DNA of 55,836 bases from contig JANQNO010000006.1 in assembly GCA_028279555.1 (NCBI GenBank), positions 1 to 55,836 of the forward strand. The letters run 5' to 3'. Below, piece by piece: positions 1 to 55,836 of the stretch (positions are counted from its first letter, which is position 1; each line of letters opens with the position of its first letter). The stretch is from Sphingorhabdus sp. GTDB lineage: Bacteria; Pseudomonadota; Alphaproteobacteria; Sphingomonadales; Sphingomonadaceae. A model generated the notes under the pieces. That model saw nothing but the letters and a program-made list of their open reading frames with translations. It did no database searches and was not told where the DNA came from. The position numbers and the translations under genes were made by a program.

Positions 1-1
1 G

Positions 2-70
2 GCCTCGATGCGGGATGAAATGGCAGGAGAAGCGCCGATGGCGGGGCCAACCCCCGTCGAGGCGCTTTGA
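2..70 (+). CDS. Possible 3' end of a gene cut by the window edge
   Basis: One plus-strand frame is open from the window edge to a TGA at 68-70 and would encode the last 22 residues of a protein ending in PTPVEAL. Codon third positions are GC-rich, as in neighbouring genes. Too little is present to name a product, and the frame could be open by chance. Confidence 0.3.
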   Translation, partial: ASMRDEMAGEAPMAGPTPVEAL

Positions 71-300
71 CGCAGCAGTTCGCCCGCATCGGGCCATCCG
101 CAGGACTTGACCAATTTAGCCCATGACTGTGTCTCTCGCTCGTCCAATAGCACCACTATAATCCTCGCTCTTTCCTTGTCATGGGCCAAATTGATTCAAG
201 CCACAGCCATGTGCTTCATGAGTCCTGACCCTGATTTCCGCCCAAACATCCGAACTGCCGCCTTTATCGCGCCATCAAAGCGCGTTAGTGAAAGCTGCAG

Positions 301-1215
301 ATGGATGTCTATTTGCCGATTGCCAACCTGTCGGTTGATGCTTTTGTGATAATCCTGCTCGGCGGGGTGGTCGGCATCCTGTCGGGTATGTTCGGCGTCG
401 GCGGTGGGTTTATGACAACGCCATTGCTGATTTTCTACGGCATCCCTCCAACCGTCGCTGCCGCATCGGCATCTACCCAGGTAACAGGTGCCAGCGTTTC
501 CGGTGTTTTTGCGCATATGAAGCGCGGCGGAGTCGATATCCAGATGGGCAGCGTCCTCGTAATCGGCGGGCTGTTCGGCACGATCATCGGGGCCGGACTG
601 TTTCGGTTGCTTCAGGAATGGGGACAGATCGATACCGTCATCAATATTCTATACGTCCTGATGCTCGGAACGATCGGCGGATTCATGGCCTGGGAGAGCT
701 GGCAAAGCGTCTCGGCCTTGAGAGGAGGACGACCCGCACCCGCCAAAAAACGGCGTCACCATCCTTTGGTCGCGAACTTACCATATCGCTGGCGTTTTTA
801 CAGATCGGGTCTGTATATCTCGCCGCTAGCGCCGCTTATCCTAGGATTTGTTACCGGCGTCTTGACGATGCTGCTCGGCGTCGGCGGCGGGTTCATCATG
901 GTTCCCGCGATGCTGTATCTGCTGGGTATGGGCGCGCAGGTGGTCGTTGGAACCTCGCTGTTCCAGATTCTGTTCGTCACAATTTCATCGACCATGATGC
1001 ATAGTTTGACGACAAAATCGGTCGATATCGTGCTGGCTGTTCTGATGCTGTTCGGATCGGTGACGGGAGCCCAGATAGGTGCCCGGATCGCACAGCGTAT
1101 GCGTCCGGAATATTTGCGCGCGTTGCTCGCAGGAATAGTCCTGATCGTGGCTATCCGAATGGCGCTCGGCCTGGGATGGCAGCCTGATGAAATCTATTCG
1201 GTGCAGCCGCTATGA
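301..1215 (+). CDS. TauE/SafE (TSUP) family membrane permease
   Basis: This 304-residue polytopic inner-membrane protein belongs to the TauE/SafE family of putative sulfite/organosulfonate or other anion exporters. It shows the two-fold internal repeat of the family: a glycine-rich segment around residues 22-45 containing FGVGGGF is echoed around residues 181-205 by LGVGGGF, each followed by a P-x-L helix. About eight hydrophobic segments are visible, with a basic cytoplasmic loop around residues 140-165. The stop overlaps the start of the next gene by 4 bp (ATGA), so the two are probably translationally coupled. The substrate cannot be told from sequence. No strong Shine-Dalgarno precedes the ATG. 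Confidence 0.9.
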   Translation: MDVYLPIANLSVDAFVIILLGGVVGILSGMFGVGGGFMTTPLLIFYGIPPTVAAASASTQVTGASVSGVFAHMKRGGVDIQMGSVLVIGGLFGTIIGAGLFRLLQEWGQIDTVINILYVLMLGTIGGFMAWESWQSVSALRGGRPAPAKKRRHHPLVANLPYRWRFYRSGLYISPLAPLILGFVTGVLTMLLGVGGGFIMVPAMLYLLGMGAQVVVGTSLFQILFVTISSTMMHSLTTKSVDIVLAVLMLFGSVTGAQIGARIAQRMRPEYLRALLAGIVLIVAIRMALGLGWQPDEIYSVQPL

Positions 1216-1994
1216 TCATCCGCGCGTTACTCCTCCTGCTTGCCGCCATTTCTGCCGTTTCAGGACAAGCAGCCCGCGCGCAACAGGACGAGCCCAAACT
1301 GGTACCCGATGTTTCGCAGCGCCAGATTGCCATTGAATCGGGCTTCACAGGCGCAGAATTGTTGATGTTCGGTGCAATCATCTACCCGCGCGGCGTAACT
1401 CCGTCCGAACAAATCGATGTGGCCGTGGTCCTCAGAGGTCCGAGCCAGGCCATCACGCTGCGTGAGAAACAGCGGATTTTGGGAATCTGGATAAATGCCG
1501 ACAGCAAGGAATTCCTGTCTGTTCCTGGATATTACGCGGTAGCGACCTCCAGACCGCTGAACAAAATTGTAAATCCGCGTACTGCCGACATATATGAACT
1601 CGGTATCGATCGTCTGCAACTTTCGCCGCGTGGCAGTTTTTCTGCGAATGAAGATCAGCGATTCAATGCAGGACTCGTGGATCTTAACCGGCGTGGCGGA
1701 TTGTTCCGTCAGCAGGCGGGAAGTGTCGAAATAACCGATTCCGTGCTTTATCGCGCGCGGCTCCTTGTCCCATCCAGCGTTCCTGTCGGTCGGTATACGG
1801 CGGAAACACTGCTGATTCGCAATGGCGAAGTCATCATGGCCGACGACAGCGTCGAGATCGAAATTCGCAAAAAGGGCTTCGAGCAGTTCGTGACCGTTCT
1901 GGCCGATCGCTATTCGCTGCTCTATGGTATTCTGGCGGTCGTCATTTCCCTGCTTTTCGGTTGGATGGCTGCGCTGCTTTTCCAAAGAATTTAG
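1212..1994 (+). CDS. TIGR02186-family periplasmic protein with C-terminal membrane anchor
   Basis: The 260-residue product has a cleavable-looking signal peptide (residues 1-23, ending in ARA), a soluble beta-rich middle, and one C-terminal transmembrane helix at about 234-258. This matches the conserved alphaproteobacterial TIGR02186 family, usually encoded beside a TauE/SafE permease as here. It starts inside the permease gene (ATGA overlap), pointing to co-translation and a possible accessory subunit facing the periplasm. Its biochemical role is unknown; the link with the transporter is inferred from context. Confidence 0.8.
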   Translation: MIIRALLLLLAAISAVSGQAARAQQDEPKLVPDVSQRQIAIESGFTGAELLMFGAIIYPRGVTPSEQIDVAVVLRGPSQAITLREKQRILGIWINADSKEFLSVPGYYAVATSRPLNKIVNPRTADIYELGIDRLQLSPRGSFSANEDQRFNAGLVDLNRRGGLFRQQAGSVEITDSVLYRARLLVPSSVPVGRYTAETLLIRNGEVIMADDSVEIEIRKKGFEQFVTVLADRYSLLYGILAVVISLLFGWMAALLFQRI

Positions 1995-2095
1995 GTGGTT
2001 AGCGCGCAATCTGGTCACCGCGAGCGGATGGTAAACAAATATTTACCTCGCATCCTTAGTCAGGTGAGTAGGTTAAACGAAAGAGCCAACCAGCC

Positions 2096-3859
2096 ATGGA
2101 TATCAACAATCAGGATTTCTCCGCCGATCGCCCGCTGCCAGCAAGTGGAGAGCCGGAGGGTGAAAATGCAGCGGCGGATCAGGTTCAGCCTGCCAAGACC
2201 GTGTCGCTTGCACCTGGCGGTAGCGCTAATGCAGGGCCTGCAGAGAAAACCGGCAGCCGGAATCTCCACCATATCGGCTACGTCATGGAAATCGCCGGCT
2301 CGGGCTCTCAAATCAGCATCGATGTTCGCGCTCTTCAACAGCTTGCCGAGCATAGCGATCCATCGATCCAGATGGCCGGACAGGTCGGCAGCCAGATCAA
2401 GATTCGCGTCGGCAATGTGTGGCTTCTTGCGAGCATTCGCACCCAAAAGCTGGATGAAGGCGGTGAGGGCGTTATCCGCGCGGCCGTCGACTTTCTAGGA
2501 GAAGGCGACGAGGAAAAGCTGACGGGCAAGATATATAATTTCCGCCGCGGTGTGACGCGCTATCCGGTTCCCGGTTCGGAAGTATTTGCCGTTTCAACTG
2601 GCGATCTCAATCAGGTTTACGCTGCCGATAGCCGGGCGCATGTAGAACTGGGCACCGTGTTCCCAACCAGAGACATCCGCGGGGCGCTCTACGTCGATGC
2701 CATGCTGGGTAAACATTTTGCTCTGCTGGGATCGACCGGCACTGGTAAATCCACCAGCGCTGCACTCATTTTGCACCGTATTTGTGATCTCGCTCCAGAG
2801 GGCCACATAGTAATGATCGACCCTCACGGCGAGTATAGCGCCGCCTTCAAAGGCAATGGTGCGCTTTTCGATGTTAACAATATAGCGCTTCCATACTGGA
2901 TGATGAATTTCGACGAACATTGCGAGGTTTTCATCAAGTCCGAAGGCGACGAGCGCCAGCAGGATTGCGACATCCTTTCGCGCTGTCTGCTTCAGGCTCG
3001 GGCAAAGAACCGTCTCGCAGAAAGCGTCGGCAAGCTGACGGTCGATGCGCCTATCCCCTATCTCTTGTCCGATCTCATCAACATAATCCAGACCGAGATG
3101 GGCAAACTCGACAAGGCAACCTCGACTGCACCATTCATGCGGCTCAAGTCGAAGATCGAGGAAATGAAGGCCGATCCGCGCTATAATTTCATGTTTTCCG
3201 GTATGCTGGTCGGCGACACAATGGCAGAATTTCTGTCGAAGATTTTCCGTTTGCCGTCGCAGGGCAAGCCAATTTCCATTATTGACGTTTCCTCGGTTCC
3301 TTCCGATATCACGTCTACGGTTGTCGCGGTCCTTTCTCGCCTGGTCTTTGACTATGCCATCTGGTCGCGCAACGAGCCGCAGCGCCCTATTTTGCTCGTT
3401 TGCGAGGAGGCTCACCGCTATATTCCATCCGATAGGGTTGCCGAGGCGAGCGCCGTACGATCGGTGCTTGAGCGGATCGCCAAGGAAGGCCGTAAATACG
3501 GCGTGTCGCTTGGTCTGATTACTCAGCGTCCGTCCGACCTTGCCGAAGGTGTCCTCTCGCAATGCGGCACAATTCTCTCGATGCGCCTAAACAACGACCG
3601 CGACCAGGCATTTGTGCGTGCGGCCATGCCGGAGGGTGCTCGCGGTTTCCTCGATGCCATTCCCGCGCTGCGCAACCGGGAGATAATCATCTGCGGTGAG
3701 GGCGTTTCAATTCCCATCCGGGTTGCGCTGGATACGCTTGAGGAAGAGAAACGTCCGGCGTCCGAAGACCCGATTTTCTCCGAGCTTTGGAAAGAAACCG
3801 GCGGCGAAGGAGAAATCCTGACGCGGGTCATTCAACGCTGGCGCTCTCAGGGCCGGTAA
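2096..3859 (+). CDS. HerA-like (DUF87) hexameric ATPase
   Basis: This 587-residue P-loop ATPase belongs to the HerA/FtsK superfamily. A low-complexity N-terminus of about 60 residues precedes a HAS-barrel-like region. The Walker A motif GSTGTGKST lies near residues 211-219. A DPHGEY segment follows near residue 242, and the Walker B motif LLVCEEAH near residues 431-438. A C-terminal ITQRPSDL segment is typical of HerA sensor and arginine-finger regions. Archaeal HerA works with the nuclease NurA in end resection, but no NurA-like gene lies next to it here, so the bacterial role is open. The start is an ATG at 2096, about 100 bp after the previous gene. Confidence 0.88.
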   Translation: MDINNQDFSADRPLPASGEPEGENAAADQVQPAKTVSLAPGGSANAGPAEKTGSRNLHHIGYVMEIAGSGSQISIDVRALQQLAEHSDPSIQMAGQVGSQIKIRVGNVWLLASIRTQKLDEGGEGVIRAAVDFLGEGDEEKLTGKIYNFRRGVTRYPVPGSEVFAVSTGDLNQVYAADSRAHVELGTVFPTRDIRGALYVDAMLGKHFALLGSTGTGKSTSAALILHRICDLAPEGHIVMIDPHGEYSAAFKGNGALFDVNNIALPYWMMNFDEHCEVFIKSEGDERQQDCDILSRCLLQARAKNRLAESVGKLTVDAPIPYLLSDLINIIQTEMGKLDKATSTAPFMRLKSKIEEMKADPRYNFMFSGMLVGDTMAEFLSKIFRLPSQGKPISIIDVSSVPSDITSTVVAVLSRLVFDYAIWSRNEPQRPILLVCEEAHRYIPSDRVAEASAVRSVLERIAKEGRKYGVSLGLITQRPSDLAEGVLSQCGTILSMRLNNDRDQAFVRAAMPEGARGFLDAIPALRNREIIICGEGVSIPIRVALDTLEEEKRPASEDPIFSELWKETGGEGEILTRVIQRWRSQGR

Positions 3860-3938
3860 GCGGTTCGGCCGCCTGCTTGCGAAAACTATAACCGGACTGT
3901 AACGACCGGGCTTCTCTTCCCCTTTCCAGGAGCGCCCG

Positions 3939-4625
3939 ATGCCCAAGCTTGTTTTGATCCGTCACGGCCAGTCCCAATGGAATCTGGAAAACAGATTTAC
4001 CGGCTGGTGGGATGTCGACGTCACCGAAAAGGGCGCAACAGAAGCCTGGGATGCAGGACGCCTGATGAAAGAAAAGGGCATCCATCCCGCACTCTGCTTT
4101 ACAAGCTATCAAACGCGGGCAATCAAAACGCTCAATCTTGCACTCGAGGCCATGGACGGGTTGTGGCTGCCTGTCGTCAAGCATTGGCGACTGAATGAGC
4201 GGCACTATGGCGGCCTGACAGGTCTCAACAAGCAAGAAACAAGAGACAGGCATGGCGACGAACAGGTTCATATCTGGCGCCGCAGTTTCGACACGCCGCC
4301 GCCGCCGATGGAAGCGGGAAGCGAATATAACCTTTCTTCCGATCCCAGATATGCCGGTGTAGAGGTTCCGGCATCCGAAAGCCTGAAAGATACGATTCTG
4401 CGGGTTCTTCCCTATTGGGAAAGCAGCATTCTGCCTGAGCTGCATTCAGGCAAGGATATTCTGATCTCTGCGCATGGAAACAGCCTGCGCGCGCTTGTCA
4501 AACATCTGTCGCAGATTGGCGATGATGAGATTACCGGGCTCGAGATCCCGACCGGACGGCCGATTATCTATGATTTTGACGGCGATATGCAGCCGCAGGA
4601 AAGATACTATCTCGCCGACAGCTAG
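3939..4625 (+). CDS. gpmA: 2,3-bisphosphoglycerate-dependent phosphoglycerate mutase
   Basis: This cytosolic glycolytic enzyme interconverts 3- and 2-phosphoglycerate through a phosphohistidine. The catalytic LIRHGQS motif is at residues 6-12, followed by the family signature NRFTGWWDVDVTEKG. The second histidine is in the SAHGNSLR motif near residue 180. At 228 residues it has the normal length for the cofactor-dependent type. A Shine-Dalgarno (CCAGGAG) lies just before the ATG. It converges with the GGDEF gene, with only 9 bp between stops and no hairpin terminator visible. Confidence 0.96.
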   Translation: MPKLVLIRHGQSQWNLENRFTGWWDVDVTEKGATEAWDAGRLMKEKGIHPALCFTSYQTRAIKTLNLALEAMDGLWLPVVKHWRLNERHYGGLTGLNKQETRDRHGDEQVHIWRRSFDTPPPPMEAGSEYNLSSDPRYAGVEVPASESLKDTILRVLPYWESSILPELHSGKDILISAHGNSLRALVKHLSQIGDDEITGLEIPTGRPIIYDFDGDMQPQERYYLADS

Positions 4626-4634
4626 GATGGCCGA

Positions 4635-5243
4635 CTATTCGCGGCCGCCAGCTGGCCCCTTGCCCGACTGTTTTTGCGCATACATGGCACGGTCTGCCTC
4701 AAGCAGAATTTCCTCGGCGCTCTTTCCCGCACCGATCATGGCATGTCCGACAGAAACTGTGGGGGTCACGACCTGGCCATCAATTTCCATGGCCACATCC
4801 CCTACCGCACAGCGCAGCTTTTGCGCCTTGCCGGCGACCCCACTGGCGTCAGCATTGTCGAGCATCACCGCAAATTCATCGCCGCCCAGACGTGCAGCAA
4901 CGTCAGACCGGCGGATATTCTGAAGCAAGACATTGGCAACGGCAATCAGCAGCTTGTCGCCAGCGCCATGGCCCAAGCTGTCATTGACGTCTTTCAAGCC
5001 GTCGACATCGAGAAAGATGATTCCATAATTTCCACCATAGCGATGCGCGCGCCAACTCCAGCGTTCGAGCACCTCCATGAAATGACGCCGATTGAAGAGA
5101 GGTGTCAGCGTATCCTGAACAACCAGCTGCTCCAACTCCTTGACGCGCCGTTTTAGCAGGCGGTTTTCCAGACGCATTTTAGCCGCTTCACTGGCGATAT
5201 CGTCGGTTGGACGGTGCGGCTTTATGTCATTCGGTTTTTTCAT
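4635..5243 (-). CDS. Diguanylate cyclase (GGDEF domain)
   Basis: The product (202 residues) is a stand-alone cytoplasmic GGDEF domain that should make cyclic di-GMP from two GTP. A short charged, coiled-coil-like N-terminus (about residues 15-43) precedes the domain. The active-site motif GGDEF is intact at residues 120-124. An RxxD inhibitory site (RRSD, residues 111-114) sits five residues upstream, the standard spacing for product inhibition. There is no sensor domain or membrane segment, so any input must come through the coiled coil or a partner protein. Confidence 0.93.
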   Translation of the reverse strand: MKKPNDIKPHRPTDDIASEAAKMRLENRLLKRRVKELEQLVVQDTLTPLFNRRHFMEVLERWSWRAHRYGGNYGIIFLDVDGLKDVNDSLGHGAGDKLLIAVANVLLQNIRRSDVAARLGGDEFAVMLDNADASGVAGKAQKLRCAVGDVAMEIDGQVVTPTVSVGHAMIGAGKSAEEILLEADRAMYAQKQSGKGPAGGRE

Positions 5244-5439
5244 GAGTCTCGCAGTTCAAAAACGCGACCGCCCTAGGTTTAATTTTCTGAGTTTCAACAA
5301 TATTCCGAGGTAGTATGCAACTGTTTACTTCCTGAAAGTAACAACCAGGCCATCTGGTTCGTTCGATATCCTGTTTGCAACAGCTGCTTCGCGCGGCTAT
5401 GCGCCTGATAGCTGGTGATAACTGAATTGAGGCAATAAT

Positions 5440-5928
5440 TTGAGCGAAGGCGGCGCCATAGTCGGCATTGTCATGGGCAGCAACTCGGACTGGGGCACGA
5501 TGGCCGAGGCTGCCGGCATCCTGCAAGAGCTGGCGGTGCCGCATGAGTGCCGTATTGTCTCCGCGCACAGGACACCTGAGCGGCTTTTTTCCTACGCCCA
5601 AACGGCAAAGGAGCGCGGACTTAGGTGTGTTATTGCTGGCGCAGGCGGTGCAGCACATTTGCCGGGCATGATTGCTGCGATAACACCGCTTCCGGTTTTG
5701 GGCGTTCCGGTCCAGTCGAAAGCGCTCGACGGGATGGACAGCCTCTTGTCTATCGCGCAAATGCCGGGCGGTGTTCCGGTGGGCACGCTCGCAATCGGAA
5801 AGGCGGGAGCAAAAAATGCGGGTCTGCTGGCCGCCGCCATGCTTGCAACACAGGATGATGCGCTGGCGGAGCGGCTCGACAAATGGCGCGCGGCCCAAAC
5901 AGCTTCGGTGGCGGAAAAGCCCTCGTGA
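5440..5928 (+). CDS. purE: N5-carboxyaminoimidazole ribonucleotide mutase
   Basis: PurE moves the carboxyl group of N5-CAIR to give CAIR in de novo purine synthesis. The family hallmarks are visible: a GSNSDW phosphate-binding motif near residues 13-18, SAHRTP near 44-49, and [12 protein letters not shown] near residues 70-81. A TTG start at 5440, preceded by TTGAGG, gives the expected N-terminus; no ATG lies before the conserved core. The stop overlaps the GTG of purK (GTGA at 5925-5928), so the two purine enzymes are co-translated. Confidence 0.95.
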
Positions 5929-7007
5929 GCGCGCTTTCACCCGGCTCAACGATCGGAATACTTGGCGGCGGGCAGCTTGGCCGAATGCTTGCGATCGCGG
6001 CAGCCCAGCTGGGCTATCGCTGCCACATCTTCTCGCCCGAGGAAGATAGTGTGGCCGCGGAAGTCGCGGCAGAGTTTACCTGCGCCTCCTATGAAAGCAT
6101 CAACGAAGTCAGCGCTTTTGCTGCACAATGCGAAGTCATTACCTACGAATTTGAAAATGTTCCGGTTGAACCGCTCAAGCGGATTGCGGACAAGATTCTT
6201 CTGCGCCCTGGCACCCGGGTGCTGGAGATCGCGCAAGACAGGATTGCCGAAAAGAAATTTGTTGGGGAACATGGAGGCAAGACCGCTCGATTTGCAGAGG
6301 TTCCGCAGGAAATCAGACTTTCCGAAGCTGTATCGCAGGTTGGCATTCCAGCGATTCTGAAAACCAACAGAATGGGCTATGACGGCAAGGGTCAACTCAG
6401 GATCAACAATGAGAATGACCTCGGCAATGCCTGGAGGCGCACCGGCGGCCAACCACTGATCGCGGAATCACTGGTCGAGTTTGACGCCGAATTCTCCGTT
6501 CTGCTGGTGCGCAGTGCCAATGGAGAAGTACGCTATTGGGAGAGCCCCAAAAACACGCATGACAATGGTATCCTGTCCTGGTCTTCATTGCCCGCTGGTC
6601 CGCTTATAGAAAGCCAGCAGGCCGAGGCACGGCGGCTCGCGACCAGCATTGCCGAGACGCTGGGTTATGTCGGCGTTTTCACCTGTGAGTTCTTTGCGAC
6701 CGCCGCCGGTCCGATTTTCAACGAAATGGCACCGCGCGTGCACAATAGCGGGCACTGGACAATCGAAGGCTCCGTCACCAGCCAGTTCGAAAACCACATT
6801 CGGGCGATCTGCGGCCTGCCACTGGGCGATACCGCTTTGACAGCCGAACGGATGGAGATGGAGAATATTATCGGTGACGCCAGGGAACGCGGCATGAATG
6901 CTCTATCGGAACAAGACTGCCATTTGCACCTCTATGGCAAGCAGGAAAGCCGCGAGGGCCGCAAGATGGGGCATTCGACACGGCTTTACCGCGAAAGCCA
7001 CGGCTAG
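5925..7007 (+). CDS. purK: N5-carboxyaminoimidazole ribonucleotide synthase
   Basis: PurK is the ATP-grasp enzyme that carboxylates AIR to N5-CAIR and feeds PurE. I chose the GTG at 5925, which overlaps the purE stop as GTGA and puts the conserved [12 protein letters not shown] motif near the N-terminus. An in-frame ATG at 5883 lies inside purE and would add a non-conserved extension. ATP-grasp features include the [12 protein letters not shown] lid near residue 146 and [15 protein letters not shown] near 265-280. The product has about 360 residues, normal for the family. Confidence 0.95.
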
Positions 7008-7059
7008 GCCCGTTCCTTTGCCTATTGTGTCCAACCGCCGGGCGGGTTAGGCGAGCCGC

Positions 7060-7563
7060 ATGGACCATCCCGAAATCATCCTGGTTATCGCGCGCGCAGC
7101 CAACGGTGTAATCGGCAAGGATGGCAAATTACCCTGGCATATACCTGCAGACCTGCGGCATTTCAAACAGATCACCAAGGGGCGCCCGATGATTATGGGG
7201 CGCAAGACATTCGAGAGCCTGCCCGGCCTGCTCGAAGGACGCCGTCATATCGTGCTGACGCGCGATGGGGACTGGATGCCTGAGGAAGACGAGGTGGAAA
7301 TTGTCCATTCTCCCGAAGATGCCCTGAAACGAGCCGCGTCGGGCCATGTCTGCATTATTGGCGGTGCAGAGATTTACAAGCTGTTCTTGCCGCTGGCAGA
7401 CCGAATAGAGCTGACCGAAGTTCGCACCAGGGCCGAGGGCGACACCAAGATGCCGGCCTTCCCCAAAAAGGAATGGAAAGAAGTCGCGAGAGAGGCCCAT
7501 CCTGCCGAAGGCGGCAGGCCCGCATTCGATTTTGTGACCTTGCTGCGAAAAGAAGGCGCATAG
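7060..7563 (+). CDS. folA: Dihydrofolate reductase
   Basis: This enzyme reduces dihydrofolate to tetrahydrofolate with NADPH. Its 167 residues show the chromosomal FolA pattern: NGVIGKDGKLPWHIPADL at the N-terminus (folate pocket and Met20-type loop), then RPMIMGRKTFESLP for NADPH binding, and an IIGGAEIYKL motif near residues 99-108. It lies 52 bp after purK and about 34 bp before ribF, so purine, folate and flavin genes run together in one direction. Confidence 0.96.
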   Translation: MDHPEIILVIARAANGVIGKDGKLPWHIPADLRHFKQITKGRPMIMGRKTFESLPGLLEGRRHIVLTRDGDWMPEEDEVEIVHSPEDALKRAASGHVCIIGGAEIYKLFLPLADRIELTEVRTRAEGDTKMPAFPKKEWKEVAREAHPAEGGRPAFDFVTLLRKEGA

Positions 7564-7597
7564 TCATGCCTCAGCCAATCCCAGCGGAGGCATCTTG

Positions 7598-8536
7598 ATG
7601 CCGATTCCTGTTATTCATCACCGCGACCCGATGCCTGAAAAACTGCGCGGCGCAGTGGCGGCGCTCGGCAATTTCGACGGCTATCATCTGGGTCATCAGG
7701 CAGTGGGCGGCGCGGCGATTGAAAAAGCAAAAGCCGAAAGCCGTCCAGCGATCATAGCAACATTCGATCCGCATCCGGTGCGCCATTTCGCGCCGCATGT
7801 GCCGCCGTTCCGCCTTACCACGCTGGAGCAACGCGCAGAGATTTTCGACGCAGCCGGGGCCGATGCCATGCTGGCCTTCGATTTTGACGATGCGCTTGCC
7901 GGCACCAGCGCAGAAGATTTCGTGCGCAAGTTGCTGGTGGAGCATCTGGGCATCAGGACTGTGGTGACCGGCGAAGATTTCACCTTTGGCAAGGATCGCG
8001 GCGGCAATATCGGCGTGCTGAAATTGATCGGTGCGAGCGTGGGCATGGACAATATCACCGTTGGCCCGGTCAGCGATGATCATGGCGTTATCTCCTCGAG
8101 CCGTATCCGCGACGCGCTCAAAGCGGGCGAGGTCGAAAATGCCAATACGCTGCTCACGCGCCCCTTCGCCATGCGCGGAACCGTCATCCATGGTGACAAG
8201 AATGGCCGCCTGCTGGGCTATCCCACCGCCAATATCGATCTCGAACATTATCTGCGCCCGCGCTATGGCATCTATGCGGTGCGCGGCAAGCTTCCCGATG
8301 GCCGCAAACTGGATGGTGCGGCCAATCTCGGTGTGCGGCCCAGCTTCGATCCGCCCAAGGAGCTGCTGGAGCCCTATTTCTTCGATTTCGATGGCGATCT
8401 GTATGGCCAGGAAATCGAGGTCGCCTTGCATGGCTTCATCAGGCCCGAAGCAAAATTCGATGATCTCGATTCGCTCAAAAAACAGATGGCTAAAGACTGT
8501 AAAAAGGCTAAAGAGATTCTCGCTGCTTTGGGGTAA
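7598..8536 (+). CDS. ribF: Bifunctional riboflavin kinase/FAD synthetase
   Basis: RibF makes FMN and then FAD from riboflavin. The N-terminal nucleotidyltransferase domain contains GNFDGYHLGH near residues 27-36. The C-terminal flavokinase domain has GYPTANIDL near residues 207-215. The ATG at 7598 is preferred over the TTG one codon earlier because GGAGG at 7586-7590 gives a 7-nt spacing. The 312-residue length is typical. The next gene starts 27 bp downstream. Confidence 0.95.
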   Translation: MPIPVIHHRDPMPEKLRGAVAALGNFDGYHLGHQAVGGAAIEKAKAESRPAIIATFDPHPVRHFAPHVPPFRLTTLEQRAEIFDAAGADAMLAFDFDDALAGTSAEDFVRKLLVEHLGIRTVVTGEDFTFGKDRGGNIGVLKLIGASVGMDNITVGPVSDDHGVISSSRIRDALKAGEVENANTLLTRPFAMRGTVIHGDKNGRLLGYPTANIDLEHYLRPRYGIYAVRGKLPDGRKLDGAANLGVRPSFDPPKELLEPYFFDFDGDLYGQEIEVALHGFIRPEAKFDDLDSLKKQMAKDCKKAKEILAALG

Positions 8537-8563
8537 CTGCTTGCCAAATATAGGGGAAATTGC

Positions 8564-9391
8564 ATGAATTCGGTCTGGCTGCGCAATGGCCTTGGGATTT
8601 TCTTGCTGCTGCTGCTTGGATATTCGCTGTTCCAGGCGAGTTGGATCGCGCCCGATCCCAAAGGCGCGCTGAAACTGGTCGCAGCCAAACCTGCCGATGT
8701 TCCGCGTGGCCCGGGGGGATGCACAACCTTTCCGCGCCTTGGGTGGGGCCAGACCCCTGTCGGCCTGTCCACCCGGATGATGCAAACTGCCGTCGGCTAT
8801 GGGGCGCAGGCCGTGGCCATCGATAGCGAAATGGCGGACGGCCAGGCGGTGCTGCCGCGTTATTTCACCGGAAAATGCACGCGCGATGACAATGCACCGC
8901 GCTCTCCGCTTGGCGAGGCGATGCTGGCAATGTCGAAGCCCGACCAGTTTATCAGCTTGGACAGTGCGGAGCATGCCAAGGCCGCTCTCGCCTCGGCACC
9001 TGCCGAAGGCCCCGAGCGCATCTTCTACGGGGCGGAAGATGCCGATATCGCCGCACTGAAAGACGAGGAGAGCTTCTCAATCGAGGCGGCGCGGCAATGC
9101 GTCAGCGACTACCGGCTCTCCGGCCTGTGGGGCAGCGTGCCGGAAAGCTGCGCAGGCGGCACGGCGCTGCTCACCTATGATGATCTGGGGCTGTCCCTTT
9201 GGGGCTGGCCGAACCGCTTCCTCGCGCGCATGCAGGACGCCGACGTCCGCGTAATCCTGGTCCACTCGATCGAGGAGGGTGAGCTCAAGGGGCTTACCGC
9301 GCTGGACCAGTATAACGATATCCCGCGCAGCTATCGCGGCTATCTCTGGGTCGACAATATCGAGGAATTGGGGCCAGCGCTGATACGCTAA
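8564..9391 (+). CDS. Membrane-anchored protein, possibly related to PLC-like phosphodiesterases
   Basis: The 275-residue product starts with an uncleaved-looking anchor (residues 8-22) and is otherwise soluble and probably periplasmic. A segment AVAIDSEMADGQAVLPRYF, and a C-terminal half with LWGWPNRFLARM and an ending of the form DNIEELGPAL, vaguely resemble the later strands of glycerophosphodiester phosphodiesterase-type TIM barrels. I do not see the classical HRG catalytic histidine, so activity is doubtful. AGGGGA at 8552-8557 supports the start. It sits between ribF and ileS in the same direction. Confidence 0.6.
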   Translation: MNSVWLRNGLGIFLLLLLGYSLFQASWIAPDPKGALKLVAAKPADVPRGPGGCTTFPRLGWGQTPVGLSTRMMQTAVGYGAQAVAIDSEMADGQAVLPRYFTGKCTRDDNAPRSPLGEAMLAMSKPDQFISLDSAEHAKAALASAPAEGPERIFYGAEDADIAALKDEESFSIEAARQCVSDYRLSGLWGSVPESCAGGTALLTYDDLGLSLWGWPNRFLARMQDADVRVILVHSIEEGELKGLTALDQYNDIPRSYRGYLWVDNIEELGPALIR

Positions 9392-9435
9392 GCATATTGC
9401 GCCGCAGCGCAGCCTCGCCTAGGGCGCTGTTCCAT

Positions 9436-12426
9436 ATGAGCGACGAGAAAGACTATAAGGACACGGTCTTCCTGCCGAAGACCGATTTTCCCATGAAGGC
9501 CGGCCTTGCAAACAAGGAACCGGGCATTCTCGCGCGCTGGCAGGAAATGGGGCTTTACGAGCGGCTGCGCGAAGAGCGGAAGGGCCGCGAGAAATTCATC
9601 CTGCATGATGGCCCGCCCTATGCCAATGGCAATATCCATATCGGCCATGCGCTCAACAAGACGTTGAAGGATCTTGTCGTGCGCTCGCAGAGCCTGCTCG
9701 GCAAGGATGCGCCCTATGTGCCGGGGTGGGATTGCCACGGGCTACCGATCGAATGGAAGATCGAGGAGCAATACCGGAAGAAGAAGAAAAACAAAGACGA
9801 AGTACGCCCCAGCGAATTTCGCGCCGAATGCCGCGAATATGCCGATAAATGGGTGAAGGTGCAGAGCGAGGAATTTCAACGGCTCGGCGTGCTTGGCCGC
9901 TGGGACAAGCCCTATCTGACCATGGCCTACGACGCCGAGGCAACGATTGTCGAGGAACTGCTGAAATTCGCCGAGAATGGCCAGCTTTATCGCGGCGCAA
10001 AGCCGGTGATGTGGAGCCCCGTCGAACGCACCGCACTCGCCGAGGCCGAGGTCGAATATGAGGATATCGTCTCGCCGCAGATCGATGTGGCGTTTGAGAT
10101 CACCGAAGCGCCCAATGCGCCGGAGCTGGTCGACGCGCATGCAGTCATCTGGACAACAACGCCCTGGACGATTCCGGTCAACCAGGCATTGGCTTACGGA
10201 GCGGATGTCGAGTACCAATTGGTAATTTACGAAACTTCAGAAACCACTCCAATCCGATACCTAGTTGCAAAAGAACTCGCCTTGGAATTTGCTGAGCGGT
10301 CGGGACTAATGAACTTGGGAGAAGATGCTCCAATTGTTAGGTTCTCGGGATCCTTCAAAGGCTCTCAACTCGCAGGTGCCATCGCCAAACATCCGATGGC
10401 CGGAAAACTTCGTCACCCCCGCGGCGGCGGGTGTCCAGCTTCGGACGGTGAGGTGCTGGATTCCCGTTTTCGCGGGAATGACGAGGACTGGGATCGCGCG
10501 GTGGAATTTTACGAACGGCCCCGCCCCTTTCTCGATGGCTCTTCCTTCGTCACCACAGAGGCAGGCACGGGCCTTGTCCATATGGCACCCGACCATGGCG
10601 AGGATGACTTCGATCTCTGCAAGGCCAACGGCATCAATCCGGTCTTCGCGGTCGATGCAGGCGGGCAATATCGCGAAGACTGGCCCTGGCTGCCGCAGAC
10701 CGGCAGCGTCATCAACAAGAAATTCGTCGCCAGCGACGGGCCGATCTGCAACGATTTGCGCGAAGCAGGCGCGCTGCTGTCTGCCAGCGATGATTTCGCG
10801 CACAGCTATCCGCATAGCTGGCGGTCCAAGGCCAAGGTCATCTATCGCTGCACGCCGCAATGGTTCGTACCGATGGACAGCGATCTGACCCATCTGCCAG
10901 CCAAGCATCTGCATGAAAAAAGCTGGGAAGATGAGGGCGGCGCGGTCGATATGAATGACGAGACGCTGTGCGCCTCGCCCAGCCTGCGCGAGGTAGCGCT
11001 GTCCGAAATCGACGCCACCCGCTTCGTGCCGGAGCGCGGCCATCGCCGCCTGCAATCGATGGTCGAGGGGCGGCCAGACTGGGTGCTTTCGCGGCAAAGA
11101 GCGTGGGGCGTGCCGATCACGCTCTATGTGGACCGCAAGTCGGGCGACTATCTGATCGACGAAGAGGTCAATGCGCGCATCATTGCAGCCTTTAAAGAAG
11201 GCGGCGCGGATGCCTGGTTCGATGCCGATCATCAGGCATTGCTCGGCGACAAATATGATCTTGCCGACTATGAGGTGGTGACCGATATTCTCGACGTCTG
11301 GTTCGACAGCGGCTCGACGCATAGCTTCGTCCTGGAATCGGATGCATGGCCAGAACTCGATTCGCCCGCCGATCTTTATCTGGAAGGCAGCGACCAGCAT
11401 CGCGGCTGGTTCCAGTCGAGCCTGCTGGAATCCTGCGGCACGCGCGGCCGCGCGCCATACAGGGCGCTCCTGACCCACGGCATGACGCTCGATCGTGATG
11501 GCAAAAAAATGTCGAAGTCGCTGGGCAACACGCTCGATCCGCAAAAGATCATCAATGTGAATGGCGCGGACATATTGCGGCTCTGGGCGGCAAGCGTCGA
11601 TTTCACCGAGGATCACCGGATTGGCGATGAAATCCTGAAGGGCGTGACCGACAGCTACCGGAAATTGCGCAATACCTTCCGCTATATGCTCGGTGCGCTC
11701 GGCGACTTTGATGAAGGCGAACGCGTCAATGTCGCCGATATGCCGGAACTGGAGCGCTATATCCTCCACCGCCTTGCTGCGGTGGACGCGGAGCTCAAAA
11801 AGCATGTGAATAATTTCGCCTTCGGGCCCTATGTGCGCGTGCTCACGCAGTTTGCGCAGGAGGATCTATCCGCCTTCTTCTTCGATATCCGCAAGGATTG
11901 CCTTTATTGCGATGTGAACCCCGAAACCGGCGCGCAGTCGGACAAGCGCCGGGCCTATCGCAGCGTGCTCGACATCCTTTTCCACGCGCTCACGCGTTAC
12001 ATTGCGCCGGTGCTGGTCTTTACGGCGGAGGAAATCTGGCAGTCGCGCTTCCCAGACGAGAATGACAGCATTCACCTCAAAGAATGGCCGGACGTTGATT
12101 TGCGCTGGCAGGATGCGGAACTGGCCGAAAAATGGGTCGCGATCCGCCAAGCGCGTACCAGTGTCACCGAAGCCATCGAGCCGCTTCGCCGTGAAAAAAC
12201 CATCCGTTCCAGTCTGGAAGCGAAAATCAGCTATCCCATTGCCGGCCTGCCGATTGACGAGGATGAGTTTACCGAACTGACCATAGTGGCGTCTGTGACG
12301 GATGGTCCGGAAGTCACCGTCACCAAAACCTCCCACCATAAATGCGGGCGTTGCTGGCGCTTCCTTCCCGAAGTAAAGTCGGATGGCGCGCTGTGCGACA
12401 GGTGCCATTCAGTTTTGCAAGGGTAA
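9436..12426 (+). CDS. ileS: Isoleucyl-tRNA synthetase carrying an in-frame palindromic insertion
   Basis: This class I synthetase charges tRNA-Ile. The HIGH motif is at residues 68-71 and KMSKS at 691-695. A C-terminal zinc finger (CGRC near 970, CDRC near 987) marks the bacterial zinc-containing type. I chose the ATG at 9436 (MSDEKDYKDT); the TTG at 9397 adds 13 non-conserved residues. In the CP1 editing domain a palindromic repeat (10411-10483) is read in frame, inserting about 24 extra residues before the FYERPRPFL segment. The 180 bp just upstream are visibly richer in A/T than the rest of the gene. No frameshift is present, so the enzyme should be full-length. Confidence 0.95.
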   Translation: MSDEKDYKDTVFLPKTDFPMKAGLANKEPGILARWQEMGLYERLREERKGREKFILHDGPPYANGNIHIGHALNKTLKDLVVRSQSLLGKDAPYVPGWDCHGLPIEWKIEEQYRKKKKNKDEVRPSEFRAECREYADKWVKVQSEEFQRLGVLGRWDKPYLTMAYDAEATIVEELLKFAENGQLYRGAKPVMWSPVERTALAEAEVEYEDIVSPQIDVAFEITEAPNAPELVDAHAVIWTTTPWTIPVNQALAYGADVEYQLVIYETSETTPIRYLVAKELALEFAERSGLMNLGEDAPIVRFSGSFKGSQLAGAIAKHPMAGKLRHPRGGGCPASDGEVLDSRFRGNDEDWDRAVEFYERPRPFLDGSSFVTTEAGTGLVHMAPDHGEDDFDLCKANGINPVFAVDAGGQYREDWPWLPQTGSVINKKFVASDGPICNDLREAGALLSASDDFAHSYPHSWRSKAKVIYRCTPQWFVPMDSDLTHLPAKHLHEKSWEDEGGAVDMNDETLCASPSLREVALSEIDATRFVPERGHRRLQSMVEGRPDWVLSRQRAWGVPITLYVDRKSGDYLIDEEVNARIIAAFKEGGADAWFDADHQALLGDKYDLADYEVVTDILDVWFDSGSTHSFVLESDAWPELDSPADLYLEGSDQHRGWFQSSLLESCGTRGRAPYRALLTHGMTLDRDGKKMSKSLGNTLDPQKIINVNGADILRLWAASVDFTEDHRIGDEILKGVTDSYRKLRNTFRYMLGALGDFDEGERVNVADMPELERYILHRLAAVDAELKKHVNNFAFGPYVRVLTQFAQEDLSAFFFDIRKDCLYCDVNPETGAQSDKRRAYRSVLDILFHALTRYIAPVLVFTAEEIWQSRFPDENDSIHLKEWPDVDLRWQDAELAEKWVAIRQARTSVTEAIEPLRREKTIRSSLEAKISYPIAGLPIDEDEFTELTIVASVTDGPEVTVTKTSHHKCGRCWRFLPEVKSDGALCDRCHSVLQG
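10411..10483. repeat. Palindromic element inside ileS
   Basis: Two 29-bp arms (10411-10439 and 10455-10483) are inverted copies that match at 21 of 29 positions; each arm is itself a small hairpin (CCCGC...GCGGG type). The same element occurs at 46828-46901 in non-coding DNA, where the right arm is almost identical (GATTCCCG, then TTTCGCGGGAATGACG). Here it lies within the ileS reading frame and is translated (residues about 326-350) without a stop. Confidence 0.85.
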
Positions 12427-12437
12427 GGGCAGTTCCG

Positions 12438-12989
12438 ATGCAATCAGAGAGACGCTTCCATATTCAGGGCATGCTGCTCGCTGCGCTGATTTTCATCGCC
12501 GATCAGGCGGTGAAATATGTCATGGTCGTCCCGCTGCAGCTTGAGAGCCGCAGCAAAATCCACATCATGCCCTTTTTCGACCTGACCTGGGCCAAGAATT
12601 ATGGTGTCTCGATGGGCATGCTGACCGCCGACAATGACACGCAGCGCTGGCTGCTTGTCGGCTTTACCGCGCTGATTGCGGTGATCGTGGCGGTATGGAT
12701 GTTCCGAGAAAAGCTGCGCGGCGATGTGCTTGCGCTCGCGATGGTCCTGGGCGGCGCGCTCGGCAACATTACGGATCGCGCGCGGCTCGGCTATGTGGTC
12801 GACTATGCCGATCTGCATTTTGGCGACTTCCGGCCCTTTTTCATATTCAACCTTGCCGATGCCTGCATCACCATCGGCGTGCTGATATTGCTTGCGCGCG
12901 CCTTCCTGATGCGCGAAAAGGACGCGGATAATCCCGCAAACGAGACAAATGACTCTGCGGACAATAATTTGGAGACTGAGAATGCGTAA
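12438..12989 (+). CDS. lspA: Lipoprotein signal peptidase (signal peptidase II)
   Basis: LspA cleaves signal peptides from prolipoproteins in the inner membrane. Four transmembrane helices are visible in 183 residues. The catalytic aspartates lie in GNITDR and VVDYADL near residues 113-126, the usual LspA motifs. The ATG at 12438, 11 bp after ileS, gives the expected short cytoplasmic N-terminus followed by the first helix. The C-terminus is acidic and Asn-rich. Its last 8 bp overlap the next gene, which encodes a lipoprotein that LspA itself would process. Confidence 0.94.
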   Translation: MQSERRFHIQGMLLAALIFIADQAVKYVMVVPLQLESRSKIHIMPFFDLTWAKNYGVSMGMLTADNDTQRWLLVGFTALIAVIVAVWMFREKLRGDVLALAMVLGGALGNITDRARLGYVVDYADLHFGDFRPFFIFNLADACITIGVLILLARAFLMREKDADNPANETNDSADNNLETENA

Positions 12990-13395
12990 GACATTGGCAC
13001 TTACCGGTGCTTTGGGAGCGCTGACATTGCTTTCGGCTTGTGGTTCTAGCGGGATTTTCGACCGCGAGCGGCCCGATGAATTTGCCGTGAGCCGGGCCGC
13101 GCCGCTGGCGGTTCCGCCCGATTTTGCGCTTGTTCCGCCGCAACCCGGTGCTGCGCCGACACAGGGTGGCAGCAATCAGGAAGAAGTGCTCGAGGCGCTA
13201 TTTGGCGGCCCGGCGCCGCGCTCCGCAGCCGAAAGCGCGATTATCGGCGCGGCCGGCGATGCCGAGCTGGGCATCCGCACCGCCGTGGGAGACCCGGAAA
13301 CCAAGACATTGAACAAGGGCAGCGTCACCCGCGACATCATCGCCGCACCCGAAGGTGACGGGCAGAATGCCCAGGCGGCGATACCTGGAGCTTGA
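12982..13395 (+). CDS. DUF3035/BamF-like outer-membrane assembly lipoprotein
   Basis: The product has 137 residues, with a lipoprotein signal ending in the lipobox LSAC (Cys20). The rest is Pro/Ala-rich, with an FAVSRAAPLAVPPDFAL segment typical of DUF3035, a family described as the BamF subunit of the alphaproteobacterial outer-membrane protein assembly machine. The ATG at 12982 overlaps the lspA end by 8 bp, so the gene is probably co-translated with lspA. Assignment rests on the motif and position; the BAM role is inferred from the family. Confidence 0.78.
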   Translation: MRKTLALTGALGALTLLSACGSSGIFDRERPDEFAVSRAAPLAVPPDFALVPPQPGAAPTQGGSNQEEVLEALFGGPAPRSAAESAIIGAAGDAELGIRTAVGDPETKTLNKGSVTRDIIAAPEGDGQNAQAAIPGA

Positions 13396-13407
13396 AGCTA
13401 GAAGTTC

Positions 13408-13887
13408 TTAGTTATTCCACCATTGCTGGGTTTTCGTAGACAATTGAAACTTAATTATCCGCGGATCACTCTCATACTTTGAGAGCCATTTACCTGTCAT
13501 TTTCCAACCCGCGACACGCTTCCTTTGGGGATGTAACTCTTGCAACACCTGCGAATGTAGCAGAAATACTCTGATCAAATTACGTTCATCAACAACGATA
13601 CCAAAATATGGTTCGCAACCAAAAGATTCACATGCGAAATTCAATTTGGAAAAATTGTCGTTGGGTATGTTGAGATATTGACCTTCCGTCCCCGGATTTC
13701 TGGAACGTGACTTGACCGAGATACCGATAGGTTTTTGATTTAGTTCCAAACGTGCAATAAGATCCATTCCAACATGATCTACGCGGGCGCACTCAACTCC
13801 GTGCTTTGAAAGCCAATATAGAATTAGATATTCTGCAAAATCGCCGGTTATCTTAGAATGGCGAGAGCTTTTTGAAATTTTTGGCAT
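13408..13887 (-). CDS. Low-GC PD-(D/E)XK-nuclease-like protein
   Basis: The 159-residue product shows a pattern resembling PD-(D/E)XK nucleases or Holliday-junction-resolvase-like folds: GDFAEY with Glu19, then GMDLIARL with Asp42, then GISVKSR with Lys59. The usual acidic or Gln residue two before the lysine is Ser57, so catalysis is uncertain. Base composition is clearly more A/T-rich than dxs or lspA, and codons such as TTA, AAT and CAA are common, suggesting transfer. Its ATG directly abuts the dxs stop (13885-13887 against 13888-13890), so it can be translated from the dxs message. Confidence 0.65.
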   Translation of the reverse strand: MPKISKSSRHSKITGDFAEYLILYWLSKHGVECARVDHVGMDLIARLELNQKPIGISVKSRSRNPGTEGQYLNIPNDNFSKLNFACESFGCEPYFGIVVDERNLIRVFLLHSQVLQELHPQRKRVAGWKMTGKWLSKYESDPRIIKFQLSTKTQQWWNN

Positions 13888-15819
13888 TTATGCCCGCGCG
13901 CTGGCCTCTTCCACGCTCGTGCTGTTGTGACGCAGCGCCTTGAGCACGGTATCGACAATGTGCGGCGCGTCCAGACCAGCTTCCTCATACTGCTTTTCCG
14001 GCTTGTCCTGATCCTGAAACTGGTCAGGCAGCCGCATGGTGCGGATTTTAAGGCCCGCATCCGTCAGGCCCAGATCGCTGGCCAGCGTCAGCAGATGCGC
14101 GCCAAGCCCGCCTATGGCGGCCTCTTCGATCGTTACGACAACGTCATGCGAAGCGGCGAGCTTGCGGATCAGCGCTTCATCAAGCGGCTTGGCAAATCGC
14201 ATATCCGCCACCGTCGTACTGAGGCCCTTGGCATCCAACTGGTCGGCGGCCTTTTTCGCTTCCTCGAGCCGCGCGCCGAGTGACAGGATCGCCACCTTCT
14301 TGCCTTCACGTATGATCCGTCCCTTGCCGATCTCCAGTTTCTCGGGAACTTCAGGTAGCGGAACGCCGACACCGCCTCCTCGCGGATAGCGAAAGGCAAT
14401 CGGCCCGTCGTCATATTCGGCAGCCGTATAGGTCATGTGAACCAGTTCGGCCTCGTCAGCCGCAGCCATCACCACCATATTGGGCAGCGTCGCCAGATAG
14501 GTGACGTCGAAGCTGCCCGCATGCGTCGAGCCATCCGCGCCGACAAGGCCTGCACGGTCGATGGCAAAACGCACAGGCAGATTCTGGATGGCGACATCAT
14601 GCACCACCTGATCGTAGGCGCGCTGCAGAAAGGTCGAATAGATCGCCGCAAAGGGCCGCATGCCCTGCGCGGCAAGGCCGGCCGCAAAGGTTACACCGTG
14701 CTGCTCGGCAATCCCGACATCGAAGGCCTTGTCAGGGTGTGCCTTGGCGAATTTGTCGACGCCCGTACCCGACGGCATGGCAGCCGTGATCGCAACGATC
14801 CGGTCGTCCTTTTCCGCCAGCTTGGCGAGCGTTTCGCCAAATACATTCTGATAGGCAGGCGGCCCGCCGCCGGGCCCCTTGTCCTGCTTGCCGGAGACCA
14901 CATCGAATTTGGCGACGCCGTGATATTTATCCGCGCTCTCTTCGGCAGGCGTATAGCCCTTGCCTTTCTGCGTCACACAATGGACCAGTACCGGGCCTTC
15001 TGCATTGTCGCGGACATTTTCCAGTACGGGAATGAGTTGGCCGAAATTATGCCCGTCGATGGGGCCGACATAATAGAAGCCCAGCTCCTCAAACAGCGTG
15101 CCGCCCATCGCCATGCCGCGCGCATACTCCTCCGCCTTGGCCGTGGCGTTATGCATGCGCCGTGAAAGCTTTGCCGTTACTTTCGAGGCAAATTTGCGGA
15201 TGCCCAGATATTCCGAAGACGATACCAGCCGCGCAAGATAGCCGGAAAGCCCGCCGACCGGCGGCGCAATCGACATGTCATTGTCGTTGAGGATGACAAC
15301 CAGCCGGTTGCCTGCTTCCTGCGCATTGTTCATCGCCTCATAGGCCATGCCCGCGCTCATCGCACCGTCGCCGATCACTGCAATCGCCTTGCCAGCCTGG
15401 CCCGAAAGCTTGTTGGCAACTGCAAAGCCCAAAGCTGCGCTGATCGAGGTGGAGCTGTGTGCAGCGCCGAAAGGATCATATTCGCTTTCGCTGCGCTTGG
15501 TGAAGCCTGACAGGCCGCCGCCCTGCCTGAGCGTGCGAATACGGTCGCGCCGCCCCGTCAGTATCTTGTGCGGATAGCATTGATGCCCGACATCCCAGAC
15601 CAGGCGGTCGTCTGGCGTATTGAAGACATAGTGGATCGCGGTTGCCAGCTCGACCACCCCCAACCCGGCACCCAGATGCCCTCCAGTCACCGAAACTGCG
15701 CTGATCACTTCGGCGCGCAGCTCATCGGCAAGTTGGCGAAGATCGCCTTCTTTCAGTTTTCGTAGATCGGAAGGGAAATTCACCTTGTCGAGCAAGGGTG
15801 TATCGGGCTTTTCGCTCAT
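13888..15819 (-). CDS. dxs: 1-deoxy-D-xylulose-5-phosphate synthase
   Basis: DXS condenses pyruvate and glyceraldehyde-3-phosphate, the first step of the MEP isoprenoid pathway, using thiamine diphosphate. The 643-residue protein shows [14 protein letters not shown] near the N-terminus, the ThDP motif [16 protein letters not shown], and the transketolase-type C-terminus with [16 protein letters not shown] chose the ATG at 15819 ([10 protein letters not shown]), preceded by GCGGGGA on the minus strand; a longer frame reaches 15891 but its extension is not conserved. It diverges from the carboxylase gene with only 35 bp between starts. Confidence 0.96.
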
Positions 15820-15854
15820 ATTCCCCGCTTTAGCGCCAAAAATCCGGCCTGTCG

Positions 15855-17432
15855 ATGAATAGCGGCAATTCTGACATGACGAATCTGCCAACTGACGCTA
15901 GCCTTGCCGCCATGACATGGGAAAAAGAGATCGAGGAATTGAAAGCCCGCCAGAAGATGGCGGAGAAGATGGGCGGGGAGGAGAAGGTCGCGCGGCAACA
16001 TGCACGCGGCAAGCTCAATGCACGCGAACGCATCACACGGCTGGTCGACGAAGGTTCGTTTCGGGAAATCGGCAAGATTGCCGGCCGGGGCGAATATGGC
16101 GAAAAGGGCGGGCTGGAGAGTTTTTCCGCCAGCAATCTGATATTTGGCCGCGCCGACATAGATGCCCGTCCGGTCGTTGCGAGTGCCGACGACTTTACGG
16201 TGCGCGGCGGAGCCGCCGACGCTGCGCTGCACCGCAAATTCATGCAATGCGAGAAAATGGCGCATGAGCTCAGGATTCCCATGATCCGTATGATCGACGG
16301 TACGGGCGGCGGCGGCAGCGTCAAAAGCCTCGAAAAAATGGGCCATACCTACGTACCGGCGGTCCCGGGATGGGACGATGTAATCGACAATCTGCGAACC
16401 GTACCCGTGGTCGCGCTCGCGCTGGGCCCGACTGCCGGAATGGGTGCCGCTCGCACGGTCGCCAGCCATTATTCAGTCATGGTGCGCGGGCTGTCGCAAA
16501 TTTTTGCGGCCGGCCCTGCGGTTACGGCTGCCATTGGTGAAGACATCGACAAGGAGGGATTGGGCGGCAGCGACATTCACACCCGCAATGGCGTTGTCGA
16601 CGAGGAAGTTGCAAGCGAGGATGAGGCCTTTGCGGCTGCCAGGCGATTCCTGTCCTATCTACCCTCGTCTGTCGAAGGGATGGCCGAAAGGACGGCATGC
16701 AGCGATCCGGCAGACAGGCGCGAGGGGAAGCTCATCTCCACTGTCCCGAAAGACCCAAAGCAGGTCTATTCCATGCGCAGCGTGATCGAAGCCGTGTTCG
16801 ACCGCGGGAGCATCTTCGAGATGGGCCGCCGCTGGGGCCAGGCCGCGATCACGGCCTTTGCCCGGCTTGATGGCTGGCCGGTCGCTGTGCTGGCCAGCGA
16901 CCCGAGCTTTCTGGGCGGCTCCTGGGAAGCGCTGACATCGCAGAAAGTGAAGCGATTCGTTGGACTTGCCGAGCAATTTCATCTTCCTGTGGTTCATTTG
17001 GTCGACAATCCCGGTTTCATGATCGGTGTAGAGGCGGAGAAAAGCGGAACGATCCGCTATGGCGTAGAGGCCATGAATGCGGTTTATGGCGCGACTGTCC
17101 CCTGGGCCAGCGTGATCATCCGGCGGGCCTATGGCATTGCCGGCAGCGCGATGAGCAATGCCGAAAAATTCCAGTATCGCTTTGCCTGGCCGTCGGGCGA
17201 CTGGGGCAGCCTGCCGATCGCAGGCGGGCTGGAAGTGGCCTATAAATCGGAGCTTGAGGCATCCGACAATCCGGAAGCCAAGCTGGAAGAAATAAAGGCG
17301 CGGCTCGATGCAGTGACATCGCCATTCCGGACTGCCGAAAATTATGGCGTCGAGGATATTATCGATCCACGCGATACGCGGCCGCTGCTCTGCGAGTTTG
17401 CCGATCTGGCTTGGCGGAAACGGGGCACCTGA
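15855..17432 (+). CDS. Acyl-CoA carboxylase carboxyltransferase subunit (propionyl-CoA carboxylase beta-like)
   Basis: The 525-residue protein has the two crotonase-like halves of biotin-dependent carboxyltransferases. The N-terminal half carries [12 protein letters not shown] near residues 140-151 and [16 protein letters not shown] near 193-208. The C-terminal half carries [15 protein letters not shown] near 386-400 and the GIAGSAM loop. It would transfer CO2 from carboxybiotin to an acyl-CoA. No biotin carboxylase subunit lies in the window, so the alpha subunit must be elsewhere. The start could also be the ATG at 15876 or 15912; the first ATG is given. Confidence 0.88.
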
Positions 17433-17603
17433 ATCCTCCGGCATAAGCGGACTCCGGCGAATGGATCCCCGAGCACCGTCACATCTGATTTACCAGAGAT
17501 TGCAACTGGATTCAGAGTTGGTTCAGATGCTTTCCTGCAATTAGTCGACAGAAAACAACGCTTGGTCGCTGAAATAACGATGCGAATGAATAGGAGAAGA
17601 CTG

Positions 17604-17843
17604 ATGTATTTGACGAAGAACAAGGAATTCTCCCCCGCCGGCAAGGCCCGCGGCTTTGTTCCCCTCTATCACGCCGATTCGGTCAACCGCTGCCCGGCCT
17701 GCGGCCATACCCACTGGCATATAGGCCGCAGCACCGCCGAATGCGCCTTTTGCGAGACGGCCATCCCGCTGGCCGCCAGCGCTGCCCAGCCAACGCGGCC
17801 GCTCTTCTGGTTCCGCGGCAGCGAAACGCTCGCTCCGGCCTGA
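17604..17843 (+). CDS. Small zinc-ribbon protein
   Basis: The 79-residue product has two CxxC pairs: CPAC near residues 30-33 and CAFC near 50-53, with HTHWHIG between them, which should bind one zinc. The C-terminus ends in a Trp/Phe-rich segment. GGAG at 17593-17596, seven bases before the ATG at 17604, decides the start over the in-frame ATGs at 17562 and 17580. The function is unknown; small zinc ribbons of this kind are common in sphingomonads. Confidence 0.75.
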   Translation: MYLTKNKEFSPAGKARGFVPLYHADSVNRCPACGHTHWHIGRSTAECAFCETAIPLAASAAQPTRPLFWFRGSETLAPA

Positions 17844-17868
17844 TCTTGTTGCCAAACTGGATTCGGCT

Positions 17869-17911
17869 TTGTGCCCTGCCGCTAGCCCCTGAACCTACAG
17901 GCAGGGCACAA
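17869..17911. terminator. 12-bp perfect inverted repeat between convergent genes
   Basis: TTGTGCCCTGCC at 17869-17880 and GGCAGGGCACAA at 17900-17911 are exact inverted copies with a 19-nt loop. They lie between the stops of the zinc-ribbon gene and the dehalogenase. No T-run follows on either strand, so it is not a textbook intrinsic terminator, but the position fits a bidirectional transcript-end hairpin. Confidence 0.45.
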
Positions 17912-17928
17912 TTACCGGCTGCTATAAT

Positions 17929-18834
17929 TTAATCTGCAAAACTATCGAGAGCAGCTCGGGCGATCTCCTCGCCCCATTCCTGCACAAAATGCCCGCCATC
18001 CTTGATGATCAGCGGATCGGGACAGCCCTTGATCAACTTGTGAAGGCCCATCATCGCCTCCGTTCCCAGCACCGGATCGGCAGCCCCGATCGCCATAAAG
18101 CTCTTGCCTGACCAGTCTTCCGACCAGAATTTTGCTGCCCGCTTGCTGACATCGACGCCCTCCATATCAGGCTCGACGGGCACAAGCGCCGGGAAGACCT
18201 GCGCGCCCGCCTTGTATTCCGGCGACGGGAAAGGCGCGTCATAGGCGGCAATCTCGGCCTCGGTCAGATGCGGCGTCCCGCGAGCGATTAACGGCCCGAT
18301 CGGCAGGTCGGGTGTGGACAGCGCATATTGCTTCCATGCCTTGAAGCCTTCTGTCATGCCGCGCCCCAGCCCGAGCCCGGTATTCATAACGAGCAGGCGC
18401 GCCAGCCGTGGGCGGAAATCATCGTCAACAGGGAGCGTCAGCCCGAGCAGCCCGCCCCAATCCTGGCAAACCAGCGTGATATTCTTCAGATTGAGACGTT
18501 TCACCAGCGCAAGCAGATAGTCGCGGTGGAAATTGAAGCTATAATCCGACTGCTCGACCGGCTTGTCCGACCGGCCAAAACCCAGCAGGTCGGGCGCGAT
18601 CACCCGTGCACCGCTTTCAAGAAACACCGGAATCATCCGCCGATAGAGAAAGCTCCAGCTTGGCTCGCCATGCAGACAGAGGAAAGTATGCTCCGCATCG
18701 GCAGCCCCGGCGTCGACATAGGCAATGCGAAGCCCCTCATAACCCGGCAGATTGTCGACATATTCCACTGGATAGTCGAAATCGGGAATGTTGGCGAAAC
18801 GCTCGTCGGGCGTGCGCAGGGCTTTGATGGTCAT
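17929..18834 (-). CDS. Haloalkane dehalogenase, subfamily HLD-I
   Basis: This alpha/beta-hydrolase (301 residues) should cleave carbon-halogen bonds in haloalkanes to give an alcohol and halide. The oxyanion motif HGEPSW is at 55-60, the nucleophile Asp125 in CQDWGG, the halide-binding Trp126 next to it, and a second candidate Trp167 in the cap. The acid Asp253 is in GAADPVLG and the base His282 in GGHFVQEW. This order of nucleophile, acid and base is that of subfamily I (DhlA-like). The N-terminal MTIKALRTPDERF is also typical. No catabolic neighbours are present, so the natural substrate is unknown. Confidence 0.88.
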   Translation of the reverse strand: MTIKALRTPDERFANIPDFDYPVEYVDNLPGYEGLRIAYVDAGAADAEHTFLCLHGEPSWSFLYRRMIPVFLESGARVIAPDLLGFGRSDKPVEQSDYSFNFHRDYLLALVKRLNLKNITLVCQDWGGLLGLTLPVDDDFRPRLARLLVMNTGLGLGRGMTEGFKAWKQYALSTPDLPIGPLIARGTPHLTEAEIAAYDAPFPSPEYKAGAQVFPALVPVEPDMEGVDVSKRAAKFWSEDWSGKSFMAIGAADPVLGTEAMMGLHKLIKGCPDPLIIKDGGHFVQEWGEEIARAALDSFAD

Positions 18835-19154
18835 GAATGGGGGACTCCTCGTTGGCTGCTGGAATAAAACCTGTCAGCCGGATCGCAAGCGGTCAAGCTG
18901 CAAACAGATGTCGCCTGCTGTTTCGGCGAAATGCTGCAATGCAAAGGCAGCAGACTAGGGCTATGGAGTTGACACCGGGCCCATCCTTTGATTTCGAGCG
19001 AACCACCTTTTCATGCAGGATAGGCGGCCAGTGCGGCTATTGGCCGCGACCGCAAACGGCTATGCGATGCTTTCTTATACGAAGCGTGAGATATTGTTGA
19101 ATCCGTTTTGGAGAAATATTCTCGCTGATTGCTTGGCAGCGGAGAAAATACAGC
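18835..19154. other. 320-bp non-coding divergent region
   Basis: This stretch separates the dehalogenase from the divergent regulator gene. It must hold both promoters, but I cannot place -35/-10 boxes firmly. It contains a 7-bp inverted repeat, GCGGCCA (19024-19030) with TGGCCGC (19041-19047), and a short GAGAA-ATA-TTCTC dyad at 19111-19123, 32 bp before the regulator ATG. The dyad could be an operator for autoregulation. No credible gene lies here. Confidence 0.4.
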
Positions 19155-20129
19155 ATGCCTACTTTATCAGGACTGGACGGCGCGGATCAGTCTCCGGTGA
19201 GAGCCTGGCTTTATTGCCCAAACCCGCTGCGGTCGAAGGAGCTATCGAAACTGGCGGAAGAAATCGGTTTCGATCTTGTGGTAGCCGATAGCGAAGAAGC
19301 CGAGTTGACGCCGCTCTCCGCCGACAATCATAGCCTCGACCTGCTGCTGGCCGATTTTTCATCCGATATGGAGTTTCCGGCGGGAGAATTGGCAATTATT
19401 TCCAGCTATTTACGATCCGTCGACACGCCGGCGATAATATGGATAGACATGCTGGGGCTGGATGCAGCTTATGCCGCTTTACCCGTGTCGCAATGTCAGT
19501 TCTTGGTCGATGCGAGCGACGCTGAGGCCCTGCTGACTTTGGCAAGGGCAAACAGGCGGGGCAGGATGGGCCAGTTGCACGACAATAGCCGCGACGCGAA
19601 GTTGGGAGACCTCCATAAACTAAGCGACGAATTGGCCGGCGTCGCCAGAGCCCTGGCCGAAATGGCGGGCAATGAAAGAGCTGGCGGCACGAGAAAAGAC
19701 CTGATCGCCGACAAGCCGGTTTCTTTCCGTCCGGCACCAAAGCAACAGCAGCCGCATGACGATTTCTCCCCTGCCTCTTCCGAAAGCCAGCAAGCAGCCG
19801 ATATTCGCAGGCTGATCAGGCTGCGACGATTGCGCGACCGCTATTTTGGAAAGGAACTATTTGCAGACCCGGCATGGGATATCCTTCTCGACCTGATGGC
19901 GGCAGGCCTGGAAGGCAAGAATGTTTCGGTATCCAGCCTGTGTATTGCAGCGGCCGTGCCCGCGACGACGGCGCTGCGCTGGATTACCGGCATGACCGAA
20001 AGCGGGATGCTCGTGAGACAGATGGATCCAAAGGATGCGCGCCGCGTGTTTATAGAGCTGTCGGCAGAGACCGAGGAGCTCTTGAAAAACTATCTCAAAG
20101 AGATTGAAAAGGATGCGCCGGTCGTCTGA
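19155..20129 (+). CDS. Winged-helix (MarR-like) regulator with degenerate receiver-like N-terminus
   Basis: The 324-residue product has three parts. Residues about 15-130 resemble a response-regulator receiver fold without the phospho-acceptor pattern (LLLADFSSDM, PAIIWIDMLG). Residues about 150-220 are a polar linker. Residues about 235-315 form a winged helix, with an FADPAWDILLDLMA start, a recognition-helix region SVSSLCIAAAVPATTALRWI, and a wing with DPKDARRVFIELS. It probably binds DNA as a dimer. Targets and signal are unknown; it may act on its own upstream region or the divergent dehalogenase gene. Confidence 0.75.
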   Translation: MPTLSGLDGADQSPVRAWLYCPNPLRSKELSKLAEEIGFDLVVADSEEAELTPLSADNHSLDLLLADFSSDMEFPAGELAIISSYLRSVDTPAIIWIDMLGLDAAYAALPVSQCQFLVDASDAEALLTLARANRRGRMGQLHDNSRDAKLGDLHKLSDELAGVARALAEMAGNERAGGTRKDLIADKPVSFRPAPKQQQPHDDFSPASSESQQAADIRRLIRLRRLRDRYFGKELFADPAWDILLDLMAAGLEGKNVSVSSLCIAAAVPATTALRWITGMTESGMLVRQMDPKDARRVFIELSAETEELLKNYLKEIEKDAPVV

Positions 20130-20193
20130 CTCCGACAGAAAAGCGCTTGCAAATCCGGATGCTCTTTGGCAAAGGCGCTTCTCCCGAGACGAG

Positions 20194-20269
20194 GGGCGAT
20201 TAGCTCAGTTGGTAGAGCATCTCGTTTACACCGAGAGGGTCGGCAGTTCGAGCCTGTCATCGCCCACCA
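20194..20269 (+). tRNA. tRNA-Val (anticodon UAC)
   Basis: A full cloverleaf is visible. The acceptor stem GGGCGAT pairs with ATCGCCC. The D-arm is GCTC/GAGC. The anticodon stem TCTCG/CGAGA encloses loop TTTACAC with anticodon TAC. The T-arm GGCAG/CTGTC has loop TTCGAGC. The discriminator is A, and the 3' CCA is encoded (20267-20269). Confidence 0.97.
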
Positions 20270-20330
20270 TCACAATTTCAAAACATATTCTCGCAAGGCA
20301 GCAGACGGCAGTGCTCTGTGAAGAGACGCA

Positions 20331-20939
20331 TTAGGCAGCCTCGTCAAGCAGCCGCGCGACTTCCTGGTCATCCCATTCGACGCCGCCAACCACGCGCCAG
20401 ACTTCCACGCCATAGCTATCATAGAGGATGGTTGTCGGCAGCGACAGTTGGTGATCGAAGGCAGCGGAAATCCGGTTTTCCGGATCGATATATGGCTCGA
20501 GATTGGTGATACCGGTCTCGTCGAAAAAGGCCCGCACCGGTTTCCTCCCCTGCAGGTCCTGCGAAATGACGATAACCGACATCTCACTCGCCTCTATCGC
20601 GGCAAGCGCATCGAGAGTTGGCATCTCCGCCTTGCAGGGCGCACACCATGTTGCCCAGATATTGACGAGCAGGGGCCGGCCCGAAAAATCGGACAGGCGG
20701 ACATCGCGGCCATCCGCGCCAGTGAAGGGAATATCGGGAGCCTGCTGACCCGCAAACTCATAGCGGAGTGTTGCCTGCATGCCGCTGGCACTTTCCAGCC
20801 CGAAATTTTCCTTCTTGGCCTTGGTGTCTGTGGCCGTGTCTTTCGAGCCTTGCGCTTGCTCCGCTGACGGTGCTGTTCTATCGCAGCCCGTCAGGCCCAA
20901 AAGGGCGCACAGGAAAAACGATGTGACCGATAAACGCAT
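20331..20939 (-). CDS. TlpA-like thiol-disulfide oxidoreductase lipoprotein
   Basis: The 202-residue protein has a lipoprotein signal with lipobox LTGC (Cys19), a low-complexity linker rich in Lys/Thr/Ala, and a thioredoxin fold with active site WCAPC at residues 98-102 and a cis-proline segment LSLPTTI. It would act in the periplasm as a membrane-tethered thiol reductase, as TlpA/ResA proteins do in cytochrome c maturation. The ATG at 20939 is chosen over the longer frame to 21122 because it directly begins the signal peptide. Its start overlaps the divergent argH start by 2 bp, an unusual arrangement. Confidence 0.9.
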
Positions 20940-22329
20940 GTCCAGTTCCAATAGCATGTGGGGCGGCCGCTTTGACGGCGGGCCCGCCGCGGTGATGCAG
21001 GAAATAAACGCATCCATTCCCTTCGACAAGCGTCTGTGGCGACAGGATATCGCGGGCAGCCGTGCGCATGCGAATATGCTCGCCAGCTGCGGTATTATCA
21101 GCGAAGAAGACAAGACCGCCATCCAGTCGGGCCTGGATCAGATAGAATCGGAATTTGAAAAAGGCGGCATACCGGAGGATCTGGCGCTCGAAGATATCCA
21201 CATGACTGTCGAGAAGCGGCTGGTGGAGATCGCAGGCGAGGCGGCCCGGCGCCTCCACACGGCGCGCTCGCGCAACGATCAGGTCGCGACCGATCTAAGG
21301 CTCTGGGTGCGCGGGGCGATAGCCGAGATAGACGCGGCCATAGCGGATCTGCAATCGGCGCTACTGACCCGTGCCGAGGAGCATGCGGACAGCATTATGC
21401 CGGGCTTCACGCATTTGCAGGTCGCTCAACCGGTGACGCTGGGCCACCATTTGATGGCCTGGTTTGAAATGCTGCGCCGCGATCGCTCCCGCTTTTCCGA
21501 TTGTGCCGCCCGGCTCAACGAGATGCCGCTGGGCGCAGCAGCACTGGCGGGAACCGGCTTTGCTATTGATCGCAATCATACAGCGCACGCGCTCGATTTC
21601 GACCGGCCGATGGCAAACAGTCTCGATGCGGTTTCCGATAGGGATTTTGCCATCGAATTTCTCTCCGCAACAGCGCAACTTGCCCTGCATTTGTCGCGCA
21701 TGGCGGAGGAAATCGTGATCTGGGCATCGCAGCCCTATTCATTTGTGTCGCTTTCCGATGAATGGTCGACGGGCAGCTCGATCATGCCGCAAAAACGCAA
21801 CCCCGATGCCGCCGAGCTGGTTCGCGGACATAGCGGACGGATATTGGGCTGTTTACAGGCGCTGATGACGACGATGAAGGGACTGCCGCTTGCCTATTCG
21901 AAAGACATGCAGAATGACAAACCACCGGTATTCGAGGCTTTCGACCTGATCGGACTGTGCCTTGCGGCGATGAGCGGCATGGTGGCGAGCCTGAGCTTCG
22001 ACCGTGCGAGGATGCGCGAAGTCGCGGCCGACGGCTTTTCCACCGCTACCGATCTCGCCGATTGGCTGGTGCGCGAGCATGGACTGCCATTTCGCGATGC
22101 GCATCATGTCACGGGTGCGGCAGTCAAATTATGCGAGGAGCGTGGTGACAGGGATTTGTCCGGCCTGACAGCCGAAGACCTGTCATCGGCAGCGAGCGGC
22201 CTGGCAATCGCCGAGATGCCCGACCTTTCGGTCGAAGGATCGGTTAATGGTCGCAGCAGCGCTGGCGGAACGGCACCGCTTCGCGTAAAAGAGGCGATTG
22301 CGGCTGCCAGAAAGGATTTATCGTCATGA
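20938..22329 (+). CDS. argH: Argininosuccinate lyase
   Basis: ArgH splits argininosuccinate into arginine and fumarate, the last step of arginine synthesis. The fumarase/aspartase-family signature [11 protein letters not shown] is present near residues 280-290, along with [10 protein letters not shown] at the N-terminus, [16 protein letters not shown] and [16 protein letters not shown]. The ATG at 20938 gives 463 residues; the ATG at 20956 (MWGGRF) is a possible alternative and would remove the overlap with the divergent gene. The stop overlaps the next start (ATGA at 22326-22329). Confidence 0.95.
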
Positions 22330-22640
22330 GACAAAAGCTGGTTGCAATTATCGCCTTGCCGCTGCTGCTTTCTGCTTGCGGCAAATATGGCGATCTGGAG
22401 CCGCAGAATAACAGCGAGCTTCCTCCCAAGGCCTATGGGCAGGCGGAAACTTCCGAACCGCAGGAACTACTTACACCGACTGTGCAGCAGCGCCCGGGAC
22501 GAAGCGACGAGCTGCTTCGCCGTTCGGAGAGGCGCGATGACGATGAGTTTGATCTGGCACCGGGCGAAGAGCCGAAAACGGGCACGGTCCAATCAGACGA
22601 TGCCGATCCGGCAAATGAAGAAGAACCAAAGACTCCCTGA
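22326..22640 (+). CDS. LptM-like small lipoprotein
   Basis: The 104-residue product has a lipoprotein signal with lipobox LSAC (Cys18) directly followed by GKYGDLEP. This GxxGxLxxP signature after the cysteine marks the YifL/LptM family, which in Escherichia coli aids maturation of the LPS transport translocon. The remainder is acidic and disordered. A tiny lipoprotein between argH and lysA is a conserved proteobacterial arrangement. It is coupled to argH by an ATGA overlap and ends 3 bp before lysA. Confidence 0.82.
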
Positions 22641-22643
22641 ACT

Positions 22644-23906
22644 ATGGACCATTTTCACCTTATTGACGGCGCGTTGCATGCCGAACAGGTTCCGCTGGAG
22701 GACATTGCGCGCGATGTCGGAACGCCCGTCTATGTTTATTCCCGCACAACGCTGGTTCGCCATGCGCAGGTTTTTCGCAAGGCTTTGTCGGCGCTCGGCG
22801 ATCCGCATATCGCCTTTGCTGTAAAGGCCAATCCCAATCTCGCCGTCCTCAATGTGTTGCAGCGCGAAGGCTATGGTGCCGATGTGGTGTCCGGTGGTGA
22901 GCTGCAGCGCGCACTGGCTGCCGACATCGCGCCAAAGGACATTGTTTTTTCCGGCGTCGGGAAAACCGGCGCTGAGCTGGATTATGCGCTCGATACCGGG
23001 ATCGGGCAGTTCAACATAGAGAGCCTGGAAGAAGGAACCGAGCTTGCCCATCTGGCTGATGCCAGGAATATTGGCGCACCGGCAGCCCTGCGCGTGAACC
23101 CCGATGTCGATGCAAGAACCCATGCAAAAATCTCGACCGGAAAGGCAGAGAACAAGTTTGGCGTAGCGATCAGCGATGCGCCAGCCATCTACGCCCGGCT
23201 GACCGCAATGCCTGGCCTCGAAATGCGTGGAATCGCCATGCATATAGGCAGCCAGATGGCTTCGCTCGAACCCCTGGAGGCCGCCATCGGCAAGATGGGC
23301 GTCCTGCTGGGCGAATTGCGCGCCGCTGGTCACACCGTCACCCATGTCGATCTGGGCGGCGGATTGGGCGTGCCCTACAAGGCCGGAGAAGAGCTTCCGT
23401 CACCGACAGAATATGGCGCGATGATCGCGCGCGCAACCAAGGGCTGGAATGCAAGGCTGATGTTCGAGCCGGGCCGCGTCATTGCCGGTAATGCGGGAGT
23501 TTTGCTGACCCGGGTTATCCGGTTGAAACGCAGCGGCAATCGCACGCCATTCATGATCGTCGATGCGGCCATGAATGATTTGGCTCGCCCGGCGCTCTAT
23601 GGTGCATGGCATGATTTTGAGGCTGTGCATCCCAATGGCGAAAAAATGACTGTGAATATCGTCGGACCTATCTGCGAGACAGGCGATACATTCGCCATGG
23701 GGCGCGAGTGCGATGCTTTGGAAGCCGGTGATTTGGCCATTTTCCGCACAGCAGGCGCCTATGGCGCGACAATGGCGAGCAGCTATAACAGCCGGGGCTT
23801 CGTGGCCGAAGTGCTGGTCGATGGCGACAAATGGTCGGTTGTTGCCGACCGGATTTCTCCTGAAGCTATCTCAGCCGCCGAACGCGTCCCTGACTGGCTC
23901 AAGTGA
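22644..23906 (+). CDS. lysA: Diaminopimelate decarboxylase
   Basis: LysA makes L-lysine from meso-diaminopimelate with pyridoxal phosphate. The PLP lysine is Lys61 in FAVKANPN. Other family marks are HIGSQ near residue 199, the glycine loop DLGGGLGVPY near 237-246, EPGRVIAGNAG near 276-286, and GPICETGDTF near 340. It follows lptM by 3 bp and overlaps the next gene by GTGA, so it belongs to the argH-to-thioesterase run. Confidence 0.96.
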   Translation: MDHFHLIDGALHAEQVPLEDIARDVGTPVYVYSRTTLVRHAQVFRKALSALGDPHIAFAVKANPNLAVLNVLQREGYGADVVSGGELQRALAADIAPKDIVFSGVGKTGAELDYALDTGIGQFNIESLEEGTELAHLADARNIGAPAALRVNPDVDARTHAKISTGKAENKFGVAISDAPAIYARLTAMPGLEMRGIAMHIGSQMASLEPLEAAIGKMGVLLGELRAAGHTVTHVDLGGGLGVPYKAGEELPSPTEYGAMIARATKGWNARLMFEPGRVIAGNAGVLLTRVIRLKRSGNRTPFMIVDAAMNDLARPALYGAWHDFEAVHPNGEKMTVNIVGPICETGDTFAMGRECDALEAGDLAIFRTAGAYGATMASSYNSRGFVAEVLVDGDKWSVVADRISPEAISAAERVPDWLK

Positions 23907-24691
23907 AACAGCTCCCGATCTTCGTCAATCTTACGGGACGTACTGTGGTGCTAAAGGGCAAGGGAGCCGCTGCAGACGCCAAAAGGCGGCTGATTGAAAG
24001 GGCAGGCGGCAAAATCATCGACGACTGCACCAACGAGATATGCAAATGCGCGCGCATTGCCTTTGTCGCTATAGAGGACAATGACGGAGCGTTGGCGGAG
24101 GCGGAGCGGCTGCGCGCAAAGGGCCTGCTGGTCAATGTCGTCGACCGGCCCGATCTTTGTGACTTTACAACCCCTGCAATTGTTGATCGCGATCCGGTTT
24201 TGATCGCGATAGGCACGGGCGGTGCATCGGCCGGGCTTGCCAAGGCAATCCGCCAGCGGCTGGAGGCCATGCTTCCGCAATCGCTCGGAAAGCTTGCATC
24301 GGCGCTGCTATCGGCGCGGAGCCGGATCAAGGCACGCTGGCCAGAGGCACCGGATCGCAGGCGAGCGATTGATGCAGCACTTGCCGGAGACGGAGTGATC
24401 GATCCCTTTCGTGAGCAGAATGAGAGTGCGATTGAGAGCTGGCTGAGTCAGGGTGACGCCCATCACCTGGCGGGGCTTCACGAGATTGCAATTCTGTCCG
24501 GCGATCCGGAGGAACTAACCTTGCGCAGCGCGCGGCTGCTGGGCGAAGCGGATCACATTTTTCATGACGCAGGTGTGTCGCCGCAGATAATCGCCCGCGC
24601 CCGCGCCGATGCCGAACGGCATCCCGGTCCGCCACCTGACAAACCTCCGCCGGGCCTGGTTCTCTACCTTCGCTTGCAAGGACGCAGTTGA
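23903..24691 (+). CDS. Siroheme-synthase N-terminal-like (precorrin-2 dehydrogenase/ferrochelatase family) protein
   Basis: The 262-residue protein resembles the CysG/Met8 bifunctional dehydrogenase-ferrochelatase: an N-terminal Rossmann domain with LPIFVNLTGRTVVLKGKG, then VNVVDRPDLCDFTTPAIVDRDPVLIAIGTGGASAGLAKAIR, and a helical C-terminus. The NAD-binding loop is altered: GKGAAADAK replaces the usual GGGxVAxRK pattern, so cofactor binding may be weakened. Start is a GTG overlapping the lysA stop. No other siroheme or cobalamin genes are nearby. Confidence 0.8.
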   Translation: MKQLPIFVNLTGRTVVLKGKGAAADAKRRLIERAGGKIIDDCTNEICKCARIAFVAIEDNDGALAEAERLRAKGLLVNVVDRPDLCDFTTPAIVDRDPVLIAIGTGGASAGLAKAIRQRLEAMLPQSLGKLASALLSARSRIKARWPEAPDRRRAIDAALAGDGVIDPFREQNESAIESWLSQGDAHHLAGLHEIAILSGDPEELTLRSARLLGEADHIFHDAGVSPQIIARARADAERHPGPPPDKPPPGLVLYLRLQGRS

Positions 24692-24709
24692 TCGGCCAAG
24701 GCTGATATT

Positions 24710-25531
24710 ATGCATGAGGAAATTTTTCCGGCGCCAATGCTGCTGTTTGGTTGCGGCAATATGGCTGGCGCAATGCTGCGAGGCTGGCTCGCAAGCGGGC
24801 ACTCCGCGAGCAGTTTCCACATATTCAAGCCGACACCGGATAATCTCCCCGAGGGCGTCCGGTATTTCAACGATATTGATGAAGCGACAGGGCGCTATGA
24901 GACGCTGCTTCTGGGCGTGAAACCGCAAATGCTTGCCGACGTTGCTCCCAATGCGCGCAAGCTGCTGGCCAACAACGGAACGCTGATCTCGATATTGGCA
25001 GGCGCCGAGAGCCAGGATCTACAGAAACTGTTCCCTGATGCGCGCATTGTTCGGGTGATGCCCAATCTCGCAGTGGAGCTCGGCCTCTCGCCGCTTGGCA
25101 TTTGGGCCGAGGAAATAGCTGCAGACGAACGGGAGAGAATTGACGCGATGTTGCAGCCCATCGGATTTCCGGTCTGGTTGCAGTCGGAAGCGCAGATGGA
25201 CGCCTTTACAGCGCTGGCCGGCTCCGGTCCTGCTTTTGTCTACCGCTTTATCGATGCGGTTGCAGCCGCCGGAGTGGCCATTGGATTGCCGCAGGAACAA
25301 TCGCAGCGGCTGGCTCTACAAATGATTGAGGGTGCTGTCGCACTAGCCGTACAATCGGACTCTTCGCCAGACGAGCTCGCCCGGCAGGTGGCCAGCCGCG
25401 GCGGAATGGCCGCCCAAGGCCTTGGAGTGCTCGATAGTGACAAGGCGCTTGAAAAACTGCTTGAAGAAACCTTGCGGGCTGCGCGTGATCGCGGAGCGGA
25501 CCTTTCCAAGAAAGCGCGAGGAGAGAAATGA
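24710..25531 (+). CDS. proC: Pyrroline-5-carboxylate reductase
   Basis: ProC makes proline from pyrroline-5-carboxylate with NAD(P)H. The Rossmann motif FGCGNMAGAML is near residues 13-23. The C-terminal signature reads ALAGSGPAFVYRFIDA near 166-181, followed by a QVASRGGMAAQGL segment matching the usual V-x-S-x-G-G-T motif, here with Met in place of Thr. Length 273 is normal. The stop overlaps the next start (ATGA at 25528-25531). Confidence 0.95.
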   Translation: MHEEIFPAPMLLFGCGNMAGAMLRGWLASGHSASSFHIFKPTPDNLPEGVRYFNDIDEATGRYETLLLGVKPQMLADVAPNARKLLANNGTLISILAGAESQDLQKLFPDARIVRVMPNLAVELGLSPLGIWAEEIAADERERIDAMLQPIGFPVWLQSEAQMDAFTALAGSGPAFVYRFIDAVAAAGVAIGLPQEQSQRLALQMIEGAVALAVQSDSSPDELARQVASRGGMAAQGLGVLDSDKALEKLLEETLRAARDRGADLSKKARGEK

Positions 25532-26016
25532 ACCAAAATAGCGACAATACCGTTGCCAACCCGCTCGCCAGCCTAAATGACCGGAAGGGCGGGTTCGATC
25601 CTGCGATGGCCAACCGGATGATGAGCAGCATCGGCCATAGCGGCTTCGTTGGCATGGAATATGTTGGACATGGAAGCGATTGGGTTGAACTCGCCTTCGA
25701 CTGGCGCGACGACCTTGTTGCCGATCCTGACAGCGGGATAATTGCGTCTTCCGCTGTTATCAGCTTGCTCGACAATGCCTGCAGCCTCTCGATCTGGACC
25801 AAGCTGGACCGGTTCAGACCGCAGGTCACCATGGATCTGCGCCTGGATTATTTGCGCCCCTCACCGTCGGGCGCGCGTGTCTTTGGGCGCGGAATCTGTT
25901 ATCATATGACGCATAATATCGGGTTTGTCCGCGGCATTGCGCATAATGGAGATATGGATGACCCGCTTGCCCATGCCAGCGGGACATTCATCCGTGTCGG
26001 GAATATTCTGTCATGA
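25528..26016 (+). CDS. PaaI/YiiD-type hotdog thioesterase 1
   Basis: The 162-residue protein has a hotdog fold of the PaaI family, which hydrolyses acyl-CoA thioesters. Typical features are an SSAVISLLDNACSLSIW helix region and the strand PQVTMDLRLDYLRPSPSGARV. It overlaps proC and the next thioesterase by ATGA junctions. Together with its neighbour it forms a tandem pair, likely a heteromeric complex or two substrate ranges. Confidence 0.88.
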   Translation: MNQNSDNTVANPLASLNDRKGGFDPAMANRMMSSIGHSGFVGMEYVGHGSDWVELAFDWRDDLVADPDSGIIASSAVISLLDNACSLSIWTKLDRFRPQVTMDLRLDYLRPSPSGARVFGRGICYHMTHNIGFVRGIAHNGDMDDPLAHASGTFIRVGNILS

Positions 26017-26429
26017 CAGGGATGCCCTCTCTTCCCCCATACGCGCTGGCGCTCGATATGCAGGCCGAGATGCAAGATGGCGAGGCCCCGGTCGTGACGA
26101 TGCCCTTCGCGAGCAAGGTGCAGGGCAGACCGGGCTTCCTGCATGGCGGAGCCATATCAGGTCTGCTCGAAATTGCCGCAGTAGCCGCCATTCACGATGC
26201 GCTGCGAAAGCAGGGTAGCGATGCACCGATAAAGCAGGTCAATGTTACCATCGATTTTATGCGCGGCGGCAAGCCTGAGCTGACATACGCGCAGGGCACA
26301 ATTACGCGGCTGGGCAGGACAATGGCCAATGTTTCGGCGCATGCCTGGCAGGACGATCCCGACAGGATCATCGCGCAGGCGCATATGCATTATCTGATCA
26401 GCCGCAGCCGGGACCGGAAAGCTGTTTAG
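26013..26429 (+). CDS. PaaI-type hotdog thioesterase 2
   Basis: The 138-residue hotdog protein has the PaaI pattern GRPGFLHGGAISGLLEIAA (catalytic-loop helix) near residues 38-53 and VNVTIDFMRGGKPELTYAQG on the following strand. It differs clearly from the thioesterase directly upstream, so the pair is not a recent duplication. It is the last gene of the argH run and converges with the YbjN gene after 12 bp. Confidence 0.88.
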   Translation: MTGMPSLPPYALALDMQAEMQDGEAPVVTMPFASKVQGRPGFLHGGAISGLLEIAAVAAIHDALRKQGSDAPIKQVNVTIDFMRGGKPELTYAQGTITRLGRTMANVSAHAWQDDPDRIIAQAHMHYLISRSRDRKAV

Positions 26430-26441
26430 GATTTATACGTC

Positions 26442-26954
26442 CTAGGCTTCCCCGTGTGTTTCAACCAGCGCACTGGCGATTGCCTCCTCCGGACTTTTGT
26501 CGCCCCAGATGATAAACTGGAATACCGGGTAAAAACGCTCACATTCGTCAATCGCAACGTCCACCAGGGTCTGAGCCTGATCCAAGCCGAGAAGCCCGCT
26601 GCCTGGAAGCAAGGTTGCAAGCCGGAACACCAACAGGCCGTTTGAGGCCCACAAATCGAAATGCCCTAGCCAAATCTGCTCGTTTATCAGGCCAAGCGCC
26701 GTGTAAACCTGAGACTTCTTCTCCGCCGGAACATTGATGTCGGGTAGCGCCAGAACCTGCATTGCGGTGTCTTCCGGTCGCCACACCGCCCTGACCTGAT
26801 AGTTTGTCCAGCTGCCCTTATATTCAGCGGTTATCTCGTCATCGCCATCGCGCTCATAATCCCAGCCACGCGCCTCGAAAAGCGCAGCAAGCATATCCAT
26901 TGGAGCACTTTCGTCGCGCTCCAGCTCGTCCAGCTCTTCTCTAGGATCATGCAT
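26442..26954 (-). CDS. YbjN-domain protein
   Basis: The 170-residue acidic protein matches the YbjN family (fold like type III secretion chaperones). Features are the segment MLAALFEARGWDYERDGDDEIT, a central strand pair, and WLGHFDLWASNGLLVFRLA. The biochemical role is unknown; in E. coli ybjN affects motility and stress phenotypes when its dose is changed. No clear Shine-Dalgarno precedes the ATG, so the start is uncertain. Confidence 0.8.
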   Translation of the reverse strand: MHDPREELDELERDESAPMDMLAALFEARGWDYERDGDDEITAEYKGSWTNYQVRAVWRPEDTAMQVLALPDINVPAEKKSQVYTALGLINEQIWLGHFDLWASNGLLVFRLATLLPGSGLLGLDQAQTLVDVAIDECERFYPVFQFIIWGDKSPEEAIASALVETHGEA

Positions 26955-27057
26955 GGGGGGTGCCTGTTATCGCTATGTCCCGCTAACTGCATTGTCAGCG
27001 GAATCCGCGCAAGCACTATCCGCGATGTGTGCAAACATCTTTGTGGGCGATTTGTGG

Positions 27058-27075
27058 AAAAAGCGCAGTCGCGCT
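27058..27075 (-). terminator. Short intrinsic terminator after ubiK
   Basis: On the minus strand AGCGC-GACT-GCGCT forms a GC-rich 5-bp stem followed by five T residues (27062-27058). The stem begins inside the ubiK stop codon. The stem is short, so strength is uncertain. Confidence 0.45.
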
Positions 27076-27454
27076 ATTTCTTGGCGGCAGGCTTGCGCCG
27101 CTTGGCGGGCTTTTTTGCAGCGGCCTTTTTTGCCGTTGTTCTTTTCGCCGTTGCTTTCCTGGCCGCCGGTTTTCTTTTAGCTGTTTTTTTGCTCGTGCTC
27201 CGCGCCTTTACGCCTAATTTGGCTTCGAGTTTTTCAACTCGCTCGGCGAGCAGTTCGGCCTCTGCCCTGGCTTTCGCTGCCATTTCCTTGACCGCGTCGA
27301 ATTCTTCGCGACTAACAAAATCCAGACCACCCGAAAATTCATTCATCCGCTCGCGCATGGCATCCTGCGCTTCGCGGCCCATACCCGCCATCGTGCCGGC
27401 GACGCCGTTTAACATTTTCGCAATATCGTCAAAAACCCGATTTTCGCTCTGCAT
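27074..27454 (-). CDS. ubiK: UbiK/BMFP accessory factor with histone-H1-like tail
   Basis: UbiK is a small amphipathic/coiled-coil accessory factor of ubiquinone synthesis. Residues 1-80 fit the family: FDDIAKMLNGVAGTMAGM, then SREEFDAVKEMAAKARAEAELLAERVEKLEAKLG, a trimeric coiled coil. Unlike typical UbiK, which ends soon after this, residues about 82-126 form a highly basic Lys/Ala/Thr/Arg repeat with AKK, KPAARK and AKR units like histone H1 or AlgP tails. The tail could bind nucleic acid or phospholipid head groups. Identification of the core is firm; the tail's role is open. Confidence 0.85.
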   Translation of the reverse strand: MQSENRVFDDIAKMLNGVAGTMAGMGREAQDAMRERMNEFSGGLDFVSREEFDAVKEMAAKARAEAELLAERVEKLEAKLGVKARSTSKKTAKRKPAARKATAKRTTAKKAAAKKPAKRRKPAAKK

Positions 27455-27533
27455 ATCCTTTGTGCTCCTGCCTTTGGAGTGTTCGTCTATGCCGGGTTAT
27501 GTGGTTATTGATCGACCAAGTTACAAGCGCGGA

Positions 27534-28082
27534 TCAAATCGCTGCTTCTGCGGCAGGAACATAAAGGCTCTCGGCATCGGGATTGAGCCTGTCAATCTGG
27601 AAATTCAGAATGGCCGCGAAAGTCAGCCAGGCCAGATAGGGCACCATAAGCCATGCGGCGGCCTTGCGAACACGCCCGAAGATCACGGTGGCGGCAAATG
27701 CCAGCACGAAGACCAGCAAAAGCAGATAGAAGGCATTGGTGACCTGATGCTGGCCAAAGAAAAGCGGTGCCCAATAAAGGTTAAGCAGAAACTGGGCGAC
27801 AAAAAGACCGATCGCCAATCCACGCGACTGGGCACCTCTTGCATGCAGGACCATTGCAAAGGCCAGCCCGGTCATGAAATAGAGAAGCGGCCAGACCAGC
27901 CCAAAAACCCAGCCCGGCGGCTGCGTCTCGGGCTTTATCAGTTCGGCAAACCAGCGATTGTCGTCTCCAGACCCCGAAATAGCGCCCGATAAAAAGCCCA
28001 GCAGCATCACCGCGGGAACCACAAACAAGGCCCAGCGCAAAAGCGACATGCGCAGTTGGTTCTTGGATGCCAGCTGGCTCAT
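27534..28082 (-). CDS. TspO/MBR family tryptophan-rich sensory protein
   Basis: This integral membrane protein has five helices in about 182 residues. Family marks are WFAELIKPETQPPGWVFGLVWPLLYFMTGLA and LLNLYWAPLFFGQHQ, followed by YLAWLTFAAILNFQI. TspO proteins bind tetrapyrroles and affect photosynthesis-gene or stress regulation in alphaproteobacteria. The ATG at 28082 (MSQLASKNQ) is preferred over the longer frame to 28193, whose extension is not TspO-like. Confidence 0.9.
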   Translation of the reverse strand: MSQLASKNQLRMSLLRWALFVVPAVMLLGFLSGAISGSGDDNRWFAELIKPETQPPGWVFGLVWPLLYFMTGLAFAMVLHARGAQSRGLAIGLFVAQFLLNLYWAPLFFGQHQVTNAFYLLLLVFVLAFAATVIFGRVRKAAAWLMVPYLAWLTFAAILNFQIDRLNPDAESLYVPAAEAAI

Positions 28083-28226
28083 TTCTGCAAAACTCTGCTC
28101 CTGTATGACGTGGATTCGGTGTTGCAGTCTTTTACCCGGCATGCGGCGGAAAGAACAAGGGCCGCCCCATGCTCGGAACAGCCCCTGTTTCAACGCGGGG
28201 CCGATGCCCCGGTAAAAGTTAACGGA

Positions 28227-28529
28227 TCAGGCTTTGCGCGAACCGGAAAGCGCCATCGCGCCAAATGCGCCGGCCACGACTTCACCGCTTATCGCATCAC
28301 CATCCACGGTGGCAGTGCATTCCAGCGTCATGGGCATAGGCACGGTCATGTCCATCTTCCATTTCAGCGTGTTTCCGTCGACGCTGCCATTTTCGATATC
28401 CATCGAACCCATGCTGCCGGCCATCTGGCCAGTGAAGCTGTCGCCATCGCTCTTTACGGTTAGAACCGAATTCTGGTCGCCCATCGGGCTCTTCACAGTG
28501 ACATCAAACTGGCCGTCTACATCTGCCAT
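28227..28529 (-). CDS. Small conserved protein of unknown function
   Basis: The 100-residue product lacks a signal peptide and is predicted to be all-beta: GQFDVTVKSPMGDQNSVLTV at the N-terminus, a Met/Gly-rich middle, and repeated short strands ending GAFGAMALSGSRK. AGGAG stands 7-8 bases before the ATG on the minus strand. It lies 30 bp beyond the M16 protease stop in the same direction. The regular strand pattern suggests a lipocalin-like half barrel, but this is a guess. Confidence 0.7.
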   Translation of the reverse strand: MADVDGQFDVTVKSPMGDQNSVLTVKSDGDSFTGQMAGSMGSMDIENGSVDGNTLKWKMDMTVPMPMTLECTATVDGDAISGEVVAGAFGAMALSGSRKA

Positions 28530-28559
28530 AATCTCTTCTCCTAAACTATAGAATCACAG

Positions 28560-31460
28560 TTACTTTTCTTCGCTGTCGGAAGCGGAGTTACCATCTTCGC
28601 CAAGGATTTCAATTGGCAATCCGATATCCTCCAGTTGCGGCTTCACCACGTCGGCATCACCGACCACGACATACAGCAAGTCTTCGCCTGTCAACTGCCG
28701 CCTTGCCGCAACGTCAATCGCCTCCGCAGTCATGCCGCGATAGGTGTCGGCAAGCTTCTCATAATAATCGTCTGGCCGCCCATATTTGACGATGTTGCGC
28801 ACGCCGGCCATCACATCGCCCGATGTTTCGAACAGCCCGGGAAGCTCGCGGACATTGCCGTTGATCGTGCGCGTCAACTCTTCGGCATTGACGCCGCGAT
28901 CGCCGAGAAACTCTTTCAGCTCCTTGCGCAGTTCCTTGATCGAATCGCCCGTGCGATCCGCCTGAACCGGCGCGAAAAGGAAGAAATTCTGCTGCTCCTT
29001 ATTGCCGCTGATCCGGCTTCCCACGCCATAGGACCAGCCTTTGGTTTCCCGCAAATTCATGTTGATACGCGAAAGGAAGCTTCCACCAAAAATTTCATTG
29101 GCTGCACGCAAGGTCTCTAGACTGTCTCGGCCCGTCACGTCGAGCACCTTCCCGGCAGCAATCACCGATTGCGGCGATTTGGGCCGATTGAACAGAATAA
29201 TTTTCGGTTCCGGTTCTGCTACTCCGCCACCAAAATCCTTCTCCGGCTTTGTCATTTCTGTGGGCTTCCAGTCGCCCAGACTATCATTGAGCAACGCCGT
29301 GACCTTGGGAAGCGTCGTGTCGCCAACCACAAAAATCCTCGCCATGTCGGGGCGCAACCAGCGCTTGTGGAAGGCCGACAGGTCATCGCGAGTCAGCTTT
29401 TCAACCACCGCCGAATCGCCAGTCCCCGAAGGCGCGATGCCATAGGGATGATCCTTGCCATATATCGCCGGCATCAGGATATTCCTGGCGATCGAATTCG
29501 GATCTTTGCGCTGGGCATTGATACGGTTCAGCTGCTGCGCGCGTATGCGCTCCAATTCCTCTCCGTCGAAGGCAGGATTGCGGATCACATCGGCCAGCAG
29601 ATCGAGAGTCGGCGCGAGATTGGCGGTCAACGCAAATGCGCTGATCACCGTTTCATCGAGATTGGCATTCGCGCTAATCGACGCACCGAGCCTTTCCTGC
29701 GCTTCGGCGAGCTGCGTGCTGGTCAGCGATGTCGTTCCCTCTTCCATCATCGCCAGCATCAACGACTGAACGCCCAGCGCGTCTTTAGGGTCGGCGGCAA
29801 ATCCCGCTTCGAAGCTGACTGCCACATTCACTGTCGGCACCGCGGCACGCCGCGCAAAAACCACTTCCATGCCATTTTTGAGCCGGCTGCGCTCGATATC
29901 GGGAAAATCGAGGCTTTGCAGCGTGCCGACCTCGGGAAATTTCGACCGGTCAGGCGGCGCGCTACTGGTGGCCGAAGATCCGATCGCGCCTAAGGCGGAA
30001 TTCCAATATCGATCCGGTTCGACCAATCCGTCAGGCTTGTCCGGCGAAACAACGGCACCGCCTCGATTTTCGCCGCCTTCGGTCCGCTCACCGGGTTCGA
30101 TGGTGAGCGAAAAGACCGGACGCGACAGCCATTTTTCAGTTATCTCCCGAACATTATCAGGTGTAGCCTTCGCGATCCGGTCCATTTCCACCTTGTAATG
30201 GCCGGGATTATCCAGATAGAGCGCGCCTTCGGCCAGCGCGACTGCCTTGCCGCCAAAACCACCGACCGATTCCAGCCCGCTTATCGCCCCGCTCAGGAAG
30301 CTGGTCGCTGCCCGGCCAAGCTCATCGGCTGTCGGGCCGCTTTGCACATATTTTGCAATTTCCTCATCGAGCCGTCTGTTTAATTCTGCCAGTTCGACGC
30401 CCGGTTTCAGATCGGCCTGAATGCCGAAAATTCCAGCTTCTTCAAAGGCTTGGGCAAAGGCCGCAACACCAACCGAAACCGGAGCATTGCGGACCAGCGC
30501 ATTGTCGAGCCGCGAACTGGAAAGCCCGCCCAGCACGGCAGCCGACATCTGCAAGGGTATTGCCTCTGCATCGTTTACGCCTGGCATCGTCCAAAGCCGG
30601 TAGATGCGTGTGGTCGGAATCAGATCCTTGATTGTTTTCGATTTCGGTGCCTCCAGCGTCGGTACGGTAACATTTACCTTTTTTACCGCTGGCCCCGGGG
30701 GGATACTGCCAAACCACTTTTGGACCTTCGCCCTGGCGGTTTCCGTGTCAATATCGCCGGCCAGCACCAGCACCGCATTGTTCGGGCCATAATTGTCCCG
30801 AAACCAGTTTCTTACGTCTTCAAGCGTCGCCGCTTCGATGTCCGCCATCGAACCGATAGTGCTGTGGTGATAGGGGTGACCTTTGGGAAAGAGATTCTCG
30901 AATGCCTCATAACGCAGCAGGCCATAGGGGCGATTATCGCCCTGCCGCTTTTCATTCTGGACGACGCCGCGCTGGTTATCGAGCTTTTCCTGGGTGACGG
31001 CACCAAGCAGATAGCCCATCCGGTCACTCTCGAGAAACAGCGCCAGATCGAGCGCGCCGGTGGGCACTGTCTGGAAATAGTTGGTGCGATCGGTACTCGT
31101 GGTGCCGTTACGATCGGTCGCGCCAATCTCTTGCAGCGGCTTGAAAAACTCGCCCGGTGCATTCTCGCTGCCATTGAACATCAGATGTTCGAACAGATGC
31201 GCAAAGCCGGTTTGCCCTTTCGGCTCATGCTTCGATCCAATGCGGTACCAGACAGAAACTGCAACGACCGGGGCCTTACGATCCTCATGCACGACAACGC
31301 GCAGACCATTGTCCAGCTCGAATTCCTCATATGGGATATCGATAGCCTTGATCAGCTCGGACACTGGTGCAGGTTCGCCGCGCTCCTTCGCAAGCGCCAT
31401 ATTTGCCGTAGCCAATGAGAGTGCAGATGCAGCCAGCGCGGCGGTCAATTTGCGGATCAT
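28560..31460 (-). CDS. Periplasmic M16 zinc metallopeptidase (double-length)
   Basis: The 966-residue enzyme has a signal peptide (residues 1-24, MIRKLTAALA start) and two M16 repeats. The inverted zinc motif HxxEH is at residues 88-92 (HLFEH), with the downstream glutamate expected in the ENxRGVVQNEK-type segment near 168-180. The second half resembles the inactive partner domain. It is likely a periplasmic peptidase that degrades peptides. I chose the ATG at 31460 because the longer frame runs into upstream non-coding DNA. It lies 122 bp downstream of the acylase. Confidence 0.92.
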   Translation of the reverse strand: MIRKLTAALAASALSLATANMALAKERGEPAPVSELIKAIDIPYEEFELDNGLRVVVHEDRKAPVVAVSVWYRIGSKHEPKGQTGFAHLFEHLMFNGSENAPGEFFKPLQEIGATDRNGTTSTDRTNYFQTVPTGALDLALFLESDRMGYLLGAVTQEKLDNQRGVVQNEKRQGDNRPYGLLRYEAFENLFPKGHPYHHSTIGSMADIEAATLEDVRNWFRDNYGPNNAVLVLAGDIDTETARAKVQKWFGSIPPGPAVKKVNVTVPTLEAPKSKTIKDLIPTTRIYRLWTMPGVNDAEAIPLQMSAAVLGGLSSSRLDNALVRNAPVSVGVAAFAQAFEEAGIFGIQADLKPGVELAELNRRLDEEIAKYVQSGPTADELGRAATSFLSGAISGLESVGGFGGKAVALAEGALYLDNPGHYKVEMDRIAKATPDNVREITEKWLSRPVFSLTIEPGERTEGGENRGGAVVSPDKPDGLVEPDRYWNSALGAIGSSATSSAPPDRSKFPEVGTLQSLDFPDIERSRLKNGMEVVFARRAAVPTVNVAVSFEAGFAADPKDALGVQSLMLAMMEEGTTSLTSTQLAEAQERLGASISANANLDETVISAFALTANLAPTLDLLADVIRNPAFDGEELERIRAQQLNRINAQRKDPNSIARNILMPAIYGKDHPYGIAPSGTGDSAVVEKLTRDDLSAFHKRWLRPDMARIFVVGDTTLPKVTALLNDSLGDWKPTEMTKPEKDFGGGVAEPEPKIILFNRPKSPQSVIAAGKVLDVTGRDSLETLRAANEIFGGSFLSRINMNLRETKGWSYGVGSRISGNKEQQNFFLFAPVQADRTGDSIKELRKELKEFLGDRGVNAEELTRTINGNVRELPGLFETSGDVMAGVRNIVKYGRPDDYYEKLADTYRGMTAEAIDVAARRQLTGEDLLYVVVGDADVVKPQLEDIGLPIEILGEDGNSASDSEEK

Positions 31461-31582
31461 GTTGAAAGCTCCCGAAAGTGGATAGTGCCTGGCGACAGGC
31501 CCTGTCGCAAAAAGGATAACGCAGCCAGCCGCGATAGCAAGCTGTCCCGCCCATTTTCGACAAACAGCATGATCTCCGGCTG

Positions 31583-33730
31583 CTAAGGCCTGTAGATCGT
31601 ACGGCCTGCCTTTTTCGACTGCGCAACGACATCCACCCAATTGAACAGAACGGGCTTATATTGCTTGTTCGAAAACAACTTCATCTGGTCGGTATAGTGT
31701 GGTGACTTTGGCCGGTTGGTGGCGGCCCCATAGGGCTGGATCGATCGGCTTTCCACATTGCCTTGGCTATCCCAGGCCACCAGCATGATAAAGCTGTCGC
31801 CGTGGCGCACGCGCATCTGGCCATCATCCGTGGGTTCCCAGATGGTTGCGGCGCGCAATGTGTCGGTGCCGCCAAACGCCGGCATATTCATGTCTCCGCG
31901 TATGAGCCGCTGCACGTCCCCCAATGGCGGATCAAGGCGTCCATAATGCTCCATCAGATGGTCGACGACTTCTTTCAGGCTTTCGCTCGCGTCGGGCAGC
32001 TTGCGGCCATTATAGGCATCGCGGGCAGCCATATGCGCCATCGATTCACCGATAGCATCTGCCTTGCCCTTACCGTCGCTATTCCAGTCCCATTGCTTCA
32101 ACAACGCCTGCGCTTCTTGCAGCTTTGGATTCTCGCCAACGTCGACCGCCAGCAGCATCTCCATCCAGCGGCCCATAAAGCTCTTCTTGCTGTAGGCGGT
32201 GTCATATTTCATTGCCATCAGCTGCTCCGGCGAGATTTTTCCTTGAAGCGGCATCAGTTCCAGCGCGCGGATAATCCGGTTGGTGCGCCGCGCTTCGATG
32301 CCCATTTCCTGAGGGAAATTCGCCGGATCGAGCTCAGAGCCTTGCCCGGCTGCCATAAAGGGTGTGTTGTTGGCGTTGATCACAAAGCCCGATGGTGGGT
32401 CAATAATCTGGGGGATATCTTCCCAGCTGCGCTTGCCGTTCCAAATGACTTCGCTCTTGTCGCCGGGAAGCAGCCCTGCATAGTCATGGCCCGGTTTCCT
32501 GTCGGGATGCAGCGCGTAATAGTAATATGCAATCTTGCCGCTTTTGTCAGCATAGACAAAATTGGTCGCCGGCGTGCCGCCGATCTGCATGGCCTGGGTC
32601 CATTCGCCGTGATCCGCTGCTTTCTGTATGCGATAATATTGCTCGACAGCCCTGATGTTATCGATTCCCGCATATCGGATCGCGAAAGCGCCATTATCGT
32701 TTTTGATCACCGGGCCATGTTCGCTGCGATAGATCGTCCGCGGCACGGGAATGACAAAGGGTCCGAATTTGGCCTTCAGCCAAACCCGTTTTTGTTCCAG
32801 CGGCTTCCATTCCCCGTCGAGGCGATATTCTGTTCCATCGTCATTCAGCACAAGTGTGTAGACATCGATCAGGTCCGGCTGATTCACCGTATTGGTCCAG
32901 CCAAGATGGCGGTTGTGCCCCAAAAGAACGAAGGGCGAGCCGGGAAACAGCGCGCCAGCAATTTGGAGCCCCTCTTCCGAATGCAGCACCGCCTCATACC
33001 AGGCGACGCCGCCTTCATAGGGCTGATGCGAATTGGAGATCAGCCAGGTCTTGCCATCGGCCATCCGCCGAGGCGCGATGGCCCAGGCATTGGAACCATT
33101 CATTTCGGCATCTTTGCCAGCAGGTGTTGGTGTACCGCCGTCACCAAGCTTTTCATAAGGCGGTTTGGGCGGTTTTTCACCATCGACAAGTTTCTCGATA
33201 GTCTGGCCGAGGCCATAGAAAAAGGGTGCCCGCAAAACGAAGCCGGCGGCCACATCGCGGCCATTCACCGGAAACAGCTTCGACAGCACGACCTCGTTGG
33301 GATGCTTTTCTGCATATCTGTTGAGCCCAGCTGCGTAGCCATCGAGCACCTGCCGAACGTCGACCGGAATCTCGTCGTATTTCCTGTCAACCGTATCACG
33401 GATATCAAGCAGATGCGCGGCAAAATCGATTGCCGCCCCTTCCTCGCCCATGATGGCCCCACTGCGCGCGCGAGTCATAGCGATCACCTCCTGAATGACC
33501 GGAAAATCATCCTCGCTATGCGCATAGGCGAGCCCATAGGCTGTATCCGCATCGGTCTTGCCTTTGACATGCGGCACGCCGAAATTGTCGCGGGCAATCT
33601 GTACGTCATATTCGCGCTTGACGGGTGACTCTGCCTCGCTGGCGCTGATAGGTTCCCAGAAGGCCAGCCCGGCTGCAATGACAACCACCAGCACCAACAA
33701 GGACACAGTTGTTTTCCTGAAAATCTTCAT
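31583..33730 (-). CDS. Penicillin-acylase-family N-terminal nucleophile hydrolase
   Basis: The 715-residue proenzyme has an N-terminal anchor or signal (residues 8-25). It belongs to the family that includes penicillin G acylase and acyl-homoserine-lactone acylases. Self-cleavage would occur before Ser213 in NGSNAWA, making a new N-terminal serine nucleophile. Upstream lies DNFGVPHVKGKTDADTAYGL, the typical alpha-subunit start. The beta chain shows NSHQPY and GHNRHLGWTNT. The substrate (beta-lactam, acyl-homoserine lactone or other amide) cannot be read from sequence. The ATG at 33730 is chosen over 33751. Confidence 0.9.
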   Translation of the reverse strand: MKIFRKTTVSLLVLVVVIAAGLAFWEPISASEAESPVKREYDVQIARDNFGVPHVKGKTDADTAYGLAYAHSEDDFPVIQEVIAMTRARSGAIMGEEGAAIDFAAHLLDIRDTVDRKYDEIPVDVRQVLDGYAAGLNRYAEKHPNEVVLSKLFPVNGRDVAAGFVLRAPFFYGLGQTIEKLVDGEKPPKPPYEKLGDGGTPTPAGKDAEMNGSNAWAIAPRRMADGKTWLISNSHQPYEGGVAWYEAVLHSEEGLQIAGALFPGSPFVLLGHNRHLGWTNTVNQPDLIDVYTLVLNDDGTEYRLDGEWKPLEQKRVWLKAKFGPFVIPVPRTIYRSEHGPVIKNDNGAFAIRYAGIDNIRAVEQYYRIQKAADHGEWTQAMQIGGTPATNFVYADKSGKIAYYYYALHPDRKPGHDYAGLLPGDKSEVIWNGKRSWEDIPQIIDPPSGFVINANNTPFMAAGQGSELDPANFPQEMGIEARRTNRIIRALELMPLQGKISPEQLMAMKYDTAYSKKSFMGRWMEMLLAVDVGENPKLQEAQALLKQWDWNSDGKGKADAIGESMAHMAARDAYNGRKLPDASESLKEVVDHLMEHYGRLDPPLGDVQRLIRGDMNMPAFGGTDTLRAATIWEPTDDGQMRVRHGDSFIMLVAWDSQGNVESRSIQPYGAATNRPKSPHYTDQMKLFSNKQYKPVLFNWVDVVAQSKKAGRTIYRP

Positions 33731-33848
33731 AGAACCTAATCGCCTCCTCACCGGTTAGCCGGTTGCATTATGGGCAATAATTTCCCAGATGCACGGGCAT
33801 GTAAGTGAAAAGGAAATGGCACCCATGCAACCATTTTTTCCGTTTCAC

Positions 33849-33877
33849 CTTGTGTGGTATTTTTGCAACATTATATC
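33849..33877 (+). promoter_or_regulatory. Candidate clpB promoter
   Basis: CTTGTG (33849-33854) and TATATC (33872-33877) are spaced by 17 bp in an A/T-rich stretch about 60 bp before the clpB ATG. This fits a sigma-70-type layout with an alphaproteobacterial -35. I do not see a clear heat-shock (RpoH) -10 of the CCCAT type. Confidence 0.3.
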
Positions 33878-33938
33878 TGTCCTAAAGCACCCTACATCTG
33901 TGTTAGGGACGTATAACACCAAAGGCTAGGGATTGGCG

Positions 33939-36521
33939 ATGGATCTCGAGAAATTTACCGATCGCGCGAAGGGCTTTCTGCAGAGCGCACAAACCGTTGC
34001 GATACGCATGTCGCATCAGCGCATCTCTCCTGAACATCTTCTGAAAGCTCTGCTCGAAGATGATCAAGGAATGGCAGCTGGGCTGATCAGCAAGGCCGGC
34101 GGCGACGTCACCCGGGCCCAGACCTTGACAGACGAAGCGCTCGGGAAGATTCCCGCTGTATCGGGCGGCGGTGCGCAGCAAACGCCGGGCCTCGACAATG
34201 ATGCCGTGCGCGTGCTCGACAATGCCGAAACCGTCGCCGAGAAAGCGGGTGACAGCTATGTAACGGTGGAGCGGCTGCTGCTGGCTCTGGTGCTCGCCAA
34301 AACCACCAAGGCAGGTAAGGCGCTCGCCGAAGCTGGCCTGACCGCCGAAGCTCTCAACAGCGCGATCAATGAACTGCGCGGGGGCAGGACGGCGGATACC
34401 GCGTCTGCCGAGGACCGCTATGATGCCCTGAAGAAATTTGCCCGCGACCTCACCGAAGTGGCGCGCGAAGGCAAGCTCGATCCCGTCATCGGCCGCGACG
34501 AGGAAATCCGCCGCACCGTGCAAATTCTCGCCCGCCGGACCAAAAATAATCCGGTGCTTATCGGTGAACCGGGCGTCGGCAAGACCGCTATCGCCGAAGG
34601 ACTCGCGCTGCGCATTGCCAATGGCGACGTGCCGGATTCGCTCAAGGACCGGCAGTTGATGGCGCTCGATATGGGCAGCCTGATCGCCGGTGCCAAATAT
34701 CGCGGCGAGTTTGAAGAGCGGCTGAAAGGCGTGCTCGACGAGGTCAAGCAGGGCGAAGGCGATATCATCCTGTTTATCGACGAGATGCATACGCTGGTCG
34801 GTGCTGGCAAGAGCGAGGGCGCGATGGACGCCTCCAATCTGCTCAAGCCCGCTCTGGCGCGGGGGGAACTCCATTGCATTGGTGCGACCACGCTCGACGA
34901 GTATCAGAAACATGTCGAAAAAGACCCGGCCTTGCAGCGCCGTTTTCAGCCGGTCTTCATCGACGAACCGAGTGTCGAGGACACGATCTCGATTTTGCGC
35001 GGGATCAAGGAGAAGTACGAGCTGCACCACGGCGTCAGGATTACCGATGGCGCTCTGGTCAGCGCCGCCACCTTGTCCAACCGCTATATTTCCGATCGTT
35101 TTCTGCCCGACAAGGCCATCGACCTGATGGACGAAGCAGCCAGCCGGATCCGAATGGAGGTGGAATCGAAGCCCGAGGAGATCGAGAGCCTCGATCGCAA
35201 GATAATCCAGATGAAGATCGAGCGGGAGGCGCTCCAAAAGGAGAATGATGCCGCCTCCAAGGACCGGCTGAAAACGCTTGAAGGCGAACTCGCCAATCTG
35301 GAACAGGAATCGTCTGAATTGACGCAGCGTTGGCAGGCAGAAAAAGACAAGATCGCAGGCGAATCGAAAGTCAAGGAAGAGCTCGATGCAGCGCGTATCG
35401 CGCTCGAGCAGGCGCAGCGCGAGGGTGATCTCGCCAAGGCCGGCGAATTGCAATATGGAGCCATTCCCGACCTCGAGAAACGCCTCGAAGAAGCCAGCGC
35501 GCACACCGAAAATGCGATGCTCAAGGAAGAGGTGACATCTGAAGATATCGCCAGCGTTGTTGCCAAATGGACCGGTATTCCGGTTGAGAAGATGATGGAG
35601 GGCGAGCGCGACAAACTGCTCAAAATGGAAGAGTGGATTTCAAAGCGCGTCATTGGCCAGAAGGATGCCGTCGATGCGGTTTCAAAGGCCGTTCGCAGAT
35701 CGCGTGCGGGATTACAGGATCCGGGCCGTCCGCTCGGCTCATTCCTCTTCCTGGGACCAACTGGTGTCGGCAAGACCGAGCTTACAAAATCGCTCGCTGC
35801 TTTCCTCTTCGATGATGAAAGCGCGATGGTGCGCATCGATATGAGCGAATTTATGGAAAAGCACTCGGTCGCTCGCCTCATCGGTGCACCTCCGGGCTAT
35901 GTCGGCTATGAGGAAGGCGGCGTGCTGACCGAAGCCGTCCGCCGCCGCCCCTATCAGGTTGTTCTGTTTGATGAGGTTGAAAAGGCGCATGGCGATGTCT
36001 TTAATATTCTGTTGCAGGTGCTAGATGATGGTCACCTGACAGATGGTCAGGGTCGCCGCGTGGACTTTTCCAATACTCTGATCATCCTGACCTCCAATCT
36101 CGGTTCGCAGCATCTCGCCGACCTCGCCGATGGCGAACCGGTGTCCAAGGCCGAAGACGCCGTGATGGATGTTGTGCGCGGCCATTTCCGACCCGAGTTC
36201 CTGAACCGCCTTGACGAGATCATTTTGTTTCACCGGCTTGCGCCTGAACATATGGCACCGATCGTCGATATCCAGGTCGGACGCGTGCAGAAACTGCTAA
36301 AGGATCGTAAGATCACGCTCGAACTGACCGACAAGGCGAGGAATTGGATCGGCCGTGTTGGATATGACCCTGTCTATGGGGCCCGCCCGCTCAAGCGCGC
36401 AATCCAGCGCCATTTGCAGGACAAGCTGGCCGACATGATATTGCGCGGCGACGTGCCTGATGGAAGCACTGTTTCGGTCGAGGAGGGCGATGGTGAGCTG
36501 AAGCTGGCAGCGGCGGAATAG
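33939..36521 (+). CDS. clpB: ATP-dependent disaggregase ClpB
   Basis: ClpB is the hexameric AAA+ chaperone that threads proteins out of aggregates with DnaK. The 860-residue protein contains the N-domain ([16 protein letters not shown] start), the first AAA module with Walker [10 protein letters not shown] near 209-217, the long middle coiled-coil domain (about 400-520) and the second AAA module with Walker [10 protein letters not shown] near 606-614. A pore-loop segment [11 protein letters not shown] is present. The ATG at 33939 is preferred over the TTG two codons earlier. Confidence 0.97.
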
Positions 36522-36616
36522 CGACCATCACGCATCCGACGATTGTGCATTGAGGATATGGCATTATAAGAATCACGGAATGGCCAAAAACGAGACGGCC
36601 CGCGGGAGAGGTACTG

Positions 36617-37150
36617 ATGGTGCGAAAAATTGTGGTCGGAACTGCGATCTTCTGCGGTTTCTTAGCATTGCCCGTAACTTCAATGGCATCCGACAAGGAG
36701 TTGCTCGAGCCTTTTGAGAAGTGCCGTTCGATTGCAGACGATACGGAGCGCCTTGCATGCTATGACAATGCTGTGGCGGTAGCCGGTCAGCTCGCAGAGC
36801 AATTGGCTGAGCAACGAGAGGAGCGGCGCAAGGAGGACTTTGGTCTCTCCGATCTTGACATAGCGAAACGCGATCAAGAAGCAGTTGACGAAGGCCAGGA
36901 AGGGGTCAAACGGGAGCCGGAGCCGAAACAAATAACGGCCACGCTGACCGACGCCTATCAGAATCCCCGAACCGGCAAAAAGCTGTTTGTTCTTGATAAT
37001 GGGCAGATCTGGCGTGAAACAACATCGGGAACAATGCGCCGTCTACCAAGGAACGGTACGACAATTACCGTGGAAAAGAGCAGTCTGGGCGGCTTCAAGC
37101 TGCGCGCCGAGGGACGCCGGGGCTTTGCTTACGTGAAGCGCATAAAGTAG
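36617..37150 (+). CDS. Secreted protein with CYD-type cysteine pair
   Basis: The 177-residue product has a signal peptide (residues 1-25, ending SMAS), then EPFEKCRSIADDTERLACYDNA, a cysteine-pair motif seen in several periplasmic families such as those near type VI secretion accessory proteins. A Glu/Arg-rich coiled-coil linker follows (about 60-110), then a beta domain with LFVLDNGQIWRETTSG near residues 124-140. GGGAGAGG precedes the ATG. The function is unknown and no secretion-system genes are nearby. Confidence 0.75.
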   Translation: MVRKIVVGTAIFCGFLALPVTSMASDKELLEPFEKCRSIADDTERLACYDNAVAVAGQLAEQLAEQREERRKEDFGLSDLDIAKRDQEAVDEGQEGVKREPEPKQITATLTDAYQNPRTGKKLFVLDNGQIWRETTSGTMRRLPRNGTTITVEKSSLGGFKLRAEGRRGFAYVKRIK

Positions 37151-37160
37151 TATATCTCGA

Positions 37161-38186
37161 GTGCCAATCGACACGGATGACATAGAAAGAAATGCCGGTT
37201 TGCTTTTGCACCGGTATGAGGAGGAAACTGACAGCTTCCAGTTCCTTTCGGTACCTAGAAGCATTCATAGCGATTGCACGTTTATAACTGAAGAGCATCT
37301 GCCGAAGGGTCTGGAACAGATTTCCATTTCCAGAGGCCAGCTTCCTTCCATCCCTAAAATCCCGCAGGCACCGCTTAACTATATTTTCCATTCGGCATAT
37401 TGCTGCTCGACCATGCTGGCGCGCGGCTTCGAGCTTGAAGGTCTGGCGATGAGCCTGAAAGAGCCGCAAATACTCAATGACATGATTGGGTGGAAACGGC
37501 GCGGGGCGCAACCCCGCGATGTCGCCGCCGTGACCGACCATGCTCTCGCATTCCTCGCCCGCCCCTTTGCCGAAAGCGAAGCTATCATCATCAAGCCCAG
37601 CAATATCGTGAACCCGCTGGCGATGGTTATGCTCGCCATGCGACCGGAAGCAAAAGCTCTGCTGCTACACGCCCCGCTGGAGAATTATCTCAATTCGATA
37701 GCGCGAAAGAAAATGTGGGGCCGTCTCTGGGTTCGAGAGCTTCTTGTTGGCAGAATCAAGGACCAGCTGGTGGTTGGCGACATGAACGTCGAGGAGCTTC
37801 TTGGTCTCAGTGACCTGCAAATTGCCGCCCTGGGCTGGCTTTCCGATCACCGGTTGTTCGAAATGCTCGCGTCGAAGTTCGGTGCGGACAGAGTCCGCAC
37901 TTTGGACAGTGAGACTTTCCTCGCTGACAAGAAAAGTGTGATGCAGAAATTATCGGATCACTTCGATATCCCTCTCGACAATGACAGGATCGAGAATGTA
38001 CTAGAAGGTCCGGCCTTCACGACCAATTCGAAGACAGGCGAGAGCTTCAGCGCAGACGACCGGCGGAAAATCCAGCGGGATTCTGCGGCTTTGCACTCCG
38101 AGGAAATCGAGATGGTCGCGAAATGGGCAAAAGAGCTAGCCGCAAGCTATAATATTTCTATGAAGCTTCAATTGTCCCTGGTCTAG
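37161..38186 (+). CDS. Sulfotransferase-like P-loop protein
   Basis: The 341-residue product has FHSAYCCSTMLA at residues 76-87, in the position of the sulfotransferase 5'-phosphosulfate loop. Further on, IIKPSNIVNPLAM and KALLLHAPLENYLNSIARK resemble the later core of atypical sulfotransferases. The start is a GTG at 37161, 10 bp after the previous gene. The loop uses Cys-Cys where many family members have other small residues, so activity should not be assumed. It converges with the small secreted-protein genes. Confidence 0.65.
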   Translation: MPIDTDDIERNAGLLLHRYEEETDSFQFLSVPRSIHSDCTFITEEHLPKGLEQISISRGQLPSIPKIPQAPLNYIFHSAYCCSTMLARGFELEGLAMSLKEPQILNDMIGWKRRGAQPRDVAAVTDHALAFLARPFAESEAIIIKPSNIVNPLAMVMLAMRPEAKALLLHAPLENYLNSIARKKMWGRLWVRELLVGRIKDQLVVGDMNVEELLGLSDLQIAALGWLSDHRLFEMLASKFGADRVRTLDSETFLADKKSVMQKLSDHFDIPLDNDRIENVLEGPAFTTNSKTGESFSADDRRKIQRDSAALHSEEIEMVAKWAKELAASYNISMKLQLSLV

Positions 38187-38198
38187 TTGACTGGCCCA

Positions 38199-38537
38199 TT
38201 ACGGGCCGTTGAGATCAGCATCGTAAAACCCAGGTTGATTATCCTGAACGATTTCACGGCTGCCCCTGTTGCCAGCGCGTGCCGCCTCCGCCCACTGCGC
38301 ATTGGTCATGCAGACCTTTCGGCGCTTGGCCAGCGAACCGATTACCTTCTGCCGCTTGCAGCGGACATAATCCGGATGGCGGCGGTCAGTGATCTTTTCC
38401 TTCTCTACTGTCGCCGCCAAAGCTGTTGCCGAAGCAGTTCCATCGGCAGCAGGCTTCTCATCAACAGTTGTAACCGTCACAGGCGATGAAGAGAGTAGCA
38501 GAACAGCCACACTGACATTTGTTAAAAGAAGATTCAT
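38199..38537 (-). CDS. Small secreted protein, paralogue A of a tandem pair
   Basis: The 112-residue product has a signal peptide and a C-terminal block with KITDRRHPDYVRCKRQKVIG and SLAKRRKVCMTNAQWAEAAR, containing two conserved cysteines. The neighbouring gene at 38586-38900 encodes the same block with few changes. GGAGG stands before the ATG on the minus strand. The conserved part is basic; the two cysteines may form a disulfide in the periplasm. Function unknown. Confidence 0.75.
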   Translation of the reverse strand: MNLLLTNVSVAVLLLSSSPVTVTTVDEKPAADGTASATALAATVEKEKITDRRHPDYVRCKRQKVIGSLAKRRKVCMTNAQWAEAARAGNRGSREIVQDNQPGFYDADLNGP

Positions 38538-38585
38538 GATAACCTCCTCTACTGTGTGAATAAACGGAGCGCCGCGACAGGTGCG

Positions 38586-38900
38586 TTAGCCGCCGCCCGG
38601 ACGTGAAGTATTTTCTTCGGCAATTTCGCGCGCCATGCTGTTGCCCTTGCGGCTTGTCTCCGCCCATTCACGATTTGTCATGCAAATCCGGCGACGCTTG
38701 GCCAGCGAACCGATCACCTTTTCCGAACGGCAACGCACATAATCCGGATGCGAGCGATCCGTAATTTTCTTCTTCTTTTCTGCCGTTGCCGTTGTTTCGG
38801 CTTTGGCCTCTTTTTCGCCCGCAATGGCGATCCCGCCAAAGCCGGTGATTGCCATGCTGCTGACAATTGCACTTTTGATAAGAGAGGTTTTGATGCTCAT
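38586..38900 (-). CDS. Small secreted protein, paralogue B of a tandem pair
   Basis: The 104-residue product has a signal peptide (MSIKTSLIKS start), then a Lys/Ala linker and KITDRSHPDYVRCRSEKVIG followed by SLAKRRRICMTNREWAETSR. It matches paralogue A in the C-terminal 50 residues, while the signal peptides and tails differ. This looks like an old tandem duplication. The ATG at 38900 is chosen because it opens the signal peptide; the frame is open to 38996 but covers the receptor terminator. Confidence 0.75.
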   Translation of the reverse strand: MSIKTSLIKSAIVSSMAITGFGGIAIAGEKEAKAETTATAEKKKKITDRSHPDYVRCRSEKVIGSLAKRRRICMTNREWAETSRKGNSMAREIAEENTSRPGGG

Positions 38901-38955
38901 GTGACGAATTTTCCCAATCTGATTTGTTTCTACCCCTAATGGCACAGTAAGCCAC

Positions 38956-38987
38956 AAAAGAAAAGGGCGAGCCGTGCGGCCCGCCCC
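38956..38987 (-). terminator. Intrinsic terminator of the TonB-dependent receptor gene
   Basis: On the minus strand GGGCGGGCC pairs with GGCTCGCCC around loop GCAC (38965-38986, one G-T pair), followed by TTTTCTTTT (38964-38956). It lies 27 bp after the receptor stop, a textbook intrinsic terminator. Confidence 0.8.
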
Positions 38988-39013
38988 TTCCATCATTGGT
39001 TTTCCCCGCTTTT

Positions 39014-42007
39014 TTAGAAGCGGAATTTCACCGATGCACCAAAACGGCGGCCCAGTGCGTCGTATGTGGACGGATAAATGTTACCACTGTTGAACGCTGT
39101 CGAGCCGATATTCGAACCAACAACCGCCGGCTGGTTATCGAACAGGTTCTGAACGGTGACCGTCAAGGTCACATTCTCGGTAACGTCCCACTGACCAGTC
39201 AGGTCAAAGTAGCTTTCCGACGGGATCTGCGTGAAATCAACATCGCCGAAGACCGGTGAGTTACCGATAAATGCCGGACCCTGCGCTGCTATATCAAGCG
39301 GCTCCTGCTCTACACCGCTCAGGAAGCGCCAGCGCATCGACAGGCTGAATTGATCATCGAACGTAAAGGTTGTACGCTGAGTGAAAGTGAATTCAGGCTG
39401 GATCGATCCACAGTTGACACTGAAGAAACCGATGCAGTCACGGGCCAGACCGTTAGGATCGTCCTGGTTGGCCTGGAAGGTGTTTTTGTTCACCCACGTG
39501 CCATCGAACGACAAGTTAACTCCAATCGAGTCGGTCAGATCCGTGCCATAGCGAAGGCTGACGTCAACACCGTCGGTGCGGATGCGACCCTGGTTCGACA
39601 GAGCCAGCAGCAGACCCGGGGTGGTTGCGGTGTCACCATCGAGACCACCAGTAGCGGGGTTGCGCACAATCAACTGACATTCAGGATCAGCCGGATCAGG
39701 CGTGCCATCGAAACATCCTCCAAGGATGTCATTGACGGTCGGCGTGGTAATCGCATCGTCAACAGCGATATTCCAGTAATCAACCGACAGCGAGAAGCCC
39801 GGAAGGGCAGCTGGCTGTGCAATGAAACCGATTGTCCAGGTATTTGCGGTTTCAACGCCCAAGGTCGGATTACCACCTGTGGTCACATTAATCTGACCGG
39901 CTGCTGGTGGCAGCACCGTACCTGCGGTGATTGCAGCTGCACCGAGACTTCCAGCAGGAACCTGCGACAAGCAGGTTGCCAGAAGTGCACCTGTAGGCGC
40001 TACAGGACCCTGACAGGGATCAACCTGCAGGTTCGAAAGACCCGTAACATTCGGCAGGAAGAGCTCGCCGATGTTCGGCGCACGCGAAGACCGCTGATAG
40101 TTACCGCGAATCTTGAGGCCCAGCACAGGTTCCCAGCTACCGCCGGCTTTCCAAGTGAATTCGGTACCAGCGGACGAGTAGTCCGAATAGCGGGCACCAA
40201 GCTCGAGAGTCAGGCTCTCGGCGAAAGGCTGTCCTTCGAAGATCGGGATGATGAGCTCGCCGAATGCGTCGTAAACGTCATACTGACCGAATACGTCCGG
40301 AGCGGCGGCACCGCCACCGACAACCGCACCCGGCGTCTGCGACGCTTCGTCCGACTGGCGCTGTGCGGTAAAATCACGATACTCGCCACCGACAGCGAAG
40401 CTGATCGGCGTTTCCGCAATGCCCCAACCGAGATCACCGGCGATGGTTGCGTTTACCGTCGCAAGTGTAGCGGTATTGATGACCTGCTGCGTCAGACCGA
40501 ACACATAATCGATACCGTCCTGGTTAAGCGTGCCAAGCGGGCCAAAGATATTCAGCGGCGCACAGTTTGCTTCGTTCGTGGTGCCAGCACCTGTCGATTG
40601 CGCACAAACCGGACCATTGGCACCCGGGATAGCGATCAAGGAGTTCTGCAGACGCTGGAAGCGGGCAAAACCGGACTGGCGCTGAATACGCTCCGATTCG
40701 CCGTAACCGCCGGAGATGTCCCAGCTGATCGTGTCGGTAATGCCGCCACGCGCACCAACCGTGAAGTTGAAGATGGTGGTGGTGAAGTCCGAGTTACGCG
40801 TGCCAGCCTCGACCGTACGACGGCGAACACTTGTCTGGATTTCGCGATAATCCGGGTTGGGCGTAACGCCGTCAGCAAGGAATTGACCGAAAGGCGTTGT
40901 CCGTGCTGCGTCGCATTCCGGTTGCGCAAATCCTGCACCATCACAGAAGTCCTGCACCACCAGCGGTGCAAGGAACGGGTTGTTAAGGTTCAGGATATAC
41001 TGGTTGAAGAACGAACCGCCCGGCGCAATGATCGTCGAAACGGTCTGCTTCGAGAAAAAGCCCTGGCTGTAAATTTCGAGTGCATCCGAAACTTCATAAC
41101 GCGCCGAACCATACATATTGTAACGTTCGAACGGCGTCTGGAAGATATTGAAAGGGTTAAAGTTGAACGGACGGTCAAAAACGCCATTCAAAATATCCGT
41201 ACCATCAGCATTCAACTGACCGAAGCCGCCAGGAATCGGGCCGACGAAAGTCGCGGGAACCGAGTTCGATGAACCGCCTGCATTTCCCGTGAAAGAGCTG
41301 ACATTGAATTCTGAAAAATCACGGTCGCCCTGGAATACGGCATCCTGCTCCTGATAGCCAACGCTGAAGACCGCGTTACCGCGACCATCGTCAAAATTCG
41401 CACCAATCGTCAGCTCGGCACGGAAAACGTTACCGTCGCCTTGTTCGGTAATCTGGTTGCTGAGCGTGCCCTCAAGACCGGCAAAGTCGCGCTTGGTGAT
41501 AAAGTTAACAACGCCGGAGATGGCGTCTGCACCATAAGTCGTGGTAGCACCACCAGTCAGGATCTCGGTTCTTTCAACAACAGCCAGCGGGATGTTGTTC
41601 AAGTCGGTGATGCCGGCAACAGTTGCCGGAACAACACGGCGACCGTCGAGAAGCACAAGGTTCCTGTTAGCGCCAATACCGCGCAGGTTAACGAAGGAAG
41701 AACCCCCATTACCATTGTTCACAGCAGAACCAATGCTGGGAACTGCCGACGGCAGTTCGCGCAGGAACTGTTCTGCAACATTGGTCTGACGCAACTCAAG
41801 CTCTTCGGAGGTAACGACACCGACCGGGCTCGAAAGTTCAAGATTCGGATTGTTAATGCGCGTGCCAGTAACGACGATAACTTCGTCGTCAGCTGCTTCG
41901 GCAGCGTCTTCGGCATCCTGCGCAACAACCGGCGCAGATACCATTGCAAGGCTAAGCACCAAAGGTGCAGCCGCATATTTCAGATTGCTAATACGTGTGT
42001 TTTTCAC
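39014..42007 (-). CDS. TonB-dependent outer-membrane receptor
   Basis: The 998-residue protein has a signal peptide (VKNTRISNLK start, ending VVAQ), an acidic segment, a TonB-box-like DEVIVVTGTR and a plug domain with SSVGS-type loops. A 22-strand barrel follows and ends in the aromatic KFRF typical of outer-membrane proteins. The start is a GTG at 42007, behind GGGGCTGG. It resembles sphingomonad receptors for oligosaccharides or plant compounds, but no siderophore or sugar genes are adjacent, so the ligand is unknown. A strong terminator follows. Confidence 0.93.
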   Translation of the reverse strand: MKNTRISNLKYAAAPLVLSLAMVSAPVVAQDAEDAAEAADDEVIVVTGTRINNPNLELSSPVGVVTSEELELRQTNVAEQFLRELPSAVPSIGSAVNNGNGGSSFVNLRGIGANRNLVLLDGRRVVPATVAGITDLNNIPLAVVERTEILTGGATTTYGADAISGVVNFITKRDFAGLEGTLSNQITEQGDGNVFRAELTIGANFDDGRGNAVFSVGYQEQDAVFQGDRDFSEFNVSSFTGNAGGSSNSVPATFVGPIPGGFGQLNADGTDILNGVFDRPFNFNPFNIFQTPFERYNMYGSARYEVSDALEIYSQGFFSKQTVSTIIAPGGSFFNQYILNLNNPFLAPLVVQDFCDGAGFAQPECDAARTTPFGQFLADGVTPNPDYREIQTSVRRRTVEAGTRNSDFTTTIFNFTVGARGGITDTISWDISGGYGESERIQRQSGFARFQRLQNSLIAIPGANGPVCAQSTGAGTTNEANCAPLNIFGPLGTLNQDGIDYVFGLTQQVINTATLATVNATIAGDLGWGIAETPISFAVGGEYRDFTAQRQSDEASQTPGAVVGGGAAAPDVFGQYDVYDAFGELIIPIFEGQPFAESLTLELGARYSDYSSAGTEFTWKAGGSWEPVLGLKIRGNYQRSSRAPNIGELFLPNVTGLSNLQVDPCQGPVAPTGALLATCLSQVPAGSLGAAAITAGTVLPPAAGQINVTTGGNPTLGVETANTWTIGFIAQPAALPGFSLSVDYWNIAVDDAITTPTVNDILGGCFDGTPDPADPECQLIVRNPATGGLDGDTATTPGLLLALSNQGRIRTDGVDVSLRYGTDLTDSIGVNLSFDGTWVNKNTFQANQDDPNGLARDCIGFFSVNCGSIQPEFTFTQRTTFTFDDQFSLSMRWRFLSGVEQEPLDIAAQGPAFIGNSPVFGDVDFTQIPSESYFDLTGQWDVTENVTLTVTVQNLFDNQPAVVGSNIGSTAFNSGNIYPSTYDALGRRFGASVKFRF

Positions 42008-42554
42008 GTTTCCAGCCCCTATAAAATTGATGCAGGATATTCCCCGAAACACAGGGCCTCCAACATCTGGTTTCACATCTCTGAGTCTCCCCTGCCCAGC
42101 CAAATCTAGTGATTACGGCCACACATAGTCAGCGCAGATTGGCGGCTTGATGACGCAAAAATGTTGGTCATGCAAGCAAATGGGCCGCTTTTGCAGTAAA
42201 TCTCAAAAGTTGTAACCTTTCTGCAACAGTGGATGCATGAAAGGCAATCTGCGCAAAAGGCACGTTACAGCAAAGCGCCTGAGGGCCTTGCGATGGCAGT
42301 TATTTCGCCACGACCTCCAATATGCCGTTTGTTGCACTCGCCATCTTGTTATCTCAGAATCCTCGAAGCGGTAATGGCACTGCACATCAAGTAAAGCAGC
42401 ATTGGGAATGCTATAACAACCTATCTTGGAAGCCAAAGACCAATCCACATAAAGCATGTAAATATGTCCCAGACATTCAAAAGCATTCATGACAAGGCAA
42501 TCCGGATTGACTATTGCCATCCGCTAACGGCGACTTTCTAGGACAAACAGGAAT
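42008..42554. other. 547-bp non-coding region upstream of the receptor gene
   Basis: The region lies between the divergent receptor and cyclophilin genes and is A/T-richer than its surroundings. Open frames here (for example a minus-strand frame at 42203-42520) have poor codon usage and no homology signature, so I regard the region as regulatory or untranslated. It contains the nested palindrome described separately at 42191-42226. Confidence 0.5.
42191..42226. promoter_or_regulatory. Nested palindrome upstream of the TonB-dependent receptor
   Basis: AAAAGTT-GT-AACCTTT (42205-42220) is a near-perfect dyad with one mismatched pair, set inside a wider pair TTGCAG (42191-42196) and CTGCAA (42221-42226). 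It lies about 190 bp before the receptor start and could be an operator. Support is only the symmetry. Confidence 0.3.
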
Positions 42555-43208
42555 ATGCATTTCATTCAGTCTATTGGACCAGCTCTTGCTGCGCTAGCTA
42601 TGCTCATGCTCGCCAGCCCGGCAGCATCGCAGGAAGCACCCGCTGCGGCCAATCCGGCGATGGATCAGGAGAATATCCTGCATCTTGATCTGTCTACCGG
42701 CGGTCGCGTGTCGATCATGCTCCTTCCCAAAGTCGCGCCCAACCATGTCGAGCGCATCAAGACGTTGGCGCGAAGGGGTTTTTACGACGGGGTTATTTTC
42801 CACCGCGTGATTGACGGCTTTATGGCGCAGACCGGAGACCCTACAGGCACCGGGGAGGGTGGTTCCGACCTGCCCGATCTAAAGGCGGAGTTTTCAAAAC
42901 TGCCGCATCTGCGCGGTACCGTTTCGATGGCGCGCACTGCAAACAGTGAGGATTCGGCCAACAGCCAGTTTTTCATCGTCTTCCAGCCACGATTTCAGCT
43001 TGATGGCGACTATTCGGTCGTCGGCCGTGTGATTTCCGGGATGCAGTTTGTTTCCGCGATCGCCCGCGGCGAACCACCCGCAAAGCCGGATCGCATTTTG
43101 CAGGCCAGCATCGCGGCCGATGGCAAGCCGGAGCCAAATTACAATGCTGAAGCAGCAGCAGCGCAACCTGCACCCACTCCCCAAACTTCTGTATCCACAC
43201 AGCAATAA
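42555..43208 (+). CDS. Periplasmic cyclophilin-type peptidyl-prolyl isomerase
   Basis: This enzyme catalyses cis/trans isomerisation of proline bonds during folding of exported proteins. A signal peptide (residues 1-26, ending AASQ) precedes the cyclophilin domain, with FHRVIDGFMAQTGDPTGTG (catalytic arginine in FHRV) near residues 81-100, then RGTVSMARTANSEDSANSQF and FIVFQP. A Gln/Pro/Ala-rich tail of about 25 residues ends the protein. It is followed by queA in the same direction, 42 bp away. Confidence 0.93.
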   Translation: MHFIQSIGPALAALAMLMLASPAASQEAPAAANPAMDQENILHLDLSTGGRVSIMLLPKVAPNHVERIKTLARRGFYDGVIFHRVIDGFMAQTGDPTGTGEGGSDLPDLKAEFSKLPHLRGTVSMARTANSEDSANSQFFIVFQPRFQLDGDYSVVGRVISGMQFVSAIARGEPPAKPDRILQASIAADGKPEPNYNAEAAAAQPAPTPQTSVSTQQ

Positions 43209-43250
43209 GCGCTTGGCGAGCGCCGCGCGATTCGGCTAGGCGCGCTGGCC

Positions 43251-44279
43251 ATGCGTGTTGACCTTTTCGATTTCGAGCTCCCGCCTGAGCGGATAGCGCT
43301 GCGCCCCGCTCAGCCCAAGGATTCCGCGCGCCTGCTGTGTGTTTCCGGCAAGAGGCATCTGGATGACCGTCAGGTGAGCGAGCTCCCCGATATCCTGAAC
43401 AAGGGCGATTGCCTGGTCTTCAACGATACGCGCGTTATTCCGGCACAGCTCGAGGGCAAGCGCGGCGATGCCAAAATCGGTGCGACCCTGCACAAGCGGC
43501 TGGATCTCCGGCGCTGGCAGGCTTTTGTCCGGAACGCCAAGCGGCTGAAAAGCGGAGATCGGATCGATTTTGGTGCTGATGTAACCGCCATTGCTGAATC
43601 GCGCCATGACGATGGCAGTTTCACCTTGGCATTCGAAGACGAACAACCTGTCGAGACTTTGCTGGAGCGCGCAGGAAGAATGCCGCTACCGCCCTATATT
43701 GCTGGCAAGCGCGCGGTCGATGAGCGGGACCGGGCGGACTATCAGACCATTTTTGCTGACAAAGACGGTGCGGTCGCCGCTCCCACCGCCTCGCTGCATT
43801 TCACCAGCCAGTTGCTGGCCGCGATCGACAGGGCCGGGATCGCCCGCGAAACGCTCACCCTTCATGTTGGCGCGGGAACCTTCCTGCCCGTCAAGGCAGA
43901 CGATACCGACGACCATGTCATGCATAGCGAATGGGGCCGGATCGAAGCAGAGACCGCACAGCGGCTGAATGCTGTCCGAAAGAACGGCGGCCGCCTGATC
44001 GCTGCGGGCACCACCGTGCTGCGGCTGCTGGAAAGCGCAACCGATGAAGATGGCATCATCCGGTCATTCGCAGGCGACACCGACATTTTCATTACCCCGG
44101 GTTACGAATTCCGCGCCATTGACGGATTGATGACCAATTTTCATTTGCCCAGATCGACGCTTTTTATGCTGGTTTGCGCACTTATGGGCCGGGAGACCAT
44201 GCAGGCCGCCTACGCACATGCCATCAACAATGAATACAGATTTTACAGCTACGGCGATTCAAGCCTGCTATTGCCCTGA
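43251..44279 (+). CDS. queA: tRNA preQ1(34) S-adenosylmethionine ribosyltransferase-isomerase
   Basis: QueA moves the ribosyl part of SAM to preQ1 in tRNA to make epoxyqueuosine. The N-terminus [20 protein letters not shown], the segment [14 protein letters not shown] near 52-65, and the C-terminal [11 protein letters not shown] and [14 protein letters not shown] are all family signatures. The 342-residue length is normal. It is followed by a DUF481 gene 25 bp downstream. No tgt gene is in the window. Confidence 0.95.
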
Positions 44280-44304
44280 AAATATTTCAGGGGACCAAAA
44301 AAAC

Positions 44305-45228
44305 ATGAACCGCAAAACTCTTGCTGCCTTCCTGGCAGCCTCTTGTCTTTCCGTGCCTACCGCAGTGCTCGCCAAATTACCCGATCCGGTGCGCGCAATG
44401 ATCGATGCCGCCATGGAAAGCGGCGATGCAGGCAAGGTCGATACGGTTGTCGAGCTTGCCAAACAGACCAATCCAGATGATGCGGCAGAGATCGACGCGC
44501 TGCATAATGGTTTCAAGGCGCGGCTGGCCGAAAAGCAGGCGGCCGAAGCGGCGGCGAAGGAGGCCGATATCCGCTCCGCCGGCCTGTTCGAGAACTGGTC
44601 CGGCCAGGGTGAAATCGGCGCGTTTCGGTCGACCGGCAACAGCAGCAATACCGGCCTTTCGCTAGGCCTTTCGCTGACGCGCACGGGTATCGACTGGCGG
44701 CACAACCTGACCGCGCAGGCCGATTTTCAACGCTCGAATGGCGTCACGACCCGCGAGCAGTTTCTGGCCTCTTACGAGCCCAACTACAATATCAGCAAAC
44801 GACTCTATTTCTACGGCTTTGGCCAGTATGAGCGCGACCGCTTTCAGGGCTTTTCCTCACGCCTCACCGCATCGGGCGGCATTGGCTACCGCGTCATCAT
44901 GGAGGACGATATGCAGCTCAATGTGAAAGCTGGTCCGGCCTGGCGCAAAACCAGCTTCATCGGCGGCGGCAGCGATTCGAGCCTTGCGGGCCTGGCCGCG
45001 CTCGATTTCGACTGGCAGATTTCGGAGCGGATCAAATTCACACAGGATGCTGCCGCCTATATCCAGTCCGGCAATAGCAGCCTGTCATCGACCACCGGAC
45101 TCGAGGCCGGCCTCGGCGGCGGGCTGAGCGCACGCGTTTCCTATTCGGTGGAGCATGATACCGACCCGCCAGCCGGCGCGGTCAAGACCGATACGCTGAC
45201 CCGTTTTACGCTGATCTACGGCTTTTGA
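44305..45228 (+). CDS. DUF481 outer-membrane protein
   Basis: The 307-residue product has a signal peptide (MNRKTLAAFL start, ending VLA), a helical Ala/Glu-rich segment (about 55-90), and a C-terminal beta-barrel region with GQGEIGAFRSTGNSSNTGLS, matching the DUF481 (YdiY-like) family of salt- or stress-linked barrels. It ends in the aromatic-rich YGF expected for outer-membrane insertion. AGGGGA precedes the ATG, which is preferred over an upstream in-frame ATG inside queA. Confidence 0.85.
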   Translation: MNRKTLAAFLAASCLSVPTAVLAKLPDPVRAMIDAAMESGDAGKVDTVVELAKQTNPDDAAEIDALHNGFKARLAEKQAAEAAAKEADIRSAGLFENWSGQGEIGAFRSTGNSSNTGLSLGLSLTRTGIDWRHNLTAQADFQRSNGVTTREQFLASYEPNYNISKRLYFYGFGQYERDRFQGFSSRLTASGGIGYRVIMEDDMQLNVKAGPAWRKTSFIGGGSDSSLAGLAALDFDWQISERIKFTQDAAAYIQSGNSSLSSTTGLEAGLGGGLSARVSYSVEHDTDPPAGAVKTDTLTRFTLIYGF

Positions 45229-45321
45229 GCCGGCGACCACCCGAAAAACTGCCAGCCAATGGCTTGCTTTCCGGGCATGCTGCGATATTCTTGCCGCTCC
45301 AAGCCAGCAAAGGAGAGCAGG

Positions 45322-45855
45322 ATGAAGATGCGGAAAATTGCTTGTTTAACCCCGGCGGTTGCCGGACTGATGCTGCTCACCGCTTGCGGCCAGGGCGGCG
45401 GCGATGCGGGTGACGAGGCGTCCGGCGCATCAGGCGAAAATGCGACTGCGGCACTGCCCAACGGCATGACAGTGCAGGAACAGATCGAAGCGCGCCAGAA
45501 AAAGCTGGAAAATATCGGCGGCGCTTTCAAGACCATCAGCGACCAGTTGAAATCTGACAGCCCCGATGTGGCAGCAATCCAGACAGCCGCCGCGACGGTG
45601 CCAGCCGAAGCAACGGGTATGGCCGACTGGTTCCCCGAAGGCACCGGCCCGGATTCGGGCGTCGAGACCGAAGCACTGGCAATCATCTGGCAGGAAAAAG
45701 AAGATTTCCTCTCCAAAATATCGGATATGCAGAATGCCGCAGCCACGCTCAACACCACTGCACAGGGCGGCGATGTCGCGGCCATTGGCGAAGCGTTCAA
45801 GGCTACCGGCGGCACCTGCAAGGCTTGTCACGACAAATTCCGCCTGGATGACTAG
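45322..45855 (+). CDS. Cytochrome c' family lipoprotein
   Basis: The 177-residue product carries the C-terminal haem motif CKACH at residues 166-170, as in cytochromes c', with a four-helix-bundle pattern (RQKKLENIGGAFKTISDQL near 55-75). Unusually it has a lipoprotein signal, LMLLTACG with Cys22, so it should be lipid-anchored rather than freely periplasmic. Cytochromes c' bind NO or other gases. The next gene is a cytochrome b561-like protein, suggesting an electron-transfer pair. The ATG at 45322 begins the signal. Confidence 0.86.
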   Translation: MKMRKIACLTPAVAGLMLLTACGQGGGDAGDEASGASGENATAALPNGMTVQEQIEARQKKLENIGGAFKTISDQLKSDSPDVAAIQTAAATVPAEATGMADWFPEGTGPDSGVETEALAIIWQEKEDFLSKISDMQNAAATLNTTAQGGDVAAIGEAFKATGGTCKACHDKFRLDD

Positions 45856-45891
45856 GGTCAGGATCTATTGAACACATGACCGTGGTGCCGG

Positions 45892-46563
45892 ATGACCGCC
45901 GATAAGCGGCAGCTGGTCTGGGACTGGCCCGTCCGGCTGGTCCACTGGTCGATGGCCATTCTTGTCCTGCTTCTGTGGTGGACCGCCGAAGAGGGAATCA
46001 TGGACTGGCACAAGCGGCTTGGGCTGACGATGCTCGGGCTGCTTGTCTTCCGGCTGGTATGGGGAATCGCCGGGTCATGGACCGCGCGCTTCGCACCGAT
46101 GATCAAGGGTCTTGCAAAGCTGCCGGCTTATTTCGCCGCGCTGCTGAAAGGTGGGCACAAGCCGAGCTTCGGTCACAATCCGATGGGCGTGCTCAGCGTT
46201 TTCGCGCTGCTGACGCTGCTCGGTCTCCAGGTCGGAAGCGGCCTGTTCGCGGTCGATGTCGACGGTCTGGAATCGGGTCCGCTCTCGACTTTTGTTTCCT
46301 TCGGCACGGGCCGCGATTTCGCCGACTATCACGAATTTAATTTCGATATTCTGGCCGTTTTCATCGGCCTGCACATTCTCGCCATCCTGAGCTATCAGTT
46401 TCTGATCAAGGACAGGCTGATCGGCCCGATGATAACAGGCAAACGCCCCGCCCAGGATTTTGGGGAAACACCCTTGCCTACCATGGCCGTGCGGCCAGCG
46501 GCTCTATTTGCCGCGCTCCTGATCGCCATCGGCGGCGTCTATCTTGTTGCCAATGCGGGGTAG
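45892..46563 (+). CDS. Di-haem cytochrome b561-type membrane protein
   Basis: The 223-residue protein has four main transmembrane helices with histidines typical of bacterial b561: VHWSMAILVLLLWW at residues 15-28, MDWHKRLGLTMLGLLVFR near 38-55, FADYHEFNFDILAVFIGLHILAIL near 142-165. It would pass electrons between quinone and a periplasmic partner such as the cytochrome c' upstream, 36 bp away in the same direction. A final extra helix (AALFAALLIAIGGVYLV) closes the protein. Confidence 0.9.
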   Translation: MTADKRQLVWDWPVRLVHWSMAILVLLLWWTAEEGIMDWHKRLGLTMLGLLVFRLVWGIAGSWTARFAPMIKGLAKLPAYFAALLKGGHKPSFGHNPMGVLSVFALLTLLGLQVGSGLFAVDVDGLESGPLSTFVSFGTGRDFADYHEFNFDILAVFIGLHILAILSYQFLIKDRLIGPMITGKRPAQDFGETPLPTMAVRPAALFAALLIAIGGVYLVANAG

Positions 46564-46958
46564 CGACCGATGCGCCGACGATCCGCGTCACGCCGATCTT
46601 CGGATTTTGATGGGCGAAAGCCAAAGCCGAGGCATCGCAGGAATGCATGTAGGAAATAATATTCCAAAGGTTAGGAAAGTGAGGGTCAGACAAGACCGCA
46701 AACTGCGCCGCGCGCCTGATACAGGCGAAATGAGATTATGAAGCGGCCCGCAAGGCGGAGGCCCGCGAATGTCAAAGAGCTTGCGGGCGGCATAACATTG
46801 GTGGAGGGCTGTAGGACATGATTATTTCGTCACTCCCGCGCAGGCGGGAGTCCAGCCCAATCTGACGCTGTCACTGGATTCCCGCTTTCGCGGGAATGAC
46901 GTTGAAAACAATAGCGTTGGAGACAACGAAGCAAAGCAGGTAACGCTCGCCCAAACTC
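46564..46958. other. 395-bp non-coding region with repeats
   Basis: Between the convergent b561 and pyk genes lie a 9-bp inverted repeat (GCCCGCAAG at 46746-46754, CTTGCGGGC at 46780-46788) and the palindromic element at 46828-46901. A short plus-strand frame (46544-46741) shows no recognisable product. I see no gene. Confidence 0.6.
46828..46901. repeat. Palindromic element, same family as the one in ileS
   Basis: Two 29-bp arms (46828-46856 and 46873-46901) are inverted copies around a 16-nt spacer. The right arm reads GATTCCCGC, then TTTCGCGGGAATGACG, which nearly matches the right arm of the ileS copy at 10455-10483. It lies in non-coding DNA downstream of pyk. Confidence 0.9.
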
Positions 46959-48422
46959 CTACCGCACCTCTAGCTCATCCCCTGTCAGCCGCACGACATG
47001 CAAGAGGTTGGTCGAGCCCGGCGTTCCGAAGGGTACGCCCGCACAGACGATCAGCAGCGAGCCCGCCTCGCCCATCTTGTGCCTGAGCGCCATGCGCTTG
47101 GCCTTTGCGATCATCTCCTCGAAATCCTCGACATCCTTCGTCACCACGGCATGCGCGCCCCACAAGAGGCCGACGCGGCGCGCGGTTTTCCGGTTGGGGG
47201 TGAGCACAAGCAGCGGCACCGAGGGGCGCTCGCGCGCCATGCGCCTTGCGGTCGAACCCGATGAGGTGAAGCAGACGATCGCCGAGGTCTCGATTGTCCG
47301 GGCGATATTGTAGCTGGCCGCCGACAGCGCGTCGGCGGTGGTTTCCTCGGGCAGTGTTTCGGTAAAATGCACGCGGTCGACATAGGCCGGATCGGCCTCC
47401 ACCCGCGCGGCAATCCGGTCCATCATCTGCGCCGATTCGACCGGCCAGTCGCCGACCGCGGATTCGGCAGACAGCATGATCGCATCGGCTCCGTCATAGA
47501 TGGCGGTTGCGACATCGGAAACTTCGGCGCGCGTCGGCGTCGGCGACTTGATCATCGATTCGAGCATCTGCGTCGCCACCACCACAGGACGCCCCAGCTT
47601 GCGCGCTTTCGATACGATCTGCTTCTGCAGCGGCGGGACATGTTCTGGCCGCAATTCCACGCCGAGATCGCCGCGCGCCACCATCACCGCATCGGACAGC
47701 TCCAATATCTCGTCGAGCCGTTCGATCGCAGCCGGCTTTTCGATCTTCGCAAGTAAAGCTGCCTTGCCGCCGATCAGGCGGCGCGCCTCAGCGACATCTT
47801 CGGGCCGCTGAACGAAGCTGAGCGCGATCCAGTCGACCTCCTGCTCGAGCGCGAAGGTCAAATCGCGCTTGTCCTTCTCGGTAAGCGCGCTCACGGGAAT
47901 CACAGTGTCAGGGAGGTTGACGCCCTTGCGATCGGACAACGCCCCGCCGGTTAGGATTTTGGTCTCGACCGATTGACCATCCGCCTTTGTCACTTGCAGC
48001 CGGATTTTGCCATCGTCGAGCAGCAATATCTGCCCCGCAGCGAGCGTCTCCAAAATCTCCTTATGCGGCAGGTGAACGCGCCGCGCATCACCCTTTTTTC
48101 TGTTGCTGTCGAGCGTGAAGCTCTCGCCGGTCTTGAGTTCGACGGGGCCGTCGGCGAAGCTGCCGATCCTGAGCTTGGGCCCTTGTAAATCCGCCAGAAT
48201 GGTAATCGGGCGGCCGACTTTCCTTTCCAGAGCGCGGATCGATTGCACATTACCGGCATGCGCTTCATGCTCGCCATGGCTCATATTCATGCGAAAAGCA
48301 TCGACGCCAGCCGCATGCATTTTTTCGATCATCTCGGGCGAACCACTCGACGGGCCGAGCGTTGCCAGCACCTTGACCTTGCGGTCGCGCGAGAAATTAT
48401 GTTGCTGCATGGTTTTTGGCAT
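46959..48422 (-). CDS. pyk: Pyruvate kinase
   Basis: Pyruvate kinase makes pyruvate and ATP from phosphoenolpyruvate. The 487-residue protein has KVLATLGPSSGSPEMI at the N-terminus, RMNMSHGEHEAH, DLQGPKLRIG, the active-site LLAKIEKPAAIERLDEI, and MVARGDLGVEL followed by ATQMLESMI. I chose the ATG at 48422, behind GGAAGGGGGA on the minus strand; the frame is open to 48599 but crosses the divergent DUF1244 start. Confidence 0.96.
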   Translation of the reverse strand: MPKTMQQHNFSRDRKVKVLATLGPSSGSPEMIEKMHAAGVDAFRMNMSHGEHEAHAGNVQSIRALERKVGRPITILADLQGPKLRIGSFADGPVELKTGESFTLDSNRKKGDARRVHLPHKEILETLAAGQILLLDDGKIRLQVTKADGQSVETKILTGGALSDRKGVNLPDTVIPVSALTEKDKRDLTFALEQEVDWIALSFVQRPEDVAEARRLIGGKAALLAKIEKPAAIERLDEILELSDAVMVARGDLGVELRPEHVPPLQKQIVSKARKLGRPVVVATQMLESMIKSPTPTRAEVSDVATAIYDGADAIMLSAESAVGDWPVESAQMMDRIAARVEADPAYVDRVHFTETLPEETTADALSAASYNIARTIETSAIVCFTSSGSTARRMARERPSVPLLVLTPNRKTARRVGLLWGAHAVVTKDVEDFEEMIAKAKRMALRHKMGEAGSLLIVCAGVPFGTPGSTNLLHVVRLTGDELEVR

Positions 48423-48517
48423 TCCCCCTTCCCCAACAGGAAGCGCTTTATTTTCCGCCTCTTTAAGCGCAAAGCATGACAAGTTGAAAACAATTATTGA
48501 TACCGGAGAGAGACGAC

Positions 48518-48826
48518 ATGCCCGCCGAAATTTCAGATGCCGCCGCTGCTGCCGCTTTCCGCCGCCTGGTCGCGCATCTGCGCCACCGCCATGACGCACA
48601 GAATATCGATCTGATGGGGCTGTCGGGTTTTTGCCGCAACTGCCTGGCCGACTGGGTCATGGAAGCCACCAACGAAGCAGGCGGCGATATGACCAAAGAG
48701 GAAGCGCGCGAGGCGATCCACGGCATGCCGATGGCGGAGTGGAAGGCAAAATTCCAGACGCCCGCCAGCGACGAGCAGCTTGCGAAAATGAAAGAAAGCG
48801 TGGCGAAGAACAGGCCGCGAGGTTAG
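48518..48826 (+). CDS. DUF1244 family protein
   Basis: The 102-residue product matches the DUF1244 family by RLVAHLRHRHDAQNIDLMGL and SGFCRNCLADWVMEA, with two cysteines (CRNC) and several histidines that could bind a metal. GGAGAGAGA precedes the ATG. The gene lies between pyk and a GapR-like gene, an order common in sphingomonads. No biochemical role is established for the family. Confidence 0.85.
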   Translation: MPAEISDAAAAAAFRRLVAHLRHRHDAQNIDLMGLSGFCRNCLADWVMEATNEAGGDMTKEEAREAIHGMPMAEWKAKFQTPASDEQLAKMKESVAKNRPRG

Positions 48827-48884
48827 GACATCGGCAACCTGATTCGAGGCAACCGCCTCACCATCATTCAGACAGGAGACCATA

Positions 48885-49124
48885 ATGTCCGAAGGCAGCA
48901 TCGCCGCCGATCAACTGCGCCTTTTCATCGAGCGTATTGAAAGACTGGAAGAGGAGAAAAAGGGCATCGCCGATGATATCCGCGATGTCTATTCAGAGGC
49001 CAAATCGCAGGGCTATGATACCAAGATAATGCGGCAGATCGTGCGCCTCAGAAAAATGGAAACGCATGACCGGCAGGAAATGGAAGCGGTCCTGGAAACC
49101 TATAAGGCGGCGCTTGGGCTTTAG
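48885..49124 (+). CDS. GapR-like nucleoid-associated protein (DUF2312/UPF0335)
   Basis: The 79-residue helical protein fits the GapR family, whose Caulobacter member binds AT-rich, overtwisted DNA ahead of replication forks and stimulates topoisomerases. Conserved segments are [20 protein letters not shown] at residues 11-30, then [15 protein letters not shown] and [12 protein letters not shown] near 47-58. Its DNA-clamping role here is inferred from the family. A GACAGGAGA sequence stands before the ATG. Confidence 0.9.
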
Positions 49125-49148
49125 TCAGCATTCACCTGGAGGAACAAC

Positions 49149-49466
49149 ATGATTGTCACCACTACCCCGACCATCGAAGGCAAGCCGGTGCGCGAATATG
49201 TCGGCATCGTCACGGGCGAGGTTATCGTCGGTGCCAATATTTTCCGCGATATCTTTGCCTCGATCACCGATATCGTCGGCGGGCGCAGCGGCAAATATGA
49301 GAAAGTCCTCACCCGCGCCCGCGAAGAAGCCGTCTATGAAATGCAGGCCAGGGCCGCGCAGCAGGGCGGCAATGCCGTGGTCGGCATCGATATCGACTAT
49401 GAAGTGCTGGGCAAGGCGGGATCGATGCTGATGGTCTCGGCCACCGGAACGGCGGTCGTGATTTGA
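49149..49466 (+). CDS. UPF0145 (YbjQ-like) protein
   Basis: The 105-residue protein has the YbjQ/UPF0145 pattern: [20 protein letters not shown] at the N-terminus, then [20 protein letters not shown] and [11 protein letters not shown], with an ending [14 protein letters not shown]. Members form pentamers and are sometimes labelled heavy-metal-binding, but the function is not settled. The stop overlaps the TTG of the next gene (TTGA at 49463-49466). Confidence 0.9.
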
Positions 49467-49948
49467 ATATTCGCCCGGCGACGGAGGCGGATGCCAAAGC
49501 CTGCCGCGGCATCTATGCGCCTTTCGTCGCCGAAAGCTGGGTCAGTTTTGAAGAAGAGATTCCATCGGCATCCGAAATGATGCGGCGGATAGCGGCAAGC
49601 GGCGAATCCCATGCTTGGCTGGTCGCCGATCTCGGCGGCGAAATAGCAGGCTATGCCTATGGGTCACTGCACCGGTCACGCGGCGCATATAACAGCAGCT
49701 GTGACGTGGCGGTCTATGTCGATCCGGACCATCAGCGAGGCGGCATTGGCTTGGCGCTATACGAAGCCTTGCTACCTGTGCTCAAGGATCGCGGATTTCA
49801 TGCGGCCTTTGCGGGGATCGCCCTGCCCAACGAGGCCAGCGTGGCTCTCCACCAAAAGGCCGGTTTCACATCGATCGGTATCTACCGCGAGGTGGGATGG
49901 AAACTAGGCGGCTGGCGCGATGTAGAATGGTGGCAGCGGTTGCTTTGA
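49463..49948 (+). CDS. GNAT acetyltransferase of the phosphinothricin N-acetyltransferase (Pat/MnaT) type
   Basis: This 161-residue GNAT enzyme would acetylate an amino group using acetyl-CoA. N-terminal [20 protein letters not shown] and [19 protein letters not shown], then the acetyl-CoA loop [15 protein letters not shown] near residues 93-107, and ending [15 protein letters not shown], match phosphinothricin/methionine-sulfoximine acetyltransferases. Start is TTG, coupled to the previous gene by TTGA; no ATG exists before the conserved core. Confidence 0.9.
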
Positions 49949-50005
49949 AACGCAAAGCTGATGTAAGGCCTGCCGCGATCCAGCAACAGACAATAAAGGG
50001 CTGAA

Positions 50006-50749
50006 ATGGCAGGCCACAGTAAATTTGCGAATATCAAACATCGCAAGGGCGCGCAGGACAAGAAGCGCTCCAACCTCTTTTCCAAACTCTCCCGCGAAAT
50101 CACCGTCGCGGCCAAGATGGGCATGCCCGACCCGGACATGAATCCGCGTCTCCGGCTCGCGGTCAACAATGCGCGCGCGCAATCGATGCCGAAGGACAAT
50201 ATCCAGCGTGCGATCAACAAGGCATCGGCAGGCGATGCGGAGAATTACGAAGAGGTCATGTATGAAGGCTATGGCCCCGGCGGCACGGCGATTATCGTCG
50301 AAACGCTGACCGACAATCGCAACCGCACCGCCACCGCTGTGCGCACCGCATTTTCGAAGAATGGCGGCAATCTGGGCACGTCGGGCAGCGTCGTGCATGG
50401 CTTCGATCATGTCGGCCTGATCACCTATCCAGCGAGTGCGGGCGATGCCGATACCGTGTTCGAAGCCGCGCTGGAAGCAGGCGCGGAAGATGTCCAGTCG
50501 GGTGACGAAGTCCACGAGATCTGGACCGGGATGGATGATCTGCATGAAGTTGCCAAATCACTGGAAGGCGCGCTCGGCGAAGCGGAGAATGTGAAGCTCG
50601 CCTGGAAACCCAATCTGGACGTCACCGTCGATGAAAAGACCGCAGGCACGCTGCTCAAGCTGATCGACGCGCTCGAGGAAGATGACGATGTGCAGACCGT
50701 CTGGGGCAATTATGATGTGCCCGACGAGGTGGCGGAGAAGCTGGGTTGA
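50006..50749 (+). CDS. yebC: YebC/PmpR family protein
   Basis: The 247-residue protein has [20 protein letters not shown] at the N-terminus, the YebC hallmark, and [20 protein letters not shown] in the middle. YebC proteins act on transcription (PmpR) or on translation of proline-rich stretches. As in many proteobacteria it stands just upstream of ruvC. Its stop is shared with a TTG of a tiny ORF (TTGA at 50746-50749). Confidence 0.94.
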
Positions 50750-50853
50750 AGACCACCCTTTTGATTTTGTTGCTTAGTCTCCTTGCAATGATTGGCCTTC
50801 TATATCTGATGTTCATCAATGGAATGTTCATGCACGGAGATCCGGGTCCGTGA
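50746..50853 (+). CDS. Tiny membrane protein between yebC and ruvC
   Basis: A TTG overlapping the yebC stop (TTGA) opens a 35-codon frame: start [15 protein letters not shown], then a single long hydrophobic stretch to about residue 24, then a short polar tail ending GDPGP, stop TGA at 50851-50853. It ends 10 bp before ruvC. The pattern of Lys-2 followed by a single membrane helix fits a small membrane protein. The same TTGA coupling occurs at 49463. Expression is untested. Confidence 0.5.
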
Positions 50854-50863
50854 CATTCAAGGA

Positions 50864-51331
50864 ATGATCATTCTGGGCCTCGATCCCGGCCTTGCCTCGA
50901 CCGGTTGGGGTGTCATCCGCAGCGAGGGCAGCAGGCTCTCCCATATCGCCAACGGCCAGATAAAGACCGACGCGAAAATGCCGCTCGCCTCACGGCTCTT
51001 GCAGCTTGATCTGGAACTGTCCGATGTGGTGCGCGAACACACGCCGGATGCGGTCGCGGTCGAGGAGGTTTTCGTCAACAAGAACCCGCAAAGCACCCTG
51101 AAATTGGGACAGGCGCGCGGCGTCTGCCTGCTGGGCGCATCGCGCGGCGGAGCCGAGGTGCACGAATATGCGGCAAGGCTGGTCAAGAAGGCCGTGGTCG
51201 GCGTTGGCAAGGCGGAAAAGGAACAGGTGCAGGCGATGCTCGGCGTGCTGCTGCCCGGTGTAAAGCTTGCCGGCCATGACGCAGCCGATGCACTGGCGGT
51301 TGCGATCTGCCATGCGAATATGGATGGTTAG
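50864..51331 (+). CDS. ruvC: Holliday junction endonuclease RuvC
   Basis: RuvC cuts Holliday junctions at the end of recombination. The first catalytic Asp is in [14 protein letters not shown] (Asp7), followed by [22 protein letters not shown] with the glutamate pair, and the C-terminal [13 protein letters not shown] with the last Asp pair. I chose the ATG at 50864 (MIILGLDPG) with AAGGA directly before it; the frame is open to 50819 but its extension overlaps the tiny ORF. Confidence 0.95.
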
Positions 51332-51352
51332 TTTGGTTCGGCATTTCCGGGA

Positions 51353-51556
51353 ATGTCGCCTGAACGAATATGTAACTGTATGCTTTCCAGCGAAAGCTGG
51401 AATCCAGTCGGCAACACAGAAAATCTGGACCCCAGCTTGCGCTGGGGATCACACTTGAAGCCACTCCCCATCCGTTCGTGTCGAGCGCAGCCGGCAAGCG
51501 ACCACGCAATCGTGTCTCGACTTCGCTTGGCACCAACGGCTATAGATTTCACATGA
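51353..51556 (+). other. Open leader frame crossing the repeat and ending ATGA on ruvA
   Basis: A 67-codon frame from ATG 51353 crosses the repeat at 51383-51453 and ends in TGA at 51554-51556, overlapping the ruvA ATG as ATGA. It is in the same frame as ruvC beyond the ruvC stop. It encodes nothing recognisable, but it could carry ribosomes to ruvA. A chance open frame of this length in GC-rich DNA is quite possible. Confidence 0.35.
51383..51453. repeat. Palindromic element between ruvC and ruvA
   Basis: Left part CTTTCCAGCGAAAGCTGGAA and right part GACCCCAGCTTGCGCTGGGG are each hairpins and are roughly inverted copies around a CAGTCGGCAACACAGAAAAT spacer. The overall design (two hairpin arms ending in CCAG/CTGG) is that of the elements at 10411 and 46828, with a different stem. 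Confidence 0.75.
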
Positions 51557-52161
51557 TCGCGAAACTGACGGGGCGGATTGACGAAACCGGGATCGACCAT
51601 CTGGTCATCGATGTGCAGGGTGTCGGCTATCTGGTGCAGGCGAGCGCGCGGACGCTGGGCGTACTCGGCGGCACGGGCGATATTGTCAGCGTCTATACCG
51701 AAATGCAGGTGAGCGAGAATGACATGCGGCTCATCGGTTTTGCGAGCGCCGAGGAGCGCGACTGGTTCCGGCTGCTGATCTCGGTCCAGGGCGTGGGCGG
51801 CAAGGTCGCGCTGGCGATTTTGAGCGCGCTCGAGGCGGACGATCTGACGCTCGCCATCGGCAGCGAGGATAGCGCGATGGTCGCGCGGGCCAATGGCGTG
51901 GGACCAAAACTCGCCAGCCGGATTGTCAACGAGCTGAAGGACAAGGTCGGCGCGCTTGCAGGGGTCGGTGGCGGCGCGAAGCTGGCTGCGGCTGGCGGCA
52001 AAGGCGGCGGGCATTCGGCAGATGCTGTCGCGGCGCTCACCGGCCTGGGCTTCAAACCCGGCGAAGCGAACAGCGCGGTATCGGCAGCCCTCGACGAAAT
52101 CGGCAAGGAAGCGAGTCTCGATGCGCTTGTGCGGGTGGCGCTTAAGAAGGCGGGCAAGTGA
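51553..52161 (+). CDS. ruvA: Holliday junction branch-migration protein RuvA
   Basis: RuvA forms the tetramer that holds Holliday junctions and loads RuvB. N-terminal [20 protein letters not shown], the helix-hairpin-helix segments [13 protein letters not shown] and [17 protein letters not shown] near 73-130, and a C-terminal domain with [12 protein letters not shown] match the family. It starts at ATG 51553. Its stop overlaps the GTG of the following membrane-protein gene (GTGA at 52158-52161). Confidence 0.95.
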
Positions 52162-52649
52162 CAGAGTCGGAGATCGAAACGAAACCAGAGCCTGAACTGG
52201 TAAAGCACGCTGCTCAATATTATTTGGCCAATGCACAAGAAATGAAGTCCCACTTAATTGTAGAGCATGCAGCCTCTTTCAGGTGGTTGTTGGCATCTCT
52301 GCTGGCAATAAACGGAGGTGCCGCAATTGCAGTTCTATCCTCCGACAAACTTCCAAGTGGTGCCAAGATATGGGCTGGAGGCTTCTTTACAGTTGGTATT
52401 TTTGCAGCTTTGTTGCTTGCGTACTTTAGCCAGAAATCATTGAAAAAAACGCTTCAGCCAATTGGCGAAATTGCCGAACATTGGGTCGGCGCAAGTTACT
52501 CAGGCGAGTTGGATACTGAAAATTTGCAGAAGGCTGATGACGAAATAAAGAAGGCTCTAACTGTAGGTAGATTAACAGAAATTCCCGGATGGATATCGGC
52601 GATTTGTTTTGGAATAGGCGTGATCCAAGTTGGGAGGGCACTAACATGA
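52158..52649 (+). CDS. Low-GC membrane protein inserted between ruvA and ruvB
   Basis: The 163-residue product has a soluble N-terminus (about 40 residues), three probable transmembrane helices ([52 protein letters not shown]) and a polar stretch between the second and third. Base composition is clearly more A/T-rich than ruvA and ruvB, implying acquisition. Start is GTG overlapping ruvA, and the stop is an ATGA at 52646-52649 that overlaps a second, now orphan, ruvB-like start. No known family recognised. Confidence 0.7.
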
Positions 52650-52681
52650 CCGGCAACCGCCATCTTTCACCCGAGCGCAAC
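52646..52681 (+). pseudogene. Orphan copy of the ruvB 5' end
   Basis: From the ATGA junction, 12 codons read [12 protein letters not shown]. The present ruvB begins [12 protein letters not shown] (53179 onward): 8 of 12 residues and 26 of 36 bases agree. The orphan sits exactly where ruvB would start if it directly followed the membrane gene, and MTxxxxLSPER is the usual ruvB start in related bacteria. It looks like the former or duplicated start of ruvB, cut off by the insertion that follows. Confidence 0.65.
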
Positions 52682-52690
52682 GTCCCTTAC

Positions 52691-52721
52691 CGTCACCCTG
52701 AACTTGTTTCAGGGTCCATCC
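52691..52721 (-). repeat. 31-bp palindromic repeat, copy 1 (inverted)
   Basis: Read on the minus strand the repeat is GGATGGACCCTGAAA followed by CAAGTTCAGGGTGACG. It has an internal CTGAA/TTCAG dyad. It forms an inverted pair with copy 2 at 52751-52781. Confidence 0.85.
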
Positions 52722-52750
52722 CACTGCATCAACCGGCGGTATGGTGTTCT

Positions 52751-52781
52751 GGATGGATGCTGAAACCAGTTCAGCATGACG
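52751..52781 (+). repeat. 31-bp palindromic repeat, copy 2
   Basis: The sequence is GGATGGATGCTGAAA followed by CCAGTTCAGCATGACG. It matches copy 3 at 53129-53159 in all but two adjacent bases and is in the same orientation. Copies 2 and 3 thus flank the GIY-YIG gene as direct repeats. Confidence 0.88.
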
Positions 52782-52795
52782 AACATGCGAATCCT

Positions 52796-53110
52796 TCAAT
52801 CCTTCAGCGGTTCAAGGCCCAGCCCAACTGCGAGATCGGCCCAATGCGGGTTCTTTTCCTCGATCAGGTTTATTTTCCATTGCCGATGCCAGTTTTTAAG
52901 CTGTTTCTCGCGGGCAATCGCGCCCTCCATGTCGCCAAACAGTTCATAGTGAACAAGCCTGTATGTTTTGTATCGGGAAGCAAAGCCTGGCGTCAGGCCG
53001 TTTCTGTGCTGATAAAGCCTTTTCGGCAAATCAGACGTGACGCCGATGTAAAGCGTGCCATATCGCTTGCTCGCCAGAATATAGACGCAGGGTTGCTTTT
53101 CCTCTCTCAT
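52796..53110 (-). CDS. GIY-YIG single-domain endonuclease
   Basis: The 104-residue product is a minimal GIY-YIG domain: YIL at residues 10-12 and YIG at 21-23, a catalytic Arg31 in KRLYQHR, and Glu68 in AIAREKQLKNW. Such UvrC-N-terminal-like nucleases cut DNA using one metal. The frame is open to 53155, but those extra 15 codons come from the repeat; the ATG at 53110 (MREEKQPCVY) opens the domain. It lies antisense to the operon between ruvB's orphan start and ruvB, flanked by three repeats. This suggests a mobile or repeat-associated nuclease. Confidence 0.88.
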   Translation of the reverse strand: MREEKQPCVYILASKRYGTLYIGVTSDLPKRLYQHRNGLTPGFASRYKTYRLVHYELFGDMEGAIAREKQLKNWHRQWKINLIEEKNPHWADLAVGLGLEPLKD

Positions 53111-53128
53111 GTTGGGAGCATAATGGCG

Positions 53129-53159
53129 GGATGGATGCTGAAAAAAGTTCAGCATGACG
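53129..53159 (+). repeat. 31-bp palindromic repeat, copy 3
   Basis: The sequence is GGATGGATGCTGAAA followed by AAAGTTCAGCATGACG, identical to copy 2 except AA for CC in the centre. It lies 20 bp before the ruvB start and just upstream of the GIY-YIG gene. Confidence 0.88.
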
Positions 53160-53178
53160 GTTTAGGGGTAACAACAGC

Positions 53179-54207
53179 TTGACCGATAACCCCCACCTCA
53201 CCCCCGAACGCAAGAGCGAGGACGCCGATGCCGCGCTGCGGCCCAAGACGCTCGCCGAATTCATCGGCCAGCAGGCTGCGCGGGAGAATCTGCGCGTCTT
53301 TATCGAGGCCGCAAAGGCTCGCAAGGAGGCGATGGACCATGTGCTCTTCTTCGGCCCGCCGGGGCTGGGCAAGACAACGCTGGCGCAGATCGTCGCGCGC
53401 GAGATGGGCGTCGGCTTTCGCGCCACGTCGGGACCGGTGATTGCCAAATCGGGCGATCTCGCTGCACTGCTCACCAATCTGGAGGAGGGCGATGTCCTCT
53501 TCATCGACGAGATTCACCGGCTCAATCCGATTGTAGAGGAGGTGCTCTATCCGGCGATGGAGGACCGCGCGCTTGACATCATGATCGGCGAGGGGCCGTC
53601 GGCGCGCAGCGTGCGCATCGATCTTCCCGCCTTCACACTGGTAGGCGCAACGACGCGGCAGGGGCTGCTGACCACGCCCCTGCGTGACCGCTTCGGCATT
53701 CCGGTGCGTTTGAATTTCTACAGCCATGATGAGCTCGAAGAGGTCGTGACGCGGGCCGCCAGACTGCTCGATCTGGATATCGCGCTGGATGGTGCACAGG
53801 AGGTGGCCAAACGCTCGCGTGGAACACCGCGTGTAGCTGGAAGGCTGCTGCGGCGGGTGCGCGATTTTGCCAATGTCGCCGGGGACGCAAAGGTCACCGC
53901 AAAGATCGCCGACGAGGCGCTCACCAAGCTGGAGATTGACACGCTCGGCCTCGATGCGATGGACCGGCGCTATCTGACGATGATCGCGGATATCTACAAG
54001 GGCGGACCTGTGGGCGTCGAAACGCTCGCTGCCGGGCTATCCGAGCCGCGCGACACGATCGAGGAAGTGATCGAGCCCTATCTGATCCAGCTCGGCCTGA
54101 TCGCCCGCACCGCGCGGGGCCGCGCGCTCAATGATCGCGGCTGGAAGCATCTCGGCCTCAATCCGCCTGCTGGCAGCAGCGGTCAGGACGGGCTGTTTGA
54201 CGAATAG
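53179..54207 (+). CDS. ruvB: Holliday junction branch-migration ATPase RuvB
   Basis: RuvB is the hexameric motor of branch migration. The 342-residue protein has [18 protein letters not shown], Walker [10 protein letters not shown] near residues 59-67, Walker B FIDEIHR near 108-114, sensor region [18 protein letters not shown] and a winged helix with [12 protein letters not shown]. It starts with TTG at 53179; no ATG precedes the conserved LTPER segment after the insertion. An orphan copy of this N-terminus lies 533 bp upstream. The weaker start and distance from ruvA may lower its expression. Confidence 0.96.
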
Positions 54208-54231
54208 ATTGCGGAAAATGGACCGTTAGTG

Positions 54232-54283
54232 CTGAGCCTGTCGAAGCACGCCTAACCGGACAAGCGCCCTTCGACAGGCTCAG
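54232..54283. repeat. Inverted repeat between ruvB and ybgC
   Basis: CTGAGCCTGTCGAAG (54232-54246) and CTTCGACAGGCTCAG (54269-54283) are perfect 15-bp inverted copies around a 22-nt loop. This CCTTCGACAGGCTCAGG-type sequence is a widespread intergenic repeat in sphingomonads and other proteobacteria. No coding frame crosses from it to the ybgC start. Confidence 0.9.
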
Positions 54284-54392
54284 GGCTCCGGTGTCCGGTG
54301 AGCCAAAGTGACTCGCATTTGCGACGAAGCGCAATCGCAGGGAAAATCTCCCTTCCCGCCTTATCCACAAGGCGCTAACGCTTTTTTCCACA

Positions 54393-54854
54393 ATGAGCGC
54401 TACCCAACCCTATCAGGGCCATTTCGACGGCAGGGATCATCTTTTTGCCCAGCGCGTCTATTTCGAGGACACCGATTTTTCCGGCGTTGTCTACCATGCC
54501 CGCTATCTGCATTTCATGGAGCGCGCTCGCTCCGACATGCTGGCGCGCGCCGGGATCGACCAGCGCGGCGCGCATGAGCAGGGGGCCGGCGCCTATGCTG
54601 TCACGCATATGGACATCGCCTTCAAGCGCGCGGCCAGATTCGACGATGCGCTGCTGGTGACCAGCCGGGTCACGGCCATTCGCGGCGCGAGCGTCGATAT
54701 TCAGCAGCGAGTCACAAGAGATGATGAAGTGATTATCGAGGCCCGGGTCACCGCGGCCTTTGTGAAGCCGAGCGGCATGCCGGGGCGGCAACCGAAAGCA
54801 TGGCGCGACGCCTTTCAGCGGGCTATGGATGGCGGCGCAGGAGAGAAAGAATAG
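54393..54854 (+). CDS. ybgC: YbgC-type acyl-CoA thioesterase of the tol-pal cluster
   Basis: The 153-residue hotdog thioesterase has FAQRVYFEDTDFSGVVYHARYL with the catalytic aspartate near residue 29, then FMERARSDMLARAGI. YbgC is regularly the first gene of the tol-pal operon, and tolQ starts 2 bp after its stop here. It likely acts on acyl-CoA or acyl-ACP in phospholipid metabolism. The ATG at 54393 is used because an in-frame stop lies further upstream. Confidence 0.94.
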   Translation: MSATQPYQGHFDGRDHLFAQRVYFEDTDFSGVVYHARYLHFMERARSDMLARAGIDQRGAHEQGAGAYAVTHMDIAFKRAARFDDALLVTSRVTAIRGASVDIQQRVTRDDEVIIEARVTAAFVKPSGMPGRQPKAWRDAFQRAMDGGAGEKE

Positions 54855-54856
54855 CA

Positions 54857-55558
54857 ATGGACATGTTTTTCCTCGCGGCAGCCGAAGGCGCTGCCAGCTT
54901 CAATCCCATGGACCTGTTTCTGCAGGCCGACTGGGTCGTAAAGGCCGTCATCATCGCATTGCTGCTCGCCAGTGTCTGGGTCTGGTTCATCATTGTCAGC
55001 TTCATGATCAAGATTTCCGGGATCAACAGCCGGAGCGAAAAATTCGAGCGCGAATTCTGGAGCAGCAGCGATATCGACGCATTCTACAAGGAACATGGCA
55101 AGCGCGACCTGCCGATCGCCAAAGTGTTTGCCGCTGGCGTATCGGAATGGCGGCGATCGACAAACGGCACCAGCATCGACCGCGAGGGCACGCGCGAGCG
55201 GCTCAACACGGCAATGGATGCAACGATTGCGGCAGAGAGCGACAAGCTTGCCAACCGGCTGAATTTCCTGGCCACAACCGGTTCCGTCGCGCCCTTTGTG
55301 GGCCTGTTCGGCACCGTCTGGGGCATCATGCGCAGCTTCGCTGCCATTGCCGCGGAGCAGAATTCATCGCTTGCCGTCGTTGCGCCCGGCATTGCCGAGG
55401 CTCTGTTTGCGACCGCCATCGGGCTGTTTGCAGCCATTCCGGCGGTGATTGCCTATAACCGCTTTTCGCACCGTATCGGGCAATATGAGGCGCGTATGGG
55501 CCGCTTTGCCGATGGCTTCCATGGCACGCTGAGCCGCGAATTGGAGCGCGAGGTATGA
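54857..55558 (+). CDS. tolQ: TolQ proton channel subunit
   Basis: TolQ and TolR use the proton motive force to energise the Tol-Pal envelope system during division. The 233-residue protein has three transmembrane helices: VKAVIIALLLASVWVWFII near residues 25-43, then ATTGSVAPFVGLFGTVWGIMR near 140-160 and GIAEALFATAIGLFAAIPAVIAY near 180-205. These are family signatures. The ATG at 54857 directly follows ybgC. The stop shares bases with an ATG (ATGA at 55555-55558) that once probably began tolR. Confidence 0.95.
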   Translation: MDMFFLAAAEGAASFNPMDLFLQADWVVKAVIIALLLASVWVWFIIVSFMIKISGINSRSEKFEREFWSSSDIDAFYKEHGKRDLPIAKVFAAGVSEWRRSTNGTSIDREGTRERLNTAMDATIAAESDKLANRLNFLATTGSVAPFVGLFGTVWGIMRSFAAIAAEQNSSLAVVAPGIAEALFATAIGLFAAIPAVIAYNRFSHRIGQYEARMGRFADGFHGTLSRELEREV

Positions 55559-55704
55559 TGGCGATAGCGATGAATAAGCCCCTCTCCTTTAGGGGAGGGG
55601 ATTGGGGTGGGGGTTTGCAGTTAGATGCGCCTTGCACCGATGCTCCTCTCCAAACGGATAGCCCCCCCTCCCAACCCTCCCCCCTGAAGGGTGGAGGGCT
55701 TTAG
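55555..55704 (+). other. Open leader frame through the tolQ-tolR repeat
   Basis: An ATG overlapping the tolQ stop (ATGA) opens a 49-codon frame that crosses the whole repeat and stops with TAG at 55702-55704, one base before the tolR ATG. Its first codons (MMAIAMNKPLS) resemble the present TolR start (MAMNLSSG), suggesting the ATGA was the former tolR start before the repeat entered. Confidence 0.5.
55579..55698. repeat. G/C-rich palindromic element between tolQ and tolR
   Basis: Arms of about 29 bp (55586-55614 and 55662-55690) are imperfect inverted copies, CCTTTAGGGGAGGGG on the left against CCTTCAGGGGGGAGG read on the opposite strand. Each end also forms a small hairpin (CCCCTCTCC-TTTA-GGGGAGGGG on the left). 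The right end supplies the GGAGGG that lies before the tolR ATG. Confidence 0.82.
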
Positions 55705-55705
55705 G

Positions 55706-55836
55706 ATGGCAATGAACCTCTCTTCCGGCGCGAGCGGTGGGCGCAGACGAGGCGGCAGGCGCAGCGGGCGGCGCGCGCCGATGTCGGAGATCAATGTCAC
55801 CCCCTTTGTCGATGTCATGCTGGTGTTACTGATCAT
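55706..55836 (+). CDS. tolR: TolR, 5' part only (cut by window edge)
   Basis: The frame starts at ATG 55706 (MAMNLSSGASG), with GGAGGG (55693-55698) upstream contributed by the repeat. After a Gly/Arg-rich stretch it enters the ExbD/TolR signature RAPMSEINVTPFVDVMLVLLI, the single transmembrane helix with its essential aspartate (FVDVMLVLL). The window ends here after 43 complete codons. Confidence 0.92.
   Translation, partial: MAMNLSSGASGGRRRGGRRSGRRAPMSEINVTPFVDVMLVLLI

Follow-up and report, generated by a model that had tools for sequence, protein, structure and literature searches.

Palindromic repeats in a Sphingorhabdus contig as probable ends and relatives of minute mobile elements with single-domain nucleases

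The window, that is, the whole 55,836-nt stretch of contig JANQNO010000006.1 (Sphingorhabdus sp., GCA_028279555.1) that was analysed, contains palindromes of several sequence families at ileS, ruvC-ruvA, ruvA-ruvB, ybgC and tolQ-tolR. All of these had been named in the first-pass annotation, whose list lacked one further repeat, at 46828-46901. Using two models (R1 and R2), the repeats at ileS, at 46.8 kb, in ruvC-ruvA and in ruvA-ruvB were assigned to the CGTC-tagged REPs defined by Di Nocera et al. 2013 (PMC3733652); their tags are CGTC, not GTAG. The ileS dimer (CGTC..CCAG--CTGG..GACG, 10411-10483) lies in frame in the CP1 region of the gene (9436-12426), with R1 arms at 10411-10438 (+, 27.6 bits) and 10456-10483 (-, 37.4 bits). 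The intergenic dimer at 46828-46901 has the top score of the window (R1, 46.5 and 42.5 bits) and falls in no ORF of at least 100 aa. Three REPs lie between ruvA and ruvB, at 52691-52719 (+, loop CTTGT, 40.2 bits with R2, whose training set includes this very sequence type), at 52753-52781 (its inverted partner, -, R2 32.7 bits) and at 53131-53159 (-, R2 32.4 bits). Tag, stem, loop and CCA tail were found in the ileS, 46.8-kb and ruvA-ruvB repeats at 27-46 bits (R1/R2), and the dimer in the ruvC-ruvA gap (51383-51453, R1 22.2 and 20.9 bits) is a degenerate copy at 21-22 bits. The palindrome at ybgC (54232-54283) is of the CTGAG/CTTCGA type, which encloses a second clade of GIY-YIG genes, and the repeat in the tolQ-tolR gap at the tolR start (55580-55701) is of the CCCTCTCC/GGGAGAGGG type, which encloses DUF559 nuclease genes; this last site is empty in relatives, with spacers of -1 to 4 nt (18/20 loci readable). 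Genome-wide, R1 gave 39 matches (39 candidates scored) and R2 gave 26 (37 scored), the two models overlapping in part, so that REPs occur here at moderate to high copy number and as dimers. The 2013 survey likewise describes a tag (CGTC/TGTC), a stem of 8-9 bp, a loop of 4-5 nt and a CCA tail, in repeats that are mostly dimers, mainly alphaproteobacterial and sometimes within genes (PMC3733652).

The ruvA-ruvB insertion had been taken for a palindrome. Its repeats were recovered (52691-53159), but they bound an antisense gene and do not form a bare palindrome. The gene is a 119-aa frame on the minus strand (52796-53155) with a GIY-YIG nuclease domain (PF01541, E 2.2e-17 for 52799-53110); its first 15 residues start within the REP, and the Met at 53110 was used for searches. 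The REPs at 52691-52719 and 53131-53159 form the distal and proximal ends of this cassette, and related GIY-YIG genes occupy the same gap in 7/20 relatives. A separate 163-aa ORF (52158-52649), for which no Pfam or NCBIfam match was found, adjoins the gene. The 5' end of ruvB has a diverged copy at 52646-52681 (+, 26/36 bases alike by hand count) and a tolR-like start lies at 55558-55575, in agreement with the earlier suggestion that in two cases the former downstream start was left upstream of the insertion.

Eight Pfam GIY-YIG matches were found in this genome, six of them in small genes and the other two in frames of 669 and 397 aa. The flanks of the six small genes gave inverted-repeat scores of 16-28, against a control maximum of 12. 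Scores of at least 13 were obtained at 48/75 alphaproteobacterial loci (L089, a duplicate of L003, left out) and 0/292 control windows, and at 62/80 loci on GTDB contigs and 5/293 controls; without Sphingomonadales, named by hand from titles, 28/39 GTDB-contig loci remained above the threshold. An inverted repeat at this threshold was absent from 27/75 alphaproteobacterial and 18/80 other loci, the latter including 6/8 titled gammaproteobacteria. The linkage is also one of orientation, since CGTC hairpins with tags outward were found in both flanks of 69/155 GIY-YIG loci and 3/592 control windows, several loci coming from one genome and not being independent. A complete element consists of a REP with its CGTC tag outward, a GIY-YIG gene and an inverted REP, and its median length over the 69 clear cases is 397 nt; such arrangements occur in several phyla. 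The proteins of this clade (clade 1) are about 95-105 aa. Positions Y10, G23, R31, H35, E68 and N87 were invariant in 50/50 aligned sequences (alignment built with 49 loci; 66/80 loci had been tried earlier), and positions such as Y10, G23, R31, E68 and N87 are catalytic in GIY-YIG enzymes. With the PF01541 domain and these conserved active-site positions, the proteins belong to the GIY-YIG superfamily. A single-sequence structure prediction (pLDDT 46) was not used.

Nuclease and repeat also vary together. The loop class of the REPs (CTTGN or GNAN) matched that of the nearest GIY-YIG relative at 80% of 85 loci, where 49% was expected (p 1e-4). Of 155 loci, 47 had been dropped because they offered no outward hairpin that could be used and five because their loop class was mixed, and 85 of the remaining 103 had their nearest relative below 75% identity. 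Agreement was 82% of 57 loci against 52% without Sphingomonadales (p 1e-4), and the test gave p 0.08 in Sphingomonadales alone. REP similarity tracked GIY-YIG similarity weakly (Mantel r 0.09, p 0.053, with 35 of 75 alphaproteobacterial loci left out). Across 192 genomes (GIY-YIG at E<=1e-25, at least 5 REPs), 50 held both, 19 REPs alone, 7 the gene alone and 116 neither, an odds ratio of 44 that is favoured by the training of R1 and R2 on REPs beside GIY-YIG genes, some from the same genomes, and by REP counts that are lower bounds. A covariation count was discarded as circular, fully paired hairpins having been preselected.

The same specificity was seen for two further families, CTGAG/CTTCGA palindromes being linked to the second GIY-YIG clade and CCCTCTCC palindromes to DUF559 nucleases. 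The family's own palindrome was present in both flanks at 92/154 loci of GIY-YIG clade 1 (CGTC; 154 of 155 loci, L001 left out; own-family controls 4/291). With motifs written after inspection of the flanks concerned, it was present at 8/15 loci of clade 2 (CTTCGA; 15 of 30 loci, L319-L333; controls 0/29) and at 13/22 DUF559 loci, all in Sphingomonadales (22 of 30 loci, four at contig ends and four weak matches dropped; controls 0/44). A foreign family's palindrome was found in both flanks at none of the 154, 15 and 22 loci, and in one flank at 1/154, 1/15 and 2/22.

Presence and absence at orthologous sites was observed at odhB-lpd and accD-folC (30 loci of 41 and of 37 matching genomes, respectively). 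At odhB-lpd this genome alone has a 380-nt spacer holding a cassette; 28 of the 29 other loci read have 10-50 nt and one has other cargo. Cassettes vary between relatives, no clear target-site duplication was seen by eye at these two loci, diverged copies of the gene starts being present at ruvB and tolR, and the REP dimers, also by eye, do not look like simple internal deletions of cassettes. Comparison of IleS loci confirmed that the ileS repeat is in frame: at one site, 6/30 loci, including this genome, have in-frame repeats, which belong to two families, and 24/30 have none (30 loci of 61 genomes, one, L056, from another family). REPs within genes are not new, having been reported in 2013 for, among others, tRNA synthetases in E. 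litoralis and S. alaskensis (PMC3733652). An in-frame palindrome within a protein gene also recalls the palindromic elements of Rickettsia; here, by contrast, ileS is the only in-gene copy verified by comparison, two further sample repeats lie within ORFs of 289 and 609 aa, and 8/14 repeat places looked at are outside any ORF of at least 100 aa.

We propose, with a probability of roughly 0.75, that the palindromes either form the ends of minute mobile elements or are non-autonomous relatives of them, each element having one single-domain nuclease, and that the CGTC REPs belong with the GIY-YIG clade. That the nuclease catalyses the movement of the elements is what we infer from these patterns. 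It would recognise the tag, stem and loop class of the REP hairpin when the DNA is single-stranded or forms a cruciform, and would cut at the tag or close to it. The unit with its two ends would then reach a new site by copying or transfer; many such sites would be gaps between the genes of an operon, and some would lie in frame in a tolerant protein loop. Gene-free REP dimers would be the small, REPIN-like form. Selection would purge frame-breaking insertions, so that copies inside genes would be stop-free.

A different account had been given in the first-pass annotation, in which operon coupling survives the insertions by way of leader frames. Frames crossing the insertions read as it stated: 51353-51556 (+, 201 nt, ending ATGA on the ruvA start), 52589-53182 (+, 591 nt, ending TTGA on the ruvB start and antisense to the GIY-YIG gene) and 55570-55704 (+, 132 nt, stopping one base short of the tolR ATG); its counter-example at ybgC likewise has no coupled leader. 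In 2000 dinucleotide shuffles each, the share with a coupled leader crossing the repeat was 0.113 for the ruvC-ruvA leader, 0.343 for the last ruvB repeat, 0/2000 for the whole ruvB cassette, a stretch antisense to a gene, and 0.015 for tolR. The tolR and ruvB leaders are therefore longer than base composition alone predicts, and the ruvA frame (51353-51556) is probably due to chance. The ATGA and TTGA overlaps arise because the downstream genes themselves begin with Met-Ile and Met-Thr codons, and ruvA and ruvB overlap as GTGA/ATGA without insert in 5/20 relatives. Nor are ruvC and ruvA closely spaced in relatives, where the spacers are 58-1120 nt (18/20 loci with both genes found). When the frequency of such frames was compared with shuffles, as had been suggested, coupled leaders over the nearest repeat were found in 7/27 repeat-bearing spacers against 2.1 expected (26 spacers from relatives and one from this genome, leaving out those below 45 nt, repeat-free or unreadable). 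The excess is present but is not a general rule: five of the seven are at ruvA-ruvB (5/9 spacers, three loci being close relatives), where the leaders are 495-666 nt and antisense to GIY-YIG genes, and the parallel junction accD-folC gave 2/18 against 0.7 expected. It is unlikely that the palindromes of the window constitute a translation system that keeps frames open, and we regard leader-maintained coupling as very improbable.

The REP dimers could instead owe their movement to host processes or to a different enzyme, with the GIY-YIG and DUF559 genes as caught cargo. Gene-free dimers exist, unrelated cargo also occupies the ruvA-ruvB gap in some relatives, and the fused hairpins at accD-folC are consistent with slippage of the host between direct repeats. 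The pairing of each palindrome family with a single nuclease family without both-flank cross-matches, loop classes that follow GIY-YIG similarity and the strong co-occurrence, none of them expected for random cargo, argue against this account, which we consider unlikely although it is the most serious competitor. Much less credible is mobilisation by RAYT/IS200 tyrosine transposases, the proposed mobilisers of GTAG REPs; the 2013 survey saw no such transposase with CGTC REPs on its flanks (PMC3733652). At least 5 REPs were found in 22/44 genomes with Y1_Tnp and 47/148 others (odds ratio 2.1, p 0.03), a weak association, and RAYT was rejected as mobiliser here since this genome has no Y1/RAYT transposase match (PF01797). 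Selection could also keep the hairpins because they terminate or insulate nuclease genes and operons, which would suit repeats that are palindromic, often intergenic and believed to work at the RNA level (PMC3733652); the inverted pairs of one family that surround a single type of gene, presence and absence between relatives and the copy inside ileS make this equally hard to credit.

Small GIY-YIG nuclease genes enclosed by inverted, tag-outward CGTC REPs are a new observation. The 2013 survey reported no associated transposase gene, in contrast to the GIY-YIG gene between two REPs described here, assigned Rickettsia RPE-4/6 and Neisseria dRS3 to the CGTC REPs, and did not settle by which enzyme, or whether by any, they are spread (PMC3733652). 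From the sequence comparisons, the GIY-YIG nuclease may be the missing partner enzyme of the class. If so, it would serve CGTC REPs including RPE-4/6 and dRS3, and, these being widespread small repeats of alphaproteobacteria, a testable partner would make the puzzle a biochemical one. It also appears somewhat more probable than not that these elements form an unrecognised class of bacterial mobile elements, in which each of at least three nuclease lineages (two GIY-YIG clades and DUF559) mobilises a palindrome family of its own. Nuclease-only palindromic elements would then be a general counterpart of RAYT/REPIN. A specific partner enzyme, together with a like pairing in two more palindrome families, would also explain in-frame repeat peptides in essential proteins such as IleS. 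REPtrons with RAYT and REPINs (GTAG REPs) likewise have a palindrome pair around an enzyme gene, small non-autonomous pairs elsewhere and an enzyme clade specific to one repeat family; they differ in the enzyme, a tyrosine transposase and not a single-domain GIY-YIG or DUF559 nuclease, and in the tag, and with CGTC tags and no PF01797 (Y1/HUH) match the present elements are not REPtrons.

Profile searches related the GIY-YIG proteins to UPF0213 proteins (1zg2, E 8e-6; 1ywl, E 9e-4), with weak matches to the UvrC N-terminal domain (E 0.009) and SLX1 (E 0.03); we know of no UPF0213, UvrC or SLX1 protein that belongs to an element bounded by repeats. GIY-YIG homing endonucleases of the I-TevI type, matched weakly (1mk0, E 0.63), also link this nuclease domain with mobile DNA. 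The cassettes differ from them in having no intron or added DNA-binding domain, in occupying several unrelated target sites and in their palindromic ends.

The genome is 2.75 Mb in size, and the window covers the first 55.8 kb of one of its contigs. The repeats named in the first-pass annotation were present in the window. Between ruvA and ruvB, where a bare palindrome had been described, a GIY-YIG gene was found instead (PF01541, E 2.2e-17), with a REP at each end. Eight GIY-YIG matches were obtained in the genome, and the six that are small genes were all flanked by inverted palindromes, which belong to several families (scores of 16–28, controls at most 12). An inverted-repeat score of at least 13 was reached by 48/75 alphaproteobacterial GIY-YIG loci vs 0/292 control windows of the same loci, and by 62/80 loci from GTDB contigs vs 5/293 controls. 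Outside Sphingomonadales, 28/39 of the GTDB-contig loci reached this score. The titles among above-threshold loci included betaproteobacteria, Flavobacteriia, Planctomycetes, Nitrospirota, Cloacimonadota, and Patescibacteria-type bins, and 6/8 loci titled gammaproteobacteria were below threshold; many GTDB-contig loci are metagenome bins, and the individual taxon labels are to be treated with care. A search using the published CGTC REP anatomy (CGTC or TGTC tag, 8–9 bp stem, 4–5 nt loop, mostly dimers) returned outward-tagged hairpins in both flanks of 69/155 loci vs 3/592 controls, and these 69 elements measured 343–538 nt from tag to tag, with a median of 397. The top-scoring CGTC REP dimer in the window, near-perfect and intergenic at 46828–46901, was absent from the first-pass annotation.

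Each nuclease type was accompanied by its own palindrome family. Both flanks carried CGTC hairpins in 92/154 loci of GIY clade 1 (controls 4/291), CTGAG/CTTCGA palindromes in 8/15 loci of GIY clade 2, the clade of locus L001 (controls 0/29), and CCCTCTCC palindromes in 13/22 loci of DUF559, which was taken from Sphingomonadales only (controls 0/44); the motifs for this count were written after inspecting the flank results of GIY clade 2 and DUF559. Another family's palindrome was found in both flanks of none of the 154, 15, and 22 loci, respectively, and in one flank of 1/154, 1/15, and 2/22. The inverted-repeat score gave 11/15 vs 0/58 controls for GIY clade 2 and 18/22 vs 2/88 for DUF559, whose partnership with the CCCTCTCC family we had considered possible beforehand and then tested on the flanks. 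On these associations, the window's ybgC repeat resembles the second kind (CTTCGA, GIY clade 2) and its tolR repeat the third (CCCTCTCC, DUF559). Most loops of clade 1 REPs belonged to either the CTTGN or the GNAN class. Nearest GIY-YIG neighbours of <75% identity had the loop class in common in 80% of 85 loci vs 49% expected (p 1e-4); the agreement was 82% of 57 vs 52% outside Sphingomonadales (p 1e-4) and 83% of 29 vs 70% within (p 0.08). Finer agreement between GIY-YIG and REP sequences was weak (r 0.09, p 0.053).

Across 192 alphaproteobacterial genomes, a strong GIY clade 1 match and at least five REPs occurred together in 50, REPs only in 19, GIY-YIG only in 7, and neither in 116. The strength of this co-occurrence is overstated to some degree because the covariance models used for counting were trained on GIY-adjacent REPs, partly from the same 192 genomes, and counts were taken only among the matches listed. 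Y1/RAYT transposases were weakly associated with REPs (22/44, OR 2.1), and the search of this genome gave no match to them. CGTC REPs were defined in PMC3733652, with dRS3 and RPE-4/6 assigned to them, and that paper describes them as apparently without a dedicated transposase. No connection between palindromes and either GIY-YIG or DUF559 appeared in titles and abstract beginnings among the matches listed, and an earlier description may exist elsewhere.

Orthologous sites were compared for presence and absence. At odhB-lpd, the spacer of this genome is 380 nt long and holds a whole GIY-YIG cassette, and in the 29 other loci it measured 10–50 nt in 28 and held other cargo in one. The palindromes of this cassette (L006/L259) have CAGT replacing the CGTC tag, in this genome only among the 30 loci. 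The 30 accD-folC loci, sorted by eye, comprised a 9-nt spacer in 4, a REP dimer with a 5-nt loop in 10, a CCCTCTCC repeat in 3, a GIY-YIG cassette in 2 (this genome and L316, with differing REP types), a fused hairpin in 8, and half of a fused hairpin in 3. The fused hairpins, of the TGTC..GACA kind in L299, L301, L302, L303, L305, L307, L315, and L317, have the flanks of the L316 cassette and are apparently the remains of deleted cassettes; slippage between the repeated halves of the stem would be enough to yield them. No clear target duplication was seen at the odhB-lpd and accD-folC loci compared.

Leader frames terminate on the ruvA, ruvB, and tolR starts as originally described and measure 201, 591, and 132 nt, respectively; the ybgC repeat is without one. 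The further proposal that operon coupling is kept through repeats did not hold as a general property, and the excess of coupled leaders is local. They were found in 7/27 repeat-bearing spacers (26 from relatives and one from this genome) vs 2.1 expected from shuffles, by junction in 5/9 at ruvA-ruvB, three of these being close relatives, and in 2/18 at accD-folC. Shuffling of the spacers gave a coupled leader across the ruvA repeat in 11.3%, the last ruvB repeat in 34.3%, and the tolR repeat in 1.5%; the whole ruvB cassette was crossed in 0/2000 shuffles, which are not a fair null there as the frame runs antisense to the gene. The ATGA and TTGA overlaps are set by the downstream genes because RuvA starts Met-Ile and RuvB Met-Thr. 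An insert-free ruvA/ruvB overlap, as GTGA or ATGA, was present in 5/20 relatives, and tolQ and tolR were −1 to 4 nt apart in the 18/20 relatives' loci that were readable. The ruvC-ruvA pair, previously counted as coupled, is no tight junction because 58 to 1120 nt separate the genes in 18/20 relatives' loci. Upstream of the insertions, at 52646–52681 and 55558–55575, lie diverged copies of the starts of ruvB and tolR, which may represent either target duplications or remnants of recombination.

The in-frame repeat inside ileS was borne out. At the place after the IleS HPM motif, 6/30 loci including this genome bear in-frame repeats, and 24/30 are repeat-free. The repeats of this genome and L041 are CGTC-type, those of the other four loci CCCTCTCC-type; further repeat-like inserts were found at other IleS sites. 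The insertion is a new example and not a new kind, since PMC3733652 already reports in-gene REPs, among them copies in E. litoralis and S. alaskensis tRNA synthetases. In the window and a 400-kb genome sample, 8/14 repeat places lay outside any ORF of at least 100 aa; for the six inside such ORFs, the comparison with other loci covers ileS only. The stretch of the editing domain before the insert (10190–10400) is hypervariable within the genus and appears AT-rich here.

The protein is a lone GIY-YIG domain in which Y10, G23, R31, H35, E68, and N87 were invariant in 50/50 aligned sequences. The nearest solved relatives by profile search were UPF0213 proteins (E 8e-6 and 9e-4); UvrC (0.009) and SLX1, which is structure-specific (0.03), matched weakly. 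We propose that the protein may recognise the REP hairpins and cut at the tag, after which the unit between two outward tags would be freed or copied. The ruvA-ruvB gap looks like a cargo hot spot because several relatives (L069, L078, L083, L084, L086, L087, and L088) hold differing other sequences there. Directly after ruvA lies a low-GC, membrane-like ORF of 163 aa (52158–52649), for which searches of Pfam and NCBIfam gave no match. In another genome (G196:C1:431165-522012), CGTC REPs among the matches listed are arrayed in tandem at regular intervals of 234, 171, and 336 nt.
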